Origin: Deltaproteobacteria bacterium
Lineage (GTDB): Bacteria; Desulfobacterota; Desulfobulbia; Desulfobulbales; Desulfurivibrionaceae
Direction of reading: 5' to 3'
DNA: 49,641 bases
NCBI GenBank assembly: GCA_021811385.1
Contig: JAJZPC010000010.1
Coordinates: 1-49,641, forward strand
The notes beneath the pieces were generated by a model. It was not told the origin of the DNA. It saw only the letters and a list, made by a program, of their open reading frames with translations, and did not search any database. Both the position numbers and the translations under genes were made by a program. This document shows, in pieces, positions 1-49,641 of this stretch; positions within the stretch are counted from its first letter, which is position 1, and each line of letters begins with the position of its first letter.

Positions 1-1408
1 TGATCTGGGTGCCGTCTTCGAGCAGCATGGTGGTGTTCATCTCCTGGGAGGCGATCATGAATTTGCCTTCCACGTCGCCGAGATCCTGGCGGAGATACTT
101 GGCCTCGATGGCCTCCTTGAACAGCTGCTCCCGGAAATTGGGGTGGGCGATGCTGATCAGGGCCAGGGCTCGCTCCTGGACGCTCTTGCCGTGCAGGTAG
201 GCAACGCCGTACTCGGTGGCCACGTAATGCACCTCGCCCCTGGTGGTGACCACCCCGGCCCCCGGGGTGAGCCGGGTGACGATGCGGGAGATGGTCTTGT
301 CCTTGGCCGTTGACTCCAGGGCGATGATGGGTTTGCCCCCGATGGAACGGGCCGCGCCTCGGTTGAAATCCACCTGGCCGCCGATGCCGGAATAGAAGAG
401 CGACCCCAGGGAGTCTGCGCACACCTGGCCGGTAAGGTCGATCTCCAGAGCCATGTTGATGGCCACCATCTTGTGCTGTCTGCCGATGATGTGGGCGTCG
501 TTGACATATTCCGTGGGCCGGAAGCAGAACAGGGGGTTGTTGTCGATGTAGTCGTAGAGACGTTGGGTTCCCATGCAGAAGCTGGCCACGATCCGTCCCT
601 TGTCCATGGTTTTCCGGCTGCCGGTAACGGCGCCGGATTCCACCAGGTCGATGATGGAGTCGGTGAGCATCTCGGTGTGGATGCCGAGATTCTTCTTGTT
701 GCGGAGGAATTCCACCAGGGCGTGGGGGATGCGGCCGATGCCGAATTCGATGGTCGATTCGTCTTCGATCAGGGCGGCGATATGCTCCCCGATCCGGCGG
801 GTATCCTCGGACACCGGGGTGGATTCCCGTTCGATGATGGGGCATTCGGCCGGCACCAGGATATCGAGATCGTAGATGTCCAGAAAACTGTCGCCCAGGG
901 TCTTGGGCATCATCGGGTTCACCTGGGCGATCACCAGCGAGGCGTTTTCCGCCGCACTTTTGACGATGTCCACCGAAACCCCCAGGCTCACCTTGCCGCG
1001 CTCGTCCGGCGGGGTCACCTGGATGAGGGCCACGTCGATGGGGAGCTGGCCGGAGTTGAAGAGCATGGGGATGTCGGAGAGCAGGGTGGGGGTGTAGTTG
1101 CCCAGCCCCTGCTGGATATGCTCCCGGATGTTGGCGCCGATGAAAAAGCTGTTCACCGTGAAGCAGTCGGCCAGGTTGCGGCTGGCGTACGGGGCGTCGC
1201 CCTTGGTGAGCAGCTGGATGATCTCCACGTCGGCCAGCTCGCAAGCCCGCTCGGTCAGGGCCTTGACCAGCTGGACCGGCTCGGCGCAGGCCGTGCCGAT
1301 GAAGACCCGCTGGCCCGGCTTGATCTTGGCCGCGGCCTGGTATGGCGTGGCGATCATGTCGCTGTATTTTTGTTGCCAGTCGGGATCGTAGTTCTTCGCG
1401 CTGCTCAT
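1..1408 (-). CDS. Acetyl-CoA hydrolase/transferase family protein, 3' end beyond window
   Basis: The reading frame is open to the left edge, so about 469 N-terminal residues are visible. It begins MSSAKNYDPDWQQKYSD; its ATG overlaps the stop of the upstream ADP-forming CoA ligase (ATGA). The protein matches family I CoA-transferases of the acetyl-CoA hydrolase/4-hydroxybutyrate CoA-transferase type, which move CoA between acetate and another acyl group in the cytoplasm. Visible hallmarks are the stretch EFGIGRIPHALVEF and the C-terminal-lobe motif GIGGQVDFNRGAARSIGGKP. The CoA-transferase fold should end near residue 430. The visible tail (around KYLRQDLGDVEGKF and then LLEDGTQI) continues past it, as in the known two-domain proteins that carry a C-terminal GNAT acetyltransferase. 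The GNAT domain itself is outside the window, so that part is inference. It is the last visible gene of the acuC-acuB-acd operon. Confidence 0.85.
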   Translation of the reverse strand, partial: MSSAKNYDPDWQQKYSDMIATPYQAAAKIKPGQRVFIGTACAEPVQLVKALTERACELADVEIIQLLTKGDAPYASRNLADCFTVNSFFIGANIREHIQQGLGNYTPTLLSDIPMLFNSGQLPIDVALIQVTPPDERGKVSLGVSVDIVKSAAENASLVIAQVNPMMPKTLGDSFLDIYDLDILVPAECPIIERESTPVSEDTRRIGEHIAALIEDESTIEFGIGRIPHALVEFLRNKKNLGIHTEMLTDSIIDLVESGAVTGSRKTMDKGRIVASFCMGTQRLYDYIDNNPLFCFRPTEYVNDAHIIGRQHKMVAINMALEIDLTGQVCADSLGSLFYSGIGGQVDFNRGAARSIGGKPIIALESTAKDKTISRIVTRLTPGAGVVTTRGEVHYVATEYGVAYLHGKSVQERALALISIAHPNFREQLFKEAIEAKYLRQDLGDVEGKFMIASQEMNTTMLLEDGTQI

Positions 1409-3510
1409 CGCGCCACCTCAAAGCTCTGCAAGGTCATTCTCGCGTCCGCCACCACCGGCTCGGTGCCGGTCTCCCCGACAATAAAGGGGTTGATGTCCAG
1501 TTCACCGATCTGCGGGAAATCGGTGGTCAGCTGGCTGATCCGCTGCAACCCGTTGGCAATGCCCGCCAGATCCACGCCTTTGTGCCCCCGTTTTCCCTTG
1601 AGGATTTCGTAGGAGCGGGTACTCATCAGCATCTGGATCGCCTCTTCGTTGGTTATGGGCGCGAGATAAAAGGTGACATCCTTCATCACCTCGACAAAGA
1701 TGCCGCCCAGGCCGAACATGAGCATGGGACCGAACTGCGGGTCGCGGTTCATGCCGATGATGACCTCAAGGCCCCGGGCCAGCATCTTTTCCACGTAGAT
1801 CCCTTCGATCCAGGCCTCGGGCGCCCGTTGGGCGGTGCGGAGCATCATGAGGTCGTAGGCGTCGGCCACCGCCTCGGAGCTGGTCACGTTGAGCCGTACT
1901 CCGCCGAGTTCGGACTTGTGGATGATGTCCGGGGAGACGATCTTCATGGCCACCGGATAGCCGATGCGTTCGGCGATCTCCATGGCCTCGCCCACATTGG
2001 TGGCGAGATACCCCTGGGGAATCTGGAAGCCGTAGGCCTGGAGAATGCTTTTCGCCTTGACCTCGCCGATCTGCAAGCGGTTGGTCCGCAAGCGGCGGGT
2101 GATGATGCGTTCCACCCTGCGCCGGTTCACCGGGAAACGGGCCACCATCCGGGGCGGACGCTTGCGCCAGGCCGCGTATTCCACCATGGCCTTGAGCGCG
2201 GCCACGGCCCGTTCCGGCGAGGGATAATCAGGCAGCCCCGCAGCCACCAGCTCATCTCGGCCCGGCATGACATCGGCCCCGCCCATGAAGGCGACCACCA
2301 CGGGCTTTTCGCCCTTGTTGCAGCCGGCAATGGCCCGGGCGGTCTCCGCCGGCCTGGTCATGGCCTGGGGGGTGAGGATCACCACGACGGCGTCCACGGC
2401 CTCGTCTTCCTGGGCTGCTTCCAAGGCGGCCACATAGCGGGCCGGCTCGGCGTCGCCCAGCACGTCGATGGGATTGCCGATGCTGGCCGCAGTGGGCAAT
2501 TTCTGGCGCAGGGCCGAGGCTGTGTTGCGGGCGAGGGTGGCCACAATCATGCCTGATTTTTCCACGGCATCGGCGGCCATGGTGCCGGGGCCCCCGGCAT
2601 TGGTGATGATCAGCACCCGTTTGCCCTTGGGCAGGGGCTGCATGGCAAAGAGGGCCGCATAGTCGGCCAACGCCTCGAAATTATCGGCCCGGATGACGCC
2701 CGAGCGCATGAAGGCCGCGCCGTAGGCGATCTCCGCCCCGGCCAGCACCCCGGTGTGGGAGGAGGCTGCCTTCTGCCCGGCCACGGTGGTGCCGGATTTT
2801 AGGATGATCACCGGTTTTTTCGTGGAGGCCTCGGTGGCCGCCTTGACAAACTCGTCCCCGCAGGCAATGTCTTCGAGATAAGCGACAATGACCTTGGTCT
2901 GCGCATCGTTGGCCAGGGCCACCAGCAGATCACCCTCGTTGAGGTCCGCCTTGTTGCCCATGCTCACCATCTTGGCGATGCCGGTGTGGCGGGCGGCGGC
3001 CAGATCCAGCAGGGCGGTGCAGATGGCCCCGGACTGAGAGATTACCGAGATGGAGCCCGGCTGCGGCATATGGCTGGCAAAGGAACCGTTCATCCGGTTT
3101 TCAGTGTTGATCAACCCCAGGCAGTTGGGGCCAAGCAGGGGAACCTTGTGGCTCTGGCAGAGATCAGCGATCCGGTGCTGGAGTTCCGCCCCTTCCTGAC
3201 CCGTTTCCTTGAACCCGGAGCTGATAACGATGATGGCCCCGGCCCGGGCGTCGAGGCAATCCCGCACCGCCTCCAGGACCAGCCCGCTGGGAAGGGCGAT
3301 GATGCAGAGATCGATTTTGTCCTCGGCCTTTTTGATCCCGGCCAGGCAGGGCAATCCCAGCACCTCCGGGGCGGCAGGATTCACCGGAATGATCCGTCCG
3401 GCATAGCCGCCGGCCAGCAGGTTGGCGATGATATCGTGGCCAACCTTGCCCGGAGTGCGGGAGGCGCCGAGCACGGCAACGGATTCCGGGGAGAAAAGCG
3501 GTGTGAGCAT
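1405..3510 (-). CDS. acdA: Acetate-CoA ligase (ADP-forming), fused alpha-beta, 701 aa
   Basis: The enzyme interconverts acetyl-CoA, ADP and phosphate with acetate, CoA and ATP, giving substrate-level phosphorylation from acetyl-CoA or acetate activation. The order is an N-terminal CoA-binding Rossmann domain (VLGASRTPGKVGHD near the start), a ligase-CoA domain (SQSGAICTALLD), then a C-terminal ATP-grasp domain (ILQAYGFQIPQGY, KIVSPDIIHKSELGGVRLNV). The phosphohistidine motif SSHTG is intact with His252, and the second conserved His lies in IIHKSE. I chose the ATG giving MLTPLFSPESVAVLG because homologues begin at this point. The frame can be read 65 codons further upstream, but that stretch is translated from an intergenic inverted repeat. 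The length fits the fused family of about 700 aa. It follows the CBS-ACT gene after a 154-nt gap and overlaps the CoA-transferase gene. Confidence 0.93.
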   Translation of the reverse strand: MLTPLFSPESVAVLGASRTPGKVGHDIIANLLAGGYAGRIIPVNPAAPEVLGLPCLAGIKKAEDKIDLCIIALPSGLVLEAVRDCLDARAGAIIVISSGFKETGQEGAELQHRIADLCQSHKVPLLGPNCLGLINTENRMNGSFASHMPQPGSISVISQSGAICTALLDLAAARHTGIAKMVSMGNKADLNEGDLLVALANDAQTKVIVAYLEDIACGDEFVKAATEASTKKPVIILKSGTTVAGQKAASSHTGVLAGAEIAYGAAFMRSGVIRADNFEALADYAALFAMQPLPKGKRVLIITNAGGPGTMAADAVEKSGMIVATLARNTASALRQKLPTAASIGNPIDVLGDAEPARYVAALEAAQEDEAVDAVVVILTPQAMTRPAETARAIAGCNKGEKPVVVAFMGGADVMPGRDELVAAGLPDYPSPERAVAALKAMVEYAAWRKRPPRMVARFPVNRRRVERIITRRLRTNRLQIGEVKAKSILQAYGFQIPQGYLATNVGEAMEIAERIGYPVAMKIVSPDIIHKSELGGVRLNVTSSEAVADAYDLMMLRTAQRAPEAWIEGIYVEKMLARGLEVIIGMNRDPQFGPMLMFGLGGIFVEVMKDVTFYLAPITNEEAIQMLMSTRSYEILKGKRGHKGVDLAGIANGLQRISQLTTDFPQIGELDINPFIVGETGTEPVVADARMTLQSFEVAR

Positions 3511-3555
3511 AACGTTGTCCAGATAAAGGGTTACAGAAGTCTCGTAACAACTGGC

Positions 3556-3626
3556 CTTCGACAGGCTCAGTCCGAACGGATATTGTCTTAATGAATTGAT
3601 TTCCGTTCGTGCTGAGCTTGTCGAAG
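3556..3626. repeat. REP-like inverted repeat, copy 1
   Basis: Two 25-nt arms that are 22/25 complementary flank a 21-nt loop. The left arm contains CTTCGACAGGCTCAG followed by CGAACGGA; the right arm contains TCCGTTCG and CTGAGCTTGTCGAAG. It lies in the gap between the CBS-ACT gene and the ADP-forming ligase gene. A second copy with the same arm cores is near the right end of the window. Sequences of this type are widespread intergenic palindromes in proteobacteria and could act as an mRNA-stabilising or attenuating hairpin inside this operon. Confidence 0.85.
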
Positions 3627-3664
3627 CACCTGCTTGAAACAACTTTTGAGTTCCTAAGGTTACA

Positions 3665-4330
3665 TTACCCGGCAAAATCCGGAATTTCCGGCAGAACCAC
3701 AGCAAACCCGGCTTCGCCCAGGGCTTGGTGCACGGCGCTGATGTTGTAGGTGTTGACCCGCAGGTAGATGCGTTCCGGCATATTCTTTTCCGGTTCGGTG
3801 CGGATCAGGCGGGTGAAGCGGATATTGTGCTCTTCGAGCACCTTGGCGATGCGGGAAAGCGGCTTGCGCTTGCCGTCATGCTCCACCACGATCATGGCGC
3901 TCCCCCGTTCGCCCAGGCCGAAAAGCCTGCGGTAGGCCGCCATGAGGTCGCGCATGGAAAACATGCCGATGACCCGCTGCTCCTGATCCACCACGGGCAG
4001 GGCGCCGATCTTCTCCCGGTCGAGGAGGATCAGGGCGTCGTCCAGGGTGGAGATGGGGGTCAGGGTGAAAAAGGCGCGGCTCATGATGGCGCTGACCGGG
4101 GTCTGGTCGAATTCGGAATGGCAGGCTTTGAGCCGTTCCGGGGGGAGCACCGAGGAGGGGGAGGCCGAGCGCAGATCCCGGTCGGTGACAATGCCCACCA
4201 GCCGGTTTTTTTCATTCACCACCGGCAGGTGGCGGAATTTGCCGTTCTGGAGGATTTCCCGCACCGCGGGGAGGGTGGTTTCCGGGGAAACGGTCACCGG
4301 GTTTCTGGTCATGTGCTGGGTGATGAACAT
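3665..4330 (-). CDS. AcuB-like CBS-CBS-ACT protein, 221 aa
   Basis: Two tandem CBS motifs occupy about residues 1-60 (ITQHMTRNPVTVSPETTLPA, GIVTDRDLRS) and 78-135 (VSAIMSRAFFTLTPISTLDD, IGMFSMRDLM). They are followed by a C-terminal region of about 75 residues that looks like an ACT fold (SAMIVVEHDGKRKPLSRIAKVL). This is the architecture of AcuB, the CBS-ACT protein encoded with acetoin-utilisation deacetylases. CBS pairs usually sense adenine nucleotides and ACT domains small ligands, so a role in sensing energy or metabolite state for the neighbouring CoA enzymes is likely. The gene starts 2 nt after the AcuC stop, with its ribosome site (GAGGAA) inside the upstream coding end, indicating tight coupling. 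I infer the function from architecture and context only. Confidence 0.85.
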   Translation of the reverse strand: MFITQHMTRNPVTVSPETTLPAVREILQNGKFRHLPVVNEKNRLVGIVTDRDLRSASPSSVLPPERLKACHSEFDQTPVSAIMSRAFFTLTPISTLDDALILLDREKIGALPVVDQEQRVIGMFSMRDLMAAYRRLFGLGERGSAMIVVEHDGKRKPLSRIAKVLEEHNIRFTRLIRTEPEKNMPERIYLRVNTYNISAVHQALGEAGFAVVLPEIPDFAG

Positions 4331-4332
4331 GG

Positions 4333-5304
4333 TTATTCCTCTGTACTGTGGTTACTGAGTGCGGTGAGGTAGGCGGCCGCGCTGTCGGCCAGGCTTTCCA
4401 AATGGTAGCCGCCTTCGAGAATGGACAACAGCTTGCCCTGGCAGAATCTTTCCGCCCAGTCGGCCAGATATTCGCCGAACTTGCCGTAAAGATCGGTGGA
4501 ATAGGCAAGGCCGGACATATCATCGTCGCGGTGTGCGTCAAAGCCTGCGGCGACGATGATCCGTTCCGGCGCGAAGGCGGCCAGGGCCGGCTCGATTCTT
4601 TTACTCACGGCGTTGAGCACCATCTGGTCGTCCGCCCCTGGGGGCAGGGGGATATTCAGAGTGGTGCCGCGTCCCGGCCCGGTGCCGCTTTCTTCCGCAT
4701 AGCCGCTGCCGGGAAAGCTGAAGGTGGGATGCTCGTGCAGGCTGAGGTAAAAGACCTCCGGGTCTTCCTCAAAGGCGCTCTGGATGCCGTTGCCGTGATG
4801 GGCGTCGAAGTCGAGGATCAGAATCCTCTTGCGGCCATACTGTTGCTGCCAGTACCGGGCAGCCACCACGCAGTTGTTTAAAAAACAGAAACCCAGGGCC
4901 AGATTGCTTTCCGCGTGATGGCCAGGGGGCCGCACCGCGCAAAAAACGTGATTTTCCTCCCGTTCAAGCAGGTCGATGCCGGTGAGTCCCGCGCCCGCGG
5001 AGAACAGGGCCGCTTCGTACGATTCAAAGCAGAGCTGGTTGTCCTGGTGGTCGAGATAGGTCTTGCCGGAAAGGGCGCACTCTTCCAGGCGAAAGAGGTA
5101 ATGCTCGTCGTGGAAGGTTGTCAGCCAGCACCGTTCCGCCTTGCGGGGCTCAACAACGGTGAGGTGGTCCTTGAGGGTCGATCCTTCCAGTCGTGCCAGC
5201 AACGCGGTGATACGGCCCGGCGCTTCCGGGTGCTCGTTGCCGCCGGTGTCGTGGGCAAGGCAATGGGGATGGGTGATAATGGTAAGCGGGCGGGAGACAG
5301 GCAC
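4333..5304 (-). CDS. AcuC-type histone-deacetylase-fold protein, about 323 aa
   Basis: This is a class I HDAC-fold, zinc-dependent amidohydrolase, expected to remove acetyl groups from lysines of cytoplasmic proteins such as acetyl-CoA synthetases. The catalytic set is visible: RPPGHHA (general base histidines), DFDAHHGNG and AAGFDAHRDDD (zinc ligands), and LEGGYH (transition-state tyrosine). I prefer the GTG start giving VPVSRPLTIITHPHCL, because GGAAGG sits 7 nt upstream and homologues begin near TIITHPHCL. An ATG at 5376 would add 24 residues of low-complexity sequence. It is the first gene of the leftward operon with AcuB-like, ADP-forming ligase and CoA-transferase genes, so reversible acetylation control of acetate metabolism is the natural reading. 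Confidence 0.9.
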   Translation of the reverse strand: MPVSRPLTIITHPHCLAHDTGGNEHPEAPGRITALLARLEGSTLKDHLTVVEPRKAERCWLTTFHDEHYLFRLEECALSGKTYLDHQDNQLCFESYEAALFSAGAGLTGIDLLEREENHVFCAVRPPGHHAESNLALGFCFLNNCVVAARYWQQQYGRKRILILDFDAHHGNGIQSAFEEDPEVFYLSLHEHPTFSFPGSGYAEESGTGPGRGTTLNIPLPPGADDQMVLNAVSKRIEPALAAFAPERIIVAAGFDAHRDDDMSGLAYSTDLYGKFGEYLADWAERFCQGKLLSILEGGYHLESLADSAAAYLTALSNHSTEE

Positions 5305-5382
5305 AGGGCATCCTTCCGAAAAATTGCCCCCTTCCGTCGAGGGAGGGGGAGCCTTGCCACACAGTGAAGCGTACACACTCTC

Positions 5383-5398
5383 TAGGTATTGTTACCTA
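5383..5398. promoter_or_regulatory. Palindrome TAGGTATTGTTACCTA, copy 1 (candidate operator)
   Basis: A perfect 6-bp inverted repeat (TAGGTA/TACCTA) with a 4-nt spacer lies in the divergent gap between the acuC operon and the dGTPase gene. The identical 16-mer occurs again upstream of the histidine kinase gene at 8638. Two exact copies in comparable upstream positions suggest a shared transcription-factor site. The stem is too short and lacks a following T-run, so a terminator is unlikely. Confidence 0.5.
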
Positions 5399-5544
5399 AT
5401 TTGTGGAAAAATCGCACGGGGAAAATGCTGCGCTGGATTTTGCGGGTTGTTTTGCACGGAAAAACGACAAGGCATTGTGCGGATGGAATTGCTGGGATAT
5501 ACTTTGATTTTCCGTTATCCACGACACTATCGGACCAAACAGCC

Positions 5545-6714
5545 ATGCGCCATGTGACCAACCCCCGTTTGCTTGCCTTGAAAGATACGCTGGACGCCCT
5601 TGAGGGTGAGCGTTTTTCTCCCCTTGCCGGCTTGAGCCGGGAAGGCGTCAGGCGGCGTCCCGAGGAGGGGCAGGACGAGGACCACCGGCAATCCTTTGCC
5701 GTGGATGGCGACCGGATCCTGCATTCCCGCGCCTATACCCGGTACATCGACAAAACCCAGGTGTTCTACATGGTCAGGAACGACCACATCACCCATCGGG
5801 TCCTGCATGTGCAGCTGGTTTCAAAGATCGCCCGGACCATCGGCCGTTATCTGCGGCTCAACGAGGATCTCATCGAGGCCATCGCCCTGGGCCATGATAT
5901 CGGGCATCCGCCCTTTGGTCATGACGGGGAAAAGGTTCTGGACGCGCTCTGCCGCGAACATGGACTGCCCTCGTTCCAGCATAACCTGCAAAGCGTCCGG
6001 TTTCTGGAATGCATCGAACGGCAGGGCAGGGGCTGGAACCTGACCCTGCAAACCCTGGACGGCATCATGTGCCACGATGGGGAGATCCACAACCGCACCC
6101 TGGCGCCCCAGCGCGGCAAGACCTTTGCCGACTTTGACGCGCAAGGCGCGGCCAAGGAGCAGGACCATCGTCGGGAGTTGGTCCCCATGACCATGGAGGG
6201 CTGCGTGGTCCGCTTTGCCGACACCATTGCCTACATCGGCAGGGATATCGAGGATGCCATCGAGCTGCAGCTCATCCGTCGGGAGGATATCCCCCCCCGT
6301 TGCCAAGAGATATTCGGCCGGACCAACGGCAGCATGGTCTACCGTCTGGTGACGGACCTGATCGCGGGCGGACTTGAGGATGGCGCCATCGCCTTCAGCG
6401 AGGAGGTTTCCGAGGGGTTGAAGGAGCTGAAGGGGTTCAACTACCAGCGGATCTATCTGAACCCGGCCATCAAGACGGGGCTGGACAAGATCACCACCTG
6501 TTACCGGGTGTTGTTCGAATCCTGTCTTGACCAGTTTTCCAGGCAGGAGCGCCGGGTGGAAATGTATGTGAATTTTCTCAACGAACAGGGGCGGGAATAT
6601 GTCGAGGGCCAGCCGCCTGCCGCCCTGGCCCGGGATTTTATCGCCGGGATGACCGATAAATATTTTCTCCGCCAGGCAAGGCTGCTCGGTTGCGAGATCC
6701 CTGAAAAAATATGA
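5545..6714 (+). CDS. dgt: dGTPase-like HD-domain triphosphohydrolase, 389 aa
   Basis: The protein belongs to the deoxyguanosinetriphosphate triphosphohydrolase-like family, which cleaves dNTPs to deoxynucleoside and triphosphate and so tunes dNTP pools. The metal-binding HD signature is clear: HRVLH upstream of AIALGHDIGHPPFGHDGE, with a later conserved VRFADTIAYIGRDIEDA helix carrying the distal aspartate. The N-terminal ILHSRAYTRYIDKTQVF region also matches the family. I start at the ATG giving MRHVTNPRLLALKD. A 52-codon upstream extension is open but includes the palindrome and lacks family similarity. The 3' end overlaps the chloride channel gene (ATGA), so the two are probably cotranscribed. 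The symbol follows family membership; substrate preference cannot be read from sequence. Confidence 0.85.
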   Translation: MRHVTNPRLLALKDTLDALEGERFSPLAGLSREGVRRRPEEGQDEDHRQSFAVDGDRILHSRAYTRYIDKTQVFYMVRNDHITHRVLHVQLVSKIARTIGRYLRLNEDLIEAIALGHDIGHPPFGHDGEKVLDALCREHGLPSFQHNLQSVRFLECIERQGRGWNLTLQTLDGIMCHDGEIHNRTLAPQRGKTFADFDAQGAAKEQDHRRELVPMTMEGCVVRFADTIAYIGRDIEDAIELQLIRREDIPPRCQEIFGRTNGSMVYRLVTDLIAGGLEDGAIAFSEEVSEGLKELKGFNYQRIYLNPAIKTGLDKITTCYRVLFESCLDQFSRQERRVEMYVNFLNEQGREYVEGQPPAALARDFIAGMTDKYFLRQARLLGCEIPEKI

Positions 6715-8492
6715 AGACCAAGATCGGAAGAATCCTGCCTGGGGAGAGTTTCCGGGTGATCGCCATCGCCGCCTGCATCGGGCTGATGGCCGGGGCGGCG
6801 AACATCCTCTTTCGCGCCACCGTCGCCTTTGTGCACGACATCCTCTTTGTCGGCGGCTCCGCCCTGCTCGGCGTGGCGCAGGGAGGGCTGCATCTCCTGC
6901 TTCTGCCCTTGATCCCCCTCTGCGGCATGGTGCTGCTCATCCCCCTTTCCCTGCTTTTTCCCGGCGAGATCAATGGGTACGGTTTTCCGAAATTCCTGCG
7001 CCAGGTCAATCTGGAAGGCGGGATCATCCGGTTTCGCACCATTATCCTCAAGATCCTTTCCTGCGCCCTGACCATCGGCTCCGGCGGCTCCGCCGGGGTC
7101 GAGGGGCCCATTGCCCAGGTGGGCGGGGCCGTGGGCTCGCAGGTCGGGCAGTTCTTCCGGGTTTCCGGCAGCCGGATGAAGGTGTTTATCGCCGCCGGTT
7201 GCGCCGGCGGGGTGGCGGCCATGTTCAACGCCCCCATTGCCGGGGTGTTCTTCGCCGCCGAGATCGTCCTGCTTGGCACCTACGAAATAGGCTCCTTTGC
7301 CGGGCTGGTGATCTCCTCGGCCATGGCCACCGTTGTCTCCCGCGGCTACTATGGCGGCTCCCCGGCCTTTCCCATCCCTGCCTACGAGATGGTCAATTCC
7401 CTGGTCGAGATCCCGCTCTATTCGTTGATGGGCGTGGTCATGGGTCTGGTGGCTGTCCTGCATATCCATGTATTTTATACGATCCGCGACCGCTTCGCCG
7501 CGCTCTCCCTGCATCCGCAACTCAAGCCCCTGCTGGGCGGACTGGGTCTCGGCGTGCTGGCCATGGGTTTTCCCCAGATCATGGGAGACGGGTACCAGTA
7601 TATGGAAGAGGTACTGGCCGGGCACGGCGTCCTCTGGGTGATGGCGGCGCTGGTTTTTTTCAAGATCGCCGCTACCGCCCTGACCCTCGGCTCCGGCGGC
7701 GCGGGCGGGGTGTTCGCCCCGGCGCTTTTCATCGGCGCCGTTACCGGCGGAGCCTTCGGCTCCGTGGCCCATTGGCTGCTGCCCCAGCAGACCGCCAATC
7801 CCGGCGCCTATGCCGCGGTGGGCATCGGCGCCTTTCTTGCCGCCGCCACCCATGCGCCGCTCACCGCCATCTTTCTGCTTTTCGAAATGACCGGCAACTA
7901 TCTGGTCATCGTGCCGATCATGCTCTCCAGCATCATCGGCACGGTGGTGGCCTCCCGTCTGAACCCGGATTCCATCGATACCGTGGATTTCAGCCGCGAC
8001 GGCATCGATCTCCATGAAGGCAGGGAGATCTCGGTGATGAAATCCATCAAGGTCGGCAGGGTCATCAGCGAGGATGTGGATTTCATCAGCGAGCAGGCCA
8101 ATGTGGATCAGTTGCTGACCATCTTCAGCATGGCCAGGGACAGCTTCTATTTTCCGGTGGTGGATGAAAGCGGCAGGATGACCGGGGTTGTCTCGTTGCA
8201 GGACGTAAAAAGCATTCTCCACGACGAGGAGCTGCGGCTTTCCGCCCGGGTGGGGAACATCTGCACCCGCAAGGTGGTGGTGCTCACCCCGGGAGACAAC
8301 CTGTATACCGCCATGGGTTTGTTCGACACCAAGGGTCTGGAAGCGATCCCGGTGGTGGAGGCTACGGATAATCGTTGGGTGGTGGGAATGCTCAAGCGGA
8401 GCGAGGCCATTGCCGCCTACAACAAGGAGGTGCTCCGGAGGGGGATCAGCGAGCGGATCGGCCCGGTTTCTTATGTTTCCGGGGAGCGATGA
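6711..8492 (+). CDS. ClC-family chloride channel/transporter with C-terminal CBS pair, 593 aa
   Basis: This inner-membrane anion transport protein has the ClC core in roughly residues 1-425 and two CBS motifs in 440-590. Signature segments are INGYGFP (the position of GSGIP), GSGGSAGVEGP with gating Glu131, and GSGGAGGVFAP. At the position of the E. coli internal proton glutamate (EE in FIIEEMRP) this protein reads FFAAEIVLL, that is Glu184-Ile185. This resembles channel-type ClCs, in which that residue is hydrophobic. The central serine of GSGIP is replaced by tyrosine. CBS pairs in ClCs commonly bind adenine nucleotides. The start overlaps the dGTPase stop. Whether it is a channel or an exchanger is inference from one residue. 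Confidence 0.9.
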   Translation: MKTKIGRILPGESFRVIAIAACIGLMAGAANILFRATVAFVHDILFVGGSALLGVAQGGLHLLLLPLIPLCGMVLLIPLSLLFPGEINGYGFPKFLRQVNLEGGIIRFRTIILKILSCALTIGSGGSAGVEGPIAQVGGAVGSQVGQFFRVSGSRMKVFIAAGCAGGVAAMFNAPIAGVFFAAEIVLLGTYEIGSFAGLVISSAMATVVSRGYYGGSPAFPIPAYEMVNSLVEIPLYSLMGVVMGLVAVLHIHVFYTIRDRFAALSLHPQLKPLLGGLGLGVLAMGFPQIMGDGYQYMEEVLAGHGVLWVMAALVFFKIAATALTLGSGGAGGVFAPALFIGAVTGGAFGSVAHWLLPQQTANPGAYAAVGIGAFLAAATHAPLTAIFLLFEMTGNYLVIVPIMLSSIIGTVVASRLNPDSIDTVDFSRDGIDLHEGREISVMKSIKVGRVISEDVDFISEQANVDQLLTIFSMARDSFYFPVVDESGRMTGVVSLQDVKSILHDEELRLSARVGNICTRKVVVLTPGDNLYTAMGLFDTKGLEAIPVVEATDNRWVVGMLKRSEAIAAYNKEVLRRGISERIGPVSYVSGER

Positions 8493-8540
8493 TCTCCGTC
8501 AGGGGGGATACTTGTTAGTCAGTGCTATTTTTGTGTAATT

Positions 8541-8556
8541 TAGGTATTGTTACCTA
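8541..8556. promoter_or_regulatory. Palindrome TAGGTATTGTTACCTA, copy 2 (candidate operator)
   Basis: This copy is base-for-base identical to the one upstream of the dGTPase gene. It lies 82 nt upstream of the receiver-kinase start codon, inside the 145-nt gap after the chloride channel. If it is an operator, the dGTPase-ClC pair and the kinase-regulator pair would share one regulator. Confidence 0.5.
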
Positions 8557-8637
8557 TGCGGGGAAGTTCTTCAGCCTCTTTGTTTTCCAGGGAGGGAAGA
8601 AGATGATCAGGCGTTTGTCACAGAGGGGGAAGCGCCC

Positions 8638-10707
8638 ATGCCCAAGAAGATTCTGGTGGTGGACAACCATCCGCTTATCCTGGAACTCCTTTCCAGCTTT
8701 CTGCAAAAGGAGGGGCATGAAGTACGCGTTGCCCAGGATGGCCTTTCGGCCCTCGATGTCCTTGAGGGGTTTGTCCCGGACATCATGTTTGTCGATCTGG
8801 TCATGCCCAACATCAGCGGGGACAAGCTGTGCCGCATTGTCCGCACCATGCCCCATCTGCGTGATGTGTTTGTTGTAATCCTTTCCGCCATCGTCAGCGA
8901 AGGCGAAACGGATTTCCTTTCCTACGGCGCCGATGCCTGCATTGCCAAAGGGTCTGTCAAGAACATCTTCCTCCATGTGCAAGAACTCATCGCCAATTCC
9001 GGCAAACCGGCAACACGCGAGTGGGAACCCCGGATTCTCGGGCTTGACGGGATCTGCCAGCGTGAAATCACCAAGGAGCTGTTGCACTCGCAACGGCATC
9101 TCGAACTGGTTCTTGACCACATGTCCGAAGGGGTGGTCCGTGTCAGCCGGGACCAGAAGATCATCTATGTAAATGCCAGCGCCATCGGTTTGTTCGGCCA
9201 GCCCGAAGAGAAGATTCTGGGCGCGCATTTCTCCGGTCTCTTTCAGGAACCGTCCGCCACGGTCGTGCGTCATCTTGTCGAGGAGGTGGACCGGCAACCC
9301 GTGCACGCCGGAGAGGATGAGGAGATCCTTCTCGGCGAAAAACGGCTTCTGCTCAATTTCCTCTCCATTCCCGAGGACGAAAACGCGACGATCCTCGCCC
9401 TGGTTCGCGATATCACCAAGCGCAAGGATGATGAAGCCCGGATGCGGGAGTACGGCGAGCACCTTTCCAGGCTGGTCGAGGAACGGACCGTCAGTTTGAC
9501 CAAGACCAACCGGCAGCTGCAGAAGGAGATTGTCGAGCGGACCAAGGTTGAAAAGAGCCTGGCCAGGGCGCACCGGCGGCTGCTCACCGTGCTCGACAGT
9601 CTTGACGCCATTATTTATGTGGTCAACATGTCCAGCCATGAGATTCTTTTTATGAATCGTCATGCCCGGGAGGTTTTCGGGGAAGGCGCCGGAAGGATCT
9701 GTTGGACGGTCATGCAGTGCGGCATGGATGGCCCCTGTGCTTTTTGCAGCAACGAAAAAGTGAGCGCTGTCAACGGCGCCAAGCGCGGCCGGGGCGGCGG
9801 CGTGTACGTCTGGGAAAACCTCAACAGCGTGACCGGACGCTGGTATGAACACCATGACCGGACCATCAAATGGATGGGGGATATCCGGGCGAAACTCAGT
9901 ATCGGCACGGATATCACGGAACGCAAGGACGAGGAAGTCCGGGAGCGGGAATTGCGGGAACTGCTGGAGCTGCGGGTCAGCCAGCGCACGGCGGAGATGG
10001 AAAAGATCCACCGGCAACTCCTGCATGCGGAAAAATTGAGCGCGGTGGGCAAGCTGGCCGCCTCCATCGCCCATGAATTCAACAACCCTATCTGCGGCAT
10101 CCGCAATGTGCTGGACGGCCTGAAGCGGAGGGCCAGGCTCGAAGGTGAGGATCTGCAGATGGTCGAGCTCGCCATTCGGGAGTGTGGACGCATTGCCAAG
10201 CTTACCAGGGATCTGCAAAGTTTTAATCGTCCGACCAGCGGCATAGAGGCCCGAGTCGATGTGCATGCCGCCCTGGAGGATATCTTGCTGCTCTGTCGAA
10301 AAGAGATGAAGAACAGGAAGATTTCCCTGGTCAAGGAGTTCGCTACGTCCTTGCCGGAAATCCAGGCGGTGGAAGACCAGCTCAAGCAGGTCTTCCTCAA
10401 TCTTCTCACCAACGCCGAGGAGGCGATTACCGAGGAAACCGGCTCGATAACCGTGCGGACGGAGCGGAGGGATGGCTTTGTCGTTGTGCAGTTTCAGGAC
10501 AGCGGCCATGGGATTACCCCGGAAAACCAGGAAAGGATTTTCGAGCCGTTTTTTTCCACCAAATCGGCGGCCAAGGGCACGGGGCTCGGTCTGCCGGTGA
10601 GCTACGGCATCGTGACCAGGCACGGCGGAAAAATCGAGGTGGAGAGCGTACCCGGCAACGGCTCGACCTTTACGGTTCTCTTGCCGGTGGGGGAGGGGCG
10701 GACATGA
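8638..10707 (+). CDS. Receiver-PAS-PAS hybrid sensor histidine kinase, 689 aa
   Basis: This is a soluble signalling protein with no evident membrane segments. The N-terminal receiver (about 1-120) carries the phospho-acceptor Asp53 in FVDLVMPN. It is followed by a PAS domain near 155-262, a coiled coil (EEYGEHLSRLVEERT-type heptads), and a second PAS near 310-425. That second PAS contains a cysteine cluster (CWTVMQCGMDGPCAFC) that could bind metal or sense redox state. The HisKA helix has its phosphorylatable His479 in SIAHEFNNP. The HATPase domain ends the protein (DSGHGITPEN, GTGLGLPVSYGI). A GGGGGAAG ribosome site precedes the ATG. The gene overlaps the following response regulator (ATGA), so the two form a cognate pair. 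The signal is unknown. Confidence 0.93.
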   Translation: MPKKILVVDNHPLILELLSSFLQKEGHEVRVAQDGLSALDVLEGFVPDIMFVDLVMPNISGDKLCRIVRTMPHLRDVFVVILSAIVSEGETDFLSYGADACIAKGSVKNIFLHVQELIANSGKPATREWEPRILGLDGICQREITKELLHSQRHLELVLDHMSEGVVRVSRDQKIIYVNASAIGLFGQPEEKILGAHFSGLFQEPSATVVRHLVEEVDRQPVHAGEDEEILLGEKRLLLNFLSIPEDENATILALVRDITKRKDDEARMREYGEHLSRLVEERTVSLTKTNRQLQKEIVERTKVEKSLARAHRRLLTVLDSLDAIIYVVNMSSHEILFMNRHAREVFGEGAGRICWTVMQCGMDGPCAFCSNEKVSAVNGAKRGRGGGVYVWENLNSVTGRWYEHHDRTIKWMGDIRAKLSIGTDITERKDEEVRERELRELLELRVSQRTAEMEKIHRQLLHAEKLSAVGKLAASIAHEFNNPICGIRNVLDGLKRRARLEGEDLQMVELAIRECGRIAKLTRDLQSFNRPTSGIEARVDVHAALEDILLLCRKEMKNRKISLVKEFATSLPEIQAVEDQLKQVFLNLLTNAEEAITEETGSITVRTERRDGFVVVQFQDSGHGITPENQERIFEPFFSTKSAAKGTGLGLPVSYGIVTRHGGKIEVESVPGNGSTFTVLLPVGEGRT

Positions 10708-11315
10708 AGGAGAAAACCGGCCTGTGGCGCAAAAGCATCCTCCTTGTCGACGATGAAGAGATCATCCGCCATACCCTGCGCCGGGATATCAAGGAAATGG
10801 GGTATGGCGCCACCGCAGTCGCTGACGGCGAAGCCGCGCTCGCCGCCTTGCAGGAGCATTATTACGATCTGGTGCTGACGGACCTGTGCATGGAAGGGAT
10901 TTCCGGGCTCGAGGTGCTGAAGGGGGCAAAGGCGAGGGATCCCGAGATCGGGGTGATCATCCTCACGGGCTTCGGGGATATCTCTTCCGCCATCGAGGCT
11001 TTGCGGGGCGGGGCGGACGATTATCTGCTCAAGCCCTATGCCTTTGAGGATCTGGCCTTGCGTCTGGGGAACTGTCTTGAAAAGCAGGAGCTGAAAAAAC
11101 GGCTGAAGGTCTATGAAAATATCCTGCCCATCTGCTCGGTATGTAAAAAAATCAGAAACGACAAGGGCAGGGAGCCTGGTCGCGGGGATTGGCAGACCAT
11201 CGAGGAATATCTGCAACGGGAAGCCGGAATGTTGCCGTCCCATGCCTATTGCCCGGACTGCTACGCCCAGGCCATGCAGGATTTGGAGGCATTCAAGTCC
11301 GCCCGCAAGGAATAA
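10704..11315 (+). CDS. Response regulator with C-terminal Cys4 domain, 203 aa
   Basis: The receiver domain occupies about residues 10-128, with acidic pocket DDE, phospho-acceptor Asp60 in VLTDLCMEG and the conserved Lys110 in LLKPY. A short linker helix is followed by a domain of about 60 residues with two CxxC pairs (Cys144/147 in ICSVCKKIRNDKG and Cys183/186 in YCPDCYAQ), with His180 nearby. The spacing fits a small zinc-binding or redox module that often terminates deltaproteobacterial receivers. There is no DNA-binding domain, so the output is probably a protein interaction. Its start overlaps the kinase stop, marking it as the likely partner of that kinase. Confidence 0.9.
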   Translation: MKEKTGLWRKSILLVDDEEIIRHTLRRDIKEMGYGATAVADGEAALAALQEHYYDLVLTDLCMEGISGLEVLKGAKARDPEIGVIILTGFGDISSAIEALRGGADDYLLKPYAFEDLALRLGNCLEKQELKKRLKVYENILPICSVCKKIRNDKGREPGRGDWQTIEEYLQREAGMLPSHAYCPDCYAQAMQDLEAFKSARKE

Positions 11316-11484
11316 TGGGTTGCGGCGCCGGTTTCGTTTTTCCGTCTTCTTTCTTGCGCAGGCCTCAAAACGCTTGAGCGGTGGACAGGTTGCGTGGCGC
11401 CCCCGTATTTTTTCCGTATTGTGTTTCTTGTCCGCAGCGTGATAGGGTGCGTAACCGTATAATCCCCGCGGCAAGGAACGATCA

Positions 11485-11703
11485 ATGACAAAAAAGAAAA
11501 CTCCCCTGGCCCCGCTGTGTAAAAGGGCCTATGCCTGCCGTGAGACGCATACCTACTGCCGTCCGGCATTCCCCATTGGCGGCGACGGCTTTTATTTTGT
11601 CGGCCAGGGGAATGAGGAGTGTCCCTACATGAAAAAATACGGCAGTCTGTACACCTGTGATTGTCCGGTCCGGCAGGAAATCTATCAGCGTTACAAAATC
11701 TAG
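11485..11703 (+). CDS. Small cysteine-rich protein of unknown function, 72 aa
   Basis: I do not recognise a family. The protein is basic at the N-terminus (MTKKKTPLAP) and carries seven cysteines: C-X5-C-X5-C near the start, then EECPYMKKYG and TCDCPVRQEIYQRY. This spacing would suit a small metal-binding or structural zinc fold. GCAAGGAACG provides a Shine-Dalgarno sequence upstream of the ATG. The 169-nt gap before it has a TATAAT-like element 22-27 nt before the start codon without a convincing -35. It sits between the kinase-regulator pair and the zinc-ribbon gene on the opposite strand. Confidence 0.6.
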   Translation: MTKKKTPLAPLCKRAYACRETHTYCRPAFPIGGDGFYFVGQGNEECPYMKKYGSLYTCDCPVRQEIYQRYKI

Positions 11704-11791
11704 CCTCCCCCGTTGAGCCCCGCCTCGTTTTTCCGGCAGTGCAAGCCAGGCAGCGAATCCCGTATTTCTCGCGTCAAGCCGTTGTTCCCGC

Positions 11792-12022
11792 TTATGGTTC
11801 CTTTGTGCGCCCCAGGCAGCGGCAGATATCCTCCTGCCACTGTTCGATCTGTTCCCGGTATGGTTCCACCGGGGATTCCATTCCGCACGCCGTGCAGAAA
11901 ACAGAACCGTTGTGTCAGCGTCCGCTGAGAACCGTCCCGCCCCCGCAAAAAAGGCAGGTCAGTCTCAGTTCCGGGTAGTCTGCCGTGGCAGCGGTGGGGT
12001 TGGCTTGGTTGGCTGGAAGCAT
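11792..12022 (-). pseudogene. Small zinc-ribbon gene interrupted by an in-frame TGA (Sec codon or nonsense mutation)
   Basis: The frame begins with ATG (MLPANQANPTAATADYPELR) and has AGGA 8 nt upstream. It reads a CLFC pair and continues to TVLSGR, then meets TGA at codon 36 (11915-11917). The same frame continues without a break for 40 further codons to TAA. The continuation carries the second CxxC pair (SVFCTACGMESPVEP) plus a helix ending DICRCLGRTKEP. The C-X2-C-X18-C-X2-C layout only makes a zinc ribbon if the TGA is read through. Seventeen nt after the TGA is a short hairpin (six pairs including one G-U, loop GGC). This loosely fits the bacterial SECIS distance rule, but such hairpins are common by chance. 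Alternatives are a recent point mutation (for example CGA to TGA) or a sequencing error. Confidence 0.6.
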
Positions 12023-12291
12023 GGGTTCGGTCCTGCGTCTCTGTTCGGGTGTGCTGGCTGGGAGCTGCTGCGACAGTGGTGAAAATACGCCAGGTTCATG
12101 CTAAGGCCAATGTATTTTTGCATTGTTTGCGCTAGAGTGGCAGGTCATGTTGTCGCAGTGAAAAATCACTTTGCAAGGTTGTGGGGAGCGTGCTAGTCTG
12201 GCCAAGCTTCCGTGGCGGAAGATATTTCTCCGCTTCCGGCGCACAGGGAACCCCTCTTCCGTCTCTTTGTCTTTCTTGGAAAAAAACCGCG

Positions 12292-13656
<1,365 letters not shown>

Positions 13657-13697
13657 CCACTTCCTTCGCCGCTTCGTTTCGCGGTGCTGTTTCCCTT

Positions 13698-13774
13698 TGA
13701 AACAATTGTTGCACATCCTGAAAATCATCAAAAAACAGCATGTTACGCGTTTGTTGTTTCAGATGTGAACAATC
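13698..13774. promoter_or_regulatory. Paired inverted repeats, candidate upstream activator sites
   Basis: Two related elements in opposite orientation lie 60-140 nt upstream of the sigma-54 promoter. The left one reads TGAAACAATTGTTGCACATC and includes the perfect palindrome AACAATTGTT. The right one, read on the other strand, contains GATTGTTCACATC followed by TGAAACAA. Paired inverted sites at this distance are typical for NtrC-type activators, and the activator gene ends 41 nt before the left element. Confidence 0.5.
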
Positions 13775-13836
13775 GCGACCCGTCTATTTCCTTGCTGATT
13801 TGGCAAAAATACGTAAAAACAACAAGATAATGTTTG

Positions 13837-13852
13837 TGGCATGATTCCTGCT
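13837..13852 (+). promoter_or_regulatory. Sigma-54 (-24/-12) promoter
   Basis: The element TGGCATGATTCCTGCT has the diagnostic GG and GC dinucleotides separated by exactly 10 nt and matches the TGGCAC-N5-TTGC consensus at most positions. A transcript would start near 13863, leaving a leader of about 40 nt that contains the GAGGAG ribosome site of the USP-like gene. The upstream gene encodes a sigma-54 activator, which makes the site more credible. Confidence 0.65.
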
Positions 13853-13900
13853 ATTTGCGCTGCCGTAACGACCGCCTGAACAGGTATCCGAGGAGCGTCC

Positions 13901-14458
13901 ATGGAAGCTGGTATCGCACTCCTCCTGACTGGCTCCAGCGCCGATCTTTCCGCCACCGTCCATGCCGTTGAACTTGCCCAGCGGACCAATGGAATTCTGC
14001 ACGCCGTTTACAAGGCGGATCGGAAGGGCGAGAGAAAGAGGGCGGGTGCCCGGGAGACGCAGGAACAATTCGTTGCTCTGGCAACCAGACTCGGCAGCCA
14101 GGCAGGGGTGGGGATTTATACGCACATCCTGGAGCGGCTGACGGGCGAGCCTCTGATCCGGTTTCTCTGCGCCCACCGGATCTTTTGCCTTGTGCTCGGG
14201 GTCAACGACAAAAAAGAGTTCGAGCGCAAGACCGCCTGGGTCAACCTGCTCCGTAACCAGCTTCAAACCAATAAAAATTGGTATTTGCCGGCCCTGTGGT
14301 CTGTTATCATGACTCCATGGGACGCATCCACGCTTGAACACGCTATTTCCGAGGTTAACAGCCGGTCCCGGACCGTGATGCCCGGGGAATCTTCCCTGGC
14401 GGAGAGTGAAAGGGCCGACATTTTCTCAACAGTATTGCAACACAACAAGAATGAGTAA
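13901..14458 (+). CDS. Universal-stress-protein-like protein, 185 aa
   Basis: The N-terminal half resembles the USP/nucleotide-binding alpha-beta fold: a first strand (GIALLLTGSSADLSATVHAV) with helix, a central helix rich in charged residues, then ILERLTGEPLIRFLCAHRIFCLVLGV. That pattern is the strand-helix-strand that in USPs precedes the ATP-binding loop. The classic G-X2-G-X9-G-S/T loop is not present; the corresponding region reads NDKKEFERK, so nucleotide binding is doubtful. GAGGAG lies 6 nt upstream of the ATG. It is the first gene behind the sigma-54 promoter and is followed 12 nt later by the TauE/SafE permease. Assignment to USP is a fold-level impression. Confidence 0.55.
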   Translation: MEAGIALLLTGSSADLSATVHAVELAQRTNGILHAVYKADRKGERKRAGARETQEQFVALATRLGSQAGVGIYTHILERLTGEPLIRFLCAHRIFCLVLGVNDKKEFERKTAWVNLLRNQLQTNKNWYLPALWSVIMTPWDASTLEHAISEVNSRSRTVMPGESSLAESERADIFSTVLQHNKNE

Positions 14459-14470
14459 GGGAGGAAGAAG

Positions 14471-15400
14471 ATGTACATGTATTTGCCAATAGCCCTCACC
14501 AGTGTAAATTATCTGGTGGTAATGGGCCTGGGACTGTCGGTCGGGTTGTTGTCCGGCCTCTTTGGCGTGGGCGGGGGGTTTCTCATGACCCCGCTTCTGA
14601 TGATGGTCGGCATCCCGCCGACAATTGCGGCGGCAACGGACGCAAACCAGATCGTGGCGGCTTCCGCTTCCGGAACCATTTCCCACTGGCGCCTCGGTAA
14701 CGTGGATTTCAAGATGGGCCTCTATCTTTTGATCGGCGGGTTTGCCGGCGGTGCGGGCGGGGTACAGGTTATCAAGCTGCTGCGCGCCACCGGCGGCGCG
14801 GATTTTCTCATCAAGATGACCTATGTGGTCATGCTGGGGTTGGTCGGCAGCTTCATGTTCGTTGAAAGCCTCAATGCCATGCGGAAAAGCAAGAAGGCCT
14901 CGGCAACAGCTGCTCCGGCTGCCGCCCCGAAGGAAAAGAAGGGCGGCTTCTTCGCGGCCCTGCCCATGCAGACCTACTTTGAGAAATCAGGGGTCACCCA
15001 TTCGGCCCTGGTTCCGCTTTTTCTCGGCACCTTTGTCGGCGTGCTTGCCGCGATCATGGGTGTCGGCGGCGGCTTTCTCATGGTGCCGGTAATGATCTAC
15101 ATGCTGCGGATGCCCATGCATGTAGTGGTTGGAACCAGCTTGTTCCAGATCCTTTTTACCTGCATTGAGGTTACCTATCTCCAGGCCTACTCCAACCACA
15201 CGGTTGATTTCATCCTGGCCATTATTCTTCTGGTGGGTTCCGTGTTCGGCGCCCAGATCGGCACCGTGCTGGGTCGCAAGCTCCATGGCGATCAGTTGAA
15301 GATCCTCCTTTCCATCATCGTGCTTGCCGTCACCGTCAAGATCGTTCTCGAGCTGGTGATGGAGCCTTCCATTCTTCTTTCCTATGCGGGAGGCCACTAA
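14471..15400 (+). CDS. TauE/SafE-family anion permease, 309 aa
   Basis: This inner-membrane permease of the TauE/SafE (formerly DUF81) family is typically implicated in export of sulfite, sulfonates or related organosulfur anions. About eight hydrophobic segments fall in two halves, each beginning with the glycine-rich family motif (GLLSGLFGVGGGFLMTPLL and GVLAAIMGVGGGFLMVPVM). The halves are separated by a charged, alanine-rich cytoplasmic loop (KSKKASATAAPAAAPKEKKGG). A strong GGGAGGAAG ribosome site precedes the start. The next gene, a TIGR02186-like membrane protein, begins immediately after its stop. That pairing is recurrent and suggests a two-component transporter or accessory subunit. 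The substrate cannot be read from the sequence. Confidence 0.9.
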   Translation: MYMYLPIALTSVNYLVVMGLGLSVGLLSGLFGVGGGFLMTPLLMMVGIPPTIAAATDANQIVAASASGTISHWRLGNVDFKMGLYLLIGGFAGGAGGVQVIKLLRATGGADFLIKMTYVVMLGLVGSFMFVESLNAMRKSKKASATAAPAAAPKEKKGGFFAALPMQTYFEKSGVTHSALVPLFLGTFVGVLAAIMGVGGGFLMVPVMIYMLRMPMHVVVGTSLFQILFTCIEVTYLQAYSNHTVDFILAIILLVGSVFGAQIGTVLGRKLHGDQLKILLSIIVLAVTVKIVLELVMEPSILLSYAGGH

Positions 15401-15401
15401 A

Positions 15402-16190
15402 ATGAAACGTGCCATCATGCATTCCACTCGATTTTTCGTGGCCATGGCGCTGTTCGGCCTTGCCACCTTGTTCGTTCCCGCGGCCCAAGCGCTTACCTGC
15501 TCGGTCACTCCGGACAATATCCCCATAACCTTCACCTATCATGGCGCGCAATTGGCAGTCACCGGCCAGAGCGCGAGCACCGACGACCTGATCGTCACCA
15601 TCACCAGCGAACCTGTTGATACTGCCTTGAAAAATTATGAAAAGGTAGGCGGTCTGGTCTGGATGAAAAAGGGAACCCTTGAATTCAAGGATGCGCCTCG
15701 TGTGTATCTGTTGAGCAGCACCGCCGATCTCAGCCGTATTCTGGACGCGGCGGAGCTCAACCGGAATCTGCTCGGCTTTGACGCCCTGCGCGAGCATATC
15801 CGGATTGAAGACAGCAAGGGGAATCCCGCGGACGGAAAATGGTTCGACGAGTACCTGAAATTCAAGAAGCAGGAGAATGTCTACGACATGCGGGAAGGGG
15901 CCATTGTCCGCCAGCATGGGGAAAACGGCAACACCTATAGGGTGGACGTTGCCTGGCCGTATCAGGCGCCTCCGGGCGTATATACGGTGAATGTGCTTGC
16001 CGTCAGGAACGGCAAGGTGGTGGAACGGGCTTCGGCCGATATTGAAGTCAAGAGCACGGGGATGGTTGCGGCCCTGTCAAAAATGGCCTTTGATCAGGCC
16101 GGATTGTATGGCATAATGGCTGTTATCGTCGCTCTGCTCGCCGGTTTGGGTGTGGGCGCAATCTTCAAGAAGGGCGGCGGCAGCCACTGA
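15402..16190 (+). CDS. TIGR02186-like membrane-anchored extracytoplasmic protein, 262 aa
   Basis: The protein has an N-terminal signal peptide (MKRAIMHSTRFFVAMALFGL, cleavage near AAQALTC). An extracytoplasmic beta-rich domain of about 190 residues begins TCSVTPDNIPITFTYHGAQL, and a C-terminal transmembrane helix (LYGIMAVIVALLAGLGVGAI) ends in a short basic tail. This matches the family found next to TauE/SafE permeases, as here. I start at the ATG preceded by GGGAGG with 9-nt spacing; an in-frame ATG 18 nt earlier lies within the permease end. A role in presenting or sensing the permease substrate is inference. The transcript can end at the strong hairpin just downstream. Confidence 0.8.
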   Translation: MKRAIMHSTRFFVAMALFGLATLFVPAAQALTCSVTPDNIPITFTYHGAQLAVTGQSASTDDLIVTITSEPVDTALKNYEKVGGLVWMKKGTLEFKDAPRVYLLSSTADLSRILDAAELNRNLLGFDALREHIRIEDSKGNPADGKWFDEYLKFKKQENVYDMREGAIVRQHGENGNTYRVDVAWPYQAPPGVYTVNVLAVRNGKVVERASADIEVKSTGMVAALSKMAFDQAGLYGIMAVIVALLAGLGVGAIFKKGGGSH

Positions 16191-16216
16191 TCTGATTTAT
16201 CCGCTTTGTTACGATA

Positions 16217-16270
16217 CTTGGGGACGGGAAAAACTGATTTTTCCGTCCCCAAGTCTATTCTTTTTTTTTT
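16217..16270 (+). terminator. Strong rho-independent terminator or attenuator
   Basis: The hairpin pairs CTTGGGGACGG and following A residues with TTTTTCCGTCCCCAAG around a short loop (16217-16253). It is followed by a run of ten or more T (16260-16270). The next start codon (P1) is only 15 nt further on, and its AGGA ribosome site begins just after the T-run. No promoter fits in between, so P1 transcription must come from read-through or from a promoter inside the upstream gene. Confidence 0.9.
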
Positions 16271-16285
16271 CAGGACTTTAGCCGC

Positions 16286-18874
16286 ATGGCCCTCCGTGAT
16301 TTCCTGAAAGGATTCTCCGCGCAACGCTGGTTCACGCCCAAGGCCTGCCGGCCTCTGCCCCTTGTTTTCTCCCAGTTTCGTGAGGTGCTCAAGGCTAACA
16401 ATCAGGCCCTCGAGATCATCGCCGACATGGGGGAAAAACTGAGCGGCGAGTATCTTTTCGATCTCCGTTATGTGGAATCCACGGTGGAGGAGATGATCGC
16501 GGCCATGCGCCGCGCCATTGCCGCAATCAATGTTCTGACCCAGGATCAGCACACGGCGCTCCAAGAGGTGTTTACTCCCATGGAGGCCAGGATCCGGGCG
16601 ATCCTCAACAAGCGGGATGACCGGGACGGCCCGCCCCTGCTCTGGCTTACGGAGATCGAGGACCGGCACTGGCCGCTGGTGGGCGGCAAGGCCGCGCATC
16701 TTTCCGAACTGCTCCACAACCCCCAGGTTCGGGTGCCGGAAGGATTCGTCATCACCGCCGGTCTGTTCCACGAAATCCTCGATTTGAACGGAATCAGACC
16801 GGAATTCGACCGGTTTGAGCAGCTGCTTTCCGAGCACCTTCCCGATGAAGAGGCGCTTGAGGCGTTGCGTTGTCTTCTCCAGGAAAAGGTGCTCCGCGCC
16901 GAGCCGCCCCCCGGATTTCTTGCTACGCTGGCCGAGGCCCTTCAGCAGCTTGCGGCCGACAGTCCGAGGGCTCTTTTTCTCGCGGTCCGCAGCAGCGCCC
17001 AGGAAGAGGACATGGATTTCTCCTTTGCCGGGCAGTTCCATTCCGAACTACAGGTTCCTCCCCAGGCGGAAGCGGTGTATCGCGCCTATCTCCAAGTGGC
17101 TGCCAGTCTGTTTGGCGCCAAGGCTATTGGTTACCGGCGCCAAGTTTTTCCGGAAGGCGGGACCATGTCCATTGCCGCCTGTTGCCAGCGGATGATTCCG
17201 GCCAAGGCCAGCGGCATCATCTATTCCATCGATCCCATGGACCCCGGTTCACAGAGCATGGTCGTGGTCGGCGCTTTGGGCCAGGGGCAGGCGGTGGTCG
17301 AGGGGCAGGTGCCCACGGATTTTTTCCGGCTCGGCAGGGGTGAGGCGCCGCAGGTCATTGAACGGGTTCTTGCCGCTAAACACGAAGCCCTGCTGCCGAC
17401 AGGCAACGCCGAAGGCGGGCTTGCCATGCAGGCGGTGCCGAACGGTCAGGCCGGGGCTCCTTGTCTGGACGAGCGGATTCTTTTCGAGCTTGCGGCAGTC
17501 GCCATCCATCTGGAAACGTTTTTCAAACGGCCCCAGGATATCGAATGGACCCTGGATCCGCAGGGCATTCTCTATATCCTGCAGTCCAGACCTCTGTTGA
17601 TTACGGAAAGCGAAAAAGGCAAGCCCCGGCTTTCCGAAAAACTCGAAGACTATGAGCTTATCGCCGCCGATGCGGGAAGGGTGGCCCAGCAGGGTATCGG
17701 CGCCGGGCCGGTCTTTTGGGTGGAAACCCTGGCCGATCTCAAGGAGTTCCCCGAGGGCGCGGTGCTGATCAGCCACCGTGACTCCTCCCAATACGTCCAG
17801 GTCATGCACCGGGCCGCGGCCATCGTCACCGAGGTGGGCAGCCCGACAAGCCACATGGCCACCCTCTGCCGCGAGCTGCGGGTTCCCTGTCTGGTGGGGG
17901 TTCCGGATATCTTGACCAAGGTGGTTCCCGGCGAGGAAATAACCGTGGATGCCGAGGACCGCCGGATTTACCGGGGCAGGGTGGTGGAACTTCTCACCTA
18001 TCAAGCGACCACCAGCATGGATCTGCACATGGCCCCGGAGTTTCGCATGCTGCGCCGTATTCTCCGGAACGTTTCCCGGTTGAATCTGGTTGACCCGCTG
18101 ATGCAGGATTTCAGGCCCGAAGGGTGCAAGACCTTCCACGACGTGCTGCGCTTCATCCACGAAACCGCGGTGCTCGAGCTGGTGGAGCTGGGGCGGGATG
18201 ACCGCTGCCTGCCCGGCGGCCTGGCAAGACGGCTGGAGCTGCCCATTCAGGCGGGGATTCTTGCCATCGACATCGGCGGCGGCATTGCCCCGGACGCCCC
18301 GCGCGATGCCATTCCATTTGCCGCCATCCGTTCGATCCCCTTCCGGGCCATCCTCCAGGGCATGCTCTTCCCCGGAGCCTGGCACCAGGAAACCATGCCG
18401 GTGAGCTTCAGGGACATGATGCACAGCATGATGACCACCCCGCAGGACACCCTTTCCGGGCAGTACACCGGCCACAACATCGCCATCATCAGCGAAACCT
18501 ATGTGAACCTCTGCTTCCGGTTCGGGTATCATTTCAACATCATCGACGCATTCTGCCACGACGTGGAGCGCGACAATCATATCTATTTCCGCTTTTTGGG
18601 CGGGGCCACGGACATTGCCAAGCGTTCGCGGCGGGCGACCCTCATCGCCACGATACTCGAGGCCTTTGATTTCAGCGTCAAAACCAGGGGGGATCTGGTC
18701 ATTGCCCGCACCGGCAATCTGGTCCAGAGTGAAATGGAGCGGACCCTGGATATCCTCGGCCGGTTGATCGGCTTTACCAGGCAGCTCGATGTGCAGATGA
18801 CGGACGACCAGGCTGTGGCCCGGTATGCCGAGGCGTTTCTCATGGGAGATTACGGCGTTGTTGCCGGAAAATAA
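16286..18874 (+). CDS. PEP-synthase-like dikinase paralogue P1 with novel C-terminal domain, 862 aa
   Basis: An N-terminal helical domain (about 25-115; NNQALEIIADMGEKLSGEYL) precedes a PEP-synthase/PPDK-type ATP-grasp domain (about 120-440). That domain carries Lys135 in VGGKAAHLSEL, Arg235 in LAVRSSAQEED, SFAGQFHSEL, SIDPMDP, and the closing DIEWTLD and LQSRP. The swivelling phosphohistidine domain (about 470-575) has His523 in GSPTSHMATLCREL. The C-terminal TIM barrel that binds PEP and pyruvate is absent. In its place are about 280 residues shared with three paralogues in this cluster (CKTFHDVLRFIHE from Cys614, RFGYHFNIIDA, NHIYFRFLGG, GFTRQLD). All residues needed to phosphorylate the histidine from ATP appear present; the final acceptor is unknown. 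The receiver gene follows after 20 nt. Confidence 0.88.
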   Translation: MALRDFLKGFSAQRWFTPKACRPLPLVFSQFREVLKANNQALEIIADMGEKLSGEYLFDLRYVESTVEEMIAAMRRAIAAINVLTQDQHTALQEVFTPMEARIRAILNKRDDRDGPPLLWLTEIEDRHWPLVGGKAAHLSELLHNPQVRVPEGFVITAGLFHEILDLNGIRPEFDRFEQLLSEHLPDEEALEALRCLLQEKVLRAEPPPGFLATLAEALQQLAADSPRALFLAVRSSAQEEDMDFSFAGQFHSELQVPPQAEAVYRAYLQVAASLFGAKAIGYRRQVFPEGGTMSIAACCQRMIPAKASGIIYSIDPMDPGSQSMVVVGALGQGQAVVEGQVPTDFFRLGRGEAPQVIERVLAAKHEALLPTGNAEGGLAMQAVPNGQAGAPCLDERILFELAAVAIHLETFFKRPQDIEWTLDPQGILYILQSRPLLITESEKGKPRLSEKLEDYELIAADAGRVAQQGIGAGPVFWVETLADLKEFPEGAVLISHRDSSQYVQVMHRAAAIVTEVGSPTSHMATLCRELRVPCLVGVPDILTKVVPGEEITVDAEDRRIYRGRVVELLTYQATTSMDLHMAPEFRMLRRILRNVSRLNLVDPLMQDFRPEGCKTFHDVLRFIHETAVLELVELGRDDRCLPGGLARRLELPIQAGILAIDIGGGIAPDAPRDAIPFAAIRSIPFRAILQGMLFPGAWHQETMPVSFRDMMHSMMTTPQDTLSGQYTGHNIAIISETYVNLCFRFGYHFNIIDAFCHDVERDNHIYFRFLGGATDIAKRSRRATLIATILEAFDFSVKTRGDLVIARTGNLVQSEMERTLDILGRLIGFTRQLDVQMTDDQAVARYAEAFLMGDYGVVAGK

Positions 18875-18894
18875 TAGGCAGGGAGGAAGAAACA

Positions 18895-19281
18895 ATGAGC
18901 GAGACAAACACGCGGCTTCTGGTGGTGGATGACGAACCCATTGTCGGCAAGCGGCTCAAGCAGGTGTTCGACAAAATAGGTTTCGCCATCGAAACCTATA
19001 CCGACTCGGCCGCGGCCCTTGCGGCCATGGCGGAAAAACCGTTTGACATCGTGGTGACCGATCTTAAGATGGAGGGGATTGACGGCATCGAGGTGCTCAA
19101 AAGGGTCCGGGCCATGAACCCCGATACCCGGGTGATCATCATCACCGGCTATGCCTCGCCGGACACGGCGGAACTCGCGGAACAGGAGGGGGTGTTCGCC
19201 TTTCTCGCCAAGCCGTTTAGGCTGGATGAATTGAAACAGGTCATTTACCGCGCCATCGAATCCGGCAGAGCCAAGGCATGA
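18895..19281 (+). CDS. Single-domain response regulator, 128 aa
   Basis: This is a stand-alone receiver with the acidic pair in VVDDEP, phospho-acceptor Asp56 in VVTDLKMEG, the conserved threonine in IITGYAS, and the Lys-Pro pair in FLAKPFRLDE. There is no output domain, so it probably acts through protein contacts, like CheY-type receivers. GGGAGGAAG precedes the start. The stop overlaps the start of the following histidine kinase (ATGA), which makes that kinase its presumed phosphodonor. It lies directly downstream of dikinase-like P1; a similar receiver precedes P4, which suggests that receivers and dikinase-like proteins work together. Confidence 0.93.
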   Translation: MSETNTRLLVVDDEPIVGKRLKQVFDKIGFAIETYTDSAAALAAMAEKPFDIVVTDLKMEGIDGIEVLKRVRAMNPDTRVIIITGYASPDTAELAEQEGVFAFLAKPFRLDELKQVIYRAIESGRAKA

Positions 19282-20777
19282 AACTCAATCTCCCCAAACC
19301 CCCGGCGACGCAGACGGCCAATCGGGCGGAAGCCTTGCCGCCCTGCCGGTTTCTCTTCCCCGGTGTCCGCTCCATCCGGGGAAAGCTTCTTTTCATGATC
19401 TCCATTGTCGCGGGCCTCGGCATCATCGCCACGGCCACCGCCACCTTTGCCCTGTGGCGCATGGAAGACAAGATCCGGATCATCGAATCGTTCTACGAGC
19501 TGAATCAGAAGGTGCTCGAGATCAGGCGTTTTGAAAAAAATTATTTCCTGTTCAACGACCGGAAGGATTTGCTGAACGCCCTGGACTATGTGGATCAGGT
19601 CAGGGCCGCCATGGTCGCGGGAAAGACGGTTCTCCTTGAAGATAAAAGCGAGCTGGAATCCTTATACGACAAGGATCTCGGCGAGTACGAAGCCATTTCC
19701 CGGCGGCTGCTCCAGGACGGATTGTCTCCCCAAAACAAGCAATCCCTGGAAAATGCCCTGCGCAAACACGGCCAGGACATCACCAAGTCCATTTTTGACG
19801 TGGATGCCAAGGCGCGGGTGCGGGTGGAACGCGAGGTCGCGGGCTACCAGAAAACCGCGGTGCTCATCCTCGCCCTGGCTGTCGGCCTGGGCTCCGTGCT
19901 GATCATCTATATGATGCGCTGGATCATGCGGCCCCTTTCCGCCATCCGCGAGGCATCGGCCAGGATCATGCAGGGAGAGATGAGCTCCATTCCGATGAAT
20001 AATGACGTTCGCTGTTCGGTGGAAGGAATCGAACTGGTCAACTCCCTGAACCTCATGCTTCAGGCCATAAATGTCAAGCAACACCAGCTGGTGCAGTCGG
20101 AAAAGCTCGCGGCCATCGGCAAGGTTACCGCCGGCATCGCCCACGAGATCAACAATCCCTTGAACAATATCTCGCTCACCGCCGAGGTGCTGCTGGAGGA
20201 TCTTCCCAATCTTGCCTGCAGCGAAAGGATGGACATGGTGCGCGATATCCTGGTCCAGTCGGACCGGGCCCGGGAGGTGGTGCACCATCTGCTGGAGTTC
20301 TCCCGCACCCGCAAATCCAATATCATGGCGCCGGTCGATCTGGTGGCGCTGATGGAAAGCTCCATCACCCTGGTGAAGAATCAGTTTCGTCTGGGCGGCA
20401 TCATCTACCGTTACGACCATCCCGATCAGCCGGTGCTGGTCAGCGGCAATTCCAACCATTTGCAGCAGGTGCTGGTCAATCTGATGTTGAACGCGGTCCA
20501 GGCCATGCAGCCCGATGGGTGTCTTGACCTTGTCGTGAACGGCCAGGGGAACGAGGCGCGGATCGTGGTCCGCGACACCGGGGGCGGCATCGCACCCGAG
20601 GCGTTGACCCACATCTTTGATCCGTTCTTCACCACCAAGAACGAGGGCACCGGTCTCGGCCTCTCCTTGAGCTACGCCATTGTCAAGGACCATGGCGGCG
20701 ACATCGAGGTGGCAAGCGAGCCCGGCAAGGGAACGACCTTCACCATCACCTTTCCCCGTTTGCTCAAGGACGCCTGA
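19278..20777 (+). CDS. Membrane sensor histidine kinase with HAMP, 499 aa
   Basis: A proline-rich cytoplasmic tail of about 37 residues leads to TM1 (LLFMISIVAGLGIIATATAT). A periplasmic helical sensor domain (about 60-188) contains the segment EIRRFEKNYFLFNDRKDL, then TM2 (TAVLILALAVGLGSVLIIYM). A HAMP linker (RPLSAIREASARIMQGEM) and the HisKA domain follow, with His289 in GIAHEINNPLNNISL. The HATPase domain closes the protein (DTGGGIAPEA, GTGLGLSLSYAI). The FEKNYFL region resembles helical four-bundle sensors of the HBM/chemoreceptor type. The second kinase of this cluster has the same signature (AEKNYFLYGD), so both may read related signals. It overlaps the receiver before it and is separated from P2 by one nucleotide. 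Confidence 0.93.
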   Translation: MKLNLPKPPATQTANRAEALPPCRFLFPGVRSIRGKLLFMISIVAGLGIIATATATFALWRMEDKIRIIESFYELNQKVLEIRRFEKNYFLFNDRKDLLNALDYVDQVRAAMVAGKTVLLEDKSELESLYDKDLGEYEAISRRLLQDGLSPQNKQSLENALRKHGQDITKSIFDVDAKARVRVEREVAGYQKTAVLILALAVGLGSVLIIYMMRWIMRPLSAIREASARIMQGEMSSIPMNNDVRCSVEGIELVNSLNLMLQAINVKQHQLVQSEKLAAIGKVTAGIAHEINNPLNNISLTAEVLLEDLPNLACSERMDMVRDILVQSDRAREVVHHLLEFSRTRKSNIMAPVDLVALMESSITLVKNQFRLGGIIYRYDHPDQPVLVSGNSNHLQQVLVNLMLNAVQAMQPDGCLDLVVNGQGNEARIVVRDTGGGIAPEALTHIFDPFFTTKNEGTGLGLSLSYAIVKDHGGDIEVASEPGKGTTFTITFPRLLKDA

Positions 20778-20778
20778 G

Positions 20779-23325
20779 ATGCATTTCCCCGCCAATCCCT
20801 TCTCCAACACGGCAAAGGAAGAACCGGCCTCGTTTGCCGTCTCCTTCCGGCTCTTCCGCCGTCTGCTTTTCCTGAACAACGCGGTGCTGGAAAAGATCGG
20901 CCGCATGGAAGGGGCCCTGGCCGGAGAATATGTCTTTGACCGGAGATTCCTGAGCGAGGCGGTGGCCGGGTTGAACGAGCTGGTGCGGGAGGTGGTCTCC
21001 TGTCTGGGCAGCCTGACCGGCAACCGCTATCTTCTCCTGTACGACCGCTACGAGGAGATTGCCGGGAAACTTTCCGCGCTGGCCCTGGATTATGCCGGTC
21101 CGTATGACCGCAATCTCACCCTGGCCTATGACCTGCTCAACAGCGATTTCGAGGAGTTGGTGGGGGCCAAGAACGCAACTTTAAGCGAGATCCGCAACCG
21201 GCTGCATCTTCGGACCCCGGATGGCTTTGCCATTACCGTTGCCGCGTACCGCGAATTCATGGAGGCAAACGATCTCTTTGCCCGGATCGACGCCATCCTC
21301 GCCGCACCGGGCAGCAGCCGCAAGCACGGCGAACGCATCGCGGGATCGCTGCGGCAGGCTCGCTTTCCGGAGCGGCTGGTGGCGGCGGTGCAAGAGGAGC
21401 TGCGCCAATTGCTCAATCGGGCAGGCGGCCCGGTACCCTTGGCGGTCCGCTCAAGCGGGGTGGGCGAGGATGCCGAAACCCGCAGCTTTGCCGGGCAGTT
21501 CCATTCGGTGCTCAAGGTAAGGCCCGAGTTGTCCTCGGTGCTCGACGCCTACCGGCAGGTGATCGCTTCCCGCTTTTCGGTCGCGGCCCTGGACTATCTT
21601 GGCTCAAAGGCCGACAGCCGGGACATCCCCATGGCTGCCGGGGTGCAACCGATGGTCCAATCCCGGGTCGCGGGGGTGACCTACAGCCGTGACCCGGAAG
21701 CGCCGGAAAAAAATCAGCTGCTCGTCACCTCCCTGCGCGGCGCTGCCCACGATCTGGTGTCCGGACGCAGACAAGCCGACCGTTTTATCATGAGCAGGGT
21801 CTGGCCGTTTGTTCCGCTGACCAGCGAGATCGTCATGCCGGATTCCTTTCCCGCCACCAGGGAAGCGCTCGACCTGCTGCCCAGCGGCCTGCGGCGCGGC
21901 TCGGCAACGGTAACGCCCAAGGAGCTGGCCAGGCTTGCCGAGCAGGCGTTGCTGCTGGAAAAGAGCTTTGGCGAACCCCAGGATATCGAATGGGCCTTGA
22001 CGGACGAACCGGTGATCTTGCAGAGCCGTCCCTTGTCCCTGCCCGCCAAACCGCCGCCGCTTCCAGGCGAGCTGGCCGCCGAGCTGGCCGCGGCCACTCC
22101 GCTCATGTCCGGGAAAGGGCAGGTCGCCCACCTTGGCATTGCCACGGGGAGGGTGGTGCATGTGGATCAGAACACCGACCCGGAGCAGTTTCCGGTGGGC
22201 GCCATCGCCGTGGCCCGTTTCCCCAGCCCGCAATTGAGCCCCATTGTCTGGCGGGCCGCCGCCATGATCACCGAGATCGGCGGCCCCACCGGGCATCTGG
22301 CCACCATTGCCCGGGAATATCGGACCCCGGCCCTGTTCGGAACCGGCGATGCCGTCAAGCTTCTCGCCGAGGGGGCGGAGGTCACGGTGGATGTGGAAAA
22401 CAAGCAGGTGTATCAAGGGATCATCGAAGGGCTGGTCCGGTTGCACGGCGCGGAAGAGGATGAGTACCGCGCCTCCCAGGAGTTGCGGATTCTGCGCCGC
22501 ATCCTGCGCTGGGTGGCGCCCATCACCCTCGCCGATCCGACCTCCGCCGGGTTCAAGGCGGAAAATTGCCATACCTTCCACGACATCCTCCGTTTTGCCC
22601 ACGAAAAGGCCATTGACGCGCTGATCCATTTCCACGCGGACACAAGCGGCTCCCAGGAGGAGCTGAGCCGGCCGGTGCAGCTGCCGATCCCGCTTAAATT
22701 GCGGGTCATCGACTTGGGCTCGGGACTCAAGCCCGAAGCGCCGCCAAGGGGAGCAATCAGCATGGCGATGCTGAACAGCAGGCCGCTGAACGCCATTCTC
22801 CAGGGCTTTCTCAAGGATGACCAAGGGGGCAAGGAGGCCGCACCGCTGGGATTCAGGGATATCCTCTCCGGGATCAGCAAGCCGTTGGCCCTGCTCACCG
22901 GGCCCGCCTATCCGGGCGACAATTTGGGGATCATTGCCGATCATTACTGCAACCTCTGCCTGCGTCTCGGGTATCACCTCAACGTGGTGGACGCCTACAT
23001 GTCGCCGGACCCGGACAACAACTACATCTACTTCCGTTTTGCCGGAGGGATGGCCGAGAAGGCCAAGCGTGAGTGGCGGGCCCGCTTGATCGGCGCCATT
23101 CTCTCAGGCCTCTATTTCAAGGTGGAACGCACCGGTGATCTGGTGATCGCCAAGGCCAGGAACCTCGATATCCCGAGGATGGAACGGGTGCTGGGCCGGT
23201 TGGGCGAGCTGATCTCCTTCACCCGCCAGCTTGACGTGCGGATGCGCGACGAGACAGCCATCGAGCAGTTCTTCCAGCGTTTCCTGGCAAGTGTCAGGCA
23301 GGATCAGACCGGGGAGGATGGGTAG
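20779..23325 (+). CDS. PEP-synthase-like dikinase paralogue P2, 848 aa
   Basis: The layout equals that of P1: helical N-terminal domain (LLFLNNAVLEKIGRMEGALA), ATP-grasp domain with Lys131 in VGAKNATLSEI and LAVRSSGVGED/SFAGQFHSVL, closing DIEWALT and LQSRP, then the phosphohistidine domain with His506 in GGPTGHLATIAREY. The C-terminal shared domain follows (CHTFHDILRFAHEKA, RLGYHLNVVDAYMSP, NYIYFRFAGG, SFTRQLD). The usual glycine-rich GLG motif after the DP motif is degenerate here (LRGAAHDLVSGRR), so nucleotide handling may differ from P1. I start at ATG MHFPANPF, one nucleotide after the kinase stop; the open frame upstream is an antiparallel-frame artefact. The stop is immediately followed by the GTG of P3. 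Confidence 0.87.
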   Translation: MHFPANPFSNTAKEEPASFAVSFRLFRRLLFLNNAVLEKIGRMEGALAGEYVFDRRFLSEAVAGLNELVREVVSCLGSLTGNRYLLLYDRYEEIAGKLSALALDYAGPYDRNLTLAYDLLNSDFEELVGAKNATLSEIRNRLHLRTPDGFAITVAAYREFMEANDLFARIDAILAAPGSSRKHGERIAGSLRQARFPERLVAAVQEELRQLLNRAGGPVPLAVRSSGVGEDAETRSFAGQFHSVLKVRPELSSVLDAYRQVIASRFSVAALDYLGSKADSRDIPMAAGVQPMVQSRVAGVTYSRDPEAPEKNQLLVTSLRGAAHDLVSGRRQADRFIMSRVWPFVPLTSEIVMPDSFPATREALDLLPSGLRRGSATVTPKELARLAEQALLLEKSFGEPQDIEWALTDEPVILQSRPLSLPAKPPPLPGELAAELAAATPLMSGKGQVAHLGIATGRVVHVDQNTDPEQFPVGAIAVARFPSPQLSPIVWRAAAMITEIGGPTGHLATIAREYRTPALFGTGDAVKLLAEGAEVTVDVENKQVYQGIIEGLVRLHGAEEDEYRASQELRILRRILRWVAPITLADPTSAGFKAENCHTFHDILRFAHEKAIDALIHFHADTSGSQEELSRPVQLPIPLKLRVIDLGSGLKPEAPPRGAISMAMLNSRPLNAILQGFLKDDQGGKEAAPLGFRDILSGISKPLALLTGPAYPGDNLGIIADHYCNLCLRLGYHLNVVDAYMSPDPDNNYIYFRFAGGMAEKAKREWRARLIGAILSGLYFKVERTGDLVIAKARNLDIPRMERVLGRLGELISFTRQLDVRMRDETAIEQFFQRFLASVRQDQTGEDG

Positions 23326-25926
23326 GTGCGCCGCTGGTTCAGCCGGAAAATCACCAAGTTGCGGGAGATTCGCCGGCAACGGAAGGCGGATTCGCAGCAC
23401 CTGCTCAAGGCGCGCTATCATGTGTTCCGCTCTCTTCTCGCCGGGAACAACCGGGCCGTGGATTGTCTCACCGAGATCAGCATCCACCTGCGGATGCAGG
23501 GCGATCCCGCCGGTCTTGCCAAGCTTGTCCGGAGGCTGGTCGAGGAAACCGCCGAGATGGTTGCCCGGCTGGAGACCCTGGCCGGAGACCGGTACCGGGG
23601 GTTGTTTGGTGCCCATCAGGCCATAAGCCAAGGCATTCAGGAAATACTCACCCGGCTCGCCTCGCCGGAACATCTTCCCTGTGTGCTGCCGCTGGCCCAG
23701 ATCCATGGCGGTCTTGCGGGCCAAACCGGCAACAAGGCCGCGACCCTGGCCGAACTGCGCAAGAACGGCCTGCCGGCGCCGGATGGCTTTGTGATTACCC
23801 TGGCCGGTTGCCGTTTTTTTCTCGAACAGACGGGACTCTCCCTGGAGCTTGTCCATCTGCTGGCCACCCTCGGCGCTGACAAGGAAAAGCATGTTTCCGG
23901 TGCCACCGCCGCCCAGGTGCAGTCCTTGATCACCCAAGCGGTGATACCACCACCCCTGGCCGAGGAGATTACCGATGCGGCCCGCGCTTTCCTGAAAAAC
24001 GGCAAATCCCTGGCGGTGCGCAGCAGCAGTATCAGCGAGGATGGCAGCCGCCATTCCTTTGCCGGGCAATTCAGCTCGGTGCTCAATGTCCGCGACGAGG
24101 CGCAGTTTCTCACGGCGTTCAAACAGGTGGTGGCCAGTAATTTCAACGCCCGCAGCCTTGCCTACCGGCTCAACGCCGGGCTGGACCCCCTGCGTTTCGA
24201 CATGGCGGTGCTGTGCCTGGAGATGGTGGAGGCCAGGGCGGCGGGCGTTTTGCTGACCCGCTCTCCCCAGGAGCCGGAAAGCGGGCTGATGCTGGTCAGC
24301 GCGGTGCCCGGCCTGGGCGAGGCAGCGGTCTCCGGCAGCGCCGCCGCGGATCTCTATCTGGTCGGAGCGGACGGCAGGGTGGATTGGGCCCGTTCCACCA
24401 TCGCCAATAAGGAACGCTTGCTGGTCTGCGAGGAAGCGGGCGGGGTGGCCTGGCGCGAGCTTCCCCCGGAGGCCCGTCAGCAGCCGGTGCTCAACGAGGC
24501 GGAACTGCGGGCCCTGGCCGGTTGGGGCAGGGAACTGGAAAGGCGCGAGGGGCTGCCCCTGGACCTGGAATGGGCGGTGGACCGGGCAGGAGCGGTGGTC
24601 ATTCTCCAGGTGCGTCCCATGACCACCATGGGCATCCAGGCCACGGACGACCGGCGGGAAGAGTCCCCGGCTCTGGCCCATGGGGTAATCGCCTCGGGGG
24701 GGCGTGCCACCGGCCGGGTCTTGGTGGTGAAAGGGAAAAAGGCTTTCGAGGATATCCCCCAAGAACCGTTGGTCCTGGTCATGCAGCAGAGCTTTGTCGA
24801 GGCGGCCAACCTCCTGGGGCAGGTGGCGGCGGTGCTGGTGGAGCTGGGCAGTCCGGCCGATCATCTGGCCTGCGTGGCCCGGGAACAGCAGACCCCGATG
24901 GTGTGCGGGGTGAAGGATGGTCCCAGCCTCTTGCAAGACGGGCAGTGGATCACCGTGGACGGCGGCCATGGCAGGGTGTACCAGGCCACGGCCACGGAGA
25001 TCGGTGCCACGGAAAAGGCTTGGCAAAATGGCCCGCCTGCAGCCCGCATGATGCCCGTGCCGCTGCCGCCGCTGCACCGGGAGCTGCAGGAGCTGGTCAC
25101 GGTGCTCCATCTCACCGATGCCTACGGCCCCACCTTTTCCATTGTCGAATGCAAGTCGCTCCACGATATCGTCCGCTTTGTCCATGAAAAGGCGGTGCTG
25201 TCCATGTTCCACGCCGGTGACGAAATGCTGGAGGAAGACCTCGGCGTGGTGCATGCCATCGACTCGCCGGTGCCTTTCTTTGTCAGCGTCATCGACATGG
25301 GCGGCGGCTTGGCCGCGACCGGGGTGCAACGCCGCAGGATTCCGCCGGAATCCGTGGTCTCCCGTCCCTTTCAGGCGCTGTGGCAGGGGATCACCACCCC
25401 GGGTTTGCATTGGGGGCCTCCGCCCGGCGGGACGCCCATGGGCTCGGTGATGTCTTCCTTTATCACCGACCAGAAATCGGAGCGGCCCATCGGCATGCCC
25501 AATTACGCCATGGTCAGCCGCGATTATTGCAACATGAACGCCCGCATGGATTTTCATTTCATCATGATCGATGCGGTTGCATCCCCGGAGCCGCGCAGCA
25601 ACCATATCAAGTTTCGTTTCAAGGGCGGCGGCACCTCCCTTGCACGGCGGCGGCGGCGCGCCCTGTGTATCGGGGAGATCTTTGAGCAGTATGGTTTTTC
25701 CGTTGATGTCAAGGAGGATCTGGTCAACGCCTCGCTCCAGGGGGCGGCCAGGGAGGCCATCGAGGAAAAACTGGTGATGGTCGGCAGAATTCTGGGTTTT
25801 ACCAGACTGCTGGATGCGGCCATGGGCGACGATGCGATGATCCCCGCGGTGGCCCGTGCGTTTATGGAAGGGGATTACACGCTTTCCGGCCTGACGCACA
25901 ACAAGGAACTCGCCCAGGCCGGCTGA
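23326..25926 (+). CDS. PEP-synthase-like dikinase paralogue P3 (most diverged), 866 aa
   Basis: It starts with GTG directly abutting the P2 stop (TAGGTG), with a GGAGG ribosome site in the end of P2. It has a basic N-terminus (VRRWFSRKITKLREIRRQRK), a helical region, and the ATP-grasp domain with Lys137 in TGNKAATLAEL, LAVRSSSISED and SFAGQFSSVL. The usual DP of GVxFTxDP reads SP (LTRSPQEP). The phosphohistidine domain has His513 in GSPADHLACVARE. The C-terminal domain keeps CKSLHDIVRFVHEKA and GFTRLLD, but RFGYHFN has become RMDFHFI and FRFxGG reads FRFKGG. It is therefore the most diverged copy, possibly with a different acceptor. Thirteen nucleotides separate its stop codon from the first DUF202 gene. 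Confidence 0.86.
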   Translation: MRRWFSRKITKLREIRRQRKADSQHLLKARYHVFRSLLAGNNRAVDCLTEISIHLRMQGDPAGLAKLVRRLVEETAEMVARLETLAGDRYRGLFGAHQAISQGIQEILTRLASPEHLPCVLPLAQIHGGLAGQTGNKAATLAELRKNGLPAPDGFVITLAGCRFFLEQTGLSLELVHLLATLGADKEKHVSGATAAQVQSLITQAVIPPPLAEEITDAARAFLKNGKSLAVRSSSISEDGSRHSFAGQFSSVLNVRDEAQFLTAFKQVVASNFNARSLAYRLNAGLDPLRFDMAVLCLEMVEARAAGVLLTRSPQEPESGLMLVSAVPGLGEAAVSGSAAADLYLVGADGRVDWARSTIANKERLLVCEEAGGVAWRELPPEARQQPVLNEAELRALAGWGRELERREGLPLDLEWAVDRAGAVVILQVRPMTTMGIQATDDRREESPALAHGVIASGGRATGRVLVVKGKKAFEDIPQEPLVLVMQQSFVEAANLLGQVAAVLVELGSPADHLACVAREQQTPMVCGVKDGPSLLQDGQWITVDGGHGRVYQATATEIGATEKAWQNGPPAARMMPVPLPPLHRELQELVTVLHLTDAYGPTFSIVECKSLHDIVRFVHEKAVLSMFHAGDEMLEEDLGVVHAIDSPVPFFVSVIDMGGGLAATGVQRRRIPPESVVSRPFQALWQGITTPGLHWGPPPGGTPMGSVMSSFITDQKSERPIGMPNYAMVSRDYCNMNARMDFHFIMIDAVASPEPRSNHIKFRFKGGGTSLARRRRRALCIGEIFEQYGFSVDVKEDLVNASLQGAAREAIEEKLVMVGRILGFTRLLDAAMGDDAMIPAVARAFMEGDYTLSGLTHNKELAQAG

Positions 25927-25938
25927 CGAGACAAGGAT

Positions 25939-27462
25939 ATGAAGGCAGGATTTGAAAAATTTCAAGCGCTGTCCGCGTTTGCCGAGCAGTATGGCTGTCC
26001 GTGGGTGGAATACCATGAATCAGTGACCGGCCCGCCGTTTTTGCTCTGGAAGCTCAACATGCCCCAACTCCGGGCGGAAGGCTGGTTCCCTCGGCTGGTT
26101 GGTGATGGCAAGGCTGTCGTGATCGCCACCGCGCCCGGCCCCGAGTTGGCGGACACGATCCGCGAAACCCTCGGCGTGGGGGAGGTGGCGTTTGAGGTCA
26201 CCCTGCCCGAGGATCTCAAACGCATCTTCGACCACAACCAGGATCTCAACCCCGGCTTTCCGGCCACCGCTGGCCGCACCCCGCTGGCCAAGGTCCGCAC
26301 CTATCTGGCGGGGCGGCGTTCGCTGTTCGCCCATTACCGGACCCTGCTGGCCAAGAGCCGCACCGGTTTGGCCTTTATCCGCACCGGCCTTTCCTGCATC
26401 ACCATTGCCCTGCTTTTTCTCCGCCTGCTCGGCAGCGGGTATTACCTGCTGCTGGAGGCGCCTCTCCTGATAGGCGGCATCATCATGGTGTATGACGGCC
26501 TCAAATGGTATCTGCCTGCCAGGGAGATCTACGCCACCCTGCCGCCCTGTGTCGATACCGGCGCCACCTCCGGAACCAGCGTGTTGGAGGTGGAAAACGA
26601 GTACGTCGCCCCGGAATTCCGGCGCAGCGGAGTGGTGGCAGGGGCTGCCGCGTTGCGGGGTGGCTGGACCAGCATGTCGCCGGTGATGCGGCGGCGCTTT
26701 CTGGCCGGCGACCGAACCGACCTGGCCGAGGAAAGAACGGTGCTCGCCTGTTTTAGAACCAGGATGGCCAAGGCCCGCACCGGCCTGGCCTTTACCCGCA
26801 CCGGCTTTGCTTTTATCAGCCTCGGTCTCGGGTTGTTGCGCCAGTTTCAGGCCAGTCGCTGGCTCGCCTTCGACCTCGGGCTCATCGGCATCGGCGGTCT
26901 CATGGCCCTGGAGGGATTTTTCTGGTATTTCCGCGGCCGGAGGGCAGGGGTGGAAGGGCTGGCCTCGGTGCGGGAAAAAACGAGGATGTCCTCCATCTGG
27001 GATTATTTTTTCCCCCACGGCCATGTCCTGCCCGGACCGGACACCAATCCCATGACCCTGCCGGTGAAGAGCTCCCATGCCCCGGGGATCTGGGCCACCA
27101 CCGGCGTTGCCCTGGAGCGCACGGTGCTGGCCGAGCGGCGTAATGTCATGGCCCGGCTGCGCACGGTCATGGCCCGGGCCCGCACCGGTTTCGCCTTTAT
27201 CCGCACCGGGTTGAGCCTTTTTCTGATCGGGGCGGCTTTTCTGCTTTTCTTCGATGATACCGGCGCCCTTGGCTGGACCGTGTTCAGCTACGCGATGATG
27301 GCGGCAGGGCTCTTGCTGGTTGCGGACGGTTTTGCCTGGAGCATCCCGGCCGAGCGGACGCGCCGGCAGCTGCCTTACTGCTACGGCGATATGGAAATCA
27401 CTATCCCCGATTACGGCGTGCCGGCCAGATTTTGGAAAACCGTGGTGTTCAGCAATGACTGA
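25939..27462 (+). CDS. MshEN-like plus three-module DUF202 membrane protein, 507 aa
   Basis: The first 95 or so residues resemble the MshEN/GspE N-terminal domain, which in some proteins binds cyclic di-GMP (FAEQYGCPWVEY, GWFPRLVGDGKAVVIATAP, FEVTLPEDLKRIFD). Three DUF202-type modules follow, near 112-195, 247-345 and 385-490. Each is an arginine-rich amphipathic run (RTDLAEERTVLACFRTRMAK-like), the signature ARTGLAFIRTGLS, and two to three hydrophobic helices ending W-Y/F. DUF202 is best known from small bacterial membrane proteins and from the fungal VTC polyphosphate complex; no enzymatic role is established. The stop overlaps the next gene by 8 nt (ATGACTGA). The function is unknown; its place inside the dikinase-kinase cluster suggests it is the membrane client or sensor. 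Confidence 0.8.
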   Translation: MKAGFEKFQALSAFAEQYGCPWVEYHESVTGPPFLLWKLNMPQLRAEGWFPRLVGDGKAVVIATAPGPELADTIRETLGVGEVAFEVTLPEDLKRIFDHNQDLNPGFPATAGRTPLAKVRTYLAGRRSLFAHYRTLLAKSRTGLAFIRTGLSCITIALLFLRLLGSGYYLLLEAPLLIGGIIMVYDGLKWYLPAREIYATLPPCVDTGATSGTSVLEVENEYVAPEFRRSGVVAGAAALRGGWTSMSPVMRRRFLAGDRTDLAEERTVLACFRTRMAKARTGLAFTRTGFAFISLGLGLLRQFQASRWLAFDLGLIGIGGLMALEGFFWYFRGRRAGVEGLASVREKTRMSSIWDYFFPHGHVLPGPDTNPMTLPVKSSHAPGIWATTGVALERTVLAERRNVMARLRTVMARARTGFAFIRTGLSLFLIGAAFLLFFDDTGALGWTVFSYAMMAAGLLLVADGFAWSIPAERTRRQLPYCYGDMEITIPDYGVPARFWKTVVFSND

Positions 27463-28678
27463 GAATGAGACGGATGTCTTGATGCGGCCTTTTGCCGGCC
27501 TCGCCTTTTCCCGGGCCGGGATGCTTGCGGAAGCGGCCAGGGGCGCCGCATTGCGGGGGGTGCCCCTGGCGCGGATTCTCCATCTCGAATACGGGGTGGA
27601 GCGCGAGGCGCTGCTTGCAACCCTGCGCGACCATTATCAATGCGCCTCCATCGAGTACGACGAACGGCTGCCCATTCCGCCTGAGCTGCTCACCGTGCTC
27701 AACGGTCCGCCGGGCAGCCGGCTCGCGCAAAGCGGCTGGTTTCCGGTGATCAAGGACGCCGACGGCACCATGGTCATCGCCGCCTGCGATCCGTCGGATG
27801 CAGCCATGCTCGCGGAGGTGGAGGAGATTTTCGGCCCGGCCCCGTATGAATTCCGGGTGGCCCTGCCCGACGACATCGCCTGGTTTATCCAGGATTTCCT
27901 CCATGACAAGCCGGGTCTGCTCATCGGCACCGAACGCACCGGCCTGGCCTTCTGGCGGAATATCATGGCCCAGTGGCGGACCCGGCTTGCCTGCTACCGC
28001 ACCGATCTGGCCCGGGCCCGCACCGCCTTGGCCTTTATTCGCACAGGTCTGGCCCTGGCCGCCATCTCCCGGACCCTCTTGAACAACCAACGGTTCGGCG
28101 TCCATCCTTTTCCGGCCTATGGGGTTTTGGCGGTGGGACTGCTGCTTTTTTCCGGCGCCCTGCCCACCTATCTTCGGGTGCGGCGTTCCCGCATGACGCC
28201 GCCGAGGCATCAGACCCTGGTGGAGGTGAGCTCCGCCACCTTGAGTTTTCTTGAGAACTATCAGAACCTGGAGCATGCGGGCATGGAAAAGAAAACCAAG
28301 GAGACCATGCTGGCCCGGCTTGGCGATCTGCTCGGCAACTACTGCACCATTTTGTACCCGTCGCCCGCCAGCCGGGAACGCACCCACCTGGCCCGGGAAC
28401 GGAACGTGCTCGCCGCCCAGCGCACCATCGCCGGCTGTTACCGGACCATCTATTCGCGGGCCCGCACCGGTCTGGCCTTTATCCGTACCGGAGTCTCCTT
28501 TGTGAGCATCGGCATCGGCCTGATCGGCTATTTCGGCCTGGGGTTCAAGACCTTTTTTGATGTGATGCTGATCGTGGTCGGTCTGTTGATGATCATCGAC
28601 GGAGGGCTCTGGTACCTGCCGGTGCGCAAGGAACAGGCGGAGCTGCCCGGAACACGAAGCGGCGTATTGGCGGGGTGA
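27455..28678 (+). CDS. MshEN-like plus two-module DUF202 membrane protein, 407 aa
   Basis: This is a companion of the preceding gene. Residues 1-150 form a fuller MshEN-like domain: LAEAARGAALRGVPLARILH, YQCASIEYDERLPIPPELL, GWFPVIKDADGTMVIAACDP, and VALPDDIAWFIQDFL. Two DUF202-type modules follow, near 155-240 (RARTALAFIRTGLALAAISR) and 300-395 (ARTGLAFIRTGVSFVSIGIG). Between them is a soluble helical linker of about 60 residues (SATLSFLENYQNLEHAG). The start I use overlaps the upstream stop, typical of translational coupling. Together with its neighbour it brings five DUF202 modules into the operon, which looks like stepwise duplication. The next gene, a histidine kinase, starts 6 nt after the stop. 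Confidence 0.8.
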   Translation: MTENETDVLMRPFAGLAFSRAGMLAEAARGAALRGVPLARILHLEYGVEREALLATLRDHYQCASIEYDERLPIPPELLTVLNGPPGSRLAQSGWFPVIKDADGTMVIAACDPSDAAMLAEVEEIFGPAPYEFRVALPDDIAWFIQDFLHDKPGLLIGTERTGLAFWRNIMAQWRTRLACYRTDLARARTALAFIRTGLALAAISRTLLNNQRFGVHPFPAYGVLAVGLLLFSGALPTYLRVRRSRMTPPRHQTLVEVSSATLSFLENYQNLEHAGMEKKTKETMLARLGDLLGNYCTILYPSPASRERTHLARERNVLAAQRTIAGCYRTIYSRARTGLAFIRTGVSFVSIGIGLIGYFGLGFKTFFDVMLIVVGLLMIIDGGLWYLPVRKEQAELPGTRSGVLAG

Positions 28679-28684
28679 TGCGGC

Positions 28685-30106
28685 ATGAAAATCGAACATA
28701 AAATCTATCTTTCCAACGCGGTCCATATCCTCCTTATCGTGCTGATCGGCATGTTTGCCCTGCAGAACCTCAATGAGATATTGACCAAGTTCCGCTTCAC
28801 CGTGATCGCCGAGGGGCTCAACGCCAATTTCCTTGAGATGCGGCTGGCGGAAAAAAATTATTTCCTCTACGGCGATAACGAGGCGTTCAACAATATCAAG
28901 ACCAGAATCGACCAGACCGGCGAGACCCTGCTGCAGGTTCGCCCTGATATCATCCGGGCCGTGGGGGCGGAGAAGTACACGACGCTTCAGAATCATCTCC
29001 ACGCCTATGCGCAAGTGGTTGATTCGATCAGCAAGTCCAGCCATCGTGACGGCGCGGTTCAGCAGAAGTTGCGGGAGGCGGGCCAGAACCTCAAAACATT
29101 TTCCGAGAATATCACCGCCCTTGAAAGCGACCGGATCGGCGCGATCATTGCCGGTTCCAAGAATATCCTGCTCTATTCCTTCTGGGCCGTGGTGCTTTTC
29201 GCCTTTCTCTTCAGCAATCTCATCGTCCGGAATATCGGCCAGTCGTTGCGCAAGGTTGTCGATCTCACCCGGGCCATATCCACGGGCAATTACCGGAAGA
29301 TCGAGGAAAAACCCTCCGACGACGAGATCGGCGCGGTGGTCAGCGCCATCAACGCCATGGCCGAGGAGCTGCATAAACGGGAAAAGGAGATCGTCCAATC
29401 GAAAAGGCTCGCCTCCATCGGCGTGCTGGTGGCAGGGGTGGCCCACGAGCTCAACAATCCGCTCAACAATATCTCCATGCTCGCCCAGACCTATGCGGAG
29501 GTCTACGACGGGCTCGGCAAGGAGGACAGGATCGGTTTCATGGAGCGGGTGGACGAGGAGGTCGAACGGCTGCGGGTGATCATCCACAACCTGCTTGATT
29601 ACGCAAAACCCAAGGAGCAGCATCTGGCCAGGGCGATCACCAATCAGGTCATCCAGAAGATCCTGGCCCTGGTGCAGAACATGCTCGATATCTCCAACAT
29701 CAAGGTCATGCTCACCCTGGGCGAGAACCTCCCGGATATCTACATCGACGAACACCAGATCCAGCAGGTGCTGGTCAATATGGCCACCAACGCCATCCAG
29801 GCCATGGGCAAGGGCGGCGAACTGCGCATTGTCTCCCGCTATCTGCCGGACCATGACGAAATCGAGATCGAGATCGGCGACAACGGCAAGGGCATTGCCC
29901 CGGAGTTTCTCGATCACATCTTTGATCCATTTTTCACCACCAAGGAAGAAAGCGGCACCGGTCTTGGCCTGTGGGTCAGCTACGGGATCATCAAAAACCA
30001 CCAGGGGAACATCCGGGTGGCAAGCCAGGTCGGAGTCGGCACAACATTTATCATAACCCTGCCCAGTTGCAAAAAGTTAAAGAGGTGTACGGATGGCGAA
30101 GCATAG
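28685..30106 (+). CDS. Membrane sensor histidine kinase with HAMP, 473 aa
   Basis: TM1 is at the extreme N-terminus (VHILLIVLIGMFALQNL). A periplasmic helical sensor follows (about 35-165; EMRLAEKNYFLYGDNEAF), then TM2 (ILLYSFWAVVLFAFLFSNLI) and HAMP (QSLRKVVDLTRAISTGNY). HisKA has His254 in GVAHELNNPLNNISML, and the HATPase domain has DNGKGIAPEF and GTGLGLWVSYGI. The sensor shares the EKNYFL signature with the kinase at 19278, so the two kinases are paralogues with related inputs. The C-terminus overlaps the following receiver by 14 nt, identifying the cognate pair. Here the order is HK then RR, the mirror of the first pair. Confidence 0.93.
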   Translation: MKIEHKIYLSNAVHILLIVLIGMFALQNLNEILTKFRFTVIAEGLNANFLEMRLAEKNYFLYGDNEAFNNIKTRIDQTGETLLQVRPDIIRAVGAEKYTTLQNHLHAYAQVVDSISKSSHRDGAVQQKLREAGQNLKTFSENITALESDRIGAIIAGSKNILLYSFWAVVLFAFLFSNLIVRNIGQSLRKVVDLTRAISTGNYRKIEEKPSDDEIGAVVSAINAMAEELHKREKEIVQSKRLASIGVLVAGVAHELNNPLNNISMLAQTYAEVYDGLGKEDRIGFMERVDEEVERLRVIIHNLLDYAKPKEQHLARAITNQVIQKILALVQNMLDISNIKVMLTLGENLPDIYIDEHQIQQVLVNMATNAIQAMGKGGELRIVSRYLPDHDEIEIEIGDNGKGIAPEFLDHIFDPFFTTKEESGTGLGLWVSYGIIKNHQGNIRVASQVGVGTTFIITLPSCKKLKRCTDGEA

Positions 30107-30461
30107 CATTATGGTCATTGATGATGAGAAGATCGTGGGGGACATGGCAAAACTTTCCTTCGAGCAGGACGGCTACGAGGTGGAAACCTTCCTCAACGGC
30201 GAGTCGGCCCTGGAACGATTGAAGGAAAAGCGGTTCGACGTGGTGGTCACCGACCTGAAGATGAAGGGGGTGGACGGCCTTGAGGTGCTGCGCTCCATCA
30301 AGAAGCTTTACCCCGGCGTCAAGGTGATCATGATCACCGCCTTCGCCAATCTGGATGTGGCCATCGAGGCGTTGCGGGACGATGTCCACGATTTCTTCCC
30401 CAAGCCGGTCAAGATCAAGGAGCTGAAAGCCTCGGTCAAAAGAGCCCTGGGGGAGGAATGA
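30093..30461 (+). CDS. Single-domain response regulator, 122 aa
   Basis: A stand-alone receiver with VIDDEK acidic pocket, phospho-acceptor Asp54 in VVTDLKMKG, the threonine in MITAFAN and the Lys-Pro pair in FFPKPVKIKE. It is clearly related to the receiver at 18895 (VVTDLKMxGxDGxEVL in both) and likewise has no output domain. Its start lies inside the end of the histidine kinase gene, implying coupled translation. Dikinase-like P4 begins 36 nt downstream. The repeated association of a receiver with a dikinase-like gene suggests that it regulates that protein or passes phosphate to it. Confidence 0.93.
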   Translation: MAKHSIMVIDDEKIVGDMAKLSFEQDGYEVETFLNGESALERLKEKRFDVVVTDLKMKGVDGLEVLRSIKKLYPGVKVIMITAFANLDVAIEALRDDVHDFFPKPVKIKELKASVKRALGEE

Positions 30462-30497
30462 TCCCGGCCGGATGATATCCCGACGGAACCGCTGGCC

Positions 30498-33062
30498 ATG
30501 CAAAAAACTTTTTTCCGCGGACTCAAAGAGGTGTTCGGCCGCGACCGTGGCGCAGCCACCGGCCTGACCACGCGTTTCCAGGCCTTTCAGGCGGTGCTCG
30601 ACGGCAACAACCGCACCCTGGAAGCCATGACCGAGATGGGGGAAAAGCTCGGCGGCGGCTACCTCTTTGATGTCAATTACACCCGTGGCGCCTATGCCGC
30701 GCTGTTCTCGGCAATCTCCGGTTCGCTCGACCAGTTCAACCTGCTGACCGATGACCGCTATCCCCGGCTGGCTGAAATCCTGGCCCGCATCGACACCTTG
30801 GTGCAGCGGATGTTGAGCGGGAGCGCATCCCTTTCCAGCCCCTTGGTGGTCTCTTATCCGGAGATCACCTGGGACCAGGCCGAGGAGGTGGGGGGCAAGA
30901 ATTATCACCTGGCCGAGCTGGCGAACGCCCTGCATCTCCCTATTCCCGAGGCCTTTGCCATCACCACCACCGCCTTTACCGTTTTTCTGCACCATAACGG
31001 ATTGGAGGCGCGCCTTGCCGGGTTGGCCGGGGCCGACGGCGACGCCCTGGCCGAGGTGCGTAGCGCCATTCTTGCCGGTGGTTTCCCGGAGGATCTCAGC
31101 GCGGAGTTGGCCGCGGCCCTGGAGAGCATGCGGGCCCGGCTTGGCCAAAACGCAACCCTGGCGGTGCGGAGCAGCGCCGAGGAGGAGGACGGCGATTTTT
31201 CCTTTGCCGGTCAATTCGAGACGGTGCTCAATGTGCCCTGCACGGTCGAGGCCGTGCAGGAGGCCTATAAGGAGGTGGTGGCCAGCCTTTTTCAGGCCGA
31301 CTCCGTAAGCTACCAACGCCAGCTCGGCTATGATCTCGGGAAGCTGAAGATGGCGGTGGGCTGCGTGGCCATGGTCGAGGCGAGAGCGAGCGGGGTCATG
31401 TATACCGTCGCCTCCGGCAGGGAGCGGGACAGGATGTCGATCAGCGCGGCCTGGGGATTGGGCAAGGCGGTGGTGGACGGCATGACCGATGCCGATCTCT
31501 ACACCGTGGCCAAGGGGGAGACGCCCCGGCTTTTTTCCCGCCGTATCGGCGCCAAGGAACAGATGGTGGTTAATCTGGGAGTCTCCGGCATCGCGACGGT
31601 GGAAACCCCGGCGGCACAACGGCCGTTGCCCTGCCTCGGCGAAACCGAGGTCATCGAGCTGGCAAGGCAGGGTCAGATCATCGAGGCGTATTTCAAGGCG
31701 CCCCAGGACATCGAATGGGCCATTGATACGAACAATCGATGCTATCTGCTCCAGGCCAGGGCCTTGCGGGTGGAAGAGCCCGACGAGACGGGATCAAACG
31801 CTCAAGCGCAGGCAACAGGCTATCCGGTGTTGCTCCGCGACCAGGGGATAGTGGTGCAGCGGGGCACCATCGCAGGCAAGGTTTTCATCCTGCACCATCT
31901 CGACGAACTGGAGAAGATCCCCAAGGGCAGCATCCTGGTGGCCAGGCACGACTCCCCCCACTTTGTGCAGGCCATTCCCATCCTCAATGCCATCATCACC
32001 GATATCGGCGTGCCCACCAGCCATATGGCCTCGATCTGCCGGGAATTCAGCATCCCCACCGTGGTCAATACCGGTTCCGCCACCTCGGTTTTGCGCCATG
32101 GCCAGGCGATCACCCTGCAGGCGGGCGAGGGCGGCGAGGTTGTGGTGTATGAGGGAATCGTCCAGGGTTTGCTCCGGGAGGAGCGGCAAACCGCAGCCAA
32201 ACTGCGGGAGCTGTATGAGTTCCGGCGCCAGAAATACATCATGCGCTATATTGCCCCGCTCAACCTGGTCAACTCCCTGGAGCAGGAATTCACCCCGGAA
32301 AAATGCAAGACCGTGCATGATCTTGTCCGCTTCATGCACGAGAAAGCGGTGCAGGCCCTGGTTGCCAATGCCGAAGGGCAGGGCAGGGGGTTCAACAGGT
32401 TTTTCGGCGGCAAGAGTGCCGTGCACCGGTTGTCTCTGCCGATCCCGGTCCAAATGCTGGTGATCGATCTGGGGGGCGGCTTGCGCGGCAACCCGGGCGG
32501 TAAGATAACCGGCTTCGAAGCGGTGGCCTCCGTGCCGTTGCGGGCGGTGCTTGCCGGGATGCTTGCCCCAGGGGTCTGGCAAAACGAGGGGGTGGCCCTG
32601 CGCGGGGCCGATCTGCTCTCCGGCATGACGCGGGCGGCGGATGTTCCCGGCGGCGCGGCTATTATGGAGAACGTGGCCCTGGCAAGTTCGGAGTACGTGA
32701 ACATGAGCCTGCGCTTCGGCTACCACTTTAATATGCTGGACTGCTATTGCAGCGACACCCCGCGCAACAACCACATCTATTTCCGTTTTGTGGGCGGGGC
32801 CGCCGCCATTACCAACCGTTCCCGCCGCATCCAGCTCATGGCCCAGGTGCTGGCGGAGCAAGGGTTTGCCCTCAAGGCCAAGGGCGATCTGCTGATCGGC
32901 CGTCTCTCCGGCCTGGGACGGCAGGAGATTGAGGGGATTCTCAAGCAGCTGGGGTGCCTGATCGGTTTTACCCGGCAGCTTGACGCCCGTCTTGATTCCG
33001 ACGAGAAGGTGACGGTCCTGGCCCGTCGCTTTTTACAGGGGGATTACCGGAGCAGCCTTTGA
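30498..33062 (+). CDS. PEP-synthase-like dikinase paralogue P4, 854 aa
   Basis: It is closest in motif content to P1: a helical N-terminal domain (NNRTLEAMTEMGEKLGGGYL), then ATP-grasp with Lys134 in VGGKNYHLAEL, LAVRSSAEEED, SFAGQFETVL and AWGLGKAVVDG. Two usual motifs are altered: DP reads AS (YTVASGRER), and the closing QSRP reads QARA. The phosphohistidine domain keeps His509 in GVPTSHMASICREF. The C-terminal shared domain is well conserved (CKTVHDLVRFMHEKA, RFGYHFNMLDCYCSD, NHIYFRFVGG, GFTRQLD). No TIM barrel is present. It is the last gene of the cluster; a phosphatase gene converges on it with a 12-nt gap and no obvious terminator. Confidence 0.87.
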   Translation: MQKTFFRGLKEVFGRDRGAATGLTTRFQAFQAVLDGNNRTLEAMTEMGEKLGGGYLFDVNYTRGAYAALFSAISGSLDQFNLLTDDRYPRLAEILARIDTLVQRMLSGSASLSSPLVVSYPEITWDQAEEVGGKNYHLAELANALHLPIPEAFAITTTAFTVFLHHNGLEARLAGLAGADGDALAEVRSAILAGGFPEDLSAELAAALESMRARLGQNATLAVRSSAEEEDGDFSFAGQFETVLNVPCTVEAVQEAYKEVVASLFQADSVSYQRQLGYDLGKLKMAVGCVAMVEARASGVMYTVASGRERDRMSISAAWGLGKAVVDGMTDADLYTVAKGETPRLFSRRIGAKEQMVVNLGVSGIATVETPAAQRPLPCLGETEVIELARQGQIIEAYFKAPQDIEWAIDTNNRCYLLQARALRVEEPDETGSNAQAQATGYPVLLRDQGIVVQRGTIAGKVFILHHLDELEKIPKGSILVARHDSPHFVQAIPILNAIITDIGVPTSHMASICREFSIPTVVNTGSATSVLRHGQAITLQAGEGGEVVVYEGIVQGLLREERQTAAKLRELYEFRRQKYIMRYIAPLNLVNSLEQEFTPEKCKTVHDLVRFMHEKAVQALVANAEGQGRGFNRFFGGKSAVHRLSLPIPVQMLVIDLGGGLRGNPGGKITGFEAVASVPLRAVLAGMLAPGVWQNEGVALRGADLLSGMTRAADVPGGAAIMENVALASSEYVNMSLRFGYHFNMLDCYCSDTPRNNHIYFRFVGGAAAITNRSRRIQLMAQVLAEQGFALKAKGDLLIGRLSGLGRQEIEGILKQLGCLIGFTRQLDARLDSDEKVTVLARRFLQGDYRSSL

Positions 33063-33074
33063 GTTGTGGTCCGC

Positions 33075-33731
33075 TCAGGCGGCGTGATGAAAGCGCAGCC
33101 CCGGCAACTCCACGGCGGTGAGGAGATTGCCGTAGGCCGCGCCGGTGTCGATGCCGGTGCGGAAGGGGGTGAGCAGCGGGGTGGCAAAGGGGGTATGGCC
33201 GAAGATGACCCGCCGGCCGTAGTCCCGCTCCAGGGAAAGAAAGGGCTCCCGGACCTCGCAGAGATCGGAGATGTCCTGCTCGGCCAGGGGCTGGTCGTGG
33301 CGCAGACCGGCATGCACGAAGATGTACTCTTCGGTCTCCCAATAGGGCAGCAGGGAGAGCAGAAAATCCCGGTGTTCCCGGGGCATGAAATCCAGGGAGG
33401 CAAGCGCGGCAAGGCTTGCGCCGCCGTAGCTTTCCAAGGTGTTTTCCATGCCCAGCCGCCGCAGGTAGGGGAGCAACGCCTGATCTCCGCTCCGGTGGTA
33501 TTCCAGCAACAGATACTCGTGGTTTCCCATGAGCGGGATTACCCGCGCCCCATCACCCCGCAGTCGGCAGATCCGGTCCAGCACTCCCTTGGCATCGGGG
33601 CCGCGATCCAGGTAATCGCCCAGAAAAACCAGGGTGTCGCGCTGGCGATCAAAGGGGAGCCGGTTGAGCAGGAGTTCGAGCTTGGCCGCGCAGCCGTGGA
33701 TATCGCCGATGGCAAAAATCTTACCGGTCAT
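33075..33731 (-). CDS. PP1-like metallophosphoesterase, 218 aa
   Basis: The calcineurin-like phosphoesterase signature is complete: GDIHGC, GDYLDRGPD, GNHEYLLL, FVHAGL and FGHTPF, supplying the di-metal ligands. Length and motif spacing match bacterial PP1-type serine/threonine phosphatases of the PrpA/PrpB kind; ApaH-type diadenosine tetraphosphatases are an alternative. It would act in the cytoplasm on phosphoproteins or nucleotides. The gene converges on the end of dikinase-like P4. A functional link (removal of phosphate from cluster components) is possible but not shown by an operon. Confidence 0.88.
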   Translation of the reverse strand: MTGKIFAIGDIHGCAAKLELLLNRLPFDRQRDTLVFLGDYLDRGPDAKGVLDRICRLRGDGARVIPLMGNHEYLLLEYHRSGDQALLPYLRRLGMENTLESYGGASLAALASLDFMPREHRDFLLSLLPYWETEEYIFVHAGLRHDQPLAEQDISDLCEVREPFLSLERDYGRRVIFGHTPFATPLLTPFRTGIDTGAAYGNLLTAVELPGLRFHHAA

Positions 33732-33764
33732 GTCGCTGTCCCATGCAGTCGTAAGGGAGGGAGA

Positions 33765-34157
33765 TCAGGCGCAGGTCTTGTGCCAAAAAGACGCCACCAT
33801 GCCGTAGATGAAATTCAGGAGCAGCACGAGAATGGGGGTCAGCAACCCGGCCTTGAGGCCCAGAAGCCCCATGCCCATCTCCGGAAAGACCATGACCAGC
33901 ATCATGGTGGTGGGAACCAGGCTCATGAGAATGCCGCGCAGGGCGGTTTTTTGCCGGAAAAACGGCAGAATCAGGAGCAGGGCCCAGATTCCGCCCCAGA
34001 CCAGACGGGGATAGAGCCAGGGCGCGGTGAATTGCGGGCGCAGGCTTATGCCCAGCATGGCCGTTACCCCGGCCTGACCGAGGATCCAGATGTTGGCGCT
34101 GTCGATGAGCGCGCCGAGGGCTCCGCCGGTGAAGGCGCCGCTTATTTTCCGTACCAT
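33765..34157 (-). CDS. Small integral membrane protein of unknown function, 130 aa
   Basis: Three to four hydrophobic segments are visible: GGALGALIDSANIWILG, LVWGGIWALLLILPFF, GILMSLVPTTMMLVMVF and AGLLTPILVLLLNFIYGMVA. The overall pattern recalls small inner-membrane proteins of unknown role, and I do not recognise a family. I choose the ATG giving MVRKISGAFTGG because AAGGAA precedes it; an upstream extension to 34247 is translated from the pirin 3' region. It sits between the phosphatase and the pirin gene on the same strand, 25 nt after the pirin stop. Confidence 0.65.
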   Translation of the reverse strand: MVRKISGAFTGGALGALIDSANIWILGQAGVTAMLGISLRPQFTAPWLYPRLVWGGIWALLLILPFFRQKTALRGILMSLVPTTMMLVMVFPEMGMGLLGLKAGLLTPILVLLLNFIYGMVASFWHKTCA

Positions 34158-34182
34158 GGGGAAGTTCCTTTTTGAGTAGAGG

Positions 34183-34929
34183 TTAGAATCGCCCGCCCCG
34201 CAGGGTTTTTTCGTCGTAGCCCCAGCCCCGGCAGGTGGGCAGGTCAATGAGGATAAAATCCGATTTTTGTTCCGCCTGGAGCACGAGGTTTTTTTCCAGG
34301 TCTATTCTGGCCTGGTATTTCGGCAGCAACCGGGTCCGGTTGACCACCAGATTGCCCGAGGTGAGATAGAGGAAAATGCGCCGGTCTTCCGTGGCGTCGT
34401 AGCTGATGGCCCGGCCGGGATCGAGCTCCCCCCGGTATATCGTGGCGTCGCTGTGGAAACGCACCGCATTTTTGTGGCGCTGGCCCGAGGCGAGGGGCAG
34501 CAGCTGGTTTTGCCACTCCTTTTTCTTGAAGCTGCGCTGGTCGTGGGAAGGACGCAGGCCGTGCTTGTCCGGATAGATCCAGATCTGATAAAAATGGACC
34601 GGCGTCTTGCCGCTGTTGTACTCCGAGTGGGTAAGGCCGGTGCCGGCGGACATGCGCTGGACGTCCCCCGCCTTGATGACGCTGGTGTTGTTCAGGCTGT
34701 CCTTGTGGGTTATCTCGCCTTCAAGCACAATGGTGATGATTTCCATTTCCTCGTGGGGATGGCTGGGAAACCCGGTGCCTGGCACCACCACGTCATCGTT
34801 GAACACCCGGAGAGGGCCGAACCGGATGTTGTTCGGGTCGTAGTAGTCGGCAAAGGAAAAGAGCCAGTAGGTCTTGAGCCAGCCGAAGTCGCTGAAGTGA
34901 CGGGTATCCCCGTCGATGGTTGTAATCAT
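34183..34929 (-). CDS. Pirin-family cupin protein, 248 aa
   Basis: A bicupin of the pirin/YhaK/YhhW group. The N-terminal cupin carries the metal-ligand set HPHEEMEIITIVLEGEITH with the family phrase GTGLTHSEYN. The C-terminal cupin is degenerate (FLYLTSGNLVVNRTRLLP). Bacterial members are iron-binding proteins, some with quercetin 2,3-dioxygenase activity in vitro; the physiological role is unclear, and redox sensing or regulation of central carbon enzymes has been proposed. I start at ATG MITTIDGDTRHF, preceded by GGGGGAAAG. The methyltransferase gene upstream ends 34 nt before it on the same strand. Confidence 0.9.
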   Translation of the reverse strand: MITTIDGDTRHFSDFGWLKTYWLFSFADYYDPNNIRFGPLRVFNDDVVVPGTGFPSHPHEEMEIITIVLEGEITHKDSLNNTSVIKAGDVQRMSAGTGLTHSEYNSGKTPVHFYQIWIYPDKHGLRPSHDQRSFKKKEWQNQLLPLASGQRHKNAVRFHSDATIYRGELDPGRAISYDATEDRRIFLYLTSGNLVVNRTRLLPKYQARIDLEKNLVLQAEQKSDFILIDLPTCRGWGYDEKTLRGGRF

Positions 34930-34963
34930 CTTTCCCCCAATATCCTCAAGGCGCGGGCATGCC

Positions 34964-35617
34964 TCATGCTTTCCGGCACCGGGCAAGAAACACGGGATAC
35001 TGCCGCACGCCGTTTTCCCGAGGTTTTTCAATGGCGTGGATCTCTTGCACACCGATGTCCCGGCCGCCGTTTTTCGCCAGGATGGTCCGGACAAGTTCCG
35101 GATCGATGCCGTAGTGGGCGACCCCGCTGTTGTCATCATGGAAGGAGCCGTCTTCCGTGACCAGATCGGCCACGGCCAGATAGCCCCCCGGTTTCAGGAT
35201 GTCGAAGAGCCGATGCAACAGCGGTTCGATGTCGGGGATATGGTGCAGGGTCATGCTGCTCACTACCAGATCGAAACTCCCGGCCGGCAAGGGTTGCCTG
35301 GTCAGGTCATGGACAAGGGTCTCGATGTTGTCGATCTTTTCTTCCCCGGCTTTTTGGCGAAGAACCTCCAGCATCCGCGGGGAGGTGTCAACGGCCACGA
35401 TTGTTGCGACATGCGGACTCAAGGCCCTGGAGACCATGCCGGTGCCGCAGCCGTATTCAAGAACCCGCATGGTGGCGCCAAGGGGAATCGTTCGCTGTAT
35501 GGCCTCGGCCACCGTGCGGGCAAGGGCGACGCGTTGGGGCTTTTCTTCCCAGTCCGTGGCGGCTTTATCGAATCGTTGCACATTGCCGGCGCGGAGGTGT
35601 TCCTGATCGAGGTCCAT
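34964..35617 (-). CDS. Class I SAM-dependent methyltransferase, 217 aa
   Basis: A Rossmann methyltransferase of the type-11 group: motif I VLEYGCGTGMVSRAL, motif II acidic residue in VAVDTSPRML, motif III region DLTRQPLPAGSFDLVVSSMT, and the LKPGGYLAVADLV strand. These bind S-adenosylmethionine; the substrate is not evident. The N-terminus (QRFDKAATDWEEKPQR) is like methyltransferases acting on small molecules, and the insertion around EDGSFHDDNSGVAHYG is typical of the group. It lies upstream of the pirin gene on the same strand. The 227-nt divergent gap to the next gene shows no clear regulatory element. Confidence 0.88.
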   Translation of the reverse strand: MDLDQEHLRAGNVQRFDKAATDWEEKPQRVALARTVAEAIQRTIPLGATMRVLEYGCGTGMVSRALSPHVATIVAVDTSPRMLEVLRQKAGEEKIDNIETLVHDLTRQPLPAGSFDLVVSSMTLHHIPDIEPLLHRLFDILKPGGYLAVADLVTEDGSFHDDNSGVAHYGIDPELVRTILAKNGGRDIGVQEIHAIEKPRENGVRQYPVFLARCRKA

Positions 35618-35844
35618 TGGTGTGCGTCCCGTGGGTTGTGTGAAAAAAACGGGGCCGGAAGGATGACCGGCTTGCCCGCGCCTGATGTGTTTGCAAGGTA
35701 ATCATTGTTTGAAATCTCGGCCAGCATTTTTCCATTCCCGGCAAAACTGGTGTGGTGCCGGGAGCGGAAAGAACGTACAATGGCATAACGCGACAGTGCG
35801 TAATCGGAAATGGAAAAAAAGGCGTTTGGATTAAAAAAAATAGC

Positions 35845-37938
35845 ATGAAAGAAATCGATCATTCCACCCTGCTGGCTATTCGTCCCTTGTCGTATCAAGG
35901 GGAGCAGGTTCTTCCGGGCCGGTGGGCCGCGTTTTTGAAGGCATTCCACAACCTCCTCGTGCAGGTGGGGATCGAGGCCGCGGACAGCACCGCGGAACTC
36001 ATCCTCATCTATTATGATGAGCCTTTTGCCGCCCTGAGCACCTTTTTCGAAAGCCTGGAGTCTCTCAAGAAGCAGCAATGGCGAGCAGAGTTGGGCGCGG
36101 TTCCCCTTCAGGTCATTGTGCATCTGCACCGGAAAAAAGATCCGCCCGTTGATTTTGGCGAGGCCACAGCTCCGGTCTGGGGAGTGCTCCAGCCGGAAAC
36201 CCTTTATGTGACAAGGGCGTTGAAGCTTCAGTGGAACCTGCTTTTTGCCGGCAAAAAAATGCCTGCCCACCAATTCGCGGATGCCGGAGACGGGTTGTTT
36301 CAGCTGAGTTTTTCCGGCGATCTCAGCGAGCTGAAACGAGAGCGGCTTTTTACCGGCCGGTTTCTCGCGGCCAAGGGCGCTTCCTCCGAGTGTTTTTATT
36401 GCGGCTTGGCCAATCATGCCCCGGCCCATTGCCCAAGCAAACAGCTGAGTATTGAAACCCGCGGCATCAATCGGGTTGGCTACCTGCCTTTCCCGAAGAT
36501 CGACAGCCTGTTTAAGCAGGTCATGGCCGAGCAGAAAAAAATGACGGAGCTGTTGGCCACAAGTATCGATGCCGCCCAGATCCGTAACGATCCCGCCTTG
36601 CAGGTCTATGTCGCGTATTTTGACATGTACCTCATTTATCAGCCCCGGTTTCTGACCTATGCCGCCTTTTCCGTGTTTTCTTCCTGGGACGGCGTCGGAA
36701 AATCGGACAGGATAAAGGTTGATAGCCGCAATCTCCATTCCGGCTTCGATTGTCTGCGGGTCGGCCAGTACAAGCAGGCCCTGGATTTCTTGAAGGCGGA
36801 GAGTCAGGCCCTGGGCGGGAAGCAGTTCTACGCCACTCTGGGGCTGGCTTTTGTTGCCCTGGAGCGAGGGCGGATGGGGGATATGGCCCATTTTCTGCAG
36901 ATAGCGAGCAGTACGGCCAGTACGGAAAAAGAAAAAATCTACATCAGCCTTATTTCGGCGAGATTTCACAGGCTCGCCGGTCACCCTTGGAAGGCGGAGC
37001 AGCTGATAAGTTCCGTTGCCAATCTCTATGTCGATTGCCCGGAGATCCAATACAGCCTTATACAGACCAGGGTTCAAGACGGGCAGGGGAAGCAGCAGAT
37101 GCCCCTGCTTCGCAAGCTGGCCGCGGAGGACCGGCGGTATTTCATGATCGCCCTCATGGACCCGGCCCTGTTGCCGGCCAACACCATGGTGGAAAACATC
37201 CTTTCCGGGCTGTACGATCAAAAAAACAAGGAGTCTGGGGAGAACCTGGCCGAGGCGAAAGAGGCTTTCGCCTCGTTGCAAGAGTGGTTCGGCGATGAAG
37301 GAGATGAGGAGCTGCAGAACAATCTCGCGGTGTTGGCCAACCTGGAGGAACAGTTCCGCAGGCGCTCCGTTTACGATGTTCTTGATATCGCCGACAAGGC
37401 CAAATCCTTGAACATGGTCTGCCCCCGTTTGCGCGAGGCAAGGCTTGAGGAGCTGAATGCCCGGGTGGACGCGGCAGCCTTGACCTGGGCGGACTACAAT
37501 ACCTTTTGGCAGGAATATCCCTATCAGTCCTTTTTTAAGGATTTTAAAACGTTTCTTTTTTCCGGGAAAAGAAAGTTCGTGGAGGCCAGAAGCATTGCCG
37601 GCGAGAGTCTGGCAAAGGCCAAGGAGCGCTTGGAGGCGGGCAAGGTCCAGGTTGAGCTCCTGACGGGGTTGATCGACCGGATGCTGAAGTTGAAAATTGC
37701 CCTGGACACCATGGGGATGTTTTTTAAAAAATTGGTCGTGGCGGAATTGGTGTTCAGCGTGCTCGCATTTGTCCTTCTGCCGCTCATTACCTTTGGGCTC
37801 TCCGGCGTGCTCCCCCCGGAGTTTGTCCGGCTGGTGAAAAATCCCCAGACCCAGAAAGGCTGCATGGTCGTCATCACCCTGTTTCTGGCGCCGTTTTCCG
37901 CCCTGGCTCTTACCATCCGTTCGATGTCCGACCGGTGA
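35845..37938 (+). CDS. Large membrane-anchored protein with CCHC zinc knuckle and TPR-like helices, 697 aa
   Basis: I do not recognise the full-length family. The N-terminal 170 residues are mixed alpha-beta. Residues 183-196 read CFYCGLANHAPAHC, exactly the C-X2-C-X4-H-X4-C zinc-knuckle spacing known from retroviral and eukaryotic RNA-binding proteins and uncommon in bacteria. Residues of about 280-560 are helical with TPR-like pairs (GQYKQALDFLKAESQALGG, FYATLGLAFVALERGRMG). The C-terminus has a coiled segment and two transmembrane helices (VAELVFSVLAFVLLPLITFG, VVITLFLAPFSALALTI), so the bulk is cytoplasmic or periplasmic depending on topology. I use ATG MKEIDHSTLLAIRPLS; an upstream in-frame start adds 31 atypical residues. 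A stem-loop follows the stop. Confidence 0.75.
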   Translation: MKEIDHSTLLAIRPLSYQGEQVLPGRWAAFLKAFHNLLVQVGIEAADSTAELILIYYDEPFAALSTFFESLESLKKQQWRAELGAVPLQVIVHLHRKKDPPVDFGEATAPVWGVLQPETLYVTRALKLQWNLLFAGKKMPAHQFADAGDGLFQLSFSGDLSELKRERLFTGRFLAAKGASSECFYCGLANHAPAHCPSKQLSIETRGINRVGYLPFPKIDSLFKQVMAEQKKMTELLATSIDAAQIRNDPALQVYVAYFDMYLIYQPRFLTYAAFSVFSSWDGVGKSDRIKVDSRNLHSGFDCLRVGQYKQALDFLKAESQALGGKQFYATLGLAFVALERGRMGDMAHFLQIASSTASTEKEKIYISLISARFHRLAGHPWKAEQLISSVANLYVDCPEIQYSLIQTRVQDGQGKQQMPLLRKLAAEDRRYFMIALMDPALLPANTMVENILSGLYDQKNKESGENLAEAKEAFASLQEWFGDEGDEELQNNLAVLANLEEQFRRRSVYDVLDIADKAKSLNMVCPRLREARLEELNARVDAAALTWADYNTFWQEYPYQSFFKDFKTFLFSGKRKFVEARSIAGESLAKAKERLEAGKVQVELLTGLIDRMLKLKIALDTMGMFFKKLVVAELVFSVLAFVLLPLITFGLSGVLPPEFVRLVKNPQTQKGCMVVITLFLAPFSALALTIRSMSDR

Positions 37939-37948
37939 CGGCGGTATT

Positions 37949-37985
37949 TGACGGAAGCGGCCTGCTCTGCTTGCCGCTTCCGTCA
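37949..37985 (+). terminator. Rho-independent terminator
   Basis: A perfect 13-bp stem (TGACGGAAGCGGC with GCCGCTTCCGTCA) encloses an 11-nt loop, 11 nt after the stop of the zinc-knuckle gene. Only a short T-rich tail follows (TTTCATGTT), so termination may be partial. Confidence 0.7.
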
Positions 37986-38032
37986 TTTCATGTTCCACAT
38001 CAAAGCGACTTGTCCGGCAGAAAGGGGGACCA

Positions 38033-40207
38033 ATGGCAACCTCGACCATGCAGACCTTTATCGACCAGCAACGGGACCAGGGCAAAGAGCCCAACCGCCT
38101 CATCGGCGAAAAAAGCCCCTATCTCCTCCAGCATGCCTTCAACCCCGTGGCCTGGTATCCCTGGGGGGAGGAATCCTTTGCCCTGGCGCGGAAGGGAAAC
38201 AAGCCGATTTTTCTCTCCATCGGCTATTCCACCTGCCACTGGTGCCATGTCATGGCCCATGAATCCTTCGAGAACCCGGAAACGGCCCGGATGCTCAACG
38301 AAAATTTTGTCTGCATCAAGGTGGACCGGGAGGAACGCCCCGACCTTGACCAGATTTACATGGCGGCGGTGCAGGCTCTGACCGGGCACGGCGGCTGGCC
38401 CATGTCGGTGTTTCTCACCCCCCGATTGCAGCCCTTCTACGGGGGCAGCTATTTTCCGCCCGAGGGGCGGCACGGGTTGCCGGGTTTTGCCGAGGTGCTC
38501 GCGGCGGTGGATGATGCCTGGCGCAACCGGCCTGAAAAGATCCTTGAGTCGGCGGCCAAGATCACCGCGCATCTCCGTCAGAAGGGGGCTGATTCCGGGG
38601 CGGGAAAAATCGAGGACGATATTTCCGCCAAGGGTTTCCGGCGGATCGTTGCGGAATACGACGCCGAGTTCGGCGGCTTCGGCCCGGCGCCCAAGTTTCC
38701 CCGCCCGGTGCTCTTCAATTTTCTGCTGCGGTATGCCGCGCGGACCGGCGAGTCCCAGGCCATGAACATGACCTATGTGACCCTGCGCAAGATGGCGGCG
38801 GGCGGGATGTACGATCATCTGGGCGGCGGCTTTCACCGCTATTCGGTGGATGCCCAGTGGCGGGTGCCCCATTTTGAAAAGATGCTCTACGACCAGGCCC
38901 AGATGGCGTCCGCTTACCTCGATGCCTTCCAATTGGGGCAGGATCCCTTTTATGCCAATGTGGCCCAGGATATCCTCGACTATGTCCTGCGGGACATGAC
39001 CAGCCCGGAAGGGGGCTTTTTTTCGGCGGAGGATGCCGACAGCATCCAGGCGGGAAACCCGAAGGTGCATGGCGAGGGATTGTTTTATCTCTGGACCGGG
39101 GAGGAGATTGTCTCCATCCTCGGCAAGGCGCACGGAGAGATCTTTTCGTTCCATTACGGCGTTCTTGACGCGGGTAATGCGCTTGCCGATCCCCACAAGG
39201 AGTTTGTCGGAAAAAATATCCTCTATGTCGCCCATCCCCTTGGGGAGACCGCCGGACGTTTCCGCATCCCGGAGGAGGAGCTGTCCCGATTGCTCGAACG
39301 CAGCCGGGAGAAGCTCCATGCGGCGCGGGAGCAAAGGCCGAGGCCGCATCTCGACGACAAGATCATCACCTCCTGGAACGGCCACATGATCGGCGCCCTT
39401 GCCAGGGCAGCCCAGGTGCTGGGCGAAAAGCGTTACCTCGTCGCTGCCGAACGGGCGGCGACGTTCATCCGGGCCAGGCTGTACGACCCTGTTTCCGGAA
39501 CCCTGTTACGGCGCTATCGGGATGGGGAGGCCGGACTTGCCGGGCAACTCGACGACTATGCTTTTCTGGCCGGCGCTCTTCTCGACCTCTATGAGGCCTC
39601 CTTTGATATCGCCTGGCTGCAACTGGCCATGGCCCTGACGGAAAAACAGATTGCCCTGTTCGGGGACGAGACACGGGGCGGATTTTTTGAAACCTCCGGG
39701 GATGATCCTTCCGTGCTGGTTCGCCTCAAGGGTGATTATGACGGGGCCGAGCCCACGGGCAATTCGATAAGCGCCCTCAATCTCCTTCGCCTTGCCTGGA
39801 TAACCGGCAATGAGGATTGGCTCAAGCGGGCCGAGGCCACCATCGAGGCCTTTGGCGGACGGCTGAACGACTATCCGCCCATCCTGCCCCAGATGCTCGT
39901 GGCCCATGATTTTTTGGGGAGCAAGCCTCGACAGTTCGTGGTTGCCGGAAAGCTTGGCCGGCCTGATACCGAAATCATGCTCGCCATGATCCGCAAACGC
40001 TTTTTGCCCGGCAAGATCGTCCTGTTGGCCGATGGCGGTCCGGGACAGGATTTCCTCGCGAAATATCAGCCGTTTTTAAAGAACCTTGCCCCGCTGGACA
40101 ATAAAGGCACGGTGTATCTCTGTGAACACTTCAGTTGCCAATTGCCGACCGCTGATCTGGCCGAATTGGCGACAAGGCTTGAGGCCATGGAGAAAACGCC
40201 CTTGTAA
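38033..40207 (+). CDS. Thioredoxin-domain DUF255/YyaL-family protein, 724 aa
   Basis: The N-terminal thioredoxin-like domain carries the family hallmark [15 protein letters not shown], preceded by [19 protein letters not shown] and followed by [16 protein letters not shown] long alpha/alpha-toroid region of the glycosidase-like fold follows ([45 protein letters not shown]). This matches the YyaL/SPATA20 family, whose enzymatic role is not established; a disulphide- or sugar-related function has been suggested. The usual length is about 650-750 aa, so the gene is complete. AAGGGGG lies just upstream of the start. It appears to be a single-gene unit behind the terminator of the preceding gene. 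Confidence 0.92.
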
Positions 40208-40300
40208 GGCAATAAATTTCTTCCTTGGGAGTAAAATCATGCCGTCGACGACGGTTGACTCTTCGGACTCCGCAACCTGGCGAAAAGCCTTCCCTTTTTC

Positions 40301-40330
40301 TTGACTTTTTTTTAGGCTCACGCCTAATAA
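40301..40330 (+). promoter_or_regulatory. Sigma-70-like promoter with TTAGGC/GCCTAA palindrome in the spacer
   Basis: TTGACT and TAATAA are separated by 18 nt, about 100 nt upstream of the CheX-like gene. The inverted repeat TTAGGCTCACGCCTAA lies in the spacer and reaches into the -10, where a bound repressor would block RNA polymerase. The half-sites resemble those of DtxR/IdeR-type metal regulators, but one site is weak evidence. The rest of the 222-nt gap holds nothing I recognise. Confidence 0.5.
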
Positions 40331-40429
40331 TGGTGTAGGATGGAGACAGGACGGCCTTATCCCATGGATTCCTGCTGGGATGAACAGTACGTTTTTTCGG
40401 ATGTTTGAACGAGACTTGACAGGGGACTT

Positions 40430-40900
40430 ATGAAGGCTGAATATCTGAATCCTTTCTTGCACGCCACTAAAAATGTTCTGGAAACCATGGCCCAGACGAA
40501 ACTGACCGGACAAAAGCCCTATCTCAAGGAAGGCGTGTCCACCTTTGGCGATGTGACCGGCATTATCGGCATGGCCTCCGAAACCGTTGAGGGCAGCATG
40601 ACCATAAGTTTTCCGTCTGCCTGCATCCTGCAGATCGTTTCCCGAATGCTCATGGAAGAACCCAAGACCGCCATTGACAATGATATCGTCGATGCGGTGG
40701 GGGAGATCACCAACATGATCTGCGGCGGCGCCAAGGCAGAGTTCGGCAAGTTGGGGATGAGTTTCAACCTGGCCACCCCGACCATGGTCACCGGCAAGGG
40801 GGTGGAGATCCACCACCACTCCGATGTGCCGATCATCGTTCTTCCGTTTCAGACAGACTGCGGCACCTTTGTGCTGGAGGCCAATCTCGCCAGTAAATAA
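40430..40900 (+). CDS. CheX-like chemotaxis phosphatase family protein, 156 aa
   Basis: The sequence fits the CheX/CheC/FliY superfamily, which dephosphorylates CheY-type receivers. The key E-X2-N motif is present in DAVGEITNMICGGAKAEF, the helix that inserts next to the receiver aspartate. The N-terminal phrase AEYLNPFLHATKNVLETM and the central strand GSMTISFPSACILQIVSRML are also typical of CheX. CheX proteins are homodimers of about 155 aa, matching this length. No chemotaxis genes are adjacent. Given the abundance of stand-alone receivers in the window, it could serve one of those; that is inference. A sigma-70-like promoter lies about 100 nt upstream. Confidence 0.85.
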   Translation: MKAEYLNPFLHATKNVLETMAQTKLTGQKPYLKEGVSTFGDVTGIIGMASETVEGSMTISFPSACILQIVSRMLMEEPKTAIDNDIVDAVGEITNMICGGAKAEFGKLGMSFNLATPTMVTGKGVEIHHHSDVPIIVLPFQTDCGTFVLEANLASK

Positions 40901-41004
40901 GGCAAAGATAGGTTAAAGGTGCAAGGCTAAGGGGGCAAGGTGAAAGGTGATTTTTTTTATCCCCTTTGCCGAAAATCCTTTCCTGATGATGAGGGAAAAA
41001 GTTT

Positions 41005-41060
41005 CCTTTAGCCTTTAGCCTTTAGCCTTTAGCCTTTAGCCTTTAGCCTTTAGCCTTTTA
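41005..41060. repeat. Tandem heptanucleotide repeat CCTTTAG
   Basis: Seven perfect copies of CCTTTAG plus one degenerate copy (CCTTTTA) lie end to end between two convergent genes. A looser set of complementary units (TTAAAGG, GGCTAAGG, TGAAAGG) precedes it at about 40911-40948, so transcripts could fold into a long imperfect hairpin. It does not extend into a coding frame or a clear promoter. Confidence 0.9.
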
Positions 41061-41963
41061 CTATTTTAAAATATCCTCAAGCGCTGGTTGCAGCGTTGGA
41101 AAGCGGAAAGAAAAGCCGTTTGCCGTCAGCACCCCCGGCATCATTCTGCACCCCTCAAGCACCACCCCACTCAGTTCCCCCAGAATCAGGCGAACAACAA
41201 CCCCCGGTACCGCCAGAAACGTCGGTCTGTGCAGCACCTTCCCCAAAATGGTGGTGAATTCGCTGTTGCGCACCGGTGCAGGCGCGCTCAGGTTCACCGG
41301 GCCATGAATCGCGCTGTTTTTTATGCAAAACAGAATGGCACTGGTGAGGTCGTCCAGGTGAATCCAGGGAAACCACTGGCGGCCATGCCCCAGTCTGCCG
41401 GCCACCCCGAGGCGAAAACCCGGCAGCATCTTTGCCAGGGCGCCGCCGTTTTCCCCCAGCACGATACCGATCCGCATCAGGATAACCCTGGCTTTTCCTT
41501 GCGCCCTGTTTGCCTCATGCTCCCACGCCGTGCAGACCGAGGCGAGAAAATCGCCGCCCGGCAGGGCGTCTTCATACTTTTCTTCATCGTTGCCAAAGCC
41601 GTAGTACCCCGAGGCGCTGGTGTTGATCAGGGTGACGGGCGAGGCGGGATGATCCGCAATGGCCTCGACAATGTTTCTGGTCGAGTCAATCCGGCTGCGC
41701 AGGATCATCTCCTTTGCCGAGGACGTCCAACGGGTGAAGATGTTTGTGCCGATGAGGTTGATGATCACTTCATGGCCGGCCAGTTCTTGTTGCCAGGGGC
41801 CGGGGATGAGCGGAGAGCCGGAAACCACGCGGATTCGCGGGGCGAGATCGCCGAGTTTCCTCGGGCTTCTGGCCAGGGCGGTTACCGTGTGCCCTTCCTG
41901 CAGAAATCTTCGGATGAGGGTTTGCCCCAGAAAGCCCGTGGAGCCTGCGATGAATATTTTCAT
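41061..41963 (-). CDS. TIGR01777-family NAD(P)-dependent epimerase/nucleotide-sugar-like protein, 300 aa
   Basis: A short-chain dehydrogenase-fold protein of the TIGR01777 (YfcH/SulA-like) family. The dinucleotide-binding motif GSTGFLGQTL opens the protein. Family phrases follow: INLIGTNIFTRWTSSAK, NTSASGYYGFG (the YxxxK position is atypical, as in the family), RIGIVLGENGGALAKMLPGF, WFPWIHLDDLTSAILF and NLSAPAPVRNSEF. The C-terminus matches the DUF1731 tail. Substrate and pathway are unknown for the family. It ends against the tandem repeat. The GIY-YIG gene ends 17 nt before its start on the same strand, so it is the distal gene of the pepF cluster. Confidence 0.9.
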   Translation of the reverse strand: MKIFIAGSTGFLGQTLIRRFLQEGHTVTALARSPRKLGDLAPRIRVVSGSPLIPGPWQQELAGHEVIINLIGTNIFTRWTSSAKEMILRSRIDSTRNIVEAIADHPASPVTLINTSASGYYGFGNDEEKYEDALPGGDFLASVCTAWEHEANRAQGKARVILMRIGIVLGENGGALAKMLPGFRLGVAGRLGHGRQWFPWIHLDDLTSAILFCIKNSAIHGPVNLSAPAPVRNSEFTTILGKVLHRPTFLAVPGVVVRLILGELSGVVLEGCRMMPGVLTANGFSFRFPTLQPALEDILK

Positions 41964-41980
41964 GAAATCCCCCGCTGTTG

Positions 41981-42262
41981 CTACTTCTCCAACCCGGCGG
42001 TGAAGGTCTCGATGAGCGTCATTTTCTCTGTCCGAGTCATCCGCTTGATCCTCCCTTCCCGTTGCGTCGCCTGAGCCCTGGAGGAGACCTCTTCCGCGTA
42101 GACCAGTTGCACCGGTTGCCGCCCGCGGGTGTATTTCGCCCCTTTGTCCGCAGAGTTGTGCTCAGCCACTCTCCGAGTCAGATCCTTGGCGATGCCGCAA
42201 TAGAGGGTGGCGTCCCGGCAGCGGACCAGATAGACAAACCAGGCGGCGTTGGAACCCTTCAT
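41981..42262 (-). CDS. GIY-YIG nuclease-domain protein (YhbQ-like), 93 aa
   Basis: A single GIY-YIG domain: WFVYLVRCRDATLYCGIAKD supplies the two strands, with VYL and LYC in place of GIY and YIG. RRVAEHNSADKGAKYTRGR follows with the catalytic arginine region, then REGRIKRMTRTEKMTLIE with the conserved glutamate helix. Small members such as YhbQ have been linked to DNA repair, though most are uncharacterised. I choose ATG MKGSNAAWFVYLVRC, which overlaps the SUI1 stop by one base (TGATG). A longer upstream frame is antisense-like, out-of-frame reading of the SUI1 gene. Confidence 0.9.
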   Translation of the reverse strand: MKGSNAAWFVYLVRCRDATLYCGIAKDLTRRVAEHNSADKGAKYTRGRQPVQLVYAEEVSSRAQATQREGRIKRMTRTEKMTLIETFTAGLEK

Positions 42263-42633
42263 CAGCCGCCGGCCTTTTTTGCCTGATAGCCAAGGCGGAT
42301 CAGCTCCGCCAGCACCACGTCCCGGTGGTCGCCCTGCACCTCGATAACCCCGTTTTTCACGGTGCCGCCGCTGCCGCACCGCTGCTTGAGCTGTTTGGCC
42401 AGGGCGGTCATTTCCGTCTCGGCCAGGGGCAGACCGGTGATGAGGGTTACGCCGCTGCCTTTGCGCCCCTTGGTTTCCCGCGAGACCCGGACGATACCGT
42501 CGCCCTTTGCCGGGGCTTTTTTTTGCCCGCAGTTGCACTGGGTCACGGGCTTTTCGCATTTCGGGCAGGTCCGGCCATGCTCCGTGGAGTAGACCAGGCC
42601 CGAGTTGTGGGCTGCTTTCTTGCGCATGGTCAT
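42262..42633 (-). CDS. SUI1/eIF1-like translation factor (YciH family), 123 aa
   Basis: The C-terminal SUI1 domain is clear: VRVSRETKGRKGSGVTLITG, then LAKQLKQRCGSGGTVKNGVI and EVQGDHRDVVLAELIRLGY. The N-terminal 40 residues hold a cysteine cluster (CPKCEKPVTQCNC) that could bind zinc. Bacterial YciH can influence start-codon fidelity in vitro, but its cellular role is uncertain. It is tightly packed, sharing one base with the pepF stop (TAATG) and one with the GIY-YIG start, so the three are translated as a coupled unit. The second codon pair offers an alternative start (MRKKAAHN). Confidence 0.93.
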   Translation of the reverse strand: MTMRKKAAHNSGLVYSTEHGRTCPKCEKPVTQCNCGQKKAPAKGDGIVRVSRETKGRKGSGVTLITGLPLAETEMTALAKQLKQRCGSGGTVKNGVIEVQGDHRDVVLAELIRLGYQAKKAGG

Positions 42634-44408
42634 TATTCCACCATCTTCAGCATTCCATCAATGGTGTTGAGCCCGCCGAGCCAGAAGGCCGGGTCATCCA
42701 GATCAACGCCAAAGGGCTTGAGCAGTTCGGCCGGAGTATTGCTGCCTCCGGCGCGCAGCAGGTCGAGGTATTTGGGTACAAAGGCGGCGCCGTCTTCCTT
42801 GTAGAGGTTGTACAGAGCCAGGACCAGCAGCTCGCCAAAGGCGTAGGAATAGACATAGCCTGGGGTGCTCAGAAAATGGGGGATGTACGACCACCAGATC
42901 CCGTAGTCGTCCCGCAGGGTGACGGAATCGGCGAACATGGCCCGCTGGGTGGTGAGCCAGTAGCTGGCCAGTTGCTCCGGGGAGAGTTCGCCGCTCTCCC
43001 GCCTGGCGTTATGCACCGCATGTTCGAAGCGGTTCATGGAGACCTGGCGGAACACGGTGGCAAAGATGGATTCGAGCTTCTGGCAGATAAAAGCCCGCCG
43101 TTCCTCGGGGTTGGTCAGGAGCTTGACCTGGGAGTTGAACAGGAGCAGTTCGGCAAACACCGAGGCGGTCTCGGCCAGAACCAGGGTGGTGGAAGAGTTG
43201 TAGTAGCCGTTTGCGGCGGCCAGATACTGATGCACGCCATGCCCCAGTTCGTGGGCCACGGTGGAGATGTCGCGCAGGCTGCCGGTGTAGTTCACCATCA
43301 CATACGGGTGCACCTCGGGCACGCACGGGTGGGCAAAGGCTCCGCCCCGTTTGCCTTCGAGGATCGGGGCATGGATCCAGCGCTTGTCAAAGAACTGGGC
43401 GGCGATTTCCCCCATCTCCGGGGCAAAGTCGTGGAAGGCGGTAAGGACCATCTCCTTGCTGGTGTCCCAAGGCACGGTGGCCGTGGGCAGGTGGGGCAGG
43501 GGGGCGTAGCGGTCATAGTCGCACAGCTCGTCGAGCCCGATAATCTCCTTCTTGAGCCGGTAGTAGCGCTGGACCATGTCGTAGCGGGAAGTGACCGCCT
43601 CGACCAGCACCGTAACGGTCTTATCCTCCAGCTCGTTGTACAGGTTCATGGAGCTGACCCAGGAGTCGTACTTGCGGAGCCGGTCGTCAATCATCTTCTC
43701 GGCCAGCAGGGTGTTGAAGATATGGGTCAGCACATGGAGCTGGCTGGTGAGTCCGGCGGTGAGCTCGTCCGCCGCCTGGGCCCGGACCGCCCGCTCCGGG
43801 CTGTAGAGGTCGGTCAAGATCTCCTCTTCGCTCCGCTGCTTTTCCCCGAACTTGAGATTCCCCATGACCTTTTCAAAGAGGTTGGTCCAGGAGGAGCGGC
43901 CCACCGGCGCCTTTTCGATGAGCAAGGTCTCTTCGGCCATGGACAAGAGATGCCTGGCATAGCGCCGCATGCTCTCCAGGTGATGGCGGTAGTGGGCCAG
44001 GGTTGTATCGGCCAGCAGGGCGCTGGCTGCGGAGTCCTCCACCTTGCTCCACTCCAGTTCAAAGAACACGGTCTCCCTGTTGATCCGGCTACCGGCCTCT
44101 TTGATCTTTTGCAGGAAGGCGCCGGCCGGGGCGTTCTGGATCTGGGTGGTGAAGTTGAGAAAGGCAAAGGTGGCAATCCTGCCCATCAGGGTTTCGAGCG
44201 TTTCCAACCGCGAGACCAGGGCGAGAAGCTGGGCCGCGTCAAGGCTTGCGACCTTGGTTGCGAACTGCTCCTTGAGGGCCTTGGCTTCCTGTTCGCACCA
44301 GGCGATGTCGGTTTCGACTTTGGGGTCGTCAAGGCCCTGGTAGAGATCGGTCAGTTGCCAGAGAATCTCGGTGGTGCCGAGCTGGTCGTTTAACGGGTTG
44401 GTGGTCAT
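42633..44408 (-). CDS. pepF: Oligoendopeptidase F, M3 family metallopeptidase, 591 aa
   Basis: A cytoplasmic zinc peptidase that cleaves short peptides. The zinc-binding motif HELGHGVHQYLA is present with the downstream glutamate helix (TTLVLAETASVFAELLLFN). The family N-terminus (NDQLGTTEILWQLTDLYQGL) and the C-terminal substrate region (YGIWWSYIPHFLSTPGYVYS, YAFGELLVLALYNLY) are intact. The length of about 590 aa matches the family. AAGGAAAG precedes the ATG. It leads the cluster with SUI1, GIY-YIG and TIGR01777 genes. The 320-nt region upstream of it contains a nuclease remnant and the palindrome AATGTGC/GCACATT, but no clear promoter that I can name. Confidence 0.95.
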   Translation of the reverse strand: MTTNPLNDQLGTTEILWQLTDLYQGLDDPKVETDIAWCEQEAKALKEQFATKVASLDAAQLLALVSRLETLETLMGRIATFAFLNFTTQIQNAPAGAFLQKIKEAGSRINRETVFFELEWSKVEDSAASALLADTTLAHYRHHLESMRRYARHLLSMAEETLLIEKAPVGRSSWTNLFEKVMGNLKFGEKQRSEEEILTDLYSPERAVRAQAADELTAGLTSQLHVLTHIFNTLLAEKMIDDRLRKYDSWVSSMNLYNELEDKTVTVLVEAVTSRYDMVQRYYRLKKEIIGLDELCDYDRYAPLPHLPTATVPWDTSKEMVLTAFHDFAPEMGEIAAQFFDKRWIHAPILEGKRGGAFAHPCVPEVHPYVMVNYTGSLRDISTVAHELGHGVHQYLAAANGYYNSSTTLVLAETASVFAELLLFNSQVKLLTNPEERRAFICQKLESIFATVFRQVSMNRFEHAVHNARRESGELSPEQLASYWLTTQRAMFADSVTLRDDYGIWWSYIPHFLSTPGYVYSYAFGELLVLALYNLYKEDGAAFVPKYLDLLRAGGSNTPAELLKPFGVDLDDPAFWLGGLNTIDGMLKMVE

Positions 44409-44568
44409 GGTTATCTTTCCTTAATTTGAACTTGAGCACTTGGCTTTTGTAATGTTTGAGGCGGCGGGAACCCTGCCGCTTACCCTCGATTTTGAACTGC
44501 CAAGAAATCTTTGGTAGTTGCCTCGGTTGTCTTAACCGGCAATGTGCAGATTTTGCACATTGCTCGTT

Positions 44569-44703
44569 TCATGCCCCTTCTTCCAGCTCACGTTCAATCT
44601 GCTCGATACTCGGTAGACTGGTTTGCAGTTCCTTGGGCAAGGCTGCCACAAGCTGGTACTCCGCATTATGGCCGGATAAGGCCTCGGCAAAGGCCCGCAG
44701 TTT
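44569..44703 (-). pseudogene. C-terminal remnant of a DUF1016/YhcG-type nuclease
   Basis: The frame encodes 44 residues without a start codon: LRAFAEALSGHNAEYQLVAA, LPKELQTSLPSIEQIERELE and a short tail before TGA. The segment EYQLVAALPKELQTSLPSIEQ matches the typical C-terminal end of DUF1016 (YhcG-like PDDEXK) proteins. An in-frame stop lies directly upstream and there is no N-terminal part, so this is a truncated relic next to the AAA ATPase gene. Confidence 0.55.
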
Positions 44704-44728
44704 TCCTCACATTGAAAATGGTTACGCC

Positions 44729-45958
44729 TCAAAGCAGGTTCCAGGGGATGGCTATGACATCTTCCGTGATCCAGCGGGGACGCTCCACGGCGCAGACTAT
44801 GGCGCCCTTGGCAAACTTCCGCTTAGGATAGGCGGCCCTGATTGCGGCAATGCCTGAGCCGTCCCTTTTGCCAGGATTGCTGGATAGTTTGAACTCAAAC
44901 GGATACAGAATATCGTCTTTTTCAAGGAGCAGGTCCACCTCGGCTCCTCCGGAAGAACGCCAGTGGTGCCAGGATGCGGCCATACCGGAAAATGCCGCCT
45001 GCTTTAAGAGCTCCCGCACCATGGCGGTCTCAAAAAGCGCACCGTACAGCGGGTGCGAGGCAAGCATGGCCGGGGCAGACATTCGAGCGTGGTAACAGGC
45101 CAGGCCGGTATCGGCAAGGTGTCCCTTGGGGCGAGAGGAAACTCGCTTGACCGGATTGCCGGAAAAAGCGGGCAGGGCAAACCACTGATAGGTGGCTTCC
45201 AGGATGCGCAGCCAGCGCTTCGAGGTAGGCGGGGCAATACCGATTTCACGCCCCAGTTGGCTGTAGTTGATCTCCTGAGCGGTCAGGGCCGTCATCAGGC
45301 CGACAAAACGGCCAAACTCATGCCAGTCCTGAATTTCGCCGATCAACCGGGCATCCCGCTCGACATAGGTGCGATGGTAGCCGGCCCAGAAGTCGCCGGT
45401 CAGGTCATCGGGCAATTCTTGCACCCCCGGCAGGCATCCACGCCAGAGCCAGGCGCGCAGGTCTCCTTCATAATATGCGGCGTCGCGGCTTATGGACAGA
45501 AACTGATCGGGATTATCAAGCCAGTGGTTAAGCCAGCAGGACTCGGTCCCTGCCAGCTCCTGTAAGGAAAAGCCCTGTAGATCAAGGAACACCGCCCGCC
45601 CGGCAAGGCTCTCCGACAGAGTTTGCAACACCTGCCACTGCTGCGAACCAGTCAGAACAAACTGGCCGGCCACGGCTCCATTACGGTCAACGGCCCGCTT
45701 GATCGCCGCCACCAGTTCGGGCGCGTACTGGATTTCATCAAGAATCAACGGGGAGGGATGATTGCGCAGAAAAAGATCCGGATCCCGCCTGGCCCCTTCC
45801 AGGTCAATGCTTGGATCAAACACCACATAGTCGTAAGCGGGAAACAGGTGCTTAAGCAGGGTGGTCTTACCAACCTGCCGGGCGCCGCTGAGTACGGTCA
45901 CCGGAAAATGCTCCATCATGCGGAGCAGTCGTTTGGAAAGAATGCGGTTTTTATACAT
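44729..45958 (-). CDS. AAA ATPase with DUF4143 C-terminal domain, 409 aa
   Basis: The N-terminal P-loop ATPase has Walker A LSGARQVGKTTLLKHLFP and Walker B LILDEIQYAPEL, with a sensor region FVLTGSQQWQVL. The C-terminal DUF4143 domain has the usual phrase DTGLACYHARM and a nuclease-like end (GAEVDLLLEKDDILYPFEFK) resembling PD-(D/E)XK residues. Such ATPases are common in mobile or accessory regions; their role is unknown. I prefer the ATG giving MYKNRILSKRLLRMME. A start at 46045 would add 29 residues encoded across a long palindrome that looks like an operator. The DUF1016 remnant follows its stop. Confidence 0.85.
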   Translation of the reverse strand: MYKNRILSKRLLRMMEHFPVTVLSGARQVGKTTLLKHLFPAYDYVVFDPSIDLEGARRDPDLFLRNHPSPLILDEIQYAPELVAAIKRAVDRNGAVAGQFVLTGSQQWQVLQTLSESLAGRAVFLDLQGFSLQELAGTESCWLNHWLDNPDQFLSISRDAAYYEGDLRAWLWRGCLPGVQELPDDLTGDFWAGYHRTYVERDARLIGEIQDWHEFGRFVGLMTALTAQEINYSQLGREIGIAPPTSKRWLRILEATYQWFALPAFSGNPVKRVSSRPKGHLADTGLACYHARMSAPAMLASHPLYGALFETAMVRELLKQAAFSGMAASWHHWRSSGGAEVDLLLEKDDILYPFEFKLSSNPGKRDGSGIAAIRAAYPKRKFAKGAIVCAVERPRWITEDVIAIPWNLL

Positions 45959-45961
45959 GTC

Positions 45962-45994
45962 TTGCAAATTAAACTCGTCAAGTTTGATTTGCAA
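45962..45994. promoter_or_regulatory. Palindrome just upstream of the ATPase start (candidate operator)
   Basis: Arms of 14 nt (TTGCAAATCAAACT and AGTTTAATTTGCAA on the gene strand, one mismatch) surround a 5-nt centre. The palindrome ends 3 nt before the preferred start codon. Read on the plus strand it is followed by GGTTTTTTG, so it could also act as a terminator in that direction, but no plus-strand gene ends here. Confidence 0.6.
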
Positions 45995-46226
45995 GGTTTT
46001 TTGATGGGCTCGCAATAAGTTTATCGTGCTACCTGAGATGGCCAAGCAAGAACTTTGATATCCAAAGAGTGGTGATGCTGTTCAAAGCACAGCAGATTCT
46101 GAACCAAATTCCACTATGGGGCAACAGTTCCGTATCCTGTCACCGGAACTCCCACATACTGCCTTGTCGATCAAATTCACCGCCAGGATGGTTGCGTTTG
46201 GGATTTTGCAGATGAGGCGTCCGGAA

Positions 46227-46430
46227 TCAGGCGGGCTCAGTTTCATGGCGCGATGGCTTTTGCGGCGCATCCTCGCCAACCAGCACGGGCTTGCCGTTTT
46301 CCCAAAACACGGCATACTGGCCCAGGCGTTTTTTCTTCTCCAGCGCATCGGCGACGGCGTGTTTCAGGGAATCCAGCATTCGCTGCGTGTCGGGTGAAGG
46401 GGCTTTTTTTGTATCGGATGAGTGGTTCAT
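46227..46430 (-). CDS. Small acidic-basic protein of unknown function, 67 aa
   Basis: The sequence MNHSSDTKKAPSPDTQRMLD leads into a helix and the strand pair RLGQYAVFWENGKPVLVGED. Small proteins with a similar end (LG-x-VVWRDGKVV) are common beside toxin genes and in accessory regions, but I cannot name a family with confidence. It lies between the AAA ATPase and MazEF genes on the same strand. Immediately after its stop an overlapping frame reads MKLSPPDSGRLICKIPNATI for about 54 residues with no recognisable similarity. The rest of the 180-nt gap to the ATPase contains nothing I can support. Confidence 0.45.
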   Translation of the reverse strand: MNHSSDTKKAPSPDTQRMLDSLKHAVADALEKKKRLGQYAVFWENGKPVLVGEDAPQKPSRHETEPA

Positions 46431-46487
46431 GGGATGGCTTCCTTGACCAAGTGCTGATACAGATTGTGATCGAGAATATAGACCAAG

Positions 46488-46841
46488 TTACACTTCTCGC
46501 GGTTCGGTGAGCAGCTTTATACCTTCAAGAATTTCGCTGAATCTTTTTTCCGATACCTTGCCAATTTTTTCAGCCAAGTCGCCTTTGTTGACCGTGTACA
46601 TTTGAGAAATATTCACGACACTTTGCTTGGGAAGGTTGGCTTCTCCTTCATTCAGTAAAACATTGCCCGGCGCCAGAGCTCTTTTGAGGTTTGAGGTAAG
46701 GGCGCAAACGACCACCGTATTGATTTTGCTCGCGTTAAATAAATTATTCTGGATAACGATATGAGGATGACGATAGCCTGGCTCAGACCCGGAGGGTTCG
46801 CCAAGATCAACCCAATAGATTGCACCTTGCTCGATTACCAC
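46488..46841 (-). CDS. mazF: MazF/PemK-type toxin endoribonuclease, 117 aa
   Basis: The MazF fold is evident: GAIYWVDLGEPSGSEPGYRH with the catalytic arginine in PGYRHPHIV, then NTVVVCALTSNLKRA, GNVLLNEGEANLPKQSVVNI, and SQMYTVNKGDL. MazF cleaves mRNA at short motifs and arrests growth when the antitoxin is degraded. It begins with GTG and overlaps the antitoxin stop by 7 nt, so both are translated together. The fold and spacing support an intact toxin. Confidence 0.93.
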   Translation of the reverse strand: MVIEQGAIYWVDLGEPSGSEPGYRHPHIVIQNNLFNASKINTVVVCALTSNLKRALAPGNVLLNEGEANLPKQSVVNISQMYTVNKGDLAEKIGKVSEKRFSEILEGIKLLTEPREV

Positions 46842-47092
46842 GGCTCTTGCTCCATGATTTTGCCCTGTTTGGATTTCATGGATGCAGAAATTTTCCGTTC
46901 TTCCTTATCCGGGTGGTCAGCATATGCGTCATTCAGTTGGGCAAGCAGGGTTTGATTTTCTTGTTTTTTCAAATAATCCTTCACCGCGAGTGTAAACAGC
47001 CGGCTGCGGGAAACATGCAGTTCGTTCGCAAGCTTGTTGACTTTGTCGAATAATTTTTCATCCAGGGAGATAGCTGTCTTGACTCCGGGCAT
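46835..47092 (-). CDS. mazE: Ribbon-helix-helix antitoxin of a MazEF-type pair, 85 aa
   Basis: The N-terminal ribbon-helix-helix reads KTAISLDEKLFDKVNKLANE and HVSRSRLFTLAVKDYLKK, a DNA-binding domain like those of CopG/RHH antitoxins. The acidic C-terminal half (NDAYADHPDKEERKIS) is the usual toxin-neutralising tail. It precedes mazF in the standard order and should autoregulate the pair. A good sigma-70 promoter lies directly upstream, with the repeat GCATAAT/ATTATGC spanning start codon and -10, a plausible operator for this protein. Confidence 0.9.
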   Translation of the reverse strand: MPGVKTAISLDEKLFDKVNKLANELHVSRSRLFTLAVKDYLKKQENQTLLAQLNDAYADHPDKEERKISASMKSKQGKIMEQEPW

Positions 47093-47119
47093 AATTCACC
47101 TCATGCATTGTGTGATTAT

Positions 47120-47148
47120 ATTATGCAATCAGTTTATACCGTTGTCAA
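47120..47148 (-). promoter_or_regulatory. Sigma-70 promoter of the mazEF pair
   Basis: On the minus strand TTGACA and CATAAT are separated by 17 nt, an almost perfect consensus. The start codon follows about 28 nt after the -10 with AGGTGA as ribosome site. The inverted repeat GCATAAT/ATTATGC covers the -10, which suits autorepression. Confidence 0.7.
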
Positions 47149-47226
47149 TACTTGTTGGGGGAGCGGGAGTTTTGACGTTCCGATAACTAGACCTCGCCTC
47201 TGAAGTGCAGTAAAATCGCCGGGCAC

Positions 47227-48195
47227 TCAATTGTTTTTTCTTTCATTTTCCAAATGTTTGTTTTCAAAGTACTCCATTGCAATCAGAAGGTTCTCCTCGG
47301 AATCACCTTGATGGACGGCAAAATGGCAATTTGAGCATAAGAGCATCAAGTCACTGAAATGAACAACAGCACCCTCCGTCAAAGTTGCCAGTGGCACGAT
47401 GTGGTGGACCTCGATTATGTCAGTTATAAGAAATGGGTATTTTTCTAGAAAATTGAAATGGCAAAGTTCGCAGAATATTTTTTCATTTTCTTCAATAAAT
47501 GAGGCTATCTTTTTGCTCCGAAGAGCACGGTCTCGCTCAATTATTTTATGGAGTTCCGTCTTCCGCTCACCTTCAAAGGCGAACGGGTCGTTGCTTACTA
47601 TTTCGTCTTTTTTCTCCTTAGTAAAACGGTGCGGAGTACTGCTAATAGTGGCAAGAACCGCTACATCTGATTTTGATATAGGTTCATGTGATTGATTTTG
47701 ATAGCGATCTCCTACCTTCCATAGTTTTGGTTTTTTATTGTGATTTACCCTGGTTGCCTCTAATGCTGCGGCTTTAGCTTCCTCCTCTCCGAGAGTAAAA
47801 ACAGGAAAGTTTTGAATCACTATTTTGTGATTTTTGTCATACCACCTTGATTTCCAGTAAACGTAAGGGCGTAATTTCCCTTTTTCTTCGCAACGGCTGA
47901 TCCTATTTTCAGGTTCAGAGGGGAGACTCCGTTTATTGAGTTTCTTTAAGGTAACTGGAAATGTTGATAGTATTTCATGCCTGTAGTAAATTGCTTTTAT
48001 TAATGAATCTTGAATTGATCCATGCACATTGTCACTAAACAGCTTTCGAAACATAGCCTTATCCCTTGAAACACGAACCCACCAACCATGCACATTTCCA
48101 TAATCGTGCCTTCGTATTCCAATCGGCACGTTATAGTTTTCTGCATCATTAAAAGCTATTCTCAGCGTTTCTTGTAAAAACTCTTCGTCATACAT
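47227..48195 (-). CDS. HNH endonuclease with two AP2-like DNA-binding modules, 322 aa
   Basis: The C-terminal HNH nuclease domain is well formed: FCELCHFNFLEKYPFLITDI, then EVHHIVPLATLTEGA and LMLLCSNCHFAVHQGD, giving the zinc CxxC pairs and catalytic His-His. The N-terminal part has two AP2-like segments: GIRRHDYGNVHGWWVRVSRD followed by FSDNVHGSIQDSLIKAIYYR, and YVYWKSRWYDKNHKIVIQNF followed by GEEEAKAAALEATRV. Such AP2-HNH proteins resemble homing endonucleases or defence nucleases. The gene is visibly AT-rich compared with the main cluster, which indicates transfer. A DUF3800 gene lies 95 nt upstream on the same strand. Confidence 0.85.
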   Translation of the reverse strand: MYDEEFLQETLRIAFNDAENYNVPIGIRRHDYGNVHGWWVRVSRDKAMFRKLFSDNVHGSIQDSLIKAIYYRHEILSTFPVTLKKLNKRSLPSEPENRISRCEEKGKLRPYVYWKSRWYDKNHKIVIQNFPVFTLGEEEAKAAALEATRVNHNKKPKLWKVGDRYQNQSHEPISKSDVAVLATISSTPHRFTKEKKDEIVSNDPFAFEGERKTELHKIIERDRALRSKKIASFIEENEKIFCELCHFNFLEKYPFLITDIIEVHHIVPLATLTEGAVVHFSDLMLLCSNCHFAVHQGDSEENLLIAMEYFENKHLENERKNN

Positions 48196-48290
48196 GGGGA
48201 CTCTTTATTTGATACCGTTGATATCTTGAGGGGCGCAGAGAAAGCAAGCGGAGCTTCCCCCTCCAAGCGATTGATAGATCCCCTTCCACT

Positions 48291-49082
48291 CTAATGAATG
48301 CAGCCAAGATAGTTGACTCCGAATCTTGATCTAGCCTGTTGTATGAGTGTTTCGGAACATGTTGAAGCGACGTGCAATCCCACGCCGTCGATGCGAAAGT
48401 ATGGATTCGCCGGATCATCAGGATGCGGGGACAGCCCTTCGATATACTCGTTTCGGCCTATCAGGGCGTAACGTAATGATGCCCATAGTTCAAAACCTAG
48501 TTCTAATAGGTCGTCAGGTGGGTAACCCGAGTTTTCACCTGCTCGTACTTGCTTGGTTATTAAACCCATTTCTTCCAGAAGCATTCCGCCTAGGGCATGA
48601 GCAGCGTGGTCGGCAACTTGGATGCCACCGACTTTTTTCGAATCTGAGCCGGGGAACGGAGAAATGTTTAGATCCCTTAGCCGTTCAATGTCACCTAGGA
48701 CTAGCCTGATATTTTGATCTAGGTACAGGACGTGCTCGCCTTCTTGCAAGAAGCCTGTATCGGCAAGTTGAATGAGAAGGTCGGTGCAGTATTCACCGAG
48801 CCTCAGTCTTTCTGACACTGGGGCTACTGTTAGTGCGAGCTTCGAACGTTGTAGCAATTCGGCCATAATCTGGCGCTGCACAACGCCGAACTTACTGTTT
48901 TCTTTTGGGTCGGAGCTTTTGTATTCGGCTGATTCTGGGTTTAACCCTAGCCGATGCCATTGCTCGCTGACGATTGGCGAGAGATCGTGCTCAGAAACTA
49001 CGAGCGCTCCAATGATGAAGTTCCCTCGCTCCCGAATTGTCTCGTCAAAGTAGAAATACGACACGGCACAGAGACCTAACAT
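48291..49082 (-). CDS. DUF3800-domain protein, about 263 aa
   Basis: The N-terminal strand YFYFDETIRERGNFIIGALV has the DUF3800 acidic DE pair of an RNase H-like fold. A second acidic position lies in VLYLDQNIRLVLGDIERL, and the closing phrase GIQVADHAAHALGGMLLEEM has the characteristic ADxxA motif. The fold suggests a nuclease, but no activity is established and the family is common in mobile and defence regions. I prefer the ATG giving MLGLCAVSYFYFDET, though it lacks a clear ribosome site; a GTG at 49148 would add 22 residues. It precedes the AP2-HNH nuclease gene and may form a two-gene cassette with it. Confidence 0.75.
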   Translation of the reverse strand: MLGLCAVSYFYFDETIRERGNFIIGALVVSEHDLSPIVSEQWHRLGLNPESAEYKSSDPKENSKFGVVQRQIMAELLQRSKLALTVAPVSERLRLGEYCTDLLIQLADTGFLQEGEHVLYLDQNIRLVLGDIERLRDLNISPFPGSDSKKVGGIQVADHAAHALGGMLLEEMGLITKQVRAGENSGYPPDDLLELGFELWASLRYALIGRNEYIEGLSPHPDDPANPYFRIDGVGLHVASTCSETLIQQARSRFGVNYLGCIH

Positions 49083-49369
49083 TGTATTAGACGGAATGAA
49101 CCAACAAGGCGATAGGCAGAATGCAACATGAGGATACCTGATGGCCACAGAAAACTAAACGATAAATAGGAACATCGATTTTTTCCTGAAGCCAATACTT
49201 CTAAGTCATCATCCAGGCCGCACAGATAACCTGTCACCTGCAACCGGCTATGGCATAGCCTTCCGGCAAAATATCATTGCGGCGGCAGGCAAAGAACGAT
49301 ATACAAATGGAAATTCATTTTCCCTTGTTTGACATGACCGAGCCTCTTGCATAATTTTTAAGGAGCACC

Positions 49370-49447
49370 CTTCGACAGGCTCAGGGCGAACGGTAGTTGT
49401 CGTAATAATTTCATGAGACTTTTCCGTTCGTGGTGAGCCCTGTCGAA
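49370..49447. repeat. REP-like inverted repeat, copy 2
   Basis: The left arm reads TTCGACAGGCTCAGGGCGAA followed by CGG. The right arm is complementary (CCGTTCGTGGTGAGCCCTGT and CGAA) across a loop of about 30 nt. The arm cores match copy 1 at the other end of the window. It sits in the 433-nt gap between the DUF3800 gene and parE, which otherwise shows no gene I can support. Confidence 0.85.
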
Positions 49448-49515
49448 CCACAGCGTTTAAGATTTTCGCAAGAGTCTCGATCATCACAATCCATAACCTT
49501 GCAGCCAATTACCTG

Positions 49516-49641
49516 ATGAGCGCACCCAGTTCCGATTCCGCATCCGTCTACGACGAAAGCAAGATCAAGACCCTCAGTTCCCTGGAGCATATCCGTTTGC
49601 GGCCCGGCATGTACATCGGCCGGCTCGGCAACGGGAGCCAT
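49516..49641 (+). CDS. parE: DNA topoisomerase IV subunit B, N-terminal 42 codons
   Basis: The visible sequence opens [20 protein letters not shown] and continues [20 protein letters not shown]. That is the N-terminal strap and first helix of the GHKL ATPase domain of type IIA topoisomerase B subunits. The GRLGNGSH ending favours ParE, where GyrB usually has other residues. ParE with ParC decatenates daughter chromosomes using ATP. The gene runs off the right edge. The ribosome site is weak. As a conserved gene it marks the right border of the accessory stretch. Confidence 0.85.

Follow-up and report, generated by a model that had tools for sequence, protein, structure and literature searches.

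PEP synthase (pyruvate, water dikinase) combines an ATP-grasp domain and a swivelling phosphohistidine domain with a PEP/pyruvate barrel. Rifampin phosphotransferase and HpeI follow the dikinase logic with a non-pyruvate acceptor, and the rifampin enzyme carries its acceptor domain between the ATP-grasp and His domains. The phosphohistidine swivel domain is also found in PTS enzyme I. At the level of gene clusters, the Desulfovibrio "nitrate cluster" (DVU0251-DVU0245 / Dde_0597-0605) contains a TauE permease, a histidine kinase, a lone receiver, a PPDK-like protein and a phosphatase, and its mutants resist nitrate, showing that the cluster confers nitrate sensitivity (PMC4001038). Single insertions in DVU0251 (TauE), DVU0250, DVU0247 (receiver) and DVU0246 (PPDK-like) grew indistinguishably with and without 100 mM nitrate, and in the available part of that report these mutants showed no nitrite resistance (PMC4001038). 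Pooled and single-mutant data disagree for DVU0250, and the two strains did not agree in the behaviour of the phosphatase mutant (PMC4001038).

We compared these systems with the window, a 49,641-nt stretch of DNA from a Deltaproteobacteria bacterium of the Desulfobacterota. The genes of interest, including four PEP-synthase-like proteins (P1-P4) with a shared C-terminal domain (CT), were as follows:

12181..13656, + strand: sigma-54 response regulator, NtrC-type (Pfam Sigma54_activat, Response_reg, HTH_8), upstream of the unit
13901..14458, + strand: Usp-like small protein (PF00582 E 0.016, weak and below cut-off)
14471..15400, + strand: TauE/SafE (TSUP) anion permease (PF01925 E 4e-48)
15384..16190, + strand: TIGR02186/Alph_Pro_TM protein (PF09608 E 3e-50; TIGR02186 6e-25, below its cut-off)
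16286..18874, + strand: P1 (H523 at 17852-17854; CT 18005-18871)
18895..19281, + strand: lone receiver RR1 (Response_reg 4e-28)
19278..20777, + strand: membrane histidine kinase HK1 (HisKA, HATPase_c)
20779..23325, + strand: P2 (H506 at 22294-22296; CT 22450-23322)
23326..25926, + strand: P3 (H513 at 24862-24864; CT 25009-25896)
25939..27462, + strand: membrane protein DUF202a (three DUF202 stretches matched, PF02656 6e-13)
27455..28678, + strand: membrane protein DUF202b (MshEN-like PF05157 8.5e-9; two DUF202 stretches, PF02656 1.3e-8)
28685..30106, + strand: membrane histidine kinase HK2 (HisKA, HATPase_c, HAMP)
30093..30461, + strand: lone receiver RR2 (Response_reg 1e-29)
30498..33062, + strand: P4 (H509 at 32022-32024; CT 32178-33056)
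33075..33731, - strand: calcineurin-like phosphoesterase, PPP-type (PF00149 9e-17), convergent

The earlier note on this DNA had described the ten genes from P1 to P4, and we recovered all ten with the same strand and coordinates, tightly packed with overlaps of 4, 8 and 14 nt and otherwise gaps of 0-36 nt. P2 and DUF202b probably start at ATG 20779 and ATG 27455, respectively. Pfam agreed with its two histidine kinases, two lone receivers and two DUF202 proteins. The HisKA, HATPase_c and receiver domains were matched nearly full length, with AHEINNP/AHELNNP and TDLKM motifs, and the kinases carry the phospho-acceptor His and the receivers the Asp. However, the boundaries of the cluster had been drawn too short, as the Usp-like, TauE and TIGR02186 genes lie directly upstream. 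The ten genes are a segment of a longer conserved unit, which starts upstream with TauE and TIGR02186 and ends here with the convergent phosphoesterase. The nearest NCBIfam models to this phosphoesterase were those of ApaH-type and of protein Ser/Thr phosphatases, none of which reached its cut-off.

In Pfam, all four P proteins matched PPDK_N, at E 1e-57 to 5e-77, and PEP-utilizers, at 1e-12 to 1e-19. The layout is a three-helix N-terminal domain, the ATP-grasp domain (PPDK_N), the swivelling phosphohistidine domain and CT. The ATP-grasp lysines (K135/K131/K137/K134), the VRSS and SFAGQ motifs and the swivelling-domain histidines (H523/H506/H513/H509) were intact, exactly as previously numbered. 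There was no Pfam match past about residue 575, and the PF02896 barrel, whose absence the earlier note had also reported, gave no match at E<=0.1. PEP synthase (PDB 2ols, 8a8e) shares the two catalytic modules, with 28% identity to 2ols over 467 columns (Foldseek) and sequence matches spanning P1 residues 118-571 at most, but differs in its barrel; the P proteins have instead an extra helical N-terminus and an unrelated CT domain. The ATP-grasp domain was also like that of rifampin phosphotransferase (PDB 5hv1, 5fbs) and HpeI (PDB 9goj), with fold matches of TMt 0.87 to 5hv6 and 0.66 to 9goj (Foldseek). However, the order in the P proteins is ATP-grasp, His, CT, which differs from that of rifampin phosphotransferase. 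PTS enzyme I gave a weak fold match to the swivel domain (1zym, E 3e-3), but it lacks the ATP-grasp domain of the P proteins, for which the phosphoryl donor is likely ATP rather than PEP, and the PEP-binding barrel that is its phosphate source had no match in P1-P4.

CT comprises the C-terminal ~290 residues of P1-P4, for which neither Pfam and NCBIfam nor the PDB sequences gave a significant match. The only NCBIfam match to a piece of CT was DUF896 in P4 (E 0.037), and the CT sequence profile gave 0 matches to the PDB at E<=1. For the AlphaFold model of the P4 CT (pLDDT 85), 0 of 788 Foldseek matches reached E<=0.001, the best being DR_1245 at E 0.027, and the predicted helices and strands follow an order other than that of a barrel. 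A barrel or known fold in CT was ruled out by the Pfam, NCBIfam, PDB profile and Foldseek searches together. The weak fold matches to CT were type III chaperone-like and ferredoxin-like. Across 72 sequences, 20 CT positions were invariant, including C48, H52, D53, H59, D102, H188, D193, N203, R208, R222, D242, R271 and D274. No account of the CT family turned up in the open-access literature searched. From its sequence, the architecture of P1-P4, PEP-synthase modules joined to a previously unnamed CT family, appears to be new.

In a tree of P1-P4 relatives, P2 formed a single supported clade; for the labels P1, P3 and P4, the tree required 3, 2 and 3 changes, respectively. This ruled out recent tandem duplication as the origin of P1-P4, which are old paralogue classes. 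The earlier note had asked for a check of gene order in relatives, and the order was conserved, with P3 after P2 in 28/28 loci. The TIGR02186 gene lay upstream of P1 in 36/36 loci, TauE preceded P1 in 34/34 testable loci and a receiver gene followed P1 in 34/36, and a receiver lay upstream of P4 in 18/21. Since other genomes carry the four paralogue classes in this same order, chance is excluded. The phosphoesterase was less constant: it was convergent after P4 in 11/23 loci, directly after P3 in 10/30, and missing from many. A defence system was rejected, with no PADLOC match in the nine proteins scanned.

Across CT subfamilies, a TSUP gene was found within 6 kb of CT in 44 of 58 loci (about 0.03 expected; background 117 TSUP matches over 15 genomes totalling 55.6 Mb), on the same strand in 31 of these 44. 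The other 14 loci had no TSUP gene within 6 kb, some of them at contig or stretch ends. The linkage held over several CT subfamilies and accessory sets, and several subfamilies had no adjacent lone receiver. The multi-subunit or branched phosphotransfer machine that the earlier note had suggested is partly supported, as a conserved, multi-paralogue, barrel-less and receiver-tied phosphotransfer system, but was incomplete, as its most constant partner, the TSUP permease, had been omitted.

Relatives whose genes run TauE-hyp-PhnD-HK-RR-P-phosphatase carry CT and correspond in order to DVU0251-0245, the Desulfovibrio nitrate cluster. Among 20 relative regions chosen for a nearby PhnD, the order PhnD-HK-RR-P was present in 18; TauE lay ahead in 12, including one region that was given a gene-by-gene scan, and was not seen in the fetched stretch of the other 8. 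The window likewise links TauE, a histidine kinase, a lone receiver and a CT-bearing dikinase. However, the nitrate cluster has a PhnD-type binding protein and a ~200 aa protein where the window has TIGR02186, a DSP phosphatase where the window has the PPP-type phosphoesterase, and one PPDK-like gene without DUF202 where the window has four P genes and DUF202. A phosphatase-type gene is present in the window and in the nitrate-type relatives, from different families. DVU0246 would belong to the CT-dikinase family on the gene order and protein lengths of its relatives. The previous view that no described system has this composition is only partly correct: this relative, with the same gene logic, has published mutant phenotypes, although its PPDK-like protein is not treated as a family in the available text of PMC4001038.

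CT was co-distributed with APS reductase. In the phylum of the window, aprA was present in 98/107 genomes with CT compared with 18/190 without, and in a second group in 51/55 compared with 35/143, in a sample drawn outside the Gram-positives and Archaeoglobus and with an association confounded by shared ancestry. CT was present in 171/199 sampled genomes of the order holding a Desulfonauticus record, and arrangements like that of the window were found in many sulfate-reducing bacteria.

The reading that we tentatively prefer, at a probability of about 0.47, is that P1-P4 are two-component-controlled ATP dikinases that serve a TSUP sulfur-oxyanion permease in sulfur-respiring bacteria, CT being their phosphoryl-acceptor or catalytic module. 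The sensor kinase would phosphorylate the lone receiver, which would control the neighbouring P protein. The P protein would use ATP to charge its own histidine, and its swivelling domain would then pass the phosphate to or through CT, where the invariant Cys, His, Asp, Asn and Arg residues may form the acceptor site. As a result, sulfur oxyanion uptake via the TSUP permease would be switched on or driven, and the phosphatase gene, where present, would reset the system. An insertion of the DVU0246 type should not silence TauE, since the PPDK-like gene comes after it. Against this reading, DVU0248, the kinase gene of the D. vulgaris cluster, is given as a pseudogene, yet the receiver and PPDK-like mutants still show the phenotype (PMC4001038); the kinase role there would have to fall to a different protein or to none. 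Sulfur-anion uptake by sulfate reducers is poorly understood, and one survey, in its accessible part, considered function predictions for their TSUP permeases not feasible (PMC5840216). The analysis links an unnamed domain family both to these permeases and to a nitrate-sensitivity phenotype already on record, and offers a testable model for the nitrate inhibition of sulfate reducers, with relevance to oil-field souring control. It also puts forward CT as a candidate new acceptor domain for swivelling dikinases.

It is somewhat unlikely that the role is instead metabolic, with CT binding the anion that is imported, or a metabolite derived from it, and P phosphorylating (activating) that acceptor, as rifampin phosphotransferase does with the drug; nitrate toxicity would then come from its use as a dead-end or futile substrate, at the expense of ATP. 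The catalytic modules are common to P, rifampin phosphotransferase and PEP synthase, the invariant CT residues are enzyme-like, and permease and P mutants would likewise share one nitrate phenotype (PMC4001038). In all four shortened P relatives without a histidine-domain match, which are probably inactive, H59, D102, H188 and R271 were replaced, which suggests that these residues may act in phosphotransfer. However, a TauE gene still lies ~0.8 kb from three of the four, and the region of the fourth also contains one, so the pairing of P with TauE seems not to need catalysis. No receiver gene was seen in the fetched stretches of these four, in line with the preferred reading, in which the receiver would act on catalysis. 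Also against a metabolic role, lone receivers adjoin nearly every P1 and most P4 genes, which points to signalling, and four such enzymes in a single operon would call for as many substrates or roles.

A more novel reading is an ATP-powered analogue of group translocation, in which a receiver-gated phosphohistidine relay (P and CT) would couple ATP hydrolysis to TSUP sulfur-oxyanion uptake, with parallel P paralogues each having its own permease or accessory module, in most sulfate-respiring Desulfobacterota and some Nitrospirota. We consider this rather unlikely.

Ordinary co-regulation, in which the P proteins would be PEP-synthase-derived carbon or energy enzymes beside an unrelated permease, is unlikely. 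PPDK_N and PEP-utilizers are PEP synthase domains, and the best NCBIfam matches of P1-P4 were PEP synthase models, but these covered only the first ~60% of the models, scored 229-315 bits compared with the 598-bit equivalog cut-off, and left no barrel match, and the TSUP linkage persists across subfamilies and accessory sets. P1-P4 also failed the rifampin phosphotransferase cut-off (NF041857), with 152-211 compared with 999 bits.

That P4 and the two DUF202 proteins would make and translocate a phosphorylated product or polyphosphate in a VTC-like manner is very unlikely: DUF202 is the annotated domain of diatom Vtc1-3 (PMC7283521), VTC helices form a basic polyphosphate channel (PMC9911596), the DUF202 copies of the window are rich in RTxLA-type repeats and DUF202b lay upstream of P4 in 16/19 loci, but no VTC (TTM) polymerase domain was found among the ten cluster proteins at E<=0.1, DUF202a, the one searched, had no PDB sequence match at E<=1, and DUF202a followed P3 in only 12/30 loci and was not there in 18. 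The DUF202-HK2-RR2-P4 half is a separable module, given this 12/30 count and its occurrence without P1-P3 in the fetched stretch of four loci (three titled Nitrospirae and one Bacterium BMS3Bbin09).

Among the papers listed in the literature searches, PMC4001038 was the only one found to treat the relative cluster. In the available parts of other reports, DVU0251 was named once, among biofilm mRNA/protein mismatches (PMC3431258), a term search of a large D. vulgaris mutant study returned nothing on the nitrate cluster (PMC10102598), and "nitrate clustering" was used in another sense (PMC4092371). By eye, the TIGR02186 protein has a signal peptide, a periplasmic domain and a C-terminal TM. Many of the 72 loci had genes similar to the NtrC-type regulator close to P1. 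The Usp-like gene was upstream of P1 in 17/31 loci at >=80 bits and 26/31 at >=30 bits, and its positional counterpart in one relative showed a Usp match of 8e-7.

The earlier note had described ten tightly packed genes, and its gene list, strand and short overlaps or gaps (4-14 nt or 0-36 nt, respectively) were borne out. Its limits held for the ten genes but not for the whole unit, since conserved neighbours extend both ends: genes for NtrC, a Usp-like protein, a TauE/SafE permease (TauE) and a TIGR02186/PF09608 protein upstream, and a convergent PPP-type phosphoesterase gene downstream.

16286-33062, plus strand: ten genes, P1, RR1, HK1, P2, P3, two DUF202 proteins (DUF202a, DUF202b), HK2, RR2 and P4 (P, PEP-synthase-like paralogue; RR, lone receiver; HK, membrane histidine kinase)
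14471-15400: TauE permease, of the TSUP family
8638-11315, before the NtrC gene: PAS histidine kinase with N-terminal receiver, and receiver-domain protein

In several near relatives, too, the last gene pair lay upstream of the unit. The best NCBIfam match of the permease was the C-terminal part of the magnetosome protein MamO, at 36 bits against a cut-off of 800.

Pfam matched PPDK_N and PEP-utilizers in each of P1-P4, and P2-P4 were 30-38% identical to P1. The ATP-grasp lysines and phosphohistidines had been numbered correctly to the residue, and the PEP/pyruvate barrel had rightly been called absent, as no barrel model matched (Pfam, E≤0.1). Beyond about residue 575, no Pfam model matched P1-P4 at E≤0.1. 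The Pfam and structure check proposed earlier identified the catalytic half and left the C-terminal domain (CT), which spans about the last 290 residues, without a Pfam model or significant PDB fold match. NCBIfam gave nothing significant for CT (best, a short unrelated model, E 0.037), and a profile of 72 of 73 non-redundant rows, excluding that from contig 84 of the same genome, matched no PDB sequence at E≤1. Across these 72 sequences 20 positions were invariant. The AlphaFold2 model of CT (pLDDT 84.7, pTM 0.78) gave 788 Foldseek matches in the PDB, none reaching E≤0.001. The model of full-length P1 (pLDDT 84.6) opens with three N-terminal helices, followed by the ATP-grasp and His domains, and two linker helices lead into CT. 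Its 28 Foldseek matches at E≤0.001 were PEP synthase, rifampin phosphotransferase, HpeI, PPDK and swivel-domain proteins; by sequence, no match to a solved structure ran past residue 571.

Relatives were sought in 84,980 species genomes by one pattern-based scan, which gave 107 stretches, 100 of them confirmed; the best 80 gave 72 loci. Gene order, which the earlier note had wanted checked, was conserved: counting nine doubly hit contigs once each and only loci with room, P1 was preceded by TIGR02186 (36/36) and TauE (34/34) genes and followed by a receiver gene (34/36), so that TauE-TIGR02186-P1-RR1 was nearly constant. P3 followed P2 in 28 of 28 loci, and an HK1- or NtrC-like gene preceded P2 in 23 of 28. 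Before P4 lay a receiver gene (18/21) and DUF202b (16/19), while DUF202a followed P3 in 12 of 30. The phosphoesterase gene came directly after P3 in 10 of 30 loci and after P4 in 11 of 23; a Usp-like gene lay upstream of P1 in 17 of 31 at 80 bits and 26 of 31 at 30 bits. Four fetched stretches, three titled Nitrospirae (L033, L034, L036) and one Bacterium BMS3Bbin09 (L035), carried DUF202-HK2-RR2-P4 without P1-P3; in L036 and on the contig of L034 this module followed TauE and TIGR02186 genes and, by eye, two Usp-looking frames. From these counts and four loci, the unit divides into a constant core (TauE-TIGR02186-P1-RR1), a common extension (P2-P3) and a separable module (DUF202-HK2-RR2-P4).

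Permease linkage was measured in 60 stretches hand-picked from the listed matches, mostly high-scoring, 58 of which held a CT gene. By a profile from seven TSUP proteins of CT-linked and related loci, a TSUP gene lay within 6 kb in 44 of the 58, on the same strand in 31 and the opposite strand in 13. There were 117 TSUP matches in 55.6 Mb (15 genomes), and therefore about 0.03 expected per CT locus; as some loci share a genome, a binomial test is only indicative. Of the 14 loci without a TSUP gene within 6 kb, several lay at the end of a stretch or contig (L157, L217, L231, L232). Another CT subfamily adjoins an 850-1050 aa protein (L151, L161, L196, L198, L211, L216, L220, L225, L226, L227, L229), with a TSUP gene close by on the opposite strand and, in several, a DUF4881-type protein. 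The one neighbour scanned (L161) had a sigma-54 activator domain and lacked a receiver.

CT was present in 107 of 297 sampled genomes of the window's phylum, 171 of 199 in the order of a Desulfonauticus record, which we take to be Desulfovibrionales, and 55 of 198 in the phylum of a locus titled Nitrospirae. APS reductase (aprA; TIGR02061 above its cut-off) was found in 98 of 107 CT genomes against 18 of 190 without CT in the window's phylum, where four further CT genomes, the window's own included, held aprA fragments, and in 51 of 55 against 35 of 143 in the Nitrospirae-titled phylum; tests of such associations, Fisher tests on the family counts included, are inflated by shared ancestry, and sampling was by phylum and order, with no set of its own for Gram-positive or archaeal sulfate reducers. 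By a hand count of family codes (at least 95 families), all 37 CT families had an aprA genome and seven other aprA families lacked CT.

For the P system, domains, motifs, linkage and co-distribution were read from sequence. In known families where an ATP-grasp domain of this type works with a swivelling His domain, the histidine is charged from ATP with release of AMP. From the adjacency of their genes, the lone receiver would act on the neighbouring P; phosphate may then move to or through CT, and the target may be the permease or its cargo, putatively a sulfur oxyanion. That P phosphorylates the cargo is the main rival reading, at well under even odds. We tentatively favour control or energisation of the permease by the P system, at slightly under even odds (about 0.47). 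The catalytic half of P1-P4 is of a known kind. CT, the domain order and the permease-receiver setting were absent from the family libraries searched and papers found.

Short, low-scoring CT proteins of 566-603 aa occurred in 5 of 30 genomes, and three were read in sequence. They kept CT and, by eye, a family-like N-terminal region, with a residual ATP-grasp only (PPDK_N 20-27 bits, short of the 27 bits of the cut-off), and PEP-utilizers did not match them at E≤1; TauE lay about 0.8 kb from each gene. A fourth shortened P (649 aa, L254/L268) matched PPDK_N at residues 128-293 (57.7 bits) and did not match PEP-utilizers. All four are likely pseudoenzymes.

L265:5550-7247, shortened dikinase relative with CT, beside TauE
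L266:5098-6897, the same, beside TauE
L267:4735-6534, the same, beside TauE
L268:3178-5124, shortened dikinase relative with CT
L265:4808-5464, L267:4110-4760 and L248:11405-12010, membrane proteins of about 200-220 aa between TauE and P, alike by eye

In all four, CT residues H59, D102, H188 and R271 were changed, and D274 was changed or had no aligned residue. C48, H52 and D53 were kept in the three short proteins, and C48 and H52 changed in the 649-aa P, which kept D193 and N203, both changed in the three (D193 to E). None of the four stretches showed a receiver gene. Though numbers are small, the changed invariants, missing receiver and nearby TauE fit CT residues that work in phosphotransfer, receivers that act on the catalytic form of P, and a permease link that outlasts loss of catalysis. 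A membrane protein of about 218 aa fills the TauE-P gap in the two stretches checked, L265 and L267; these two and their L248 look-alike perhaps recall DUF106/EMC3-type insertases.

Within the Desulfonauticus order, PF12974 (PhnD) genes in 30 genomes often lay about 5 kb from CT genes. In 20 regions fetched for that proximity, 18 had PhnD-HK-RR-P on one strand and 18 had a gene like the L248 phosphatase next after P; L250 stops at a contig end, L254 lacks the receiver and has a shortened P, and 12 of 20 stretches included TauE. L248 encodes TauE, a 202-aa protein without a Pfam match, PhnD, HK, a 119-aa receiver, a PPDK_N/PEP-utilizers protein carrying CT by profile, and a DSP phosphatase. Gene order, and nearly protein lengths, agree with those of the Desulfovibrio nitrate cluster DVU0251-DVU0245 in PMC4001038. 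There, insertions in DVU0246, 0247, 0250 and 0251 grew indistinguishably with and without 100 mM nitrate and no better on nitrite, and a DVU0245 mutant was inhibited. Support for DVU0249 came from pooled data only, DVU0248 was listed as a pseudogene, and pooled data for DVU0245 and DVU0250 differed between two strains; its authors proposed non-specific nitrate entry via a leaky thiosulfate transporter. The present comparison adds a placement: the PPDK-like protein and lone receiver of that cluster very probably belong to a CT family that is widespread and goes with TSUP permeases.

A 102-row tree, built by a quick method with SH-aLRT support only and labelled by best hit or gene context, placed P2 in a single clade (support 100) and the nitrate-type P proteins in another. 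Labels changed three, two and three times for P1, P3 and P4, against 15-19 for shuffled labels. Judging from this tree, P1-P4 are old paralogues. On contig 84 of the same genome, a fifth CT-bearing dikinase (L143:2292-4985, 898 aa), diverged from P1-P4, is preceded by genes for a TauE permease of 477 aa and a 232-aa protein whose ends are hydrophobic. Contig 16 encodes a 1422-aa protein (L144:1704-5969) with no Pfam match at E≤0.01 ahead of residue 922 and with PPDK_N and PEP-utilizers confined to its C-terminal half (residues 922-1404).
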